Of a stretch of 64,000 nt of DNA, positions 1-64,000 are shown piece by piece. Origin of the DNA: Cephalotus follicularis (Eukaryota; Streptophyta; Magnoliopsida; Oxalidales; Cephalotaceae); contig BDDD01002126.1 of NCBI GenBank assembly GCA_001972305.1, forward strand, positions 121,407-185,406. The letters run 5' to 3'. Both the position numbers and the translations under genes were made by a program. The stretch's first letter is position 1, and each line of letters begins with the position of its first letter. Below the pieces are notes generated by a model. The model did no database searches. It was given only the letters and a program-made list of their open reading frames with translations, and was not told the origin of the DNA.

Positions 1-1717
1 ATGTCCGTTGAGACTTAAAGACCCTGATTAGGTATAGGCAGATTGGAAATGGGATTTCCGGGGAAGTCTGCCCACAGTCTCAATGCGTAAATGAAATTAT
101 AGTTATCGCGGCTTTACCTAGGGGTGACATTATTCCGAACCCTAGGTCGCGGTCGGAGCTAAGAATGACGTAGGATACATGACACATATGCCGATGACTG
201 GATAAAATACTGGTTAACCGGTTAACGGATGATAGACGTGGTGTACACGGATTCGGGGGATGATTGGAAATCATACCGGGGTCATTCTAGTAGTCGGGGA
301 CTATTAGGATGGTTGTACCAAAACTCCAGGATGTTCTGGGAAATTTATCGTCGTACCGGAATCCAACCGGGCTTCGGGTTCCTCTGATTATTAGAAAAGT
401 GACGCATGCTGCACACATACTAACTTTGTGGAAAATATAGTTTTTAACTAGTATATATTAATTTGACATTAGTGGTTTGTATTTTACCACCGTATTGTCA
501 TATTGATATATTAAAGAGAAACCAGAGTGGAGTATGTTTACATACAATGTGTGGGGCACATAAATTAAATTAAGAGAGATACATTAAATAAAAGAGAAAG
601 AGACAAAACAAATGAATTAAGTCATTTGTTGGACAATACACGCCATAAGGCGTCGGGTAGCGCCAAAATGGGGAAAAACGCACGCATCGTTTCCGGTCAG
701 AGAAGACAGGCGCGATGTCGTCGGTGGCCGGGAATAGAGGCGGGCTATCATCCAAGGTACGCCTCTTCTCTTTCTCTCCCCGTTTTCTCTTTCTTCTCTC
801 TCTGTTTTTCCCGTGACGTTTTGTCACCTCCCACCATCGGTTTTCTCTTTCCACCGCCGGTTATCACAGTAGGTGGAGCCAATCATTGACTCTATCTACT
901 TTAATTCTAGATTAGGCGATTTTCGTGCGTTTTTAGGCCGGATTTCGATATGGTGAGTCGACTATGTCGAGTCGACGTGTTGTGCGCCGTGGCTTGGCGT
1001 TCTGGGCCGAGTCACGACGGGTCTTGGGTTCCAACGTGAATATCAGAAGATTTGAAGCTCAGTTGTGGCGTGGAGGTGTCGCGACCGGACCTGTGTTTGT
1101 CGGGCGGGTCAACCCGGACGAGTTCAAATCGCCACCGCTGTGACCGCTAGTTCTATGGCGAGTCTCAGCGATTCTCAACCACCAATGCGAAGATCGGGGG
1201 GTTTGTCGTCCTATGTTGGCGCGGCCGGTCCATGGGGTGTTGACCGGGTTTTACTGAGTTCGAACTCAGTGAGATGCCGCCACTGCCAGCTGTTCCAGTG
1301 CGTTCCGGGGAGCTTCCCACCGAGTCTCCGCCAGCAACGGGTAGATCGGCGCTTTTGGAGTCCAATGATGTCATGGTTGGACCTCAGGCGACATGGCCGG
1401 AATCCGGCAATGGCTCCGGTGACTGCCAGTTGCTGCTGGAAGCGCGTAGCGGCAAAGTGGTGGAACCGCCAACGTTGGTATGGTTCCTAATCAATTGTAT
1501 TTATTGTTATCAGATTATATTCGGTTTACAAAAGTGGATGTATGCTTGATTTTTATTAGTTCGATTGAACATTAAACGGTGATCCTTGGCTTTTAGATTA
1601 TGGTAGTAAGATATTAAAGTGAACCTTGACTTCCAGTCTTGATGTTTTGAAAAATAAAAATTATACACTAACATCCTAGACCCAAAATCGACCGGGACCC
1701 CTCCCGGGTTTCCAACA
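1..1717 (+). mobile_element. Right part of a long LTR (family of the 46-51 kb element)
   Basis: Positions 1-395 align by eye, with substitutions, to 46,930-47,325; shared blocks include ACACATATGCCGATGACTGG and TAGGGGYGACATT. The sequence ends at 1,717 with TTTCCAACA, like the TTCCCAACA terminus of that long LTR at 51,222. No primer site follows, so this is a 3' LTR or solo LTR whose left end lies outside the window. Positions 940-990 contain GAGTCGAC-type motifs like those of the 61,568 LTR. The open frames inside are not gene-like. Assigning all of 1-1717 to one LTR is an inference. Confidence 0.42.
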
Positions 1718-2483
1718 CTAAGTATATATGTTGAGTATTTGGATGATGAAAATGAGTTAGTGGATGAGATCAAAGAAGATGATAGCCAACCAAGTGCAAT
1801 TCAAAGCAATATGTATGTTGTTTTGAGTGAGCAATTTCCTAGAACCAATGAGTTTAAGAGTGTGCTAGTCCCACAAGTTTCAATCTTAAAAAGTCTTTTT
1901 ATATGCTGAGATTTGCTGTAAACTTGTAATAATTAATGAGGACTTTAAACTTATTATTGATGTGTATTGTGGAGCTAAGAAAATTAATGTTGGTCATCAT
2001 GTCTTCATTTGCATTCGTCCCTCTTGCAATCTTGAATACTCATATGAAAACTTGCATCACCAAGCCATTGATCCCTTCTCCATTATTCAACCATTTGGAC
2101 CTAATGCAAATTTGCTTGATTTTCCTAATCATATGAATATTAATCCAGTTTTCAATGGGGAGAATTTGACACTTTACAGAGGTACTTTTGAGTCTTTTGT
2201 TTTGCAGCTTGGTATTTTTACAGGATTTACAGTGCGACCATCGTCAATTCCTCCTCAGCCGCCAGATTCGATTGAGATTATCCTGGTCACATCTTCTAAT
2301 GGAGGGTTCCTTCGGTTCATAATCTATTGGACGGGTCGTCCATCAAATATATTTGGGTAAGATGATATTGTTAGAGTTTGGGTCTAGATTTCCTCGAGTG
2401 GTGCTTTTTATGATCAAACTCTTCCGAGTAGAGTTTTTTTCAACTGGAGAAGCATGATGCGGGAGCATCTTGGGCCACATGCA
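1718..2483 (+). pseudogene. Relic chromovirus pol: integrase C-terminus and chromodomain
   Basis: The open segment 1,962-2,360 reads like the end of a plant chromovirus integrase. A stretch with VGHHVFICIRP is followed by PFSIIQPFGPNANLLDFPN and then INPVFNGENLTLYRG, the usual GPF-I-nPNAYlLDLP-PvFNV-DL-pYRG pattern. A degenerate chromodomain follows (about 2,255-2,430: IEIILVTSSNGGFLRFIIYWTGRP) with in-frame stops. Protease, reverse transcriptase and the integrase catalytic core are absent. It lies upstream of a putative 3' LTR in the same orientation, as expected. The Reina/CRM-type assignment is inferred from this pattern only. Confidence 0.55.
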
Positions 2484-2920
2484 TGTTAGCATAGGCGTAG
2501 TATTAGCAGATAGATGCTTATTATTTATTTGAGGATTATTTGGTAATTTTATATTATTTAGGTTAATTACATAATTTTATGTTTTATGGGATACTCTGAT
2601 AATTATGGGTTTTATCAGAATTAGGGTTTTACTTGTATAAATAGGTATGATAAACCTATCATCACTAGCTTTTGATGAATTGACAAATTGAATAAGACAA
2701 CAGTTATTTGTCTTGGCTTCTTCCTCTGGTTATTCCTTTGGTCTTTTCATCTCCTTCTTCGAAGATCGCTACAATCTCTTATTTGGTCTTATTCCCCTTT
2801 CCTCTAGTCTTCTCCCTCTTCCTATCCCTAATTTCTGTTTGAATTTCCCCAAATCACAAATTCCTCATCCCTAATTTTAATTTTTAATCCCTAATTTGTC
2901 TTTTCATTATCTGCTCTACA
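2484..2920 (+). mobile_element. Putative 3' LTR of the relic chromovirus
   Basis: The sequence runs from TGTTAGCATAGG to CTGCTCTACA, directly after the chromodomain relic. It contains TATAAATAGG at 2,636-2,645, a good LTR TATA box, followed by a pyrimidine-rich leader. No partner LTR is in the window, so the boundaries rest on TG...CA ends alone. Confidence 0.38.
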
Positions 2921-3144
2921 TCAGAGGGTTTCTGGAAATGAATAACATATGGGGAAAGGATCCTCTTAAGAGGGGAAGGATGGTGGGCTTACGACATATA
3001 TCATCATATAATGACAATAAAGCCACACGATGAGGACAGAACATGCCGACTTAAGGTGTATTTTGGAGACATATCATACACTCCATATTGAAATATAAGT
3101 GTAATCTAATTTAACATTGATTCAGTAGGTAAGCAAGATATTAC
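2921..3144. other. Non-coding stretch 3' of exon 10 of the hydrolase gene
   Basis: Exon 10 ends at 3,145 with donor gtaatatc on the minus strand, so this is the start of intron 10. I see no exon that could encode the missing histidine-containing C-terminus of the hydrolase, and no recognisable element. Confidence 0.5.
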
Positions 3145-5820
3145 CTCCCTGAACTCAGTCATTGTCATATAGAGCACATTCCGCACACTGTGGTACTGCG
3201 GATAAATACGAAATAAGTAAAAAGTTCAAACATGCATACACAGAGAACTATCATTTTGTACAAACAACAAAAATATTAATTACCTCTTTAGAAAGTTCAA
3301 TAGTAAAATTTACTCCATTGGACAAGTAAAACTATAAATCATCAAAACTTTCAGGGAGGTACAACAAATATTGTGTTCTAGTAAAAAGAAGGCGGCTTAA
3401 CCTGCAGCAAGGAAGTGCAAGTGGCCTCAACCGCAGAAGTAGACCATGACTTCCCAAGAGAATATTTCACAATCAACTTCAAAGCCCAACTAGGTAACAG
3501 TCCCAATGATGCAGCAAGAACACTAATTGTAGCAGAAAGAACCGGGGATCTGAAATCACAAATTAATACTCAGTCCAAATGCCTTATTGGCACACTCAAA
3601 AGAATGAAGGGACATAAGTTCTGGAGTAGAAACATTAATATGTGTTTAGGACTGAAGACTGCCAGAGTTTAAACTAGTTAACATAAGAAAATATTTCGTA
3701 CGTTGCTTTAGAAAACAACTCCAAATTCCCAATAACTGAACCATAGAAGCAGTATAGCAAGAGAAGAAAGAACGTAGGGACTGCAAATGCATGACCATTA
3801 GAAGTGTACTGCATGTTTTTGAAGAATGAAGGACATCTCCAGATAATGAATAGCAAGAAAAGTACCAGGGCCATAAAAGAAAAGAGGTTTACTCTGCGAT
3901 TTTCCTGATAGCAGACTGATATTCCGATTGCATGTTTACTGCTAAAAAGGGATATAGTCCAACAAAATACACTACCTATGAAACCAAAGATAAGAAGAAA
4001 AAAAATTGTCAGGGAACAGGTTCTCCAAAATTATAAGCATATTGAAGGGAGCATGAAAAATTATAAAACTATAGAATGTGTAAATGGCAGCTGAAGTATC
4101 ACCTTCTCTGGACAGCTCTTTAGCATTTCAAGAGATATATACGAGCCGATCGAGTGGCCAACCTTCATAAAAAGATTACATGCCAGCCATCATATTTTCA
4201 GTTCAGGAACGGTAAATAGTCTTACATGACTTGTTTTATTATTAATGTTAAGATGGTAAACTACAAAGAATTTGTAATACTTGAGAGTTGAGCCAAAAAT
4301 AGTGAAAATCCTCAAGGCAACAATGAGATAACAATAGGCTACAGCTTACTTACAAACATGGAAGTATAAAAAAATGTCACCAACACGTTTAATTAAGATG
4401 GGCAGCAATACAAGCAGTGATCATTAATCTCCTTTAAGGTCCAGTACTTCCACACATATGAATCGAAGTATGAACACTACCATGTGGAACTGGAAATTAC
4501 ATAAAGAGTAAAAGAAACCTGCGGAAATACATACTTGCTCCAGCCCGCTTTATTAGTCCTTTGATAAAAAAAAATACACAGTTTTTTTACACAAAAAAAA
4601 AAAAGTTTAAACAAGCATTTAATGACATATAGATTAACATATATATAATAAGAGTTTTAAGTACAGTTTATTAGTCATAAAATGATGAGGTAGTTTTAAG
4701 TACAATGATATTTTTGTTATCCATTACAAAAAGGTTATACCTCATGCATACATCCTTCATCTATTATAGTAAAGCAATATATTAATTTTTAGGTCCTTCA
4801 TCTATTTTCCAGTAATGCCATATATTACTTTTTAAGTTCTTGATCTATTTTACGGTAAAGCAATATATTACATCTGAGGTAAAGTAAATAAAATCACAAC
4901 ATACATGAAAGGAAAACCAACAATGACAGACAAGTGTCCACATAACACACACACACACTGAAATAAATAAATGTGGGGATCATACATGCATGCATAAAAT
5001 AGGTAGAGAAAACTTCAAAAAAGTATCGAACTTTCATTCTAAATGACCTTCAGCTCTCAGCAATAAAGTCATTATGGCCATCTATTCACCATTCTACACT
5101 TATATTTGGCATCAAAGTACAAATAAACATTAATAGAAATAGAAAATTATCACACCAATAATATAGGAAGGTGAAGATCTTCCAATTCCTGTCTGATGAA
5201 GTTCATCTGCAAAAATATGAGACCGTGTGGAGATCATAAATCTATTAAATATGCTGGTAAAGTAAAGTGGTTTTACAATCTACAGTGGCTACGAGATTAT
5301 GAATAAGAATAGGTAGGCAGTTCTTTAAGGGTACAAAGGCAATAGAGATCTGAAAGTTAGATAGGCATGCTATAAGAAGCAACAAGCTTAATGATTAAGT
5401 ACATGGGTTATAAGCCCAAGCACAATATTAGACTCAAACTTGTATTGCACAAACTAAATGTTTATTTATAGATCAAGTTCTTATAAACAACCTCATGCTT
5501 GAATTTAACAGTGAGCTTGAAAATAAACTCAAGCTCTGGCTCATTTACATAATTAAGCAACTCACAAACCAAGCTCAAGCCTGCCACAACTTTATCAGGC
5601 CAAGTTTAAACAGACAATTTTAGGTTTGATTTCAGCTCGCATCAAACTGAAGCTTGCATGAAATTAACCAAGCCAAGCTTGAGCAAGCTAAAACTAGGCT
5701 TATGATCACAGATTTTAATTTGCTCCTATGATGACCATAATATACTCAAAGCTGAAAGAAACATTTTACCTTATGATCAATCTGTTCTTGTAACGAGAAT
5801 ACCTTTCCATGCTCCCATTT
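3145..5820 (-). CDS. LDAH-like lipid-droplet hydrolase, exons 5-10 (partial gene)
   Basis: Six exons on the minus strand, each with AG acceptor and GT donor: 5770-5820 (KWEHGKVFSLQEQIDHK), 5156-5206 (MNFIRQELEDLHLPILL), 4103-4162 (VGHSIGSYISLEMLKSCPEK), 3893-3975 (includes YFVGLYPFLAVN), 3402-3549 (includes SLGKSWSTSAVEAT) and 3145-3195 (YHSVRNVLYMTMTEFRE). Phases agree at every junction and no stop interrupts them. GHSIG in exon 7 is the G-x-S-x-G nucleophile elbow of the alpha/beta-hydrolase fold, and the surrounding sequence matches the plant LDAH/DUF2305 family as I know it. Such proteins act on lipid droplets, as ester hydrolase or in droplet turnover; the activity here is inferred. The region expected to carry the catalytic Asp and His is missing to the left, so the gene is incomplete in this window. 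Exons 1-4 lie at 42.1-42.6 kb. Confidence 0.85.
5398..5712. repeat. Possible small non-autonomous element rich in AAGCTC/GAGCTT, in intron 5
   Basis: This intronic stretch repeats CAAGCTC and AAGCTTGAGC-like words on both strands and is bounded by short inverted pieces (GGTTATAAGCC on the left, TAGGCTTATGATC on the right). The pattern resembles small palindromic plant MITE-like repeats. No target duplication could be fixed. Confidence 0.25.
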
Positions 5821-6018
5821 CTAAAAAGAGAACTTCACATAAGACTTTTACTTGTCAAAGAAACTAAAATTCTAAAAAACAAGGTTTATTGCATAAACGC
5901 CTCTTACATAAAAATTAAAACAACATGATTGATCAAACTCAAGGAATCAATAAATAGTGTTCTCATCACTCAATTTGAGGTTGACACGTGACTTCCGTAG
6001 AAGAAATCAGTCAAAGGG

Positions 6019-6290
6019 TGTTGGTGAAATTCAATATAACTGTTGAATTATAAATAACCAGATTTTTAGGAATTCTGATCATTAGGAAATAGCTATATAT
6101 AAATCTTATTTTGATCCCATAATTTGTGGGATTATAGTTGTACCTTCTAAATCCCTTAATATGTGGTATTATAGCATTATAGCTAGATTTGTTTCCTATT
6201 TTAGCTCCTAGAATAGTCCCTATATATAGCATTGTATCTTTGACGGAAGTTGAATGAGAATAATCTTAATTCTTCTCTCTAAATTTGTCA
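6019..6290 (+). mobile_element. 5' LTR of copia C, with primer site
   Basis: A 272-bp LTR from TGTTGGTGAA to ATTTGTCA, followed immediately by TGGTATTAGAGC at 6,291-6,302, a one-mismatch match to the initiator tRNA-Met primer binding site. CTATATATAGC near 6,220 is a TATA-like site. The left flank is ordinary intron 4 sequence, so this is the left boundary of the nest. The matching 3' LTR was not found. Confidence 0.75.
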
Positions 6291-6389
6291 TGGTATTAGA
6301 GCATTAGGCTTGTTTTTGGATTTTAATTACAGCCTTCATTGCTGTGTTTGCAGCCTTCATCTCTTAATCTATTCTCCAAAGTTTTGATA

Positions 6390-6588
6390 ATGTCCATGTC
6401 TGAGATAACTTCTCCACATAATTCAGGTCAATCGGAGGAGGTCATTTCGAATCACAAGACCAGGGATCTACAAAATATTAGGGCGACATATAGGCTGAAT
6501 GAGAAGAAGTATCTCAAATGGTCGCAATTTGTCAAGACATACCTAAAGGGCAAAGGAAGAGTCAGCCATCTTCTCGGAACAGACCAAA
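6390..6588 (+). pseudogene. Copia C gag, N-terminal piece
   Basis: The gag begins at ATG 6,390, about 90 bp after the primer site, and contains YRLNEKKYLKWSQFVKTYL and GKGRVSHLLGT, the usual start of plant copia gag polyproteins. It is cut at 6,588 by a solo LTR. The second piece resumes at 9,082 but one base out of frame, so a small deletion is also present. Translation could start earlier at 6,339 in the same frame; I chose 6,390 from the typical leader length. Confidence 0.7.
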
Positions 6589-7436
6589 TGTAACACCCGA
6601 AAATTTTTATTATGAAGGAATGGTTTTGGGCTTGGAAATAAGCCTTGTGGTATTGGGCTAAAATGTGAAAATTGGAGGAAAAGGGTGCCTTGGGCCGAAT
6701 CTGGCCCAAGGAAGAGGAAGAAGAGTTTGGGCCGAATTGGACTAAAGAAAAAAAAAGGGAGTGTTGGGCCGACCTCCCTAGCTCTCAGCTCATTTTGTGA
6801 AGGAATTGGTAGAATTGTGTAGGAAGTTCCAGAGCCTTCCACTTTTGGCTATAAAGGAGAAGGAATGGAGAGTGGGGACGGTTGTTGCATCTTTTGGTAA
6901 GGAGACAAAGATATGTCTTTGTCCAGAACATTCTTGTCTCCCTTCTCTTGACTTTAAATCTCCCACTCTCAACCTTAAAGGAGCCATGAAGCAGTACCTT
7001 GGAAGGCGAAAGGAGAATTAGTGAAAGAAGGACGCAGATTGAAGGCAAGGAAAAAGGATAGATTGAGACTCATCAAAGTTTTGAGGTAGGATCTACTTCC
7101 TACTCAGTGCTCTCACTTTTTATGTGTATTGTTTGAATGCTGTGTTATTGTGATTTCTCAGTCAAAAGTTAGGAAATGATTGGAAGGTAGAATGATTGGA
7201 ATGTGCCTTTGCTCTTATAGAATTAATGGTACTTCACTTGAATGGACACATACTCTCTGTACAATGTCGGTAGTGAAGGACCAGGCCCGACCACGCATTG
7301 AGGCGTGCCATCATGCCCCCGAGCGTGAGAACACGCATCGGAGCATGCTTCGCTATGCGCTGAGTATGCCATGCGTGGCTGAGCTTACCAAGCATGCGTC
7401 CCGAGCATGCAACATTGAATGTCCGAGCTCTCCACT

Positions 7437-7782
7437 GTGAGTGCCAACCAGCAGTGACGCCGACCACTACCCAGCATGCACCCTGAGCATGCATGATGAG
7501 TGCTAAGCTCTCCATTCCGAGCATGCATGGTGCACGCTGAGCTCTCCACTGTGAGTGTGCCAACCAGCAGTGGCGCCGAGCACTACCCAGCATGCACCCC
7601 GAGCATGCATGATGAGTGTCGAGCTCTCCATTCCGAGCATGCATGGTGCACGCCAAGCTCTCCACTGTGAGTGTGCCAACTAGCAGTGGCGCCGACCACT
7701 ACCCAGCATGCATCCCGAGCATGCATGATGAGTGCCGAGCTCTCCATTCCGAGCATACATGGTGCACGCCGAGCTCTCCATC
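7437..7782 (+). repeat. Three ~115-bp tandem units rich in GAGCTC and GCATGC
   Basis: Units start at 7,437, 7,551 and 7,667 (spacing 114 and 116 bp), each with a CCAACYAGCAGTG block, a GAGCATGCATGATGAGTG block and a CGAGCTCTCCATTCCGAGCA block. Degenerate pieces continue on both sides (about 7,280-8,100). The repeated cores GAGCTC and GCATGC are palindromes. Confidence 0.85.
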
Positions 7783-8284
7783 CCGAGCTCCATGACATGG
7801 GTCCGAGCGTGCCCCCAGTAATGCGCCGAGCTATCCACTGCATATATCCTGAGCATGCAAGGCGCCCGAGCTCCATGGTATGCGTCCGAGCGTGCCCAGT
7901 AATGCGCCGAGCTCCATTGCAAGTGCCGAGCCCTCCACTGAATGCATCTGACCTAACCCTTGTACGGGTCCAGTGCGTGCCTTCCGAGCTTGCCATGCAG
8001 CGCCTCATAGCACTAAAGGTGCCCGACCTTTATCCTCTGCATGCGTCCCTAGCATGCCGAGCTCTCCATTGAAGGCGCCAAGCTCTCCACTGAATGCTCC
8101 AGAGTTTGTGAACCGTTGTGCCGACCTTAGGCATCCCAGGAGAGTTAGTGTAATTAAGTGAATGGAAATGTATAACTGTAGAAAGATAAGTGAATGTAGT
8201 GTAATATAATAGAGGCAAACCCCTTAGAGAAATTGAAATGGAATGTTAATGCAATGATAAATAGTGTAATGTAATGCAATATAC

Positions 8285-8464
8285 TGGGTCACCACCGAGA
8301 TGAACCATACGGGGGTCACCGCTGAGATGAACCAGGATATGCTATCCCTTGAGATGAACTAATGGGTCACCAGCCGAGATGAACCAGGAGGGTCACCAAG
8401 GTAGATAGCCCACGTGGATCACCGACTGAGATGAGCCTGACGGATCACCGACCGAGATGAGCCA
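8285..8464 (+). repeat. Degenerate ~25-bp tandem array GGTCACCnnCGAGATGAACC
   Basis: Five or more copies of GGRTCACCgmCYGAGATGARCC in the distal part of the solo LTR. Other LTRs in the window carry different short arrays at a similar relative position. Confidence 0.75.
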
Positions 8465-9081
8465 TAAATGATAAATGAATGTTAATGTTTAGGTCTGATC
8501 TAAGCTAGAGTAATGTTTTTCCCATCCCAGCTCCTCTGTCTTTAACGTCTGGAGTGCGTGTATTGCTCCTCCTTAAGCCAAGGAAACTGAGGAGGGCTGT
8601 ATAAATGACTGTTAATGATTATAAATGTCTGTATTGAATGTTTGAGCTTTCATTTGCATCTCTCATTTGCATTGCATATACTTGCTGCATCTGCACTTCC
8701 ATACACGCTTAGGCGGTAGTTCCTACACAACCAGTGGTTGCTGACCCATTGCATTGTAATGTAATGGGTCAGGTACAGGTGGAGCTTCGCACCAAGCAGA
8801 GGACTAGAGCTGCTGAGTAAGTCTTCTCCTCCTACGCAGTCTGAAGGCCGATTTGTATAAAAGTGAATTGATAAATTGTATTATGGCCTGCCAGTCTGTG
8901 ACAGAGCTATAATTGTGAACAGTATTGTACATTGGGTTTTATCCACATAAGTGATGTTTTATTTGATTTTCCGCATGCATTATTATATTGTTAAATATTT
9001 TAAATTATTATAAGTATTGAATGGTACTGTTCGTAGCGCACCAGGCCTTGGGGGTTCACCCTTGGGGTTTGGGGCGTTACA

Positions 9082-9891
9082 CCAAAACCAGGAGATCCAA
9101 AATTTGAAGCGTGGGATGAAGCTGATTCAATGATCATGTCATGGTTATGGGACTCAATGGATCCAACCATAAGTGATACATGCATGCTTCTAAAAACTGC
9201 TAAGGAGATTTGGGATTCCATTCGCAGGACGTATTTAAAGGCCCGAGATGCAGTCCAAGTGTATAAAATTAAGGTGAAAACAAGTGCAACAAAACAAGGA
9301 AGCAGAACTGTGACAGAATATGCCAACAATCCACAAAATCTATGGCAAGAACTCGATCATTATCGGGTGTTTGAGATGAAGTGCCCAGAAGATGCAGCTA
9401 AATTAAAGATTTTTATTGAAAAAGATAGGATATATGATTTTTTAGCTGGTCTTAATCCTAAATTTGATTAGGTCAGAATTCAAATACTCGGAAAAGAAGA
9501 AATACCTTCATTAGAGGAGACAATTTCTCTAATCCAGGCAGAAGAGAGTCGAAGGGGTATCATGCTCAAGCCGCAAGCTTTGGAAGGATCAGCCATGGTG
9601 ACTCAAAATGCACATCCCCAACAAGAAGAAAAAGGAAAGGCAGATGCATCAAGGCCTTCATGCAAAAACAACCGGGACAATTTATGGTGTACCTACTGTA
9701 ATAAACCAAGGCATACCAAGGATCGTTGCTAGAAGCTGAATGGTAAACCAACAACCTCAAGCCGAGAGTGGCGAAACCGAGCAGGAAAACCAAGAACCCA
9801 GGCCCACCTAACTGAGCAAACCAGCCAAGGTGAAGGACATGATAAAGAAGGTGAAGAATTGTGTAAAAGAAATAAGAGAGAAGTTTTGGAA
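9082..9891 (+). pseudogene. Copia C gag, C-terminal piece with zinc knuckle
   Basis: The frame resumes after the solo LTR as PKFEAWDEADSMIMSWLWDS and continues with TAKEIWDSIRRTYLKARDA and FLAGLNPKFD, the retrotransposon gag core (UBN2-type). It then reaches a CCHC knuckle CTYCNKPRHTKDRC (C-x2-C-x4-H-x4-C). In-frame TAG codons at about 9,469 and just after the knuckle inactivate it. The frame is cut near 9,891 by the LTR of copia D. Confidence 0.75.
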
Positions 9892-10080
9892 TGGATTGAT
9901 GTCAGTTTCATAAAGTATCATCCAGTATTTATATTATTAGAGGAATCAATCAAGTACAATTAGATCCTATAATTAAGGAATCAATTACCTATAATTAGAT
10001 CTCTAAAAACATGATATCCCAATAATTAGTCCTATAATCATGGGAACTAATCATGGATCAATTATAACAAATATTCAACA
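9892..10080 (-). mobile_element. 3' LTR of copia D (minus strand)
   Basis: On the minus strand the sequence starts TGTTGAATATTTG at 10,080, directly after the polypurine run GAGAGGGGGG, and ends near 9,892 or 9,897 where copia C gag resumes. Length is about 185 bp, typical of small copia LTRs. The 5' LTR of this element was not found. Confidence 0.6.
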
Positions 10081-11191
10081 CCCCCCTCTCAAGTTGGTGC
10101 GTGGATGTCACACATGCCCAACTTGGACACATGATAATCAAATACTCGTTTGCTCACTGCCTTGGTGAATATATCTACTGTCTGCTCTGAGGATTGAACA
10201 AATGGAGTACAAAATTCTCCGGTATCAAGCTTTTCCTTGATAAAGTGCCGATCAATTTCCACATGTTTAGTCCTACATGCTGGACAGGATTATGAGAAAT
10301 ACTGATAGCAGATTTACTTTTAGAGTAAATCATTAGTGGTTTCTGAACACAGAACCCCAAATCACCTAGAAGTTTCTTAATCCACAATAATTCACACGTG
10401 CCTGGAGCCATTGAACGAAATTCAACCTCTGCGCTTGATTGCTTCGCCATGTAACTAGGTTGCCTCCAACATAAGAGCAATAACCTGAAGTGGATCGCCT
10501 GTCATCTAGACTACTAGCCCAGTCTGCATCAGTGAATGCATCAACCTTCAAATGACCATGGTTCTGAAACAGGATGCCTTTACCCAGTGTTCCTTTCAAG
10601 TAACGGAGAATCTGAGTCACGACATCCATACGAGTAGTATACAGATCATGCATGAACTGACTTACAAGGCTAACTGCAAAGGCAATATCGAGACGTGTAT
10701 GGGAAAGATAGATGAGCTTCCCAACAAGCCTCGAATATCTTCCGCGATGTGCCGGCTCCCCTGCCTTGGCCCGAATCTTCTCATCTGAATCAAGTGGAGT
10801 ATCAGTAGCCTTACAACCAAGCATGCCTGTTTCAAACAGAAGATCAAGTGTGTACTTACGCTGAGAGAGGAAAATCCCATGGTAGGACCGAGCTACTTCA
10901 ATGCCAAGAAAATAATGGAGTTTTCCAAGGTCCTTGAGCTCAAATTCTTTACCCAAAGCATTTTTCAATCTAGTGATTTCATCAGTATCATTTCCAGCCA
11001 CCACAATGTCATCCACATACACAAATAAGAAGGTGGAGAGAGAACCACTATGGTGAATGAACAAGCTGTGATCAGCATTACTTTGGGTGTATCCTCGAGC
11101 TCGCATAGCTTTGGTAAACCAGCCAAATCAAGCCCGAGGTGACTGCTTAAGCCCATATAAAGAACGCTTTAGGTGAAAAACAGTAGAATTT
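10081..11191 (-). pseudogene. Copia D reverse transcriptase C-terminal part and RNase H
   Basis: The minus-strand frame holds YTQSNADHSLFIHHSG, the active-site box FVYVDDIVVAGND, HYFLGIEVARS and YSRLVGKLIYLSHTRLDIA, then the RNase H start VDAFTDADWASSLDDRRS. Further RNase H pieces (LMIYSKSKSAISISHNPVQH) follow in a shifted frame down to the polypurine tract. Frameshifts near 10,430 and 10,300 break it. The N-terminal part of reverse transcriptase and everything upstream is missing, because copia E begins at 11,192. Confidence 0.8.
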
Positions 11192-11362
11192 TGAGATAGA
11201 ATGATTTGAGGAAGAAAATGGCTTGTTTCAATTGTGACCCAAAGCCCTTTATTTATATTCATAGCATTTTAAGATACATAGAACCTGGACATACCCAAGA
11301 AACGAAAGAACATATCCAGGAAAGGAAAGAAATAAATACGAAAAAACATATGAATAACAACA
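11192..11362 (-). mobile_element. 3' LTR of copia E (minus strand)
   Basis: A 171-bp sequence that on the minus strand begins TGTTGTTATTCATATG right after a polypurine tract (GAGGGGGAG) and ends with the complement of TGAGATAGAATG at 11,192. It abuts the broken reverse transcriptase of copia D, consistent with insertion of E into D. The body of E to the right lacks its 5' half. Confidence 0.65.
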
Positions 11363-12458
11363 CTCCCCCTCAAGTTGGTGCATGGATATCAATCATGCCC
11401 AGCTTGCTTACAATAGGACAAAACAATTTTCCCCCTAGACTTTTTGTGAAGACTTGAGCTTCAGAGGAAACAAAATGCATGATGATCACTCCTTGTTCCA
11501 GTTTCTCTTTAATGAAGTGACGATCTATTTCCACGTGTTTAGTTCTGTCATGCTGCACAGGGTTATGAGCGATACTAATAGTAGATTTACTGTCACAAAA
11601 TAACTTCATGGGTCTTTGGACAGGCAAGTTCAAATCTGCTAGAAGTCCTTGTAGCCACAATAACTCACATAAACCATGAGCTACACTTCTGAATTCAGCC
11701 TCAGCACTAGAGCGGGCTACAACAACTTGTTTTTTACTTCTCCATGTGACAAGATTACCACCAACAAATGTGCAATAACCTGAAGTAGATCTCCTGTCGT
11801 CTGTACATCCAGATCAGTCTGCATCTGTGTATGCTTCTACTGCCAAATGACTATTTTGTGAGAATAAGATGTCTCGACCAGGAGAAGATTTAAAATATCT
11901 TAAAATCCTGTAAGCGGCTTCAAGGTGAGATGAATGGGGGTCATGCATGTATTGACTCACAACGCTCACTGCAAAAGCTATATCAGGTCTAGTATGAGTG
12001 AGATATATCAGTCTTCCCACTAATCTCTGATAACTCCCTTTATCCACCAGTTTCCCTTACTTTTTTTTCAAATGAGAATTTGGTTCTAATAGAGTATCAA
12101 CTGGTTTACAACCTAACATTCCAGTCTCCTGCAATAGATCTAAGGTATACTTTCTTTGAGATAGAGAGATACCTTTATTTGAGTGGGCAACCTCTATCCC
12201 AAAAAAATACTTAAGTCTTCCCAGATCTTTAACTTCAAATTCAGTTCCCAAATATTGTTTGAGTCTTGAAATTTCTTCCTGATCATCTCCTGTGATTACA
12301 ATGTCATCAACATAAACAATCAGGACAGTTAACTTTCTTTGCACCTTCTTTATGAATAAGGTGTGATCCGCATTGCTCTGTTTGAAACCAGAGGACACCA
12401 TTGCTCTATGAAATGTGCCAAACCATGCTCTTGGAGATTGTTTTAGACCATAGAGTGC
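11363..12458 (-). pseudogene. Copia E reverse transcriptase C-terminal part and RNase H
   Basis: The minus-strand segments read FKQSNADHTLFIKK, VLIVYVDDIVITGDDQEE (active site), YFFGIEVAHSNKGISLSQRK and YQRLVGRLIYLTHTRPDIAF. RNase H follows (LAVEAYTDAD; later KLFCDSKSTISIAHNPVQHD and TKHVEIDRHFIKEKL). A TAA-type stop lies near 12,057 and another near 11,812. The upstream end, [11 protein letters not shown], is cut at about 12,459 by the poly-A end of a LINE. Confidence 0.82.
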
Positions 12459-12930
12459 CTTTTTTAATTTTCTTTTTTGGAACTGATTTAATATTATAGA
12501 CAGAGAAGAAAGTTACAAAAACTAGCATGTTGTGTACAAAAAGCCAAGCATGCTAGAGCCCCTTGTTAACCTTGCAGGGAAAACTATATTAACATAAGAC
12601 TAGACTAGAGAAAAAAACTCTATCCAAGTGGTAAAAAGGCAGAGTAACCTAATCTACCAGGATCCATTTCACAACAAGCGGCATTATGCCGTCAACCCCA
12701 GCCACACCCAGCGCCCAAACCTTAGGTCTTCTCTCCCAAAGGAATACCCCAGTTCTCACATAGGCTGTGATGCCACTCACACCTCTGTGTCTTTCGGCCC
12801 AACCACAACTTCAAAGCCACATCATGTTTTATCTTGTCAATAATCTCTTGGGCAGGCATAAACTCGTTCTTGAAGCATCTTTTGTTTCTTTCCAGCTAGA
12901 TATGATATACAGAGGCAGCAAAAGCAAGTT
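12459..12930 (-). mobile_element. 5'-truncated L1-type LINE 3' end (minus strand)
   Basis: On the minus strand a coding tail (VYHI, stop, LERNKRCFKNEFMPAQEIID, then CEWHHSLCENWGIPLGEKT) ends at a stop at 12,722-12,724. A ~240-bp 3' UTR and an A-rich tail (T-rich on plus, 12,459-12,478) follow. The tail protein is homologous to the end of the plus-strand LINE at 15,240-15,460 (VYHIWMERNRRSFKNHFLP). The 5' end is lost at about 12,930, where a gypsy LTR fragment starts. Confidence 0.72.
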
Positions 12931-14085
12931 TCATTCTACTGCTCATGTTTTGGAAACTTCAAGATGTCTACTTTAACTGTTATGTTTTATGCATCTCGAA
13001 ATTATGTCGAATTCTTGATGAGAATTCATATTTCATTCTACTGCTCATGTACTGTTTTCATATAGAAGCTTTCACTTTAAAAATTCATAACGGATTCGAT
13101 TCTCAACCAATTTTTATGATCTTGAGCTTTCTGAATTCGTAAAGATGTCTACTTTAATGTTTATGTTTTAAGGTTTCTATGAAAGTGTTTATTTCTATAT
13201 GAAATTCAAGATTTAGAAATGTTATGCAAAATTGTTTTATAAATGTTTTGAGTTAAATTACTCAAAGTGATGAGAAATGTTTTATGATTGTGAAATGAAA
13301 TGAAATGAATGTTTCTACATGAGAAACCAGTTTTAGAAATGTTTTACAATGATGTTTTATAAATGCTTTGATCTGATCACTCAAAGTATTAAGGAAGATT
13401 TTATGAAATGTTTTATGAAATGAATTTATGATATGAACAACTACTGGATTGCGATCCAGTGAGGATTTAAAGCTCACTCCTTTCAATGTCTTGTTTTCAA
13501 ACAAATCTTCCAGGAAACGTTAAACGTGAAGTTGCGGGCTTTAGAGGAAGTTCGCAAAAGAAGGGTAAGGAAAGGAAGTATGATATGCTATGAAGTTATG
13601 TTTTAATGTCATGAGTTAATGTTTTTCGCCATGTAACGTTTTATGATAAATGATGAGTAGATGTTAAAGTAAGGAAATGAAAGCTATAGGTTATGATGTT
13701 TTTTTTATGTAAGATGATGATATCTAAAGTTATTGAACATACTTGAGAGTATGAGAAGTTATTGGTAATGGTGAGTATATGATTGTGTTATGATGTAACA
13801 AGTTTATGTTTTTTCCGCTGTGTAAGGTTACATGTTAAGTGATGTACAAATGCAAAGGTATTAGAAACGATCATGATAATGAGAATATGATATTTTGAAA
13901 TTGGTGTTTCAAAGATGTAAGCATATGTGATCCGGTGAAGTTATTGAGTAATAATATTAGATTAAATGATTAATGGATCGTTAATTGATTAAACGATTTG
14001 ATGGTTAATGGTTCACCCCACGTAACGCACCGATTCCTCGAGGCTCGCTTTGAGCATAAAGTGGACTCGGGTCGGGAGCGTTACA
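12931..14085 (-). mobile_element. Truncated gypsy LTR (family of 34,078-36,884), opposite orientation to that copy
   Basis: Read on the minus strand it starts TGTAACGCTCCCGACCCGAG at 14,085. It runs through blocks found at 34,078-35,990, for example the complement of AACAACTACTGGATTGCGATCC and of AAGATGTCTACTTTAACTG. Only about 1.15 kb of the ~2.8-kb LTR is left; the rest is lost at the LINE junction near 12,930. The right end abuts LINE coding sequence at 14,086. Confidence 0.75.
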
Positions 14086-15460
14086 CTCCTTACCAGTGAC
14101 CTATTTGGGGCTTCCTCTAGTTACGAAGAGACTCTCTAAGTCAGACTATGCTCCTTTACTCGAACGCTTTATGGCAAGGGCCAATAGTTGGATAAGCAAA
14201 ACACTGTCGTTTGCAGGACGGCTTCAACTTATTAAAGCCACTTTGACAAGTATGCAAGTTTACTAGTGCAGCATGTTCCTCCTACTGGTTTCAATTATCA
14301 AGGACTGTGAACGTGTCCTTAGAAACTTCCTTTGGGGTAGTCATGGCAAAGGAAAAGTGAAGTGGTCTTCGGTATGTAAACCCTTGAAGGAAGGGGGTCT
14401 TGGTATAGAGGATCTGAAGACTTGGAATAAGGCTTTGCTTCTTAAACAGGTATAGAACGTCCTGCAAGAACAGTCTCTTTGGGCAAGATGGTGCCATGCT
14501 TACCTTATAAAGCAGTCCAATTTCTGGTCCATCCATTCACATGGCCTACATACGTGGTCTTGGAGGCAGATCCTCCTACTCAGACCAATAGCAAAGGAAC
14601 ACTTGGTATATAGATGTAGAAGGGGAGATAAGTTTTCCTTGTGGTTCGATCCGTGGATGCATGGTGAGACGGTTCATGCTCTTTATGGACATAGGGTTAT
14701 ATACGATGCAGGGTTGGGTAGGTCGGCATTGGTCAAGGAGGTGATCTGTGAGGGTAGGTGGTGTTGGCCACAATATTCTAAGGATCTGATAGAGATCCAG
14801 CAGAGGGTACAAGATATCCCCATTTCGCACGCCCCGGACTGTATTTTTTGGGAAACCGCTGGACACTCCTTCTCTACCAATAAGGCATGGCAGGGTATTC
14901 GGACTCGCTCCAATGAGGTTCCCTGGCATAATTTGGTGTGGTTCCCTTCTCGGATACCGAAACATGCCTTCTGCCTTTGGCTCGTGATTAGAGGAGCTCA
15001 CAGAACTAAGGAGAAACTCCTTGCGTTTGGAGTGGTGCAAACGGCTGACTGTGTTTTCCATTGTTGGGAAGTGGAATCATTGGAACATCTCTTCTTCCAG
15101 TGCCCTTATACCAAAAACATATGGACGGCAGATCTTGCTATGTGCAATATATCCAGGCCAATCCTCCCATGGGAAGAAGAAGTTATTTGGATGACAGATC
15201 ATTCAAGGGGGCATTCGTTCCCGGCTACTGTGAGGAAGATGGCTTTGGCCGCTTCGGTGTATCACATCTGGATGGAAAGAAACCGCAGAAGCTTCAAGAA
15301 TCACTTCCTCCCCGTTTTCGAGATCATCGGGAAGATCAGGCAGGATGTGGGTTGGAAGCTGCTCACGGGTGGGAAAATTCAGGGAAATGAGAGGTACCAT
15401 AGCATTTGTATTAACTGGGGTCTCGTTCCAGAGAATGCAATACAATCCCTGGGTGCATGA
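14086..15460 (+). pseudogene. LINE ORF2 C-terminus with zf-RVT domain
   Basis: The frame begins with LPVTYLGLPLVTKRLSKSDY and ERFMARANSWISKTLSFAGR, the thumb and connection region of plant L1 reverse transcriptases. It continues with LRNFLWGSHGKGKVKWSSVC and KEGGLGIEDLKTWNKALLLK. Stops occur after QVY (about 14,264) and after KQV (about 14,454). From 14,603 a 285-codon open frame contains FSLWFDPWMHGETVH and the zinc-binding reverse transcriptase domain (zf-RVT): FPSRIPKHAFCLWLVIRGAH, then CVFHCWEVESLEHLFFQCPY. It ends in a conserved HIWMERNRRSF helix. Endonuclease and the catalytic reverse transcriptase core are not present. Confidence 0.82.
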
Positions 15461-15739
15461 AATGGTGTAGAACTGAGGTTGTCATGAAATGGCTGGGAGA
15501 TGCTATCGCTGTGGCTGGCTAAAGGCTTCTTAAACTCTGGGGCTTAGTGCTGATACTCTACAGATTTCTTAGCTTTCTTTTGGCTATGTGAGCGCTCTGT
15601 TAGTGTATGTTGTGGTGTATACCAACAGAGGATATGAGATGTGTGTATGCTTGTCTTTTTGTAAACAGGCTGCTACACCTTTTGTAATTATCATAGTTTT
15701 CTTATTCTATAATACCAAAGCAGTTCCAAAAAAAAAACA
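14086..15739 (+). mobile_element. L1-type LINE, 5'-truncated, with poly-A tail
   Basis: LINE ORF2 C-terminal sequence runs from the junction at 14,085 to a stop at 15,458-15,460. A ~270-bp 3' UTR and a poly-A run at about 15,727-15,737 follow. The 5' part, including endonuclease and most of reverse transcriptase, is missing; a gypsy LTR end abuts the break. Confidence 0.85.
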
Positions 15740-16161
15740 CCACAGTTTGATTTCTATAGGTGGTGTACTGCTTACACTGAGCACTACCTTCCCTATATTG
15801 ATCCTAGATTAGGATTAGACATATAGAAGTTTGTTTTGTTCGTTATTCCGATGATGTTCGTTCCTAAGTAAAAAAGCTTGAAGTATCAGAACGGATTCTT
15901 GAAGGAAGGAGTTGGTTGCTCGGTATAAACTCTATCCTTCTATGTATGTTTATATTGTTTGATTGGGCTGTTGATTAGCGATCCCAGATTGTTTGTATTT
16001 GTTTATGGAGTTAGTTTATGGGATGTTTATGTTTTAGAGCCACTTTAATAAAAATTAAAGTTATACATCCTATGCATTTAACACCTAAAATGACTATAAA
16101 CTCATTTTTCTTCTTACAGACACAACATAACGATTAAGCTCAAAGGAGTAATATCGATATC
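15740..16161. other. Unassigned 420 bp between LINE tail and copia A
   Basis: AT-rich, no coding frame above background, no terminal repeats recognised. It may be target sequence into which copia A inserted. Confidence 0.4.
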
Positions 16162-16372
16162 TGTTAATGTACATAAACATATTAGGGTAGATTAGTCTTT
16201 CTATCTATGAAATATGTATACAATTAGGAATACTATTATGTAATTAAGGAATATTAATATGTTTAGGAATAGGATTTGCAATTACCTTGTATTTCTACTA
16301 ATACAAATATACAAGGCCTCTATCATTCAAGGTAAGCCGAAAACACTTTTTAACCTTTGTTTTTAGTTTCCA
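16162..16372 (+). mobile_element. 5' LTR of copia A, with primer site
   Basis: A ~211-bp LTR from TGTTAATGTACAT to TTAGTTTCCA, followed three bases later by TGGTATCAGAGC (16,376-16,387), a perfect initiator tRNA-Met primer site. No 3' LTR was found; the element is cut at 40,883. Confidence 0.72.
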
Positions 16373-16387
16373 ACTTGGTATCAGAGC

Positions 16388-16971
16388 ACCGATCCCATAT
16401 CGGGAATTTTTCTGGTGATTAGTGTCGCTACCTTTTTTCTTTGTGTTTCTTGGAGGTTACCAACGCATTACTGGTGCCTAAACACCTTTTGCAGCAGCAA
16501 AACAAACCCAGACCTGCTCCGATTTCGGCCTTTTCCTCATCAGTCGCACCTGAAGCCATCGACTATTTTCCGTCGAGATTTAGTCCAAATGCGCCTGACC
16601 GTTGGACGCGTTGGCTGTCGGTCAACCTTCGCCTGAAGTTTCGCCGTCATCAGAACTTCCACACACCCCCACGCACCGGTCAACGACGTTGCTACCGCCA
16701 CTGTTTTTTGTAGATCTACGCCAACTCCAGTGGATTCAAGCCACACGCGCCCCACCGTTGGACTCTCCGGTTGCCGATCTACAAAACCCGCTGGCCAACT
16801 TCTCCAATAGACGCAGGCTAACCACCACGCGTGCCGCCTGACTATCATGCACCGCCGCAGCTTCCGGCTTTTTTTCCCAGCTCCTTTCCAGCAAGCAATT
16901 TAGCTTGTTTACCGAACCTTTGGAACTTTTCAGATCTGTTTTTTGAGGTATTTGTCACTTGATTTGTCAAC
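16388..16971 (+). other. Untranslated leader of copia A
   Basis: Lies between the primer site and gag ATG 16,972. Overlapping open frames on both strands here do not resemble gag and have no conserved motif. Confidence 0.5.
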
Positions 16972-18340
16972 ATGTCTGCCAGTGCAAGCAGCGGGACCAT
17001 TAGGACCACTACTAGAGTTGTGACTACTAGGGTTCTTACCTCAAACCTCCATATCAGGCATTTCAAATTCGATGGGACTAATTATTTAACATGGTTGAAA
17101 GCCTATATGTTATCTATAAGGGCCCATAAGCTTGCAGGATACCTGACGGGGGAAACTATGCGTCCTACTAATGGCAATAGAGATGCTGATGAGAAATGGT
17201 CGTCTGAGGATTCTATGGTTATGTATTGGCTTGCTTAATCCATCGAGACTTCACTTAGCAAACAATACATAGCCTTGAACACTGCTAAAGAGGTCTAGGA
17301 TACTATTGTTGAACAATACGCTGGAGAGAATAATTATGCTCGAGGCTATGATATCCGCAAGGAGTGTTCCAGATTTAGTCAGGGGGGCCTATCACTAGTT
17401 GAATATTATTCTAAATTAACTTACATGTGGAAACAACTTGATTCTTATTGTAGATTTACACCTACAAATCCTACAAATGTTGTGGCATTTCAGAGATACA
17501 TGGATAAGCTTCGGGTATGGGACTTCCTTGCAGGACTCAATCCAGAATATGATCAAGTTCGGGTTCTGGCTCTTTGTAAGGATCAGTTTCCTACATTACA
17601 ATAGGCTTATTACCTTATCCAACATGAAGAGAGCCGTCGCTCTATTATGTTGCCTTCATTTATTCCTGATCGATCTGCTCTTGCTATTTCTCGGCCATCT
17701 GTTACTCCCAATGATCCTAAGAGTAATCCTACTGAAAAAGTTTGTGATTACTGTGGGAAGCCGAGACATACTAAGGAATTTTGTTGGAAGTTGCAAGGGT
17801 GTCCTAAAGGACGTGGTGGTAAATTTACTTCTGCTCGCTCACAGGCTCATATGTCTGAGGTATCAGATTGTTCTCCTATTTTTACTCCTGGCACTAATGC
17901 AGCTTTCACTCCTGATCAGATTCTAGCACTTCAACGAATGTTCTCTTAGCAACAGCTTGGCACTTCCTCGACTGGTTCCTCCCTATGTAGTCCCTCTAAT
18001 GGGACTTCCAACTTTGCGAAGTTAGGTATAACCCCTATTGCTTTTAGTGCTTCCATGTCTTCTGGTCTGTCTTGGCTATTCGACTATGGGGCAAACGAAC
18101 ACATAACTAGTTCGCCAGAGTTATTTAATTCCTATATCCCTTATTATGATAAGGATAAAATTAGAGTTGCCGATGGTTCTTTATCATTCATTTCAGGAAA
18201 ATGGTCTATCTCTTGTACTCCTATTATATCATTGAACTCTGTACTTCATGTTCCTAATCTTTATGTCTAAATTGTTGCCATTTTTTCTCTTCTCACTGTG
18301 TTTTTCAGGAGCTGGGAATGGGGAAAGTGATTGGCTTTGG
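16972..18340 (+). pseudogene. Copia A gag, zinc knuckle and protease start
   Basis: The frame starts at ATG 16,972 (MSASASSGTIRTTTR) and has the gag core: IRHFKFDGTNYLTWLKAYML, then DKLRVWDFLAGLNPEYDQVR. A CCHC knuckle follows (CDYCGKPRHTKEFCW, about 17,749-17,790), and then the protease segment WLFDYGANEHITSS. The protease active site usually reads D-S/T-G; here Ser/Thr is replaced by Tyr (DYGA). Stops occur in place of expected tryptophan or glutamine codons near 17,236, 17,297, 17,602 and 17,947, and again at 18,268. The frame then breaks at 18,340 where the gypsy element inserted and resumes at 27,487. Confidence 0.82.
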
Positions 18341-18494
18341 TATAGCGTAATACCCGCAATTTTCAATTAATGTATATTGTGCACTTGATGAATAAAATAT
18401 GCATTATATTGAGATTTAATGTCCAATTGGTATATGAATTGTGGTTATTGAATTAATTGAGGGAATAAACTTAAGCAACCAGAATCAGCACCTA

Positions 18495-18620
18495 ACAGCC
18501 GACTGTCACAGGGCAACAGTCGACTGGCTGGTCATGGAAGAACAGCCGTCTATCACAAGTAACAATCGACTGGTTGGTTTAACTAAGGACAGTCGACTGT
18601 CACAGGGTAACAGTCGACTG
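18495..18620 (+). repeat. CAG(T/C)CGACTG array 1 in 5' LTR of gypsy 1
   Basis: Six copies of a 10-bp near-palindrome, some decayed (for example ATCGACTG), spaced about 20-25 bp. The 3' LTR counterpart at 25,118-25,200 has four, being about 48 bp shorter. Confidence 0.85.
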
Positions 18621-19511
18621 GTTTGGCCAAGACAAGTGTCTGTGCATGGCGTTTGGAACATGGCAGTGGCAGCCTAAACGTGTCATGCAGGACTGATGCG
18701 TGCCACCAGGTGTGCAACATGCAAGAGTGGTTTCTTGCATGTGCTCTATTCCATCTACAGACCTGCAAAACCAGAAGAGAAAAGAGTAAGAAGAGGAGCA
18801 TGTGAGAGAGAGAAGAGAAAAGGGGAAACCTTGAGTTAATAGCTTGAACGAATTATTGGAACTTCGATTCTATATATCAGTGGTTATGTGAGTGACTACA
18901 ATGTTAGAACACTGAGTAAAGAGGAGAATCTTGCTGGTGATTCTGGACTTTGCATGTTGGAGCTAAAGTGTCCCATGAGTGTTAGAAGCTTCAAATTAAG
19001 AGGTAAGCTTCTGTTATGATTTCAAATGTGTTATAATCGTTCAATAGGTATATATGTACTGATTGTGTACTACGTATATCTCCTGTTAACATGCACACAT
19101 AGTTTAATTGCTGGAATTGGAGTTGAGTTGATATATAGTCTTGGAACTCAAAGAGAGTTTGAGGCTTAGGATTCCTCTGGTAAGTTGCTGGTTAATTCAG
19201 TAATGTTATGGTAGTTTGCCAACCATATGTAGTTACTGATTTTCGTTCTATATACCTGTCAACTGCACCTATAGCATTAAACTTCTGGATTGTTGGTGTT
19301 GAGCTGAAGTTGGAACTCAAAGAGAAGAATCAATCCAATTTGATTCTGGGATAGCGATTGAGGAGGGGTATTGACATGTTTTTTAAAATATAATATATAT
19401 ATCATGTCTGAATAATTTCTGTATGATTGCATGTTGTTAGTCGGATTGAATTGGACATTGAACATGCATACTCTGTTTCTGTCAAACTACTGTCTGTCGT
19501 TTTCTGGACAA

Positions 19512-19625
19512 AACAGTCGACTGTTGAGCCTAACAGTCGACTGCTAAATGTAAACAGCCGACTGTTAAGGACAAACAGTCGACTGCTCAATGTAAACAGC
19601 CGGCTATTATTATGAACAGTCGACT
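19512..19625 (+). repeat. CAG(T/C)CGACTG array 2 in 5' LTR of gypsy 1
   Basis: Six copies alternating CAGTCGACTG and CAGCCGACTG at about 20-bp spacing. The 3' LTR copy is at 26,097-26,212. Confidence 0.85.
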
Positions 19626-20909
19626 TTTGAGAGATAAATTACTGCTATCAGATACTGTTTAGGCTTAAATGATATGTAATTAACCTAGACTCCACATGGG
19701 ATGAGAGTAACATTCAATCCTGGCCATATGTAGTTACATTTCGGGAATTAAACAACTTATGCATTCCTTTTGTGAATTGTGTAAGTATGACCTTGGATAT
19801 GTTAATGAATCTTATTGAATCCTTGAATTAATACTGTCTATGTTGTTAAGCTGATATATTATGCTGCTGTTATAGGTATTATATATCCATTAAGTGTTCA
19901 TAAACACTATGGTTTCACTAAATTTCAAGGATTGAACAACTAAGTGCTATAAGCACAAATATGGATTTTAACAATGGTTTTCAAATGAAAAAAACTTACT
20001 GTCAAATGATTTACTGATTTTCCTCCCATGAGAGGTACCACTACTGTATTGATACTGTTTCCTCCAAAGAGAGGTACGGTCACTGAATTGTTAAATGTTT
20101 CTAAAAAAAAACTACTACTATATTGCATATTATAAATATATGTAATATTGCCATTGAACTGATTGAATGGTTTGTCTATGTTTATCGCCGTTAGTCTAGT
20201 GATAGGAGACATCATTGGCTACGGGGTGATCCTATGTGCCAGGAGTTGGCTAGAGCTTCCACCACACTTATCTGGGATGCAGATATTGATTGTTACCTGA
20301 CCGCTAAATGCCGGCAAAATTGTTACCTGATCTATCATGTTCGGAGTGTAGAGTGATAGTTAGGAGGTGCGCAATTGGTGCTAGGAGTTAGCGACATGTG
20401 ACACCCAACCACTGTATTGATTGATTTGACCCTTGTGCGATATTCTTGAATTATATTGTCTATGGTCACTTGGCATGATTGATCATATATATTGGAATAC
20501 TTAATTATATATATGTTTTCAAATAAATTGTCATACATGTTTACATTTATATATTCTTTCTCATGCTTTATTACTACTTAGTCGAATGAGGACAAAGGCT
20601 AACCCCACAATTTCAGATTGACGAAGGTGTTGGTCAAGTGCTGTTGAAGTTTTATTGGAGAGCTTCTATCTTCTTAAGGTTGTTAAAGATAATCATACTC
20701 CGTTTGTTATTTTTACATTTCCAATATGTAAAAAATAACTTGTTTTGTATTGTGTAAACACGTAGTATGGGCTGCGTGCGGATAATCTTAATAATCCGAT
20801 TATGGAATGCTTCCGCTTTTGTTTAATGAATTTGGATTAATGTTGAATTCTGGATTATTTTAACTGATATCTCCATATATGTTGTCTTTGGAAACGGGGT
20901 GTGACAACA

Positions 20910-20921
20910 TGGTATCGGAGC
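20910..20921 (+). other. Primer binding site of gypsy element 1
   Basis: TGGTATCGGAGC, one mismatch to the initiator tRNA-Met complement, three bases after the end of the 5' LTR. Confidence 0.85.
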
Positions 20922-21013
20922 TTATTTTTTAAATAAGCTATCGCTGGAATAAGTTTCTCGGTAATTAAGTGTATTGTTTCCTGATGATTGTGTCATTCCA
21001 TAGAGGAAACAGA

Positions 21014-22027
21014 ATGGATCTACGAAGAGGTAGAAGGGGAAGGCATAGAGCCGACGAAGGAATCAATGCTCCGCCAGTGCATGGAAATGATCCGCCAGTG
21101 AATGAAGGAGTAAACATCCCTCCAGTGCAAGACGAGAGGAGTAATTTTGACCGCATGGCTGACCTTTTCCAGCAGCAGATTCAAGCCAATGCGACGAATA
21201 TGGAGCAGATTCGGCAGATGTACGAGACTAACCGAGCCTATCAGCATGCACCTGAAGCTTGTCATACTGGTGGATTTGGCAGAGATTTGGAGCAGTTCAT
21301 GAGACAGAATCCTCCGATATTCAATGGTGAGTTGAATGCTACTGTGGACGAGCAGTGGATTAGAGACCCGGAGAAAATATTTGCTGCTTTGGAGTGTACT
21401 GATGAGCAGAAGCTCAACTTTGCCATATACTGCTTATGGGGCGAGGCTACCTATTGGTGGGAGATGACTGAAGCAAAGTGTGAATCTCGAGGACTTGACA
21501 GGACTTGGGACAGATTTTAGTCTGAGTTCTCTATAGCTTATGTTCCACAGATGGAGTGTGACCGGAGGGAGACCGAGCTAATGGAGTTACGTCAAGGGGA
21601 TATGACGGTAGCTCAGTACCAGACTAGATTTGTGGAGTTGGCAAGGCATACACCCTATCTTGTGGAGGGTGAATTAAGGAAGATCCGAAGGTTTCTGAAA
21701 GGCCTTCGACCTGACATCAGATCTAAACTGTTGATGTTGCAGCTAACTTCTTTTGTAGATATTGCTGAAAGGGCGAGAATTCTGGAGGCCGATGCTAATG
21801 AAAGGAGAGTGGAGCGGTCTCGTACTAATCAATCGAGGCTTGCACAATCACAAGGGCAGGGAAGTAATAATCCTGCTAAATCGTCAAAGTCTGGTAATCG
21901 GGGTCAAGGAGGTTCTCAACGCAGTAATTCACGATCAATAACTCCTAACCGAAGCGGTCAACAGAATTCGGGTGGATGTACTTTCTATGGTCGCCAAAAC
22001 CATGATGAGAATGATTGTTGAAAAAAG
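21014..22027 (+). pseudogene. Gypsy 1 gag
   Basis: The frame starts at ATG 21,014 (MDLRRGRRGRHRADE), about 90 bp after the primer site. It contains the gag core: FGRDLEQFMRQNPPIFNGEL, WIRDPEKIFAALECTDEQKL, FAIYCLWGEATYWWEM, then ELMELRQGDMTVAQYQTRFV. The tail has two knuckle-like motifs. The first, CTFYGRQNHDENDC, has Tyr where the second Cys should be; the second, [14 protein letters not shown], is complete and lies just after 22,027 in the pol frame. Two in-frame stops (TAG at 21,518 and TGA at 22,019) sit where tryptophan is expected, as G-to-A changes would give. Gag runs into pol without a frame change. Confidence 0.87.
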
Positions 22028-24922
22028 ATGGGTAAATGCTTGAGGTGTGGCTCACAAGAGCATATGCTGAATGGTTGTCCAATGATGAGGGATCAAGCAC
22101 GCGGCCAACAGAGAGGTGCTGGTGCTAGTGGTAGTGTTGCGACTGCTCAACCGCGAAGGGATACCGGAAAGGGGATAGTGAAAGGTAGGGTATATACCTT
22201 ATCTAAAGATGATGTGCCAGAATCTACTTCTGTCGTGGGAGGTATCATTTTCATATCTGGCATATTAGCTCATGTATTGATTGATCCTGGTGCTACACAT
22301 TCATTCATTGCATCTGATTTTGCTTGCAACTTGCATGGTGTATCTTCTAGTTTGCCTTATGTATTGGAGGTGAGTACTCCAGTTGGTACTTGTCTTCTGT
22401 CTGATACTATAATGAACGATTGTGAGATCACGGTAACTGGGGTTCAGTTATCTGCTGACTTAATAGTGTTGCCTATCCGGGATTTTGATGTAATCTTGGG
22501 GATGGACTGGCTGTATGCTCATCATGCTTGTGTTAACTACTACAACAAGATGATGACCTTTTATCTTCGGGATGGGACTGAGTGCAAGTTTATCGGAGAG
22601 AAGAATGTTTCTGCTCCAATCATTTCGTACACTCGAGCAAATAAGTATCTCAAGCAAGGATGTGAAGGCTATTTGGCGTATGTGATTGATCATACGAAAG
22701 GTACGCCTATTATTGAGCAAGTTCCTATTGTATGTGATTTTTCTGACGTATTTCCAGATGATCTTACTTCATTGCCACCGGAAAGAGATGTAGAGTTCAA
22801 TATTGAACTAGTGCCTGGGACTGCTCCTATATCCAAAGCACCGTACCGAATGGCTCCTGCTGAACTGAAGGAGTTGAAAACTCAATTGCAGGATTATCTT
22901 GATAAGGGCTTCATCAGACCGAGTGTGTCACCGTGGGGAGCATCGGTCCTGTTTGTGAAAAAGAAGGATGGGTCGATGAGGCTATGCATCGATTGCAAGC
23001 TGCTGAATCAGGTAACTGTGAAGAACAAGTATCCTCTGCCACATATTAAGGAGTTGTTCGACCAATTGCAAGGCTCAACTGTATTCTCCAAACTTGACCT
23101 GAGAACAGGTTATCATTAGTTGAGGATCCGAGAAGGCGATGTGGAGAAGACTGTATTTCGAACCAGATATGGGCACTACGAATTTCTGATACTGCCGTTT
23201 GGTTTGACAAATGATACTGCAGCCTTTATGTGTTTGATGAACAGAGTGTTCCAGCCCTATCTTGACCAGTTTGTCGTTATATTCTTAGACGACATCCTGA
23301 TTTATGCGAGGAGTATTGAGGAGCACATGCAGCATTTGAGGATTGTGTTGCAGACATTGCGGAAGGAACAGTTATTCGCCAAATTCAGCAAGTGCGAGTT
23401 TTGGCTAGATCATGTGACTTTCCTAGGTCACATTGTGTCGAGTGAAGGATTGTCGGTGGATCCTTCGAAGATAGAGAGTATTGTTGATTGGCCCCAACCG
23501 AGGAGCGTTACTATGGTTCGTAGCTTCTTGGGATTGGCTGGCTACTACCGAAGGTTCATCCAAGGGTTCTCGAAACTTGCTACACCATTGACACGATTGA
23601 CTCAGAATAAGTCAAGTTTTGTGTGGGATGATTCTTGTGAGGCAAGTTTCCAAGAGTTGAAGAGTCGGTTGATTTCGGCTCTAGTGTTGGCATTACCGAA
23701 GGGTAATGAGGGCTTTACTGTTTATACTGATGCTTCTGGGAAGAGATTGGGATGCGTTCTTATGCAACATGGTAGGGTGATTGCATACGCACCGAGAAAG
23801 TTGAAGCTGTACGAAGAAAATTACCCGTACACGATCTTGAGTTGACAACCATAGTATTCGCTTTACAGAAATGGAGACACTATCTCTATTGTGCTCAATT
23901 TGAGATCTTCACTGACCATAAAATTTTAAAGTATTTATTTTCCCAGAAGGAGCTCAACATGAGACAGAGACGATGGGTGGAGTTCTTTAATGATTATAAC
24001 TGCAACATTCAATACCACCCAGAAAAGGCGAATGTAGTGGCGGACGCGCTGAGTCGCAAGGCAATGATTGTTGGTGCAATGGTTTCACAGTGGAAGCTAT
24101 TGGAGGAATTTCAGAGATGGAATCCGTTCAGCCTTGAACTTCAGTACTGCGTTCCACCCACAGACCGACGGACAGTCCGAGCGTACCATTCAGACTCTTG
24201 AAGATATGCTGCGGGCTTGTATGATTGATTTCGCTGGGAGTTGGGAGGATCATCTGCCACTGATTGAGTTCTCTTACAACAACAGCTATCACACCAACAT
24301 TGGGATGGCTCCTTATGAAGCCTTGTATGGGAGGAAGTACAGAGCTCCTATTTGCTGGGATGAGGTGGGTGAGAAACAAATGCTGGGACCAGACTTGGTG
24401 CAAGAGACTACTGATAAAGTGGAAGTAATCAAGAAGAGATTACTAGCTGCACAGAGCCGGCAAAAGAGTTATGCTGACATAAAAAGGAGAAAGCTAGAAT
24501 TTGAGAAGGGAGATCATGTTTTTCTGAAGATCTCGCCTTCGAAAGGGATACACCGTTTTGGCCTCAAGGGGAAGTTGGCTCCAAGGTACATTGGACCTTA
24601 TGAGATACTGGAGAGAGTGGGGGAAGTGGCATATCAAATTGCACTACCGCCCAGTTTGTCGAATGTGCATAACGTATTTCATGTTTCCATGTTACGGAAA
24701 TACATACCCGACCCATCTCACATATTGAGCTACGACCCTGGATTCATCAGTGATAACTTATCTTATGAAGAGAGGCCGACGAAGATTGTTGATCGAATGG
24801 AGAAAGTACTGAGGAATAAGACTATTCCTATGGTAAAGGTATTGTGGCGGTTTCACAGGGTCGAAGAAGCAACCTGGGAACGTGAAGCTGAGATGATGGA
24901 AACATTTCCTCACTTGTTCTGA
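22028..24922 (+). pseudogene. Gypsy 1 pol: protease, reverse transcriptase, RNase H, partial integrase, chromodomain
   Basis: The protease has [13 protein letters not shown], where the usual D-S-G has become D-P-G. Reverse transcriptase follows: [43 protein letters not shown], then the active site [12 protein letters not shown]. RNase H has [16 protein letters not shown] and FTDHKILKYLF. A TAG at 23,117 and a one-base frameshift near 23,830 interrupt it. Near 24,110-24,140 RNase H jumps straight to STAFHPQTDGQSERTIQTLE, so the integrase zinc domain and most of the catalytic core are deleted (roughly 0.9-1 kb by comparison with gypsy 2). The C-terminus has GPYEILERVGEVAYQIALPP and a chromodomain (MVKVLWRFHRVEEATWERE). 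Confidence 0.9.
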
Positions 24923-24967
24923 ATGTACAAGCTAAATTCGGGGACGAATTTTCTTTAAGGAGGGGAA

Positions 24968-27486
24968 TGTAATACCCGCAATTTTCAAATAATGTATATT
25001 GTACACTTGATGAATAAAATATGCATTATATTGAGATTTAATGTCCAATTGTTATATGAATTGTGGTTATTGAATTAATTGAGGGAATAAACTTAAGTAA
25101 CCAGAATCAGCACCTAACAGCCGACTGTCACAAGGCAACAGTCGACTGGTTGGTTATGGAAGAACAGCCGACTGTCACAGGGTAACAGTCGACTGGTCTG
25201 GCTCAGACAAGTGTCTGTGCATGGCGTGTGGAACAGGGCAGTGGCAGCCTAAACGTGTCATGCAGGACTGATGCGTGCCACCAGGTGTGCAACATGCAAG
25301 AGTGGTGTCTTGCATGTGCTCTATTCCATCTGCAGACCTGCAACCTGCAAAACCAGAAGAGAACAGAGTAAGAAGAGGTGCATGTGAGAAACAGAAGAGA
25401 AAAGTGGAAACCTTGGGTTAATAGCTTGAACGAATTATTGGAACTTCGATTCTATATATCAGTGGTTATGTGAGTGACTACAGTGTTAGAACACTGAGTA
25501 AAGAGGAGAATCTTGCTGGTGATTCTGGACTTTGCATGTTGGAGCTAAAGTGTCCCATGAGTGTTAGAAGCTTGAAATTAAGAGGTAAGCTTCTTTTATG
25601 ATTTCAAATGTGTTATAATCGTTCAATAGGTATATATGTACCGATTGTAAACTACGTATATCTCCTGTTAATATGCACACATAGTTTAATTGCTGGAATT
25701 GGAGTTGAGTTGATATAAAGAGTCTTGGAACTCAAAGAGAGTTTGAGGCTTAGGATTCCTCTGGTAAAATGCTGGTTAATTCAGTAATGTTATGCTAGTT
25801 AGGCAACCATATGTAGTTACTGATTTTCGTTCTATATACCTGTCAACTGCACCTATAGCATTAAACTTCTGGATTGTTGGTGTTGAGTTGAAGTTGAAAC
25901 TCAAAGAGAAGAATCAATCCAATTTGATTCTGGGATAACAATTGAGGTTGGGGTATTGACATGTTTTTGAAGATATAATATGTATATCACGTCTGAATAA
26001 TTTCTGTATGATTGCATGTTGTTAGTCGGATTGAATTGCACATTGAACATGCATACTCTGTTTCTGTCAAACTACTGCCAGTCGTTTTCTGGACAAAACA
26101 GTCCACTGTTGAGCCTAACAGTCGACTGCTAAATGTAAACAGCCGACTGTTAAGGACAAACAGTCGACTGCTCAATGTAAACAGCCGGCTATTCTTATGA
26201 ATAGTCGACTATTGAGAGATAAATTACTGCTATTAGATACTGTTTAGGCTTAAATGATATGTAATTAACCTGGCCTCCACATGGGATGAGCGTAACATTC
26301 AATCCTGGCCATATGTAGTTACATTTCGGGAATTAAACAACTTATGCATTCCTTATGTGAATTGTGTAAGCATGACCTTGGATATGTTAATGAATCTTGT
26401 TGAATCCTTGAATTGATACTGTCTATGTTGTTAAGCTGTTATATTATGCTGCTGTTATAGGTATTATATATCCATTAAGTGATCATAAACACTATGGTTT
26501 CACTAAATTTCAAGGATTGAACAACTAAGTGCTATAAGCACAAATATGGATTTTAACTATGGTTTTCAAATGAAAAAAACTTACTGTCAAATGATTAATT
26601 GATTTTCCTCCCATGAGAGGTACCACTACTGTATTGATACTGTTTCCGTCACTGAATTGTTAAATGTTTCTAAAAAAAACTACTATTATATTGCATATTA
26701 TAAATATATGTAATATTGCTATTGAACTGATTGAATTGTTTGTCTATATTTATCGCCGTTAGTCTAGTGATAGGAGACATCATTGGCTACGGGGTGATCC
26801 TATGTACCAGGAGTTGGCTAAAGCTTCCACCACACTTATCTGCGATACAGATCTTGATTGTTACCTGCCCGCTAAATGCCGGCAAAATTGTTACCTGATC
26901 TATCATCTTCGGAGTGTAGGGTGATAGTTAGGCGGTGCGCAGTTGGTGCTAGGAGTTAGCGACATGTGACACCCAACCACTGTATTGATTGATTTTACCC
27001 TTGCGCGATATTCTTGAATTGTATTGTCTATGGCCACTTGGCATGATTGATCATATATATTAGAATACTTAATTATATATATGTTTTCAAATAAAATGTC
27101 ATACATGTTTACATTTATATATTCTTTCTCATGCTTTATTACTACTTAGCCGAATGAGGACAAAGGCTAACCCCTACAATTTCAGATTGACGAAGGTGTT
27201 TGTCAAGTGTTGCTGAAGCTTTATTGGAGAGCTTCTATCTTCTTAAGGTTGTTAAAGACTGTATTGTAATAATCATACTCCGTTTGTTATTTTTACATTT
27301 CCAATATGTAAAAGATAACTTGTTTTGTATTGTGTAAGCACGTAGTATGGGCTGCGTGCGGATAATCTTAATAATCCGGTTATGGAATGCTTCCGCTTTT
27401 GTTTAATGAATTTGGATTAATGTTGAATGTGGATTATTTTAACTGATATCTCCATATATGTTGTCTTTGGAAAACGGGGTGTGACA
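24968..27486 (+). repeat. 3' LTR of gypsy element 1
   Basis: 2,519 bp from TGTAATACCCGC to GGGGTGTGACA. By eye it is highly similar to the 5' LTR, with small indels, including about 48 bp fewer in the first motif array and a loss near 26,646. Confidence 0.9.
25118..26212 (+). repeat. CAG(T/C)CGACTG arrays in 3' LTR of gypsy 1
   Basis: Two clusters: 25,118-25,200 (four copies) and 26,097-26,212 (six copies, with decays such as CAGTCCACTG and TAGTCGACTA). Confidence 0.8.
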
Positions 27487-28144
27487 TAGAGTACGTGATG
27501 GACTTTACTATCTAGATCCTCTTCTTGCTGCTGCTCATGCTATAAGGCCGGATAATAGTCTCCTGCACCAATGGCACCAAAGATTGGATCATCCATCTTT
27601 TAGAGTTTTATCCATTTTATTTCCCTAACAATGGGTTGTAATGAGAAGTTCGTTTGTGATGTCTGTGAACTTGCGAAACATACTCGCTCTCACTATCCTT
27701 TGAGTTTTAAATAAAAGTACTATTCCTTTTCAAGTTATACATTATGACTTATGGCGTCCTAGAACTGTATCTCGTTATGGATTTAAGTACTTTGTTTCTT
27801 TTATTGATAATTGCACTCATCTTACTTGTGTCTACCTTCTCCGCACTAAAAATGAGGCATTTGTTTGTTTCAAATCTTGCCATGCTATGATCCATACTCA
27901 GTTTAATGCTAAAGTTCAAATTCTTCGTAATGATAATGATACTGAATACATGGACGGAAAATTTCATACTTATCTAGATGAGAATGGTATAATTCACTAA
28001 ACCTCGTGTCCGTACCCCTGAACAAAATCGTATCACATAAAGGAAAAATAGACACCTTTTAGAGGTCACTAGGTCAATTATGTTCTCTGAGTGTTCCTAA
28101 ATCTTATTGGGCAGATGCAATGCAAATTGCTTCTTATTTGATTA
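27487..28144 (+). pseudogene. Copia A pre-integrase and integrase N-terminal part
   Basis: The frame resumes after gypsy 1 as VRDGLYYLDPLLAAAHAIRP, then LLHQWHQRLDHPSF, the histidine pair of the integrase zinc domain. The cysteine pair (FVCDVCELAKHTRSHYPL) follows one frame over. The core has HYDLWRP, GFKYFVSFIDNCTHLTCVYL and ILRNDNDTEYMDGKF. Several stops and shifts break it. At 28,144 it is interrupted by copia B, and its continuation lies at 37,600. Confidence 0.78.
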
Positions 28145-28274
28145 TGTTAGATAAGGATAAATTAGGGTTAAGGGTAAATTAGTCTTTATATCAAGAAATT
28201 GTACCTCACTATAAATATAGAGTTAGTGCAGACTAATTTGTCTGACACTTTTGCTCTTTCAATTCTGACTAACA
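28145..28274 (+). repeat. 5' LTR of copia B
   Basis: 130 bp, TGTTAGATAAGG to CTGACTAACA, with TATAAATATAG near 28,210. Twin of 37,471-37,599. Confidence 0.85.
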
Positions 28275-28341
28275 TGGTATTAGAGCCTATGTTAATTTAA
28301 TATTAAAAAACCCTAGCGCATAGCACCGCACGCCTTCGTCA

Positions 28342-28749
28342 GTGCCTCGCACAGGCCATTTGGGTGATAAATCTGCTCTTACAACTCAGAGTACTCGTGG
28401 AGATGGCAGAGGTGGTCGGAGTGGTTCACTTCGAGATGGTAATTTTGGTGGCAGAGGATCTGGTAGAGAACAGAGTTCAACGGGAGAGACCTCTGGTTCT
28501 GTTCGACAATGTTATTACTGTGGTGAATTAGGTCATGTTCAACGTAATTGTTGGAAAATTCATGGCAAACCATCATCTCAACCACGGTTTACTAATGCAA
28601 TTGTCAATCCAGATCCTGCACCACACATGTCTCAAGCTTCAACAGGGAAAACAGTATTATGTCTAATGAGGAATATACCCGTTATATGCAGTCCAATATA
28701 TCTCCCAGCCACCATCTTCTTCTACAGCTACTTTTCTTCAGACAGATAA
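28342..28749 (+). pseudogene. Copia B gag remnant with zinc knuckle
   Basis: Only a glycine-rich stretch (GRGGRSGSLRDGNFGGRGSG) and the knuckle CYYCGELGHVQRNCW (C-x2-C-x4-H-x4-C) remain. The ~250-residue gag core that should precede it is deleted, since the primer site is only 55 bp upstream. The protease (TWVID, stop, GSTDHMT; about 28,780-28,820) follows in another frame. Confidence 0.75.
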
Positions 28750-30802
28750 TGCCACTGCATGCCTTTCCTCTGCTCCTCAAACTTGGGTCATTGACTGAGG
28801 TTCGACCGATCATATGACTGATAATTCAGGTATACTTTCTTCTTTTGATACATTGTCACCTACATCAAAGGTCACCTTAGCCGACGTATCAACTGTTCCA
28901 ATAAAGGGCACTGGTACTGCTTGTTCTAACTCTTCCCTACCTTTGTCTGATGTCCTTTTTATACCAAATTTACCATTCAATCTATTGTCAGTAAGTGAAC
29001 TTATTAGAGCACTTAATTGTTGTCATATTCTACCCTGGTTTTTGTATTTTTCAGGATCTTATGACAGGGAAGATGATTGATAAAGGGTATGAGTCAGGTG
29101 GCCTTTATATTCTTGATGCGTCTTCATCTCTTCCAACATCTATTGCATGTTCCAGTGTGTTATCACCAGTTCATATTCATTGTCAATTGGGTCATCTATC
29201 TCTACAAAGACTGAAGAAACTGATTCCTAATTTGAGTTCTTTATCTAATTTAGAATGTGAGTCGTGTCAGTTTGGGAAACACCATCGTGTGTCTTACCCT
29301 CCTAGAGTCAATAAGCGGTCTGCGCACCCATTTCATATTGTTCATTCCGATATTTGGGGACCTAGTCCTGTATTGTCAAACCAAGGATTTAAATATTTTG
29401 TTACTTTTATGGATGATCACTCTCGAGTGACTTGGATTTATTTAATGAAAAATCGTTCTGATTTATTCTTTATATTTTGTGCTTTTGTAGCTGAAATTCA
29501 AACTCACTTTGGTGTTTCTATTTATATTTTGCGTAGTGATAATGCTAAGGAATACTTTTCTGCTCCCTATTCTAATTTTATGACAAAACATGGTATAATT
29601 CATCAGTCTTCTTGCTCATATACTCCACAATAAAATGGAGTTGCTGAGAGGAAAAATCGGCAATTTTTGGAAGTTACTCGAACATTATTGTTTCATATGA
29701 AAGTTCCAAAAATGTTTTAGGATGATGCAGTCTTAACCGCTTGTCATCTTATTAATCGTATGCCCTCGTCTGTTCTTGGTGTGAGTATTCCTTATTCTCT
29801 CATTTTTCCTCCTCATTGTCTGTTCCCTTTGCCTCGTATTTTTGGATGTGTTTGTTATGTTCAAGATCATCGTTTAAGTGTATCAAAGTTAGATCCTAAG
29901 GCTCTCAAGTATATCTTTCTTGGGTATTCTCGTACTCAAAAAGGATATCGATATTACTCTTTTGAGCTTAATCGTTATATTGTATCTACTGATGTGTCTT
30001 TCTTTGAGTCAACTCCTTATAAGTTTAGGACGTCAAATGAGTCGAAAGTAATTGATGATTTTCCGGTCTACGTTATTCGACGTTCTGTTACCGACTCACC
30101 TACAGCTCCATCATCTCGTCCTGTTCCAAAGATTCGCCAGATATATACTCATCTTCCTCGTCCACTAACAATTGCTGAGCACCCTGACTCTACTACTTTT
30201 CCAGACTCTTCCTCCTCTTTGGATCCCCTTGACCTTCCTATTGCACTAAAAAAAGGAGGTAAACGCAGTTGTACTACACATCCCATTTCATCTTTTGAGT
30301 CAACTCCTTATCAGTTTAGGACGTCAGATGAGTCGAAAGTAATTGATGATTTTCCGGTCTACGTTATTCAACGTTCTGTTACCAACTCACCTACAGCTCC
30401 ATCATCCAGTCCTGTTCCAGAGATTCACCAGGTATACACTCGTCGTCCTCGTCCACTGACTATTGTCGAGCACCTTGACTCTACTACTTTGCCAGACTCT
30501 TCCTCCTCTGTGGATCCCCTTGACCTTCCTATTGCACTCAGAAAAGGTAAACGCAGTTGTACTACACATCTCATTTCATCTTTTGTTTCTTATACAAATA
30601 TTTCGCCTACTTTCTATTCTTTTCTTTCCACTATTGATTCCTACCCTATTCCCAAATCTATTTCCGTGACATTATCTCATTCTAGGCGGAAGAAACCTAT
30701 TGAGGAAGAAATTGTGGCTCTGGCACAGAATCAAACCTGGGAATTGGTTCCTTTGCCTGATGGTAAGACTACTATTGGTTGTCGTTCGGTATATGCAGTT
30801 AA
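28750..30802 (+). pseudogene. Copia B protease, integrase and start of reverse transcriptase
   Basis: The protease box has a stop beside the expected D-S/T-G, followed by DVLFIPNLPFNLLSVSEL. The integrase zinc domain has HIHCQLGHLSLQRLKKLIPN and CESCQFGKHHRVSYP. The core has VHSDIWGPSPVLSNQGFKYF, FMDDHSRVTW, LRSDNAKEYFS and NGVAERKNRQFLEV, so the acidic residues of the D,D-35-E triad are recognisable. The C-terminal region has YIFLGYSRTQKGYRYY. The linker contains an internal tandem duplication of about 288 bp. The reverse transcriptase starts (EEEIVALAQNQTWELVPLPD) and is cut at 30,802 by a solo LTR. Stops occur at 29,631 and 29,718. Confidence 0.83.
30004..30577 (+). repeat. In-frame ~288-bp tandem duplication in copia B linker
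   Basis: Copy 1 begins ESTPYKFRTSNESKVIDDFP and ends SCTTHPISSF. Copy 2 begins ESTPYQFRTSDESKVIDDFP and ends SCTTHLISSF. Both stay open, and the few differences suggest duplication while, or shortly before, the element was active. Confidence 0.85.
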
Positions 30803-31134
30803 TGTCACACCCCGAACCACGAGGAGGACCCCACAACCCAACGCGTGACATACCTTTCATACAATCCGTCTTTATACTTCATAACATACTATTCAAAATA
30901 CGCTATAAATTTAAAACTTTAATACAAACTCATGCATGCGGAAAGCAACCCTTCAAATACTTAAATTAGATGAACCCAACCATATCCACAATACATCATA
31001 CATAACTGGAGCACTACCACAAGCCCGCAGATCAACACAACTATATACAATATGTTTCTTACACAACAAGGTAGATAAAGGAAACTGCATTGTAGCTAGA
31101 CATCCGACTCTGCAAACCATCTCGTCTCACGTCG

Positions 31135-31260
31135 AGGCGTCCTCAGCACTCATCCCTAAAATGTTGTGCCCATTTCGAGAATGGGTCTGCCAAACATAGG
31201 CGTCCTCAGCACTCATCCCTAAAATGTTGTGCCCATTTCGAGAATGGGTCTGCCAAACAT
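31135..31260. repeat. Perfect tandem duplication, 63-bp unit
   Basis: Two consecutive identical units begin at 31,135 and 31,198 (AGGCGTCCTCAGCACTCATC...). The identity suggests a recent slip or unequal exchange, or an assembly artefact. Confidence 0.9.
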
Positions 31261-32219
31261 AGCTATGTAGATAATACTATATGCAATGAAGTGAACAAGT
31301 ATATACAGATATATGCATGGCATGTGAAATGCATGAATGTCAATTGTGGACAATGTTAGTATATCAACCGTTCCTAACCGGTGATATACTTAACGAGTCC
31401 TAATCATAGAAAAGACCATAGGTCTGCAGACACTCCATATGCCAATCCATAACCATCCATGGGTCAAACAATCCGTAAGGTGTGAATACCACTCTGCCCA
31501 TACGGCCCAAGATAGTACTACCACCGACTACCTACCTTTTCAAGGTCGTAGCCGAGTGGGGTCGAGATAACACTGACCACATCATTCATACGATAAGGCT
31601 TGTCCTCAATGGTCCCAGCCAACGATAATACAAGGCTTGTCCTCAATCGTCCTAGCTCAAGATAAGATATTCTCATTGGTTCGCCCACAATGTGGTGATC
31701 CCCGTAGGTCCACCCCTAAAGTGGGGTCCCGTAACCCTCCATATGATGTAGTCTAACACCCATAACCTTCATGACGAATATGAAGATTATGAATGGGTTA
31801 TCTCATCAGGTCTCAAACAATAGCAACCATCAATCATAACCATATACAGCCCGTAACCCATGACCATATAATTATTTAAATGATAGGGGCCTAACCATAA
31901 AGGATCACGAAAGATCCATCCGTCAAAACCATTTTCCATAACCATTTCTCGGTCCCTATCGGAGTTGAGAAAACAATGGAGAGGAAGTCCAACTAGGATA
32001 TTCATGTCCAAACATCCTAATTGAACTAACATAACCATTTATTGAAAATCTCTTTAAAAATCCATTTGAAGATTTATTTTGAAGATCATTTGGTTTAAAT
32101 AAGGGTTCGCATAGGTTACACGGCCTTAAAGAGGTTTCCTATGGGACACATTTGAAGATAAAAGCGTTTGGGGTAGAAAAGGATTGAAAACATTGTATAT
32201 CGGCTGAAAACAGGTTATA

Positions 32220-32515
32220 AAGCGTCGACTGTTCAGCTAAAGCGCCGACTGTTAGTGCTACAAAGCGTCGACGGTTTAGAGAAATGCGTCAACGGTTTGC
32301 GGGTTAAAGCGTCGACAGCTTAACTGAAGCGGCAATCATTTCAACGCCTTAAAAGTCGACTGTTGCCTTAAGCGTCGACTGTCTACGCATTACGCAAAGC
32401 GTCGTCGGTTTGAGTAAACCGTCGACAGTCTTGGATCACATCCAAAAGCGTCGACAGATTGCTCAAGAGCGTCGATAAATAACTCACAAAGCGTCGACGG
32501 TTTAACAATAGCAGG
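32220..32515. repeat. GCGTCGAC array in solo LTR 30,803-33,260
   Basis: About a dozen copies of AAGCGTCGAC(G/T/A) or decayed forms (GCGCCGACTG, GCGTCAACGG, GCGTCGTCGG), spaced about 20-35 bp. Confidence 0.85.
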
Positions 32516-33260
32516 GAGTTCGTCAAACATTCGAAAATCAGTTTAAATCCACTTTAAATCCATTTAAACCATTTAAAACTCGATCCAAAGGAAGCTAGAA
32601 GCCTCCCATGGTCGATTGCAACTTTAAACACCTTTAAAACCCTAATATCCATGCTCGTAATCCGTAATCAAGAGAGAGAAGAGAATAGGTCTATAAACCT
32701 ATAACTCTCAATTCTCTCTCTGATTTCCATTTAAAGCCGTAATCAGTCATAACAATCACCCTAACTCATCCATCTAACCTATATCCACAAATCTATCACC
32801 ATATAAGCATTCAATTCAATCAGAATGCATGGATTCAAAGCATATATGTAGAACCTACCTCAATTTCGTTGAGAACAAAGAACAAGTTGATTGGCAGCTT
32901 GAATCCTTGTTCTGATCCTTCCTTCAAGTTTTACACTCTGCCACGAACCCAAAGACTCCTTTCTTGCTCGATTCCGCCCACACACACACACACACTCTCT
33001 CTAACTCACTCACTCTCTACAAATGAAAAGAGAAATGAATATGAGAATAGAAAGAGTTAACTCGTCTATACATAGACTCCTTTAGGCGAAAACTTGGAAA
33101 ACATGCCCAAGGTTCGGTTGATCCCCCATAACCTACAAACAGACATAAATGTGAAAAATACTATAATATATATATACAATCCATGTCATCCGTACAAACA
33201 ATACCGTACAATACTGTGTAAATACAAACAATTCCGTACATCAATAACTCGGAGCTTACA

Positions 33261-34077
33261 ATTAAGGTCAATTCAGATGGTTCTTTTGCTCGTTTAAAGG
33301 CCAGGTTAGTGGCCAAGGTATATGCTCAGACATATGGCGTTGATTATTATGATACTTTTTCGCCTGTAGCTACAATTGCATCTGTTAGACTTCTTGTCTC
33401 TCTTGCAGCTTTTCACCATTAGGTCTTGTATCAACTAGATGTTAAATATGCCTTTTTACATGGTGATTTACAAGAAGAGGTATACATGGAGCAACCACCG
33501 GGGTTGTTGTTCAGGGGAAGTCTGGGATGGTGTGTAAGCTTAAGAAGTCGTTGTATGGGTTAAAACAGTCACCTCGGGCGTGGTTTGGTTGCTTTACTAA
33601 TGTTGTAATTGAATTTGGAATGGTCCGTGGTAGTGGTGATCATTCAGTGTTCTATCGTCACTCTAATACTGGAAGGATTTTGTTGAGTGTGTATGTTGAT
33701 GACATTTTGATCACAGAAGATGATTATGAGGGTATTTAGTTACTGAAAGTTTACCAATAGCAGAAATTTCAAACTAAAGACTTGAGGCGACTCAAGTATT
33801 TTTTGGGCATTGAAGTAGCACAATCGTCTAGTAAAGGTATTTTTATGTTTCAAAGTAAATATGTACTTAATCTATTGGATTAAACTGGGATGTTAGGTTC
33901 CAAACCTCTTGATACTCCAATGGATCCTAACCAACAGCTTATTGTAGATGATGGAGATGTATTAGAGGATCCTGAGAAGTATCGAAGGTTGGTGGGTAAA
34001 CTTAATTATTTAACTGTCACTCGCCCAGAGATTGATTTTCCTGTGAGTGTGGTTAGTCAATTCTCATCATCTCCTCG
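33261..34077 (+). pseudogene. Copia B reverse transcriptase, middle part
   Basis: Resumes as [20 protein letters not shown] and [20 protein letters not shown], then [21 protein letters not shown] frameshift lies near 33,505. The next frame gives [20 protein letters not shown], the active site LLSVYVDDILITEDD, KYFLGIEVAQSS and YRRLVGKLNYLTVTRPEIDF. Stops at 33,419, 33,737, 33,757 and 33,882 inactivate it. It is cut at 34,077 by another solo LTR. Confidence 0.85.
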
Positions 34078-35365
34078 TGTAGCGCCCCCGACCCGATTCC
34101 ACTTTATGCTCAAAGCGAGCTACGAATATCAGTGCGTTACGTGGGTGTGACCTTTGACCGTCAAATCATTTAACCATTTAACGATCCATTTCATATCATA
34201 TTCAATATGCTTATCACTTCACAGGATCACATATGCTTACATCTTTGAACACCAATTTCAAAATGGCATATTCTCATTATCATGATCATTTCTAATACCT
34301 TTGCATTTGTATATCACTTAATATGTAACCTTACACAGCGGAAAAACATAAACTTATCACATCATAAAACAATCATATACTCACCTTTATCATTAACTTC
34401 TCATACTCTCAAGTATGTTCAATAACTTTTGATCTCATCATCTTACATAAAAACATCATAACCTATAGCATTCATTTCCTTACCTTAACATATATACATC
34501 GTTTATCATAAAATGTTACATGGTGGAAAACGTTAACATATGATATTAAACATAACTTCATAGCATATCATACTTTCTTTCCTTACACTTCTTTTGCGAA
34601 CTTCCTCTAAAGATCGCAACTTCAAGTTCAACGTTTCCTGGAAGATTTGTTTGAAAACAAGACATTGAAAGGAGTGATCTTTAAAAAGCGCAGTAAGAAA
34701 CATAGTCATAAAACGTTATCGAAATCCGTTATTTTTTATAATCTTTATCAAAACGTTTACAATCATACATTTCAAAACATCATTGAAAACCATCTTCTAG
34801 TTTTACAAAACTAGTACATTTCACTGTCAAAATCCATTGTTTCTGATAGTTTTCGTAAAATCAAAAGATTTCCAAAATCCTACATTTTCTGGTGTATAAC
34901 ACCAACATACTTGAAAACAATCAAAAACATTTTCCAATCATACCTTCTTTTGGCTTGTATCACAACCATACTTGAAAACATCAGTAAAATCGTTTTCTTC
35001 ACACTCATAAACAAAACATCTTTAAAACTTTTTTTCTGTTCATATCTCATGAAACAAAACATTTCATAAAACTTAATAGTCGTGAACCTCTAATGAACCA
35101 TTTCACACCGCTTTATCGGGGCATTGTGCACTCCCCGATTACTATCCTTACATCACATGCATGTCCATGAGCACGCTCGACTCCATTAACATTGAGCATC
35201 TCGCTCAATTCCCCTTGGATCGCAATCCAATGGTGGTTCATTCATTAATCTTTTGCTAGATTAATCCTCACTGGATCGCAATCCAGTAGTTGTTCATGTC
35301 ATAAATTCATTTCATAAAACATTTCATAAAACATTTCTTAACACTTTGAGTGGCCAGCTCAAAGC

Positions 35366-35505
35366 ATTCATAAAACATTTCTCTTCATTTGAATACTTAA
35401 CTCAAATACATTCATAAAACATTTCTCTTCATTTGAGTACTTAACTCAAATGCATTCATAAAACATTTCTCTTCATTTGAGTACTTAACTCAAATGCATT
35501 CATAA
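35366..35505. repeat. 44-bp tandem repeat in solo LTR
   Basis: Units start at 35,366, 35,410, 35,454 and (partial) 35,498 (ATTCATAAAACATTTCTCTT...). More diverged versions continue to 35,700. Confidence 0.9.
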
Positions 35506-36419
35506 AATCATTTCATAAAATCTTTCTTAATACCTTGAGTGATCAGCTCAAAGCATTCATAAAACATCATCGTAAAACATTTCTAAAACTGGTTTCTCGT
35601 GTAGAAACATTCATTTCATTTTATTTCACAATCATAAAACATTTCTCATCACTTTGAGTAATTTAACTCAAAACATTTATAAAACAGTTTTGCATAACAT
35701 TTCTAAATCTTGAATTTCATATAGAAATAAACACTTTCATAGAAACCTTAAAACATCAAAGTTAAAGTAGAGATCTCAATGAATCCATAGAGATAAAAAT
35801 CATAAAATTCCATTGAGAAACGAAGCTGCAATGAATTTTTAAAGTTGCAGTTTCCTTTTGAAAATAGGACCTGAGCAGTAGAAGCAAACGGGGCTTTTCA
35901 TCAAGAATTCGGCATAATTTCGAGATGCATAAAACATAACAGTTAAAGTAGACATCTTAAGGTTTCAAAACATTAAACCATTCGAAATTTCATCAAGAAA
36001 TGAGCAAGATATGAATAAAACAATCTGCTGCATAATTTGGAAGTAAAACAGAGGAAGCTTTGACATAAATGGGTATTGGATTTTCCTTACCTCACTTTGA
36101 TCTCCTCCTCTCCTTCTCTCCCATGCATCCTCCTCTCTAAACTAGGCAGAAAGCAACCCTTACTCAGCTGAGAATGCACACATATATAAAGAGAAAGAGA
36201 AACTTGGAGGCCAAGCTTGCATGGTGTCATCCATGACCTCACCCATGTGAGTTTGCCTCCTAGTTGCCCATGTGTTTATTTCAATCCAATCCAATGATGC
36301 CACCTGCCCCTTTCCATCAGAAAAACATAAGTCTTCATTCCCTTGATTGACATGTGTCCCACAATCCATTTAAATCCTCCAAAACGGGACAAAAAGCTAG
36401 AATTCTGCACCTGACACAG

Positions 36420-36640
36420 GGCAAAGCGTCGACTCTTTCTCACTAAGCGTCGCCGGTCACGGGCTTATCCTGAGTTCTCCAACTTCTATCCCGACTAAAA
36501 CGCTGACGCTTTCCTACAAAGCGTCGCCGCTTTAAGTCTCGTCCAAGTCAACCTCAATACTTGATCTCGAAGCGTCGAAGCTTACATTTGGAGCGTCGAC
36601 GGTTGCCTCCAAAGCGTCGACTCTTTACCTGGAACCGTCG
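36420..36640. repeat. GCGTCGAC/GCGTCGCCG array in solo LTR 34,078-36,884
   Basis: About eight motifs such as AAGCGTCGACTCTTT, AAGCGTCGCCGCTTT and GAGCGTCGACGGTT, some palindromic with AAAGCG...CGCTTT ends. Confidence 0.82.
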
Positions 36641-36884
36641 GCGCTTAAGCCAGAATTTCCAGTCCAAACCAATAACCAATTTCAATTTTCTTCCGGGGGC
36701 TATGTCCCCGAGCCCCTGCCCGCTGTCCGAGCAGCGGGACCCCCCGTCCGCTCACTGGGGAGCGGAACCCCCGAACCCCCCGAGCGTAGGGTCATACTAC
36801 GGGTTCCTTGAAATATTTGCCAATTACACAATAGCAATCATCTTTCCATAATTAATATCTTTAATAGAAATTCGGGTCGTTACA

Positions 36885-37470
36885 CCTCGGTCTTCTCATT
36901 GGGATGTTGTTATTCATATTTTGAGGTATCTTAAGAGTAGTCCAGAATGTGGGTTGTTATATTGTGACCATGGTCATCATCGGGTTGAAAGTTTTTCTGA
37001 TGCTGATTGGGCAGGGTCTCCTTCTGACAGAAGATCTACTACTGGTTATTGTGTTTTCGTTGGAGGCAACCTTGTTTCATGGAAAAGCAAGAAACATAGT
37101 GTAGTTGCACGTTCTAATGCCGAGTCAGAGTACAGAGCTATGGCTAATGTTACATGTGAATTGATGTAGATACGACAGTTATTAAGTGAACTTGGGTTTG
37201 GTGACCCGTCTCCTATGCAGTTGTGGTGTGATAACCAAACTGCTATTCATATTGCCTCAAATCCTATATTTCATGAACGTACTAAGCATATTGAGGTAGA
37301 TTGTCATTTCATTCATGAAAAGCTTCAGCAAAAGCTCATTTCGACCAACTTTGTGAGAACAGCTGGACAACTTGCAGATGTGTTTACAAAGTCCTTAGTC
37401 AGTGGGAGGATTAAAACTATTTGTAACATGCTGGGCATGTATGATATGTATGCTCCAACTTGAGGGGGAG
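36885..37470 (+). pseudogene. Copia B RNase H end and polypurine tract
   Basis: Sequence HILRYLKSSPECGLLYCD leads into RNase H: VESFSDADWAGSPSDRRSTT, GYCVFVGGNLVSWKSKKHSV, SNAESEYRAMANVTCELM, then QLWCDNQTAIHIASNPIFHE and TKHIEVDCHFIHEKLQQKLI. One TAG (37,168) replaces a tryptophan codon. The end ADVFTKSLVSGRIKTICNML precedes the polypurine tract. Confidence 0.87.
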
Positions 37471-37599
37471 TGTTAGATAAGGATAAATTAGTGTTTAGGG
37501 AAATTAGTCTTTATATCAAGAAGTTGTACCCAACTATAAATATATAGTTAGTTCAAACTAATTTGTCTGGTACTTTTGCTCTCTCAATTCTGACTAACA
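37471..37599 (+). repeat. 3' LTR of copia B
   Basis: 129 bp, TGTTAGATAAGG to CTGACTAACA, after GAGGGGGAG. Twin of 28,145-28,274. Confidence 0.87.
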
Positions 37600-37647
37600 G
37601 ATTTATAGGCTTTCATCTAGTGTATTTGATTTCAAAACACCTGTATC
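37600..37647 (+). pseudogene. Copia A integrase sliver between copia B and a solo LTR
   Basis: 48 bp reading RLSSSVFDFKTPV, which continues the copia A integrase from 28,144 and is continued at 40,005. The piece fixes the insertion order: copia A first, then both inserts. Confidence 0.7.
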
Positions 37648-37787
37648 TGTAACGCCCGGGTTTTCGGTAAAGTGTAATGTTGCTTTTCCAATGTAATTTT
37701 GCACCTTGTGTTAATGGGAACCGTGTTTTTCCTCTTTTGTGTGTTGGAAGTTGCAAGAAAAGTGTGTTTGTGTGCTTTGAAGCAGTG

Positions 37788-37925
37788 GGCAGCCGACTGC
37801 CACAGGGAGGCAGCCGACTGGGCTCCCCTGGTGAAGGAACCAGCCAGCTGCTGTGGGGAAGCAGCCGGCTGTGTGTGTGTCGGTAGAAACAGCCGACTGC
37901 CAAGTCGAGGCAGTCGACTGCCAGG
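37788..37925 (+). repeat. CAGCCGACTG array, proximal cluster
   Basis: Four clear copies (CAGCCGACTG or CAGTCGACTG) and two decayed ones (CAGCCAGCTG, CAGCCGGCTG), followed by a ~25-bp tandem duplication (GCCAGGCGCCAGACAGCACAC) at 37,919-37,970. Confidence 0.82.
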
Positions 37926-38477
37926 CGCCAGACAGCACACGTGCTGCCAGGCGCCAGACAGCACACGTGCTGTCAGGCTTGGTGTGACAAAAGTGGGTGT
38001 TGGCTTTATATGGGCAGAAGACAGAGAGGGGCCGGGTTTCTCCATAAAAACACAAGCTTCTTCCTCCATCTTCATCCTTTTTCACGGAGAGTTCAGAGAG
38101 AGTGTGAAAGAGTGAAGAAAAGGGAGTGAAAGTGTGTGTGTGTTGTGGATCCAAGGAGCTTTGTGTTGAACCGTGGACTTGGAGGCTTGGACAGTGGCAA
38201 GAACGGACCAGTGGGAGTTGCTGGACGAGTTGGGGAGTGCAAAAGCCTTGGTTTTGGACTTAAAGAGGTGGATTGCAGCTCCTAACTTGGAGTTCTAAGG
38301 TAGGGGGAAAGTCATTTTTGTGATGTTAAGTTCGGTTTTAATGTTTTCCATGATATAAAATGCATGTATGTGTTGTGTATTGAGCCTGGAATGTGTTGTT
38401 GCATAAATGTCCTGTGTTGGGATGGGTTTGGTGTGTGTTGTGGCTTGTTTTGGCTGTTGTTTTCTTCGTTTTCTGCA

Positions 38478-38800
38478 GAGTCCAGCCGACTGCCCGTGTT
38501 GGGCAGCCGACTGCTTAATGGTTCCAGCCGACTGTGCTTGAGGAGCCAGTCGACTGTCCATGTGTATCTCTGGGAAGTTCCCGCAGAGGTTGTGTAGTCG
38601 ACTGCTGTAGGTCAGCAGCCGACTGTTGAGTGTGGACAGCCGACTGTCCTGAGGGACAGCCGACTGTCGAGTGTGAGCAGCCGACTGTCGAGGGAGACAG
38701 CCGACTGATTAGTGTGGTCAGCCGACTGCTAGTGTTGGGCAGCCGACTGTTTGAAGGCTAACAGCCGACTGCCAGTGAGGGACAGCCGACTGTTAGGGCC
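38478..38800 (+). repeat. CAGCCGACTG array, distal cluster of 14 copies
   Basis: Fourteen copies of AG(C/T)CGACTG counted by eye, spaced about 17-35 bp with unrelated spacers, nearly all in the C form and two in the T form. Confidence 0.88.
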
Positions 38801-40004
38801 TGTTTTGCATTGTGAACATGTGTATGCATCGTGTATTGTGATGAGCTGCTTTGTAAAGTTTTATGAACTGTTTTGACCATTGTGATTTCTGAGTTTGAAC
38901 TGTTATATCACCTTTCTGGAAGTGCATTGTAGTTTAATGTAAATCATTACTTTACACGAAAATGTATGTTTTGAGAAAATATATATTTTCGAACCGTGAA
39001 AATGACTTCCAAAAACACCGTGAACCGAGTTTTGTGATATTGAGAACCGAGAACCGTGACATCGTGAAAATGAGCTTGCTTTCAAGTATTTTGTTTTATA
39101 AATTACTTGGAAAACTGTTTTGAGCATCGAGATTACTGTGATTGTGATTGAGCTTGATTGTGATTGCTGATTGTGATTGTGATTGTGATTGTGATTGTGA
39201 CTGTGACCGTACTAGTTGCGTGGCGGAGATGCCAGCAATGACTAGTGGTCGGGTCGACTCAGGGGCCAGGAGTTGGTTGGGTGACTCACTGCATCGTGAC
39301 CTGCTTCGTGCCGTCCGGAGTCGGGGCCGATGACGGGATGTACGACGTTGGGGCCAGGAGTTGGCGACGCTCTTCGTACCTATCGAGATTTGTGTAGTCC
39401 TTTTTGGGACGTGATTGTGAACCGTGAAATGTGATATCGTGTTATTGTGCATCGTGATGCTGTGACATCGTGGTTTGGCATGTGTATATCTATATTTATA
39501 TATATGCATCGAGATATAGTATGTACTGCATCATGTTGCATCCATACCTTGGTTTTGTTGATCTTATGTCGCTTTTATGACTTTGGCCGAGTGAGGACAA
39601 AGGCTAACCCCCTACTGCTGCAGATTGATGCTGCGTTTTGGATATCGCCGGGCATGGCTGTATCAGACAGTGAAGTGATGGAGTTTTATGCTTTAAGTGT
39701 TTAGTAAAGCAGTGTGTAAACATGTTATACTTTGGTTCATGTACTAATGTTTAACGAGGTTGTTGTATCGACTTTTGGATCACGCTCCGTTTGTGGGCTT
39801 TTTAAACAATGCTTTACTGTGGATGTTGTGGGGATCATGTGGTATGGGACGCATGGTTCCGTTTGCTTTCAGCTTATAGTTAAATGCTTCCGCAAGGTTG
39901 ATGTTTAATCAAAAGTTTTAAGTTTTATCGTTCTCTGTATAAGCTGGATGTTTGTTAAATTGCCATGTTGTATGTTGTTAATGCAAGCGGGGTGTGACAG
40001 TATC

Positions 40005-40883
40005 ACTTTTACCAGATGCCTCTCTTGTCTTACATCTCCCACCAAAGGTCTTTACTTGTGTTTGTTTTGTTAATAATTCTACTCCTTCCCATGACAAACT
40101 TGATCCTAGAGCCATACGTTGTGTCTTCCTTGGCTATTCCACGTCCCAAAAGGGATACAAGTGTTAGTATCCCTATTCTCGCAAAACTCTTTGTTACCAT
40201 GAATGTCACCTTTCATGAAAAAGAGTCGTTCTTTCGGTCATCTCTTCATAGGGAGAATTATATTGCGGTGGAATTTTTTTCACCTATTACTAGTCATATT
40301 ATTGAGGAACAGATTCCCTCTAACTCATCTTTGATTAATGATACTACTTATGTTAAGGGGGAAAATGAGAATTATAGCAAGGGGGAGAGCGAGAAATGTG
40401 TTGCAGAAGAGGATGCAAGAGCAACTCAGACACAAGTGGGAAAGGACTTAATCACTTATCCCAGGAGAAAGAGAAAAAATCATATAGAAAAGTCCATTCA
40501 TGTGCACCCAGAGCAATTGACAACCCCGGACTCAGATCCATCTCTATCTCCATCTCCTTTGGTGTCAGGTAATGTTAATCATTCTATCAATGACTTAAAT
40601 AAACCTATTGCTCACAGAAAAGGAGTTAAAGCTTGTACTCAACATCCTCTTTCTAACTTTGTGTCTTACAAAAGGCTGTCTTCTACATATCGTGCTTTTC
40701 TTTCTTCGTTGTCCTCTATGTCTATTCCACAACAGATCCAAAATGGAAAAATGCCACGGTAGAGGAAATGTCAGCTTTGAAAAAAAATGATACATGGGAG
40801 TTAGTTTCTTTACCAATTGAAAAGAAGACAGTGGGATGCAAATGGGTATTTACTGTAAAATAAAAAGCATATGGAACTGTGGA
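40005..40883 (+). pseudogene. Copia A integrase C-terminus to reverse transcriptase start
   Basis: In several frames: LDPRAIRCVFLGYSTSQKGY, VTMNVTFHEKESFF, SNFVSYKRLSSTYRAFLSSL and then EEMSALKKNDTWELVSLPIE with KKTVGCKWVFTVK, the opening of copia reverse transcriptase. A stop follows (TAA at 40,861) and homology ends at about 40,883. No copia A reverse transcriptase core, RNase H or 3' LTR is present, so about half of the element is gone. Confidence 0.78.
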
Positions 40884-41709
40884 GAAGTAGTAGAAGAAGT
40901 AGGAGATGACAACGCGGATGAAACGCTGGCGAAACTTAGCAGCAGCAGGTAGCATAGATGGCGACGCGTGGCGGCTGTCTACAGCGGACGATGTCAGACG
41001 GAGGCGAGCTTATCAAGGATGATAGATCGACTGACGATGGTTCCAATGGTGGGGTGCGTGTGCCAAGGAAACGTCTAGATTCGCATAGACTACATTCTTC
41101 AGTCGCGGCTTCAATGGTGTTTTCCGGCGACGTTGTGGCTCAGACGACGACGTGGTTCTAGGCGAAGGTCAATCAGCAAGAAAGAAGTCTTACGGTGATG
41201 GTCGCGGCTTCTGACAGCGCTAAAACCAGCACGTGTTTAGATATTGACGATGAAGAATAGTGAAGACGATCACATGCATGGCTGTTGTGCTGATTTATTA
41301 TTTTATTGTTTTTTTTTTTTAAACTAATCTGCCCAAATCTCCCACAAACTAAGGAATTTGTGGAGAAACAAGGGCTCTGATACCAAATATGATGCAAGAC
41401 AAGAGGGTTTTGGTCTCATACCACTCAATAAGATCACCGTGAGGGAAAATATAACATGATTCAATAATTTCAATAATCGATAACTGAGTTCAGTGTGTTC
41501 CCATCAACACATATAAATAGGAAAACACGAGTGTAGAAAAGTAAAATTACACAATAACCTTAATAAAACACAACTATGAATAAAAACGGCAGAAAAGTAA
41601 AATTTACAAAACAACCCTAATAAAACACAACTAGAAATAAAAACAATGCGACTACAATCGACGACGTCTACTATAGTCCCCATCAAACAAGTAGTTTGAA
41701 GTATTAACA
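40884..41709 (-). mobile_element. 5' end of copia G (minus): LTR, primer site and leader
   Basis: The minus strand reads an LTR from TGTTAATACTTC (41,709) to TTGCATCA (41,390, 320 bp), then TGGTATCAGAGC (41,385 to 41,374), a perfect tRNA-Met primer site. A ~490-bp leader with no clear gag ends at 40,884, where truncated copia A begins. A TATA-like TATTTATA lies near 41,515. The right flank is ordinary intron 4. The body and 3' LTR are missing, so a deletion probably joined copia A to copia G. Confidence 0.65.
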
Positions 41710-42059
41710 TCTGTGTTCCAAGATTCCTTGTAGATGATTAAAGTTTGCTCAAATATAAAGCAGTAGATAGATATATTATCTCCCTAAGAAATGTTAAGAC
41801 TGACATATAATGAACAATCAAATACTTAAAACCTCAACAGATTCCCTGGTACATTGGATGTCAACAATTTTCCTTGAGAATTTATCGGTCAAAAGTATAC
41901 CAGTAGACCCAAAATAGGGGGGAATGATACGGGAAAGTAAAAACACAAAACTCTGTCGTTAAGGACTTCTACAGCCCAGAAATTACAACCTAAATTCATG
42001 TATATACATGTATAAAATGCAAAAAATTTCTTTCATTTATTTCTCCTGAAGTTACATAC

Positions 42060-42588
42060 CTTTTTTGTTTGTGATATGTGCCCAACAGCTGTTGATGAAA
42101 TAGAGATGCAATCAGCAGCAGGAATATCACAACTAAAATTATACACAGCTAGTTACTTTGAAAGGGAAAAAAAATGACAAGGAAACACCCAAGTCTTGCC
42201 CGTTACAGTTGCACTTCCTCCAAGAAGTTCATACAGTGATTCAACAAATTCCTTGTAGTACGTAACAATGCCTGCACCAACCATAAAACCCATGTCCTAA
42301 CTCGGATTGATGAACTTCTTAGCAAAACTACGCACACATACAAAAAGTCAAAAAAGATACCTGGATTTCCAGGGATGACGAGGACATTAAATGTAGGTTC
42401 ATCAGCTCGTATCTCTAGTAGTTCAGTTGTGTAACTGACCAGAATAAAACATAACAATCTTAAAAAAAAAAAAAAAACTAAGAATCATTAGGCAGTTAAA
42501 AACAGCATGGACACACTTACCCGGACACAGTGCACAGCCGAAAATTCACTGGCCTTTTCTCTTTAGAAGGCAAATCATCATCATCCAT
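42060..42588 (-). CDS. LDAH-like lipid-droplet hydrolase, exons 1-4
   Basis: Minus-strand exons: 42521-42588 (ATG at 42588; MDDDDLPSKEKRPVNFRLC), 42361-42434 (YTTELLEIRADEPTF then NVLVIPGNPG), 42200-42271 (IVTYYKEFVESLYELLGGSA) and 42060-42088 (VGHISQTKK). Joined, they give 81 codons without a stop, in phase with exon 5 at 5,820. VIPGNPGIVTYYKEF is the signature N-terminus of the family (beta strand plus oxyanion-loop region). Exon 3 ends in a GC donor. No signal peptide is visible, as expected for a droplet-associated protein. The ATG is the first in a run encoding four aspartates; an upstream 5' UTR exon is possible because ATTATTCAG precedes the leader. The start codon is therefore likely but not proven. 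Confidence 0.82.
42198..42199 (-). other. GC splice donor of intron 3
   Basis: On the minus strand exon 3 ends GTAACGG followed by gcaaga, and exon 4 starts after caacag. Using GC-AG gives ...SATV-T-A-VGHISQ, which matches the family. Using the nearby GT (ACT|gtaacg) would break the phase with exon 4. GC-AG introns are a known minor class in plants. Confidence 0.72.
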
Positions 42589-43264
42589 CTCTCTAGTTTT
42601 GTTATTGTCTGAATAATAGTAGTGAGAGAAATTGGACATATACTAAAACCGAATCGGTCAATTGAATTGGCAAAAGTATTCTTTATAAGTACATAAATAA
42701 ATAAAAACTAAATGCCCCCCCCCCAAAGGAACTATTCTCGATTTAAAAGGTCTGAAATTTAGGTCGAACCCATTCCCATGACTACACGGAAATCAACAGA
42801 CTCTGGATTTTTTTTTTTTTAATAAAATCACATTCTAAGTATTCTTTTTTTGATATCACATTCCTAAGAAGAATCATATTAGATTAAAATAGTTTCTTTC
42901 AAATCACTTGATTTAAGGATATTTTTGGAATAAATTTTCATGCGTTTAAATCACATGCAAAAAAAAATTAAAATTGTTATATATATAAAATAAATTGTCA
43001 CCTGCACATCTAGCTATCTAGCTAGATGTCTTGTTTTGACGACGGTTCGTTGAGTTTTCCCTTAAATTGATATGGCTTTATTTACAGTCATTTTATTAAT
43101 TCAAATATCAACTGAATTGTGGACAATTATACTGTTCATTGATCCCAAAAGAGAAGGTATGATTACCCTCACGCTCTAAATGTATACCTCTAAGGCATGT
43201 CCGTAGACGAAACTTATGAAATATATAGCTATATAGCTATATATATATATATATATAATAAATT
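42589..43264. other. 5' flank of the hydrolase gene
   Basis: AT-rich, with homopolymer and TA runs. It must contain the 5' UTR and promoter on the minus strand, but I cannot place a TATA box or start site with confidence. A short duplicated phrase TAAATTGTCACCTG occurs at about 42,990 and 43,260. Confidence 0.4.
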
Positions 43265-43890
43265 GTCACCTGTACACAGGGACGACAATTTTCTATGTCC
43301 TCACTCCCCGCTCCGCTCCAAATGGGGTGGGGAATCTCCGTCCCGTTTAAGGATTGGAGTGAGGATGAAGGAAAAAATATGTCCCACAGGTAGAGATGGG
43401 GAAGGGGCAAAACAAGTGTTTTCTCTGCTTCGCCCCGCCCCGCTCCACCCCGCTTCGTCCCGTCCCGCCTCACCCCGCTTTCTCTTTGTATATTTTATCA
43501 TATATATGATATATCAATAAATGAATTTCGTAAAATATTATTGTAATATTATATCTAAGATTTATTGTAATATGTATTTATATATAACAAATACATTTAA
43601 TCTTTTTTTCTTATATTTTAAGCATATTAATATGTGAGTTTAAGAATAAAAGAAACTATTAGTCATGTGGTTGTGCTTAGCTTATATATCGATGAGGTTA
43701 GGGACGACGATGATGTAGATTGAGACAGATTTTACCATCCCGTCTCCGCCCTGCCCCCGCCCCGTCAAAGAAATGGCATCCCCGCCATGAGAAAAGGAAA
43801 CTTCATCCCGTCCCCGTCCCGCTCTTTGGTGGGGTGGGGAAGGGATGGTAAAATCCACCCCGATCCGCCCCGATCCGCCCCATTATATTG
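43265..43890. repeat. GC-rich repeat with CCCCGCCCC blocks upstream of the hydrolase gene
   Basis: Two GC-rich blocks (43,295-43,490 and 43,735-43,885) made of CCCGCTCC, CCCCGCCCC and GGTGGGGA words are separated by AT-rich sequence. The right block forms an inverted pair (TTTACCATCCCGTCTCC against GGGAAGGGATGGTAAAATCC). It looks like a small non-autonomous element, but I cannot name its family. The open frames in it are low-complexity. Confidence 0.5.
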
Positions 43891-44034
43891 CACTGCTTAG
43901 TACCACTGAAGTGCATTAATTATTGTCCTGAAATTAATGTACTCTATCAAATGTTGCAAGACGGAATGACAAAATAAAAAATTTGTTACCAAATGACAAT
44001 ATATCATGTTACACACACACATATATATAGAGGG

Positions 44035-44432
44035 AATATCTTTTATGCGTGAAATTGTACCCAACTTAGATGTAATGTCACTTTAATTACTATACTTGTG
44101 AATTGTATATTTTAAATCCAACAATTTGATTTGATATTATATTAATATAAATCACTTATCTAAATTTTTAAATCAATTTGATATCTGTAGATATTATATT
44201 GAATATTATAATATTTTATTATTTATGAGTAACTTATAAAACGGTTAAACTTTTCATATGAAAATGAAATAGTTAGAGATATTCAAGTGATTTAAAAATT
44301 TGGACCATGATGATCTAGACAAATAGATCATGAAATCCATCGGTTGGATTTGAAAAATGTTATTCACAAGTATAATAATTAGAGTGATACTACACCTAAG
44401 TTGGGTGTAATGTCACCCCATAAAAGAGACAT
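44035..44432. mobile_element. MITE with ~70-bp imperfect terminal inverted repeats
   Basis: The left arm (ATCTTTTATGCGTGAAATTG, then ACCCAACTTAGATGTAATGT and TTAATTACTATACTTGTGAA) matches the reverse complement of the right arm (CTCTTTTATGGGGTGACATT, then ACCCAACTTAGGTGTAGTAT and TAATTATTATACTTGTGAAT). The interior is AT-rich without coding capacity. It interrupts or borders a copia gag fragment. Confidence 0.72.
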
Positions 44433-44970
44433 CAACTATGTTCATGTTGAAGTCAATGATGAACTGAGAATAGGAATGAGGAAGTGACAGAAGGATCACA
44501 TATATGCTCAACTCTGCATCTTGGATAAAACCCAAAAATGCAAGCTACTCATTGTAGTTGATCATTTTCAGACAATGATCGTTGACAGATTCTCCTTCTG
44601 GCATCTTGGTATTGAATAGCTCATTGGAGAGTTGATACCTAGCAGTCCTGCTTTTCTCATCGTACAACTTTTGTAGGTGAAGGAAGATAGATCTTGGGTA
44701 AGCCATGTGCTCATGCTGATGCTAAAGGTCATAGCTCATTATTGCTATCATACAACATCTGACAATCTCATTGTCTTCCTTCCACTTGAGAAAGGTTGCT
44801 TTCTCCTTATCACTAGCATCCTCAACAACACTTGTGGGGATGCTAGCCTCAAGTACATATCCTCTACGATCGATAGAGAGTATCAATTGCAGCTTGCGAA
44901 TCCAGTCCACAAAATTTGGACTCGTTAGTTTGTTGGCATCCAATATACAAAAGAGCAGGTTAGGTGCTAA
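44433..44970 (-). pseudogene. Copia gag fragment (minus strand)
   Basis: The minus strand reads LDANKLTSPNFVDWIRKLQL and SIDRRGYVLEASIPTSVVED, then FLKWKEDNEIVRCCMIAIMS. After a stop it continues LQKLYDEKSRTARYQLSNEL and TKMPEGESVNDHCLKMINYN, the plant copia gag (UBN2) core. No knuckle or pol follows, because the MITE and gene flank lie there. A short internal start is not clear. Confidence 0.78.
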
Positions 44971-46193
44971 TGCAATATCTATAGATATATATATAAAAAA
45001 AAAGGAAAAGACCATTATCATATGGTTCAAGATATGTTCTCAAAACATTAAAGATTTGGTCTTTAAATCTTTAAGTATAATCTCCAACTATTTTGCGCAA
45101 ATTTCATAACCATCAAGTAAGAATACGGGAAACATTTAACTTGAATGATCTCCTTATAAATTGTTTCCTAGAGGTGATCGGATACCCATAACAAGTACAT
45201 CAACACCTTGGGTTTACCTAACAAGTGTGATATCCCTTATAGTTAGACAAAACTCTTTGCCAGTTTTATCTCATAAAATTCTCAATCTTTGTTTTAACCT
45301 ATAGGTACTATATGCTCATTAGTTTACTCATCAAGACATAAGCATGCTATTTCAAGTTGAACCCATCAATAACCACTATGGTGGACTAAAGATATAACCT
45401 TTGGGTTTACCCAACAAGGCTCGATCAATAGCCCATCACTAATACATATCTCATATTCAATTGATATAAGAAAACTTATCTTAAACAAACCTTGGATTTA
45501 CTCAACAAGTTATTAGCTATTGATAAGGTTCCTCACATCAATAGCAATGATGGAAGGCAACGGTTGGAAATGTGCTTGTGTCCGTATTCGTTATCACTTG
45601 ATATTGACTTGATTAGAGGGGGTTTAAGATCTAATATATTAGACATCCCATTATTAGTCTAGTTAACAGATAGATGGCATAATATGGAGAGATCGTTGGA
45701 CTTTCTAGCATGACATATTTACACTAAGCGTGCATCTCGTACATCTTATCATAATGGTAATCATGGACTTGTAAACTAATGGTCTTATCCTAGGTAGTTT
45801 ATTACAATAGTGCTAATATCCCATACAAGCCATGGATGTTAAAAATATTACAATTTTATATTTTTCTATCTTCTCCTTCAGTCTTCCGCCACGACTCTAG
45901 CCAACTAAACAAACTACGTCTAATTATAAAAAAAAAAAAACTTGATTTCAAATCGAGGGATTTACAAAGGAAAGAATGAATATTTAAACGAATTACATAT
46001 TATGATAGAAGAGGCATGGAAGCCTTAATTAAAAGAATATTACAAACACCCACCATAAAGCAATAAACCTACAATACATTCAATACTTGAATAAATAAAA
46101 CTATCAATCTAGCCCAAAGTCCATGACTTACCATCATGAATTTATTAATTCAATCTCATTGAATATATATAAGACAAATATATGAGTGATTAT
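44971..46193. other. Unassigned 1.2 kb upstream of the copia gag fragment
   Basis: No coding signal. On the minus strand it could be the leader and LTR of the gag fragment, but no primer site was found. A phrase like CCTTGGGTTTACCTAACAAG recurs in diverged form at about 45,210, 45,400 and 45,492. Confidence 0.35.
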
Positions 46194-47487
46194 TGTTAGG
46201 TTATGGGTGTCCTTGTATGCCACGATATGGCTTGTTTGTATATATACACTCTTAATTAATACAATTATGAATTCCTTTTATATTTCATGTGCATATTCTT
46301 TATTGGCAAGGCTATGTGGCTCATCCCAACCAACCAAAAGGAACAGAATAATTATACGTAATTAACTATATGTCATATAGCGCCATGTCACACCAAAGGG
46401 TTGGATCTCGTGCCGAGATGACTATGAGAATGAGATCCTTATTCCCTGTGACAACCAAGTCATAGGTTCACTTTCTTTGGGCCATTGATGAACCTCGAAG
46501 ACTTGTCACGTTATGCTTGCTCCCAGGTTAGCAGTGGAGGTTGGTTATCTCGTAGCCAATTGGGTTTATCCCTAAAGCTAAATGTGAGGTATATGCTAGA
46601 GAGCGTGACACTGAATAGACCCATCAATAGGAAACCTATTTGGATAGTCAATACCCAATGTCAATAGGATTCGTATGGTCTCGGTAGTGTATAGTCTATG
46701 GTGACTAGTAGGTCTATAGCCTGCGTTGTCTCCTTTGACTTGAGCGGCTGGCATGTATTGTGTGGTGACTGCTTGACTTTGATTTCTGCCTTCCCCAGCA
46801 CTAGACAGGTGTTGGCAAAAGGGTTGTCTTTGGGTCTTGTGGGAGCTGCATTGAGATATATGGGTGAGTTCGCAATAGGGGATCGTCACACCTGGGCTGA
46901 GGGTGACCGACTCTATTTATCTATGTACGTTGCAGACTTAAAAGTCCTAATCAGGCATAGGTGGACTGGGAACGAGAGGTTCCCGTAGGAGGTCTACCGA
47001 TAGTCTCAGTGCGATCATAGATTCATAGTTATCACAGCAATACTAGGGGCGACATTCATCCAAACCCTAGGTTGTGATCAGAGCCAAGTATGACGAAGGA
47101 AACAAGACACATATGCCGATGACTGGATTAAGTGACTGGCTATTCGGACCATGATTGATAGACGTGGTAATACATGGATATGGAGGGTGACTGGCGCTCA
47201 CACCGGGGCTGCTCTGATAGTCGGTGTACTATTAGAGTGGTCGTACCAGATATCGGGATGTTCTAGAATTTATCATCATACCGGAGATCGACAAGCTTTC
47301 GGGTCCTGCGTGAATTTGAACAGGTTGATATGTGGTGGGACACATATCATTTAGTGAAAGGACAACATCAGGGAAGATGTTGTTTTGCTAGTGAGTATTT
47401 CATTTGATGGATTTAGGTCCATGCAATGCCACGATGAAATATTCCATGCGAAGGGTTTTGAAAATAGAAGAGATTGTCTCATCTTTG

Positions 47488-47690
47488 TCTTAGGCGTCGA
47501 CGCCATGGAAAGCATGCGTTGACGCCATGTCTAGTTGAGTTGCTGGGCGTTGACACGAACGGCTTGCATTGACGCTGACAAAACCAGTAGCTTTGAACGT
47601 CGATACCATAAATGGATAAAGCCCCTGGGCGTTAACGCTATGGAGAGCATGGTGTTGATGATTTAAAAACCAGTAGGTTTACGCGTTGAC
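47488..47690 (+). repeat. GGCGTTGACGCC array, left half, in the copia-like LTR
   Basis: About seven degenerate copies (GGCGTCGACGCCATGG, GCGTTGACGCCATG, GGCGTTGACACG, GCGTTAACGC) ending exactly where the solo LTR inserted; the insertion duplicated TTGAC of the motif. The array continues at 50,261-50,560. Confidence 0.75.
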
Positions 47691-50260
47691 TGTAACGCCC
47701 CAGATCCAGGTACACTTTATGCTCAACGTGAGCCTCGAGAATCCGGTGCGTTACGTGGGGTGAACCATTACATCTTTTAGCACTCTTGCCTAATGCTAAC
47801 ATATACCATGAATTCCCGTAATTTTCAACTATTCATCAAGTTGTTTAATCAACCAATAAATCTTAACTTGGATTCAAAAACATAACATCATTTCACAACA
47901 GAATTATCTCATCATATTCCGTAGTTTCACAGGATCAAAATATACTTACAACTTTGAACACCAAATTTCAAAATATCATATTCTCATTATCATGATCGTT
48001 ACTAATACCTTTACATTTGTACATCACTTGACATATAACATTACACAGCGGAAAACCTAAACTTATTACATCATAAAACAGTCATACTCATTGCTCACAT
48101 TTACCATTAACTTCTCATACTCTCAAGTATGATCAATAACTTTGGATATCATCATCTTACTTGAAAACATCATAAACTATAGCATTCATTTACATACATT
48201 AACATATATACGTCGTCTGTCATAATACGTTACATAGTGGAAAACATTATCGCACGACATTAAAAACAAAACTTCATAGCATAACATACTTCCTTTTCGA
48301 CACTTTGTTTACGAACTTCCTCTAAAGCTCGCACTTTTACGTTCGACATCTCCTGGAAAATCATTTGAAAACAAGACATTGAAAGGAGTGAGCTCAAATA
48401 GCCCAGTAAGGATCATAGTCGTAAAACGTCATTGAAATTCATTGTTTTTGATAATCTTTATCAAAACGTTTGCAATCATACATTTCAATACATCATTGAA
48501 AATCATCTTCTAGTTTTATAAAACCAGAACATTTCCAAAATCATTCATTTGCTGGTGTATAGCCCGACCATACTTCAAAACATCATTAAAATCATTTTCT
48601 GGTATATTTTTAAAACCAGAGCATTTCACATTCATTTCCTTTTTCTGATCATATCACATGAATAAGAACATTTCATAAAAACTTAAAAGTCATAAAATCT
48701 TAATGAACCCTTTCACACCTCTTCACTGGGGCATTTTCACTCCCCGATTACTATCCTTACATCACATGCATGTCCGTGAGCACTCTTGGCTCCATTAACA
48801 TTAATCCATCTCAGATACATTCCCCTTGGATCGCAATCCAAGGGTGGTTCATTCTCATAAATTCATTTCATAAAATACTTCTTAATACTTTGAGTGATCA
48901 GCCCAAAGCATTCATAAACAACATCGTATACATTTCTTTCACAATTCATAAACATTTCTCTTCATTTGAGTAATTAACTCAATGCATTCATAAAATAGCT
49001 TTGCATAACATTTATAAAATTAACATTTCATATAGAAGTAATCATTTTTTGAGAAAACATAAAATAGTGAAATTAAAATAGACATCTCAACGATTACAGA
49101 AAGCTAAAGTTTATAACATATGGTTGAGAATTGAATTTGCTATGAATTTTTAAAATGACTAGTTCTCTGTTTTAGCAATACAGGAGCAATAAAATGAAAC
49201 AGGGATTCTCATCAAGAATTTGATAGAATTTCAAGAGGCATAAAACATAACAATTAAAGGAGACATCTTGAGGTTTCTAAAACATTAAACCATTAGAAAT
49301 TTGATGAAGAATTGAGCAAGATATGAATAAAACAATCTGCTGTAAAATTTGAATTAAAACAGGGGAAACTTTGATAAAAATGGGTGTTGAATTTCTTTAG
49401 TTTACTTTGGATTTCCTTTCTTTCTTCTCTAGCTGAATTCTCCACTTATTCGCAGTAGAAAGCTCTTCCCTCCTCAGCCAACAAATGACTAAATTCAGCC
49501 CTCAATGTCCTTAAATAGGCTGGTTGCTTGGGGAGCAAGTCTCCCCCTCTCTCCCTGAGTCATCTCTCATAGTTACCCATGTGCCTTAAATCCTCCAATC
49601 CAATTGTGACACTTGGCATTACAATCTGAAATATCTAGCCTCCTCTCTCCATGGCTTGACACTTGTCCCGTATTTAAAGAAATTAACTCACAAAATGACA
49701 AAAAACCAGACTTTGGCAACTGGTCTGCAGCTCAAAGCGTCAGCGCTTCACTTTCAAGGGTCGTCGCTTACGGGCTTGTTCCGAGTTCATCAATTTCCTC
49801 CCCGATCAAAGCAATGACGCTTCACTTTCAAGCGTTGCCGCTTTCGGGTTTCGTCCAGGTCAACGAAAGACTTGACTTCAAAGCATCGAAGCTTATACTC
49901 AGGGCATCGTCGGTTGTCTCCAAGCGTTGCCGCTTTCGTCTAAGCGTCGTCGGTTAGGGGAATTTGTCCAAGTTCAAAACTCTCTGTTTTTAACCGGTGC
50001 CACGAGGGCTCTAGACGTCGATGGTTACCTTCAAAGCGTCGCCGCTTTAAGTGAAACCATCGGTGCTTTAGACATCTTAGTCAACTCTTAACCTTTGAAA
50101 TCGACGCTTTCAACATGACATTCATTTAAAACAAATAGCCAAGTTTGACTACCTCCGAGCGTTAGGGTCATATTAGGGGTCCCTTGAAACATTTGCCAAC
50201 CTCAAAATAGCAATCATATTTCCATAAATAATATCTCTAATGAAAATTCTGGTCATTACA
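47691..50260 (-). mobile_element. Solo LTR (gypsy type), same family as 34,078-36,884
   Basis: 2,570 bp, plus strand TGTAACGCCCCAG to GGTCATTACA, flanked by TTGAC at 47686-47690 and 50261-50265. It shares blocks with 34,078-36,884 such as CTTGGATCGCAATCCAA and TAAAACAATCTGCTG. Minus orientation is by comparison with that copy. Confidence 0.88.
49735..50110. repeat. Decayed AAGCGTCGCCGCTTT array in solo LTR 47,691-50,260
   Basis: About a dozen motifs (AAAGCGTCAGCGCTT, AAGCGTTGCCGCTTTC, AAGCGTCGTCGGTT, AAAGCGTCGCCGCTTT), many with C-to-T or G-to-A changes in the CG of the core. Confidence 0.75.
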
Positions 50261-50560
50261 TTGACGCTATGGGTTTTAGGCGTTGACGCGAAGACAAATG
50301 AGACTCAGCGCCTGTTTCATCTTATCCATGGCATTGACGCCTAGATAATATGAGACGCATGGAGTTGACGCCATGACAGGCTGATGCGCGGTTTTAAGGA
50401 GAGAGAAAGTCAGACTATAAACAGCTTGAGAGAAGCTTCTTCAACAAACTTTGACTCTTTCTCTTTCTCTCTCTTCCCAGCCTTGCTTTCTCTTCTTCCT
50501 GCTTGCGTACGCGTCAACGCCTATCATCTACACGTTGACGCCTACTTCGCCTGTTGCGAA
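50261..50560 (+). repeat. GGCGTTGACGC array, right half, in the copia-like LTR
   Basis: Continues the array broken at 47,690: TTGACGCTATGG, GGCGTTGACGCG, GGCATTGACGCC, GGAGTTGACGCCATG, and inverted forms GCGTCAACGCC and ACGTTGACGCC to about 50,545. Confidence 0.7.
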
Positions 50561-51222
50561 TTGCAACCATTTTCAAGCCTTCTTTCACCACTAAAAGGTC
50601 ATAATAGGTGGAGATACTTTGTACATAGCATCTTATCTACAGATAGAGTGATTTAGTGTAGGATAAACACTTAGCCTTGCATACTTGGTTCTCCCATCCA
50701 TGGCTTATGGAGGAGCTTGGAGCTTTTGGGGATAAAGAGTAGAGGGAGATTATCTTGAAGGAAGGATTCTTCACCAATGGTAAGAATCTATTCTCCTTCT
50801 TCCTTGTGGCGCCATGGCAGTGGGTTGGTGCTAGGGTATGTGTACCCTAGCCGAACCTCCATGGTTTTCTTTGGTCCTTTGTTAGTCATCCCTTAGGGTT
50901 AGGGATGCTTGGGTATGACTTGATTGGATTTTAGGCTAGGGTTTTGTGTTTTTCCTTGTGAGCCTATGTTTGGAGTCCATTTCTAGGGTTTATGGTAACC
51001 CTAGCTTTTTGACCCGTTTTGCCCTATGCTTGATTTTGGGTTTTGGTTTGATTGAATGTTGATTAGAGATCCTTGGCATTTATTGGGACAATTCGAACTT
51101 AGATTAGGGCATCCCATTGCTCGGGGATTAATCTATTGGTGAAAATTAAAGTTAACCAGCCGTAAACCCTAATGTACGAATTGATAAGTCTTCCGCTGCG
51201 CGTGGGCCACGCGTTCCCAACA

Positions 51223-51829
51223 AGTGGTATCAGAGCATGCTAATCGACTACAATCAGACCTCAATTTGATGTTTTGTGGATTGTTGATTGCATATGTGTC
51301 TTGGCCGATTTTTTGTAGCCCTACTTTCAGTGGGAGTTGCTTGTTGGTCACACTAATGAAATCGACGAACCATTGAATGCCAAATTGTTACTTGTTTATT
51401 CAATTATATATCGGTTATATTTTTGAATTTCTTATGCATGTTGATAGACTTGGGAATCATCCTAGCTTTGTGTTTTCTTATGTGGTTGATTTAATTGCTT
51501 TGTTACTTTCATGGAATTGAATCAGTCTGTAATAAGGCTGCCTGTGTGCGTCGTATTTATTTTCTTGTTCTTTTTCTTAGAGTAGAATTCTCTTCTCCCT
51601 CTACTGTATTTCTATTCATTTAATTGTACATATGGATGTAAATTGAAGAAAGGAAATCAATGAAGAATGAAGAGAAGATCAAGAAGATTGTAAGACCTGT
51701 TGAAGGCCATATATGCATTGTAGCAAATGTAATAAAGTTTAATTAAATTAGTACACATAGGAAGACCTAGTGGTCACGTTGGCTCACGTGATCACTTATA
51801 ACTTTAGTCCCAAGTCAAGCCACTTTTAG
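51223..51829 (+). other. Primer site and leader of the copia-like element, part 1
   Basis: Starts with AG and TGGTATCAGAGC (51,225-51,236). The rest is non-coding leader with no gag-like frame. It is cut at 51,829 by gypsy 2 and continues at 60,631-61,392. Confidence 0.6.
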
Positions 51830-54481
51830 TGTCACGCCCCGGTTTCTGGTAGACACACATAAAGGTGGTAAGACAATTAACATAAAGACTCAGCTTATGC
51901 AAAACCATAGAATTTAAACTTTTCAAATATGATATGAGTTGCGAAAGTATTAAAACTCATAAGCTGAAAAACTTGTAACGTGCATCCCATACTGCACGCT
52001 ACTCAAAATATGTATGTCATAGTTAAAAGCCCACAAAACGGAGCGTGATCCATAATACATTAATACAACCCATCGTTAAACAAAACCAGATTATTACAGA
52101 GCAGAAGAATATAAAACCAACAACAGCAACATAAAGCTTGTTCTTCGTCCAAGCTAGTCCAACCGGTCCACAACATCAATCTGTAAAGTAGGGGGTTAGC
52201 CGTTGTCCTTACTTGGCTAAGTCATAAAGGTAGCTCGGGATCAACATTAAATGCATGTCATGTAATGTATGCATAAATGATGCAGTGCAGTAGAAAATAC
52301 CAGTTTATATATATATATGAAAATATATATACTTTAGAAGTACAGTAAAATAACAGTAGGGACATATATATGAAAATATATGTATGCAACAACAGTATAG
52401 TGGTAACCCGGCCAGGGCTACATCAACAGGCACAGCAATGTCTGAAAAGGACTAACAAGCAGTACAGTAAGTCCGCAAAAGGACCACAAACAGGCAGGCA
52501 GTATGTGCAGCGCTGCCAACTCCTGGCCCCACGCTACACTCCCACTTCGGTTCCTTCTCCAGGGAACCAAGTGAGGCAACAGTACAATACAGTGAGTTAT
52601 CCAGCCAACTCTTGGCTCCTAGGTCAACCCTGCCACTAGCCGGCGCTGGCAGTCTCCGCCATGCAACCAGTGGCTCAAGCAAAACCACATAAAATTCACA
52701 GAGCAAACAGTGCATAGTCATAGTAAATAGTGCAGTAAACAGTACAGTAATGATCGTTAGATCAACAACAGGCAGTTTATTCCCAAATATTTTCAAAGGT
52801 GGTAACATTTGAAATATGTATTTCTAATAGATAGAAAACACTTTAAACAGTTTAGTAGTGGAAATCGCTTCCCAAATATGTTCGAAAATATTCGAAAATA
52901 TAACAATATTCATTTTATATTTTCATACCTAATATAGTAGTTTTCAACTCGTATATGCACTTCTAATATAACAATACTTAGAAATCATAATCAAGTTATA
53001 ACCAGTCAATAACAAGCAGTAAACAGTACATATGCAATGCATACAAATGTTTAAATGCATCCTAACAGGAATCGGGATCGATTCGTATCGTTAAATAAGA
53101 AAACTCCCAAACAGTACAAGAAGGCGTCGATGTCTATTATTAGGCGTCGATGTCTTTGTCCCTCAGCGTCGACGTTCAAGTCCTTAGTGTCAGCGCTTTC
53201 CACTGTTTGAAGACGTCGATGTCCATCTTTATACGCATCGATGCTCAAGGTATGGAACCTTAAACGTCAGCGTATTGCTTAAGGCGTCAACGCGTTAAGG
53301 TAGGAACCTTAGGCGTCGACGTGTAATACGTCAAAATCCAAGCAGATAACCCAAAGGCGTCGATGTTATTCAAAGACGTCGACGTGTTTCGAGCACCTGT
53401 CGTCTTCTTCCTCACGACGTGACAAACAGTGACCATCAAAATGCACATACATGCCAGATAACATGTAATCAAGGTAGGAAACTAACATGCAGACACATAT
53501 CACATATCCAGCATAACATGGCATTGATCCAGTGATAAAAAACGGTTCAATAATCGTACAATCTATGCACCAAAACCATAGTCCAAGCATGAACATTAAT
53601 CTCAAGAATACAGTTATGGCTTCCCCTACCTTTTTGTTCCAAGTTAGGAACTATAAAGTCCACCTCTTTAAGTCCTAAAACTTGCCACAACAGCTCCAAG
53701 GATCATCCCATTGCTACTAGCCCACAGCTTCAAGTTCCAAGCTCCAAAACGCTCAACAATGGTGGTTCCCTTCTCTCTTTCACTTTCTGTTTTCTTACTC
53801 TGGTGTTTTAGCCGAACCAAGGATGAAGAGAGGAGCATTTATGCTTTGGGGAACCCTCTCTCTCATTCTCTATGTCTTTTGCATGCACCCTCTCCCGTGT
53901 CCTCCACCTTCACTTACTGTTTTTGTCCCTTTTCTCTTCATTTTTGTATGTTGCAGGTCATGAAGGTTCAGCCCCCTTGCATGCCAAAGGTTGAGGACAC
54001 GTTTTTGGTGCATGTCTGGCATCGGGCCGCATGGCCAACACGTTGCATTTGGTGCTCCTAGACGCCTTCAAAGTGATCCAGAATTGTTTCCCTTAGCACG
54101 TTACTCTGTCAGCAGAATAACATGCCCGTCATTCGATGTTACGCATCGGCGTCTTCTTTAGACGTCGATGTCTTACTCCTTTTTACACGATGGCGTCGAT
54201 GTTCTCGCCTGCATCGACGTGCATGTGCATGCAGCTACGTGCGACTCTCTGTTCCAAAGGCATCGATGAGTTCGAAAAGGCATCGACGTGTTTTCCTCAA
54301 AACAACGCTATTTTACTTCAAATTGCCCTTTTTTCATTTCTTTAACATTTTGTCCCAAAATCAATATCATTAGAGTTTGGAAAACATCATCAAAGTTGGA
54401 AAATCCATCACTTAATTAATTCCACAATAAAAGTACATTTACATCGTGAAATTATAACATATGAAAATCTCGGGCGTTACA
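51830..54481 (-). repeat. 3' LTR of gypsy 2
   Basis: 2,652 bp, plus strand TGTCACGCCCCGG to CGGGCGTTACA. It has about 146 bp (52,297-52,442, rich in ATATAT) that the other LTR lacks. It carries the block CCCCTACCT...TTCCAAGTTAGGAA (53,623-53,651). Confidence 0.92.
53120..53400. repeat. GGCGTCGATGTC array in 3' LTR of gypsy 2
   Basis: About ten motifs of type GGCGTCGA(T/C)GT, some inverted or decayed (ACGCATCGATGC, AGACGTCGACGTG). A second smaller cluster lies at 54,145-54,300. The right LTR has the same at 59,265-59,540 and 60,285-60,440. Confidence 0.82.
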
Positions 54482-54526
54482 TCCACTCCTCATTCAAGGA
54501 ATTTCGTCCTCAAAATTAAAACAATA

Positions 54527-55862
54527 CTAGAACAAGTGCGGGTAACTCTCTTGGATACTCTCCTCGCGTTCCCAAGTTGCTTCATCCGGTCGGTGGAACT
54601 GCCATTGAACCTTGACCATGGAGATGGTTCGGTTCCTCAAAATCCGCGTCTTCTGATCTAGAATCCGTACCGGCAACTCCTCACAAGATAGGTTATCTCG
54701 TACCATAACAGTATCATAATCCAGGATATGTGATAGATCCAGAATATATCTCCTCAGCATAGATATATGAAAGACGTCGTGCACGTTTGACAGTGCAGGA
54801 GGTAAGGCAAGCTGGTAAGCTACCTCCCCAACTTTTTCCAAAATCTCAAAAGGACCAATATAGTGTGGAGCTAATTTGCCCTTTTTCCCAAACCTTTGCA
54901 CGCCTTTCCATGGTAATACCTTCAAGAACACGTGATCACCCACACTGAAGGTCAAAGGCCTCCTCTTGACACTGTCCACATAGCTCTTCTACCGACTCTG
55001 AGCAGCAAACAACTTCTCTTTAATCACCCTGATCTTTTCTGAAGTTTCCTCCACTAACTCAGTCACGAGTAAAGGTCGCTCCCCAACTTTATCCCAACAT
55101 ATCAGAGATCTGTATTTCCTCCCATACAGTGCTTCAAAAGGTGCCATGCAGATACTAGAATGATAGCTGTTATTATAAGAAAACTCTATCAAAGGAATGT
55201 GATCCTCCCATGTACCAGCAAAGTCAATAACGCAAGCCCGTAGCATATCCTCCAAGGTCTGGATGATACGCTCAAACTGCCCATCTGTCTGAGGGTGAAA
55301 GGCAGTACTCATGTTCAGCTTCATCCCGAAAGTTGTCTGAAATCTCTTCTAGAAGTTGGAAGTGAAGATGGCATCTCTATCATATACGATGCTAACTGGA
55401 ACACCGTGTAGCCTCACTATCTCCTTCACATACAACCGAGCTAGCTCGCTCGCAGAATCCGTAACGTGTGTAGGCAGAAAGTGCGATGATTTGGTGAGTC
55501 TATCCACGATAACCCACACGACGTTGTGACGGTTCTGAGTCAGAGGAAAAACCGAAACAAAGTCCATCGTAACATGTTCCCACTTCCACTTTGGAATTGG
55601 TAAAGGCTGTAGCAATCCAGCCGGTCTCTGGTGCTCAGCTTTAACTGTCTGGCAAGTCAAACACCTTGCCACATACTCGAAGATTTCTCATTTCATGCCA
55701 AGCCACCAGTAATCCCTCTTTAGGTCTTGGTACATTTTTTTTGCTACCAGGGTGGATGTTGTACTGAGATCTATGAGCCTCGTAAAGTAACTCACTCTTC
55801 AACCCTGGTTCATTCGGAAGACACACACGTCCCCGAAATCTTAAGACACCATCGACATGTAT
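54527..55862 (-). pseudogene. Gypsy 2 integrase and chromodomain
   Basis: The integrase zinc domain has HRSQYNIHPGSKK and [16 protein letters not shown]. The core has [35 protein letters not shown] and [15 protein letters not shown], then STAFHPQTDGQFERIIQTLE, giving the D,D-35-E residues. The C-terminal domain has GPFEILEKVGEVAYQLALPP. The chromodomain (about 54,527-54,700) has ILRNRTISMVKVQWQFHRPD and EATWEREESIQESYPHLF. Stops near 55,350 and 54,989 replace expected tryptophan or glutamine codons. This is the part deleted in gypsy 1. Confidence 0.9.
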
Positions 55863-56910
55863 TCAAAAATCAGACTCCAAGTCCAGATTGTCTCGAATCT
55901 TTTGCAATTCAGGATCGTGTGCTTGAGCGTTCTTTATTTCGTCAAGCAAAATTGGTTGTACTCTCATGCTAGCCATAAAGACTCCAGGTGACTGATTAAA
56001 CAGAAACCACTCTTGGAAGTCTTCTAACATCTTCCATTGAGACACCATCGCACTGGCAACCATAGCCTTGCGGCTCAAGGCATTAGCGACCACATTCACT
56101 TTCCCCGGGTGGTACTGAACACTACAATCATAATCGTTAAAGAATTCTACCCACCTGCGTTGCCTCATGTTCAGTGTATCTTGACAAAACAGATACCTCA
56201 AACTCTTATGATCTGTAAAGATCTCAAACTGCGCCCCATAAAGATAGTGCCTCCACTTCTGATGGGCGAAGATAATAGCTGCAAGTTCAAGGTCATGAGT
56301 CGGGTAGTTTTCTTCATATGGCTTTAGCTTCGTGGAAGCATAAGCGATCACTCTCCCTCGCTACATCAGCACGCAGCCCAAGCCCTTGCCCGATGCATCT
56401 CTGTAGACTGCAAAGCCCTCATTACCATTAGGTAATGCCAAGACAAGAGCGGAAACTAACCGATCCTTCAGTTCACGGAAACTAGCCTCGCAATCTTCGT
56501 CCCAAACAATTAAGGCCTTCTTCTAGGCCAGTCTAGTCAAGGGCACGACTATCCTCGAAAAGTTCTGGATAAACCTCCTGTAATACCCCGCCAATCCAAG
56601 GAAACTGCATACCTCCATCACATTCTTCGGTTGTGGATAGTCTTGTACCACTTCAGTCTTTGACGGGTCCACAGTCAAGCCTTCCCCAGATACGATGTGA
56701 CCGAGAAAGATCACATGATCAAGCCAAAATTCACACTTGTTGAACTTGGCGTACAACCGATGCTATCTAAGAACTTGCAATACCAGCCTTAGATGATGAG
56801 TGTGTTCCTCCTCACTCTTTGAATATACCAGTATGTCATCAATAAACACTACGATGAACTGATCCAAGTATGGTCAGAATACGTCATTCACCTTGTTCAT
56901 GTCGGGTAAC
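55863..56910 (-). pseudogene. Gypsy 2 reverse transcriptase (second half) and RNase H
   Basis: Begins at the fingers/palm boundary with [20 protein letters not shown] (active site FIDDI). It continues with [39 protein letters not shown] and the RNase H segment FAVYRDASGKGLGCVLM, where the first catalytic Asp of TDAS is changed (YRDAS). The end is [14 protein letters not shown] and [20 protein letters not shown]. Stops lie near 56,762, 56,525 and 56,360. The first half of reverse transcriptase and the protease are absent. Confidence 0.87.
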
Positions 56911-57205
56911 TCTATGCAAGTCCCCCAACTCATTACCAAAAGTTATTCAATATGAATCAATATCTAAGCGATACGATTCATATTCTTTGATTATGTTATC
57001 AGGGTTCTATAAGTCCCCTAAGTATGCATGTGGTTTCGTACTAGCCTATACATGTGCATAACCGTTCATCAATATAGTACCACGAACTATCATTCTCTTA
57101 CTCGTTAGTTAGTCCCAAAGTCCAACTTAACATTCACTTAACCACGGCTATAATAAGGTCTACCGATTAACAACATTATGATGCAAGTAAGAGTGAAAAT
57201 TACCT
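56911..57205 (-). other. Non-coding spacer replacing protease and first half of reverse transcriptase
   Basis: About 300 bp between the gag knuckles and the reverse transcriptase palm, AT-rich, with no protease or reverse transcriptase similarity. Either filler DNA at a deletion or part of the non-autonomous element's own sequence. Confidence 0.5.
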
Positions 57206-57963
57206 CTCATGATGCCCTTGCCCTTGCCTCCCCGCTGCGAAGGTCCAGCTGTAGCCTCACTACTACCTGTAAGTCCCGTAGGTACTGCTCCTTGTCTCTC
57301 CGGACAATCCCTCAGCAAATGATCAGAGGCCCCGCACCTTAGGCACCCTCCGTTCTACTTCCAGCAGATCCTCAGCTGGTGATCCGTGCGACCACAGTGT
57401 GTGCAACCTCCAGCTCTCGCATTCCTTCCCTGACCAGGGGTTCCACGGTTAGTAGTTTGTTGAGGTGGATCCCTTGTACAATTCTTCATCACATGGCCAG
57501 TTGCCCCACACTTGATGCATAACTTATTCTTCAACCAACAGTCTTCCACTTGATGGCCCGCACGATCGCAGTAAAAGCAAACCCTAGACCTTATATCATC
57601 TTCTTGACTCAGAGTTCCTTCAGTGGCCGTTTGTTGAGAACTGTTCTTTGATGACTTGGTTGAAGAGCCACCATCTTGCCATTCTGACAGAGCTGGTCTA
57701 GTCCGTCTAACTTACTGAGCTTGAACATACAACTGCCGCATTTCCTCTAAGTGAGCTGTATTAGCAGCTATCTGTTGCTGGAAATAGTCAGCAATACGAT
57801 CCGTGTATGACCACTTCATCTCTTGCAGATGAATCGTGCTAGCAGCCATCTGCTATTAAAAATATTCTTTTATGCGGTCCTCCGGATCACTTCTCTCGTT
57901 CACCTCTTGAGGAACGTCCTCCGTAACAGTTCGAGACCTCATATGCCTTCTCCTTCCGTCCAT
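57206..57963 (-). pseudogene. Gypsy 2 gag-like protein with four zinc knuckles
   Basis: Starts at ATG 57,963 (MDGRRRHMRSRTVTEDVPQ). After a doubled stop it has a short helix-like part (YFQQQIAANTAHLEEMRQLY) and then goes directly to the knuckle region; the ~150-residue gag core found in gypsy 1 is missing. Four CCHC motifs follow, each exactly C-x2-C-x4-H-x4-C: CFYCDRAGHQVEDC (57,538-57,579), CIKCGATGHVMKNC (57,478-57,519), CTHCGRTDHQLRIC (57,364-57,405) and CLRCGASDHLLRDC (57,304-57,345). Stops near 57,715 and 57,355 also occur. Most plant gypsy gags have one or two knuckles. Confidence 0.85.
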
Positions 57964-58112
57964 ATTTTGTTCCTATATGGAAATATTGTCATCAGTAATT
58001 ATCTCAAGGAAACAATTCGTTAATCACCAAGGAATTCATTAGCTTGAATAAGTTCCTTATCTAATTGGTTAATTGCCGAGGATAATATCCTAGCTAAGCA
58101 TATATGAAATAT

Positions 58113-58124
58113 GCTCTGATACCA
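58113..58124 (-). other. Primer binding site of gypsy 2
   Basis: Minus strand TGGTATCAGAGC, a perfect initiator tRNA-Met match, four bases inside the 5' LTR boundary at 58,129. Confidence 0.9.
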
Positions 58125-58128
58125 CTAT

Positions 58129-60625
58129 TGTCACGCCTCGGTTTCCGGTAGACACACATAAAGGTGGTAAGGCAATTAACATAAAGACTCAGCTTATGCA
58201 AAACCATAACATTTAAACTTTTCAAACATGATATCAGTTGCGGAAACATTAAAACTCATAAGCTGAAAAACTTATAACGTGCATCCCATACTGCACGCTA
58301 CACAAAACATGTCTGTCATAGTTAAAAGCCCACAAAATGGAGCATGATCCATAATACATTAGTACAACCCATCGTTAAACAAAACTAGATTATTACAGAG
58401 CAGAAGAATATAAAACCAACAACAGCAACATAAAGCTTGTTCTTCGTCCAAGCTAGTCCAACCGGTCCACTGCATCAATCTGTAAAGTAGGGGGTTAGCC
58501 TTTGTCCTCACTTGGCCAAGTCATAAAGGTAGCTCGTGATCAACATTAAATGCATGTCATGTAATGTATGCATAAATGATGCAGTGCAGTAATGTCCGAA
58601 AAGGACTAACAAGCAGTATAGTAAGTCCACAAAGGGACCACAAACAGGCAGGCAGTATGTGCAGCGCCGCCAACTCCTGGCCCCACGCTACACTCCCACT
58701 TCGGTTCCTTCTCCAGGCAACCAAGTGAGGCAACAATACAGTACAGTGAGTTACCCAGCCAACTCCTGGCTCCTAGGTCAACCCTGCCACTAGCCGGCGC
58801 TAGCAGTCTCCGCCATGCAACCAGTGGCTCAAGCACAACCACATAAAATTCACAGAGCAAATAGTGCATAGTCATAATAAATAGTGTAGTAAACAGTATA
58901 GTACTGATCGTTAGATCAACAACAGGCAGTTTATTCCCAAATATTTTCAAAGGTGATAACATTTGAAATATGTATTTCTAATAGATAGAAAATACTTTAA
59001 ACAGTTTAGTAGTGGAAATCGCTTCCCAAATATGTTCAAAAATATAACAATATTCATTTTATATTTTCGTACCCAACATAGTAGTTTTCAACTAGTTTAT
59101 GCACTTCTAATATAACAATACTTAGAAATCATAATCAAGTTATAACCAGTCAATAACAAGTAGTAAACAGTACATATGCAATGCATACAAATGCTTAAAT
59201 GCATCCTAACAGGAATCAGGATTGATTCGTATCGTTAAATAAGAAAACTCCCAAACAGTACAAGAAGGCGTCGATGTCTTTTATTAGGCGTTGATGTCTT
59301 TGTCCCTCAACATCGACGTTCAAGTCCTTAGTGTCAACGCTTTCCACTATTTGAAGACGTCGATGTCCATATTTATACGCATTGACGCTCAAGGTATGGA
59401 ACCTTAAACATCAGCGTATTGCTTAAGCCGTTGACGCGTTAAGGTAGGAACCTTAGGCGTCGACGTGTAATACGTCAAAATCCAAGCAGATAACCCAAAG
59501 GCGTCGACGTTATTCAAAGACGTCGACGTGTTTCAAGCACCAGTCGTCTTCTTCCTCACGACGTGACAAACAGTGACCATCAAAATCCACATACATGAAA
59601 GATAACATATAATCAAGGCAGGAAACTAACATGCAGACACATATCACATATCCAGCATAACATGGCATTGATCCAGTGATAAAAAATGGTTCAATAATCG
59701 TACAATCTATGCACCAAAACCATAGTCCAAGCATGAACATTAATCTCAAGAATACAATTATGGCTTCCCCAACCTTTTTGTTCCAAGTTAGGAACTAGAA
59801 AGTCCACCTCTTTAAGTCCTAGAACCAGCCACAGCAGCTCCAAGGATCGTCCCATTGCTGCTAGCCCACAGCTTCAAGTTCCAAGCTCTAAAACGCTCAA
59901 CAATGGTGGTTCCCTTCTCCTTTTCACTTTCTATTTTCTTACTCTTGTGTTTTAGCCGAACCAAGGATGAAGAGAGGAGCAGTTATGCTTTGGGGAACCC
60001 TCTCTCTCCTTCTCTATGTCTGTTGCATGCACCCTCTCCCGTGTCCTCCACCTCCACTTACTGTTTTTGTCCCTTTTCTCTTCATTTTTGCAAGTTGCAG
60101 GTCATGAAGGTTTAGCCCCCTTGCATGCCAAAGATTGAGGACACGTTTTTGGTACATGTCTGGCATCGGGCCGCATGGCCAACACATTGCATTTGGTGAT
60201 TCTAGACGCCTACAAAGTGATCCAGAATTGTTTCCCTTAGCATGTTACTCTCTCAGCAGAATAATGTGCCCGTCATTTGATGTTACGCATCGACGTCTTC
60301 TTTAGACGTCGATGTCTTTCTCCTTTTTACACGAGGGCATCGATGTTCTCGTTTGCATCAACGTGCATGTGCATGCAGCTACATGCGTCTCTCTGTTCCA
60401 AAGGCATCGATGCGTTCGAAAAGACGTCGATGCGTTTTCCTCAAAACAGCGTCGTTTTACTTCAAATTGCCCTTTTTTCATTTCTTTAACATTTTGCCCC
60501 AAAATCAATATCATTAGAGTTTGGAAAACATCATCAAAGTTGGAAAATCCATTGCTTAATTAATTCCACAATAAAAGTACATTTACATCGTGAAATTATA
60601 TCATATGAAAATATCGGGCGTTACA
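58129..60625 (-). repeat. 5' LTR of gypsy 2
   Basis: 2,497 bp, plus strand TGTCACGCCTCGG to CGGGCGTTACA. Very similar to the left LTR apart from the ~146-bp indel and point changes, many in CG contexts. Confidence 0.92.
59265..60440. repeat. GGCGTCGATGTC arrays in 5' LTR of gypsy 2
   Basis: Clusters at 59,265-59,540 and 60,285-60,440, the counterparts of those in the left LTR; several cores differ between the copies (for example GGCGTCGATG against GGCGTTGATG). Confidence 0.8.
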
Positions 60626-60630
60626 TTTAG

Positions 60631-61392
60631 GATGCATGAGATGAATGTTTTTCTTTAACAATCTAAACACGTCCAAGCATGTTAAGTCGTCCAAATGGAT
60701 TAGAAGATTAAAAATAATCTAAAACGGCTTTGGTAATTTGTTAAAATTGATGAGACCAAATCCCTCAAACTTGCAAATAATAAGTCCATAAGCGGTAGGG
60801 CATATGGATGCCCTATCGTTGGCCTTCCACAATCATAGTTGAATGGTGTGGACATATTGGGGATGGCACTGTAAAATCAGGGTCCCCCGTATGACCATTT
60901 CTATTCAATTTTAGTGTGAGGTACACTGAAAGGAAATGACTTTGTTTTGGCATCGAGACATTGATATGTGTGGGTGCTTCAAAACAAGTTAATTTCTTTG
61001 AGGAATATGGGTGTGACTTATACCGGGATCATATGGTTTGCACAGCGGAAGTTGGGACCATATGGGCCGGGAGGCCGAATCTTGTATCGAATCTTACATA
61101 TGGGCGAGAGGTCCTAATGTAAATTAGTATACATACCTACATATTCAGGTATTATGGTTTGCATGGTGAAAGTTGGGTCTATAGTATTGTGGATAGATTC
61201 TGATCCTCACTAGGAAGCGAGAGGCTTCCCGAATTCCACATGCGGGTGTGGGATACGATTAGAATAGTAGAAGGCACCATAATTACGAAAGAGCAACTAT
61301 TATGATAATAATTTAAATGGAATGATTTGTTAATTAATCTCTCTCTTGTTTCCTCCTTTATAGGTTGCTAGTTATCACCATATTCTGCAACC
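60631..61392 (+). other. Leader of the copia-like element, part 2
   Basis: Continues the leader after gypsy 2 to the gag ATG. A phrase is repeated in diverged form about 125 bp apart (ATGGTTTGCACAGCGGAAG near 61,037 and ATGGTTTGCATGGTGAAAG near 61,155). No coding signal. Confidence 0.5.
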
Positions 61393-61567
61393 ATGTCAGT
61401 TGGCACAACACTTTCGCGCGTTCTTGAAACGAACAAGCTTACGGGTCCTAATTTCTTGGATTGACAGCGTAACTTGCGCTTAGCACTTACGAGCATAAAG
61501 CTTGCTCATGTCATGACTGAGAAGCCCCCAAAACTGGGAGCCAACCCATCAGAAGAGCTTAAGGCCA
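61393..61567 (+). pseudogene. Copia-like gag N-terminus, cut by a long LTR
   Basis: From ATG 61,393: MSVGTTLSRVLETNKLTGPN, FLD, a TGA in place of tryptophan, then QRNLRLALTSIKLAHVMTEK. The N-K-L-T-G-x-N-F/Y-x-x-W pattern is the usual start of plant copia gag. The frame is cut at 61,567 by the LTR that starts TGTAACGCC. Confidence 0.77.
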
Positions 61568-62209
61568 TGTAACGCCTTAGAATTTCATAAATAATTATTA
61601 TGAAATTGGTGCGTGTACGATCGTAATAAAACCGATAGAGTCCTGGAGTGATAAAAGGGCATTTCACATTGAAGCCATAATTATGCTACCTAAAACGGCT
61701 ATTAAACCCTATTTTTAATGCGTGACAGTAAAGCCCAATGTTCGCATTATTATTACGGTTATTTTAGTGGCGATCAGATTAATAAATGTCACGATTCGCA
61801 GAAAAAACGGGACCCGGACCTTAATATTTGCTGGTAAAATACCATAAAGAAAAAGGGGGGAGCAATTATGAAAGAAAAAAGAAAGAGACACGGGTGCATA
61901 GCGCGCCCATGCAAAGAAGAGAGACAGACACGAGAGAGAGAGAGGCAGCGGGAAAGACAGCGGGAGAGAAAGGGAGAGAGGACGACGGAGCTAGCCACTT
62001 GACCTGGAGAGCACGACGGTCAGCCCAGGACCTCCAGCCGACAGTAACTTCTCCTTTCCTCTTCTCTTTTCCCTCTTTTTCTCTTCTCCTTCCCTGACGT
62101 TTTTGCCTCTGCCGTGCATTCCACCGTTGGTTAGCATCGCGGATGGAGGGGTTTTTCGTCTAGAAGGTCTGCTCTGTCCATTTTGACCACCGTTGAGGTG
62201 TGGTTCGGC

Positions 62210-62395
62210 CGGAATCAGTTGACTGAGTCGACTCAGCGAGTCGACTCACCGCCGCTTGAGACCGCTCGTTTGGCGACGAGTCTCGGCGAGTCTTGTGAAG
62301 GGATGTGTGTAACTGGTGAATGTGTGACGTTTTTGAGTGGCGATCGGACCTGTTGAGGTCCGGCGAGTTGACTCAGTGAGTCGCAACTCGCTATC
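62210..62395 (+). repeat. GAGTCGACTC motif cluster
   Basis: GTTGACTGAGTCGACTCAGC, then GAGTCGACTCACC and GAGTTGACTCAGTGAGTCGC; related GAGTCGAC words occur at 952-982 in the window. Confidence 0.7.
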
Positions 62396-62887
62396 ACCGG
62401 TGACATGCCTTTCGGCGCCGATTCACGGCGAATCTTGAGATGTTATGTGTAGATCGTTCAATGTGGAACCCATTTATGGGTGTTTCATAAGCTGGGTGAG
62501 TCGACCGGAATTCGGCCGGCGTTTCGGTGACGACAATGTTTTGTGTGCGTTGATCGTAATGAGAACGTGTTGTATATGCAGTGTGAAAAAAGAGAGTCTT
62601 CGGGGTTGTGGACCTTGAACAGATGGACTGCGATTCCTAACTTGGAATCAGAGGTAGGGGTAATTGTATGGGATTTATACATGCATATTTGAGTTCAATT
62701 GTAATGAGTATTCATTTGATGAAGTGCATGGGTTGAGGATCGTGTGATTGGTGTTAGGGTTGCTATGAATAGTTAACCTGTCATTCATATTGTGTTTTGC
62801 AATGATTGTGAGTCAGATTGCATGTGTAGTATGCTTTGAATTCTATTGTTCTTGAGACGTGTTGAAGGAACCATGTTTTGGTTTGCT

Positions 62888-63120
62888 TAACCGTCGACGC
62901 TTAGGAAAGAAGCGTCGATGCTATGGACCGTTATACGGAGAATGAGCTCTGTTTTTGCGATAAACATCGACGCCATGATTCGTTGTGTGTGAGAATGGAC
63001 ACGTGTAATGTTGACGCCTGAGGTTCCTACCTCAAAGCGTCGACGCCAAGGGGAGAAGCATCGACGCTTAATGGTCCTTGCCTTGAGTATCGATGCCGAA
63101 GGGATGAGACATTGACGCGA
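62888..63120 (+). repeat. AGCGTCGACGC(C/T) array in the right-edge LTR
   Basis: About eight motifs: CCGTCGACGCTTAGG, AGCGTCGATGCTATGG, ACATCGACGCCATG, AGCGTCGACGCCAAGG, GCATCGACGCTTA, GTATCGATGCCGAAGG and ACATTGACGCG, spaced 20-45 bp. Confidence 0.8.
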
Positions 63121-63544
63121 ATAGAGCCCGTTTGCATTTTGAGCACATGTTTGCATTGCATAATATTATGGATTGAAATGTATATAATTGCTGAAGTGTT
63201 TATCATTTTTGACAATGGGATTATGGTTTTGTTATAACCAATATTTTGTATGAAATGTTGTATTTCAAAGATTGAAATGAGGTTTCAAAGGATTGTATAT
63301 GTTTGACAAGTACTTTATTTTACATAAATTACTTGATGACTATTTTGGAAAGGACTGTTTTGTATACATCTATATGTATAGTTATGATTTCAAGCGTTTA
63401 TGAAAATATAGACTACTTGAAACACAATTGAGTGGATTGATTGATTGTTGAGCTTTCCTAGCACCACGGGACGGTTAGCTGTGTGCTTTCCTAGCTCGGG
63501 GCCGGTTAGCATCATTGATTGATGGATTGTGATGGGAATTCCGC

Positions 63545-63957
63545 ATTAGTTACTAAACACAGAGTGGAAGTAACTAGGAATTTCACATGTGTTGGCTACT
63601 AAACACGGAGTGGAAGCAGCTGGGATTTCCCGTACAATGGTTAGTAAACGCAAAGTAGAAGTAACTGGGCTACTAAACACAGAGTGGAAGTAGCTAGGGA
63701 CTCCTACATTCGGCGGTTACTAAACACAGAGCGGAAGTAACCGGGTTACTAAACACAGAGTGGAAGTGACCGGGTGCTAAACACAGAGTGGAAGCATCCC
63801 TGAATGGATTGTTTGTTCGATGTGACATGATTGAGAGATTGTTTCTCCGATGTGACTGATTGATTGTTGTGGCGGTTACTAAACGCAGAGCGGAAGTAAC
63901 CGGGTTGCTAAACACAGAGTGGAAGTGACCGGGTGCTAAACACAGAGTGGAAGCATC
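63545..63957 (+). repeat. Tandem array CTAAACACAGAGTGGAAG, 10 copies
   Basis: Ten copies of (G)TTACTAAACACAGAGYGGAAGTRACCGG, 26-50 bp apart, with a 100-bp gap near 63,800. The distal position in the LTR parallels the short array at 8,285-8,464. Confidence 0.85.
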
Positions 63958-64000
63958 CCCGTTTAAAGTGTTGTCCTTTGTGGCATGATTGATCGATTGA

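Follow-up and report, generated by a model that had tools for sequence, protein, structure and literature searches.

We found that eight LTRs in a 64,000-nucleotide stretch of the Cephalotus follicularis genome (the window) carry arrays of short words recurring about two helical turns apart. We consider it an even call that these arrays are homotypic clusters of 10- to 14-bp, largely dyad-symmetric sites for a dimeric, sequence-specific DNA-binding protein, which would be made by the host more probably than by the elements. GTCGAC occurs 41 times in the window against 5.8 expected (the highest count in 100 dinucleotide shuffles was 14), with three of the 41 copies lying beyond the nine LTR intervals tested, and 19 perfect NNGTCGACNN palindromes are present where 0.4 would be expected. 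A first-pass annotation of this DNA had proposed that LTRs of different families carry palindrome arrays built on GTCGAC; the clusters do sit where it placed them, and the proposed enrichment holds against shuffled sequence.

An initial search with one matrix per array returned no site or a single site in R47, R49, R50, E54 and E60. Group matrices applied in element orientation yielded 109 sites in the eight LTRs, of which we kept the 101 in arrays and discarded eight isolated ones; as two matrices matched 7 and 22 positions in 21,666 bases of control sequence at the same threshold, isolated sites carry little meaning. All eight LTRs hold between 8 and 20 sites, the words of D and C32 being palindromic in part only. 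Across the 11 arrays (101 sites), the 10-bp words are 63 to 96% identical within an array, a likeness that, along with their symmetry, is inflated by the symmetric score used for site picking, whereas the spacers are near random at 20 to 43% identity. The site lists thus agree with the earlier description of unrelated spacers and family-specific flanks, but the interval of 17 to 35 bp given there proved too loose: 42 of 126 neighbour distances of at most 60 bp are 20 to 22 bp, compared to 2.3 expected in shuffles, and this mode is present in all eight LTRs. A single helical phase for all spacings was rejected (at 10.5 bp the mean vector was 0.28, and no peak appeared), leaving the 21-bp mode alone.

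These identities also bear on the idea that the arrays are decayed simple tandem repeats without function, their likeness a residue of recent duplication. Units do duplicate, as the 5' LTR of E1 has one 47-bp doublet more in array 1 than the 3' LTR, and Tandem Repeats Finder flags array 2 of both E1 and D. However, recent duplication predicts spacers as alike as the words, which is far from what was observed, and we regard this explanation as quite improbable.

Table. LTRs and arrays in the window (positions in the window; number of sites in parentheses)
Feature	Positions	Strand	Arrays (sites)	Word	Basis and remarks
E1 5' LTR (Ty3/gypsy)	18346..20906	+	array 1 18494-18622 (6); array 2 19512-19628 (6)	AACAGYCGACTG	LTR pair, ends, sites
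E1 3' LTR	24968..27486	+	array 1 ~25116-25201 (4); array 2 ~26097-26213 (6)		LTR pair, ends, sites
C32 array	32220..32502	-	(11)	AACNGTCGACGCTT	word in presumed sense strand; asymmetric arms
R36 solo LTR	34078..36884	-	array 1 36424-36646 (8)	AAGCGTCGACGCTT	TSD CCTCG
D solo LTR	37648..39999	+	array 1 37788-37922 (6); array 2 38481-38794 (14)	CAGCCGACTG	GTATC flanks both sides; ends, sites, E2/F homology
H47 array, first part	47492..47690	+		GGCGTTGACGCCA	array of another LTR
R49 solo LTR	47691..50260	-	own array 49735-50109 (12)		TSD TTGAC; sits within H47 array word
H47 array, second part	50261..50543	+	(13 in the two parts)		past R49 insertion
E2 LTR, 3' in element orientation	51830..54481	-	array 1 54141-54291 (6); array 2 53122-53387 (11)	RACRTCGACGCCT	LTR pair, ends, sites
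E2 LTR, 5' in element orientation	58129..60625	-	~60285-60435; 59266-59531		LTR pair, ends, sites
F array	62889..63120	+	(8)	AAGCRTCGACGCC	LTR begins near 61568, extends beyond window

Not all of the clusters are separate instances. Those at 18.5/19.5 and 25.1/26.2 kb belong to the two LTRs of one element, E1, and those at 53.1/54.1 and 59.3/60.3 kb to the two LTRs of another, E2, which is flanked by TTTAG. The arrays at 36.4 and 49.7 kb are homologous and lie in related minus-strand solo LTRs, R36 and R49, which have array 1 only. R49 inserted into a GCGTTGACGC word and split a single array, H47, into the clusters seen at 47.5 and 50.3 kb. At 62.2 kb, the reported GAGTCGACTC cluster does contain two exact copies, 13 bp apart, together with decayed ones, but lacks the 21-bp layout of the other arrays.

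The internal region of E1 encodes, in order, gag, RVP_2, reverse transcriptase (27.1 bits, below the cut-off of 29.6) and the integrase C-terminal SH3 domain, and that of E2 encodes RNase H followed by integrase SH3, among the part of the ORFs scanned. E2 also has a Chromo match of 23.6 bits, just below the cut-off of 25.1, and PF00385 is found in some close relatives. The domains and their order identify E1 and E2 as Ty3/gypsy elements, and homology of their LTRs to that of E2 places D and F in the same superfamily; this assignment covers E1, E2, D and F, as R36, R49, H47 and C32 have no assigned internal region. Judged by LTR length, these elements may be Tekay-like chromoviruses. The strand of the C32 LTR is taken from an end-like sequence at 30803.

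The flanks of the words differ by family, yet the families are not all unrelated. The LTRs of D, E2 and F are homologous around their arrays, D and F on both sides, while the D word is different and the D and F words differ from each other. Because the three LTRs share this flanking homology, their arrays occupy one ancestral slot. All three LTRs with two arrays (E1, D and E2) use the same word type in both.

We found no sign that words are protected once an element has inserted. Between the two E2 LTRs, words are less conserved than spacers (151/170 versus 247/256 identical positions, p = 0.002), indicating that words decay faster after insertion and that their sameness therefore dates from before it, and in the E1 pair words and spacers are equally conserved. 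Protection of the words after insertion was rejected. The eight sites of R36 pair one to one with sites of R49, and the extra conservation of words there is not significant (61/80 versus 99/144 for spacers, p = 0.28). Of the 19 word differences in the E2 pair, 17 are transitions and 12 fall at CpG, in line with the claim that decayed words mostly show TG or CA at the central CG, but only one of the three word differences in the E1 pair is at CpG. In eight of nine LTR copies, D being the exception, the arrays have a higher CpG observed/expected ratio than the remaining LTR sequence, and a methylation-sensitive switch, as suggested in the first-pass annotation, is possible.

The array words are of the CAGYCGACTG type or the GCGTCGACGC type. 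Their left and right arms change together from array to array: arm symmetry is 0.71 but drops to 0.41 if left halves are combined with the right halves of other arrays (p = 0.002, 2000 permutations), although this p value is optimistic because the words form two related types and sites were scored symmetrically. Exact palindromes had been described as prevailing among perfect copies; perfect NNGTCGACNN is indeed enriched, but many copies are not palindromic. Array 2 of D, mostly CAGCCGACTG, has a GCCGAC core in a single orientation in 12 of its 14 sites, the arms of C32 are asymmetric (0.27), and of the 25 cores in R49 and H47, 21 show no RYCGAC match on either strand.

As RYCGAC is among the listed CBF sites, the arrays might be DRE/CRT-like boxes bound by DREB/CBF-type AP2/ERF proteins of the host, making the LTRs responsive to cold or drought. 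The sense strand carries RYCGAC in 55 of 101 sites, and cores matching on one strand only are sense in 28 cases and antisense in 6. However, D contributes 15 of those 28, RYCGAC is found on either strand in 61 sites and on neither in the other 40 (chiefly in R49 and H47), and the arms, which a 6-bp site would not need, are conserved too. We therefore judge this explanation improbable.

Of the readings offered in the first-pass annotation, a dimeric protein is the best fit to the two-turn spacing, the free spacers and the co-varying arms, even though most array 2 cores of D and the arms of C32 are not symmetric. Molecules of such a protein would be aligned along the same face of the helix and occupy two slots of the LTR, the first within the presumed U3 and the second farther downstream, where the LTR is presumably transcribed; their binding may boost LTR promoter activity or shield it. 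As repeat units turn over, a family could swap its word in all copies, such that families drift to different words. Binding, the dimeric state and an activating role are what we infer from this layout.

The positions of the arrays weigh against their being signals for dimerisation or packaging of the retroelement RNA genome, another of the first-pass proposals. Retroviral palindromes can form kissing contacts, and array 2 of E1 and D would be part of the transcribed leader if their candidate TATA boxes, upstream of it, are correct. Array 1, however, is in the presumed U3 and is the only array in R36 and R49, and the word most frequent in D is not self-complementary, making this the least probable of the readings, and highly improbable.

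Another alternative is that the copies pair into hairpins in RNA or single-stranded DNA, which would draw in small RNAs and lead to silencing. This has been proposed for the palindromes of maize Sireviruses, at which the available text of two papers describes published small-RNA hot spots (PMC5311732, PMC10760457). Five of the 11 arrays were folded as RNA, and four folded better than dinucleotide shuffles (z = -2.8, -6.2, -4.3 and -4.1), while the fifth, R36, did not (z = -1.2). We rejected folding scores as support for an RNA function, since good folding is expected of any set of palindromes. Moreover, the single orientation of GCCGAC in array 2 of D leaves two mismatches per self-pair, and hairpins do not require a 21-bp rhythm. 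This alternative is distinctly unlikely.

A further alternative is an anti-silencing system of the VANC kind, in which a word-binding protein from the retroelements or a relative would strip silencing marks, with word and protein co-evolving by family. As described in the accessible part of one report, VANC motifs in Arabidopsis VANDAL elements are short, dense and non-coding, mostly share one orientation, occur upstream as well as within introns, and change jointly within a repeat, with whole arrays shifting between related families (PMC5735166). Our arrays resemble them in their short, dense, non-coding words, uniform across whole arrays and varying jointly from one related family to another, and in the sense bias of their asymmetric cores. 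According to the accessible text of another paper, an additional 5' ORF is present in some Tekay elements (PMC11728184). In contrast, VANDALs are Mutator-like DNA transposons that carry the VANC gene, of which nothing was found in the ten ORF pieces scanned, and that part of the source does not describe the VANC21 word as a palindrome (PMC5735166). The ORFs of at least 150 aa (stop to stop) in E1 and E2 show likeness to gag-pol and to nothing else, two of the seven having no Pfam match or lying outside the search, and both copies are decayed enough that an ORF may have been lost. Neither DUF1985 nor another extra domain was detected in the ten ORF pieces scanned, shorter ORFs lying outside that scan. 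A core common to several families also suits a host protein better, and we consider an element-encoded system unlikely. Somewhat less doubtful, but still tentative, is a broader proposal parallel to VANC/VANDAL: that in related Ty3/gypsy LTR families of one genome, two fixed slots of dyad-symmetric, two-turn words may undergo wholesale word exchange in both, in a specificity race with a dimeric trans-acting factor, whether host activator or anti-silencing protein.

The closest known arrays, beside the VANC targets, are the repeated motifs of Sirevirus LTRs, which the available part of the 2010 description (Bousios et al. 2010, PMC2829016) presents as short, CpG-rich palindromic words, at least 8 copies per LTR, varying by element and clustered ahead of the TATA box within the first half of the LTR. 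Our arrays are alike in copy number and, as far as candidate TATA boxes show, in the upstream position of array 1, and the Vitis word CGGTCGACCG includes GTCGAC (PMC2829016). They differ in that, in the available text, the Sirevirus motifs belong to Ty1/copia elements, are missing from the non-Sirevirus Ty1/copia elements in that comparison and, with one exception, have a CGG-CCG core, Tnd-1 being a Sirevirus also without that core (PMC2829016). Here, the LTRs of E1, E2, D and F are assigned to Ty3/gypsy, the core is mostly GTCGAC or a decayed form with CGG-CCG absent, a second array lies downstream, and spacing follows a 21-bp rhythm not found in the available Sirevirus description (PMC2829016). 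The palindromes described in maize Sireviruses in 2016, as relayed in the accessible text of later papers, form fast-changing, foldable clusters within the regulatory portion of the LTR, with a different word and in the other superfamily (PMC5311732, PMC10760457). If our reading is correct, palindromic LTR arrays extend from Ty1/copia Sireviruses to Ty3/gypsy LTRs, which would help explain long, quick-changing LTRs, and natural variants with different words in one slot would help find the reader protein, which, if any, was left open in the available part of the 2010 paper (PMC2829016).

The literature searched, mostly outside subscription papers, contained no account of comparable arrays in Ty3/gypsy elements and nothing joining GTCGAC, palindromes, retrotransposon and LTR. 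Among viral contigs, integrase and protease/RT queries found no relatives, the CAGTCGACTG pair pattern matched two contigs (L001 and L002), and a profile of 12 integrase sequences found one partial locus (L028), with scattered GTCGAC but without an array. Among genome contigs, a one-protein query gave no match, whereas the 12-integrase alignment gave 25 loci, 18 of them (L010-L027) at 26 to 39% identity and seven (L003-L009) at 52 to 62%. No GTCGAC array was present in those seven, the loci examined of the 25, with L004 and L007 too short to be informative, as they extend 520 and 216 bases past the match. The seven appear to be plant contaminants in bacterial records, and one of them, L003, has four direct, non-palindromic copies of ACTATTCA spaced 13 to 14 bp apart.

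The window consists of plant DNA in which LTR retrotransposons are abundant, and the integrase relatives that carry names, among the best 120 of 7996, come from Tanacetum, Gossypium, Rosa, Citrus, Vitis and other plants. The first-pass annotation had proposed that many LTRs carry arrays of palindromes built on GTCGAC, and the enrichment on which this depends was confirmed. GTCGAC occurs 41 times, against a mean of 5.8 and a maximum of 14 in 100 dinucleotide shuffles of the window, and three of the 41 copies lie outside nine LTR intervals (17.4 kb total). Perfect NNGTCGACNN palindromes number 19 (0.4 in dinucleotide shuffles), and the most frequent 10-bp palindrome in the window is CAGTCGACTG, with 12 copies. 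Among GTCGAC-like 6-mers in eight LTRs, 42 of the 126 neighbor distances of up to 60 bp measured 20-22 bp (shuffles: mean 2.3, maximum 6). Such distances were present in all eight LTRs, and the remaining distances had no shared phase. Two turns of B-DNA correspond to 21 bp.

Array-bearing LTRs and elements (strands, LTR ends and flanking duplications read off the sequence)
Feature	Position	Strand	Description	Flanks	LTR with donor-like site
E1	18346-27486	plus	Ty3/gypsy, two LTRs	TATAG / TAGAG (4/5 bases equal)	18346-20906
E2	51830-60625	minus	Ty3/gypsy, two LTRs	TTTAG	51830-54481
D	37648-39999		solo LTR	GTATC	37648-39999
R36	34078-36884		solo LTR	CCTCG	34078-36884
R49	47691-50260		solo LTR	TTGAC	
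H47			LTR carrying array with GCGTTGACGC word, broken by R49		
F	~61568, continuing past window end		array-bearing LTR		61568-64000
C32	apparent LTR end ~30803	minus	array within LTR; LTR start not found in window sequence		30803-33700
S	6589-9081		solo LTR, array of other palindromic words	CCAAA	6589-9081

Across 11 arrays (101 sites), identity within an array was 63-96% for the 10-bp words and 20-43% for the spacers; word likeness is inflated, as words were selected by score, while the unselected spacers are mostly near random. In the second array of D, the word is 96% identical and the spacers 35%. All three LTRs with two arrays (E1, D and E2) have the same word type in both. Left and right arms vary jointly from array to array, with an arm symmetry of 0.71 versus 0.41 when right halves were swapped between arrays (p 0.002); C32 is an exception (0.27). 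The p value overstates the strength of this test, given that a symmetric score was used to choose the sites and that the words form two related types. Many sites are directional rather than simple palindromes: of the 101 sites, RYCGAC matched 28 only in the sense strand of the element (15 of them from D), six only in antisense and 27 in both orientations, while 40 matched on neither strand. Array length also varies inside one element, as the first array of E1 has six sites in the 5' LTR (18494-18622) and four in the 3' LTR (25116-25201), a difference of one 47-bp doublet.

The arrays occupy recurrent slots. Measured from the LTR start, the first array of E1, D and E2 begins at 141-191 bp and the second at 834-1167 bp; R36 and R49, on their own strands, have only array 1, at 240 and 152 bp. 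In E1 and D, array 1 is followed by a candidate TATA box, and visual inspection suggests one at the corresponding place in R36; the box is ambiguous in E2, and none was identified in F or C32. Downstream of this region, seven of ten LTRs have a splice-donor-like AG|GTARG, which is absent from R49, H47 and the poorly delimited Q. A conserved block, CTAACTTGGA...AGGTAGGGG, ends with this site in D, E2 and F, and foreign plant-like loci such as L005 and L006 also have donor-like sites. These sites suggest a leader intron beginning inside the LTR; array 2, which starts 181-509 bp beyond the site in E1, D, E2, F and C32, would then lie within that intron.

Could all arrays descend from one ancestral LTR segment, an outcome that the first-pass annotation named as refuting its claim? 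Evolutionary statements here draw on the copies within the window, together with a small number of plant-like contigs from elsewhere. The array of D is bounded by sequence homologous to F on one side (D 603-719, F 1037-1163) and, in a weak match (E 0.002), on the other (D 1147-1226, F 1555-1634); D 605-828 and 1468-2352 likewise match E2 803-1027 and 1711-2652. Common descent thus partly accounts for array position. It does not account for the words, since between these homologous anchors D has CAGCCGACTG, while E2 and F have a related RTCGACGCC type and arrays that are still partly alignable with each other. R49 inserted at TTGAC within an GCGTTGACGC word of H47 (47686-47690 and 50261-50265), splitting a single array into the two clusters seen at 47.5 and 50.3 kb. 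We also observed two GAGTCGAC copies 14 bp apart at 957-976, additional to those annotated earlier; the stretches hosting these and a pair at 62227-62245 are weakly homologous (F 491-889 to window 762-1196). Separately, a 389-bp segment at 44039-44427 that forms its own inverted repeat (72% identity) resembles a foldback or MITE-type element.

Between the two LTRs of E1, words (97/100 identical) and spacers (104/109) diverged equally, and between those of E2 words changed more (151/170 versus 247/256). The likeness of words must therefore have arisen, or been kept, before insertion. Of the 19 word changes in E2, 17 are transitions and 12 fall at CpG, a pattern that fits decay through methylation of silent copies. 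Between R36 and R49, the small word-spacer difference (61/80 versus 99/144, p 0.28) makes selection harder to argue for in this family.

RNA folding of five of the 11 arrays gave four better than shuffles (z -2.8 to -6.2) and one, R36, no better (z -1.2). Good folding is a matter of course for mutually complementary words. In D, 12 of the 14 sites share a GCCGAC core in a single orientation, which spoils self-pairing and therefore favors words read as duplex DNA. The best reading of the arrays, whose sequence features are directly observed, is as homotypic sites for a putative DNA-binding protein, probably host-made, that would be dimeric and would act on the LTR promoter. Sirevirus LTRs provide the closest published counterpart, a palindromic repeated motif (PMC2829016) described there as a Ty1/copia feature, whose Vitis word, CGGTCGACCG, includes GTCGAC; the arrays here are similar, yet lack some of its defining features. 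They also resemble the VANC target arrays (PMC5735166), but without a demonstrated cognate gene.

Seven plant-like loci in bacterial records (L003-L009) have related integrases (52-62% identity). None contains a GTCGAC array, although the shortness of two loci precludes a verdict on them and a whole LTR is apparently present in L008 alone; the arrays are thus no general mark of the lineage. One such plant-like LTR has four direct ACTATTCA copies 13-14 bp apart (L003:1935-1983). Within the window, the array of the solo LTR S comprises 15 copies of GCATGC and nine of GAGCTC, past the donor-like site and ~750-1480 bp from the LTR start, with many neighbor distances of 20-23 bp that are confounded by a 116-bp tandem repeat.
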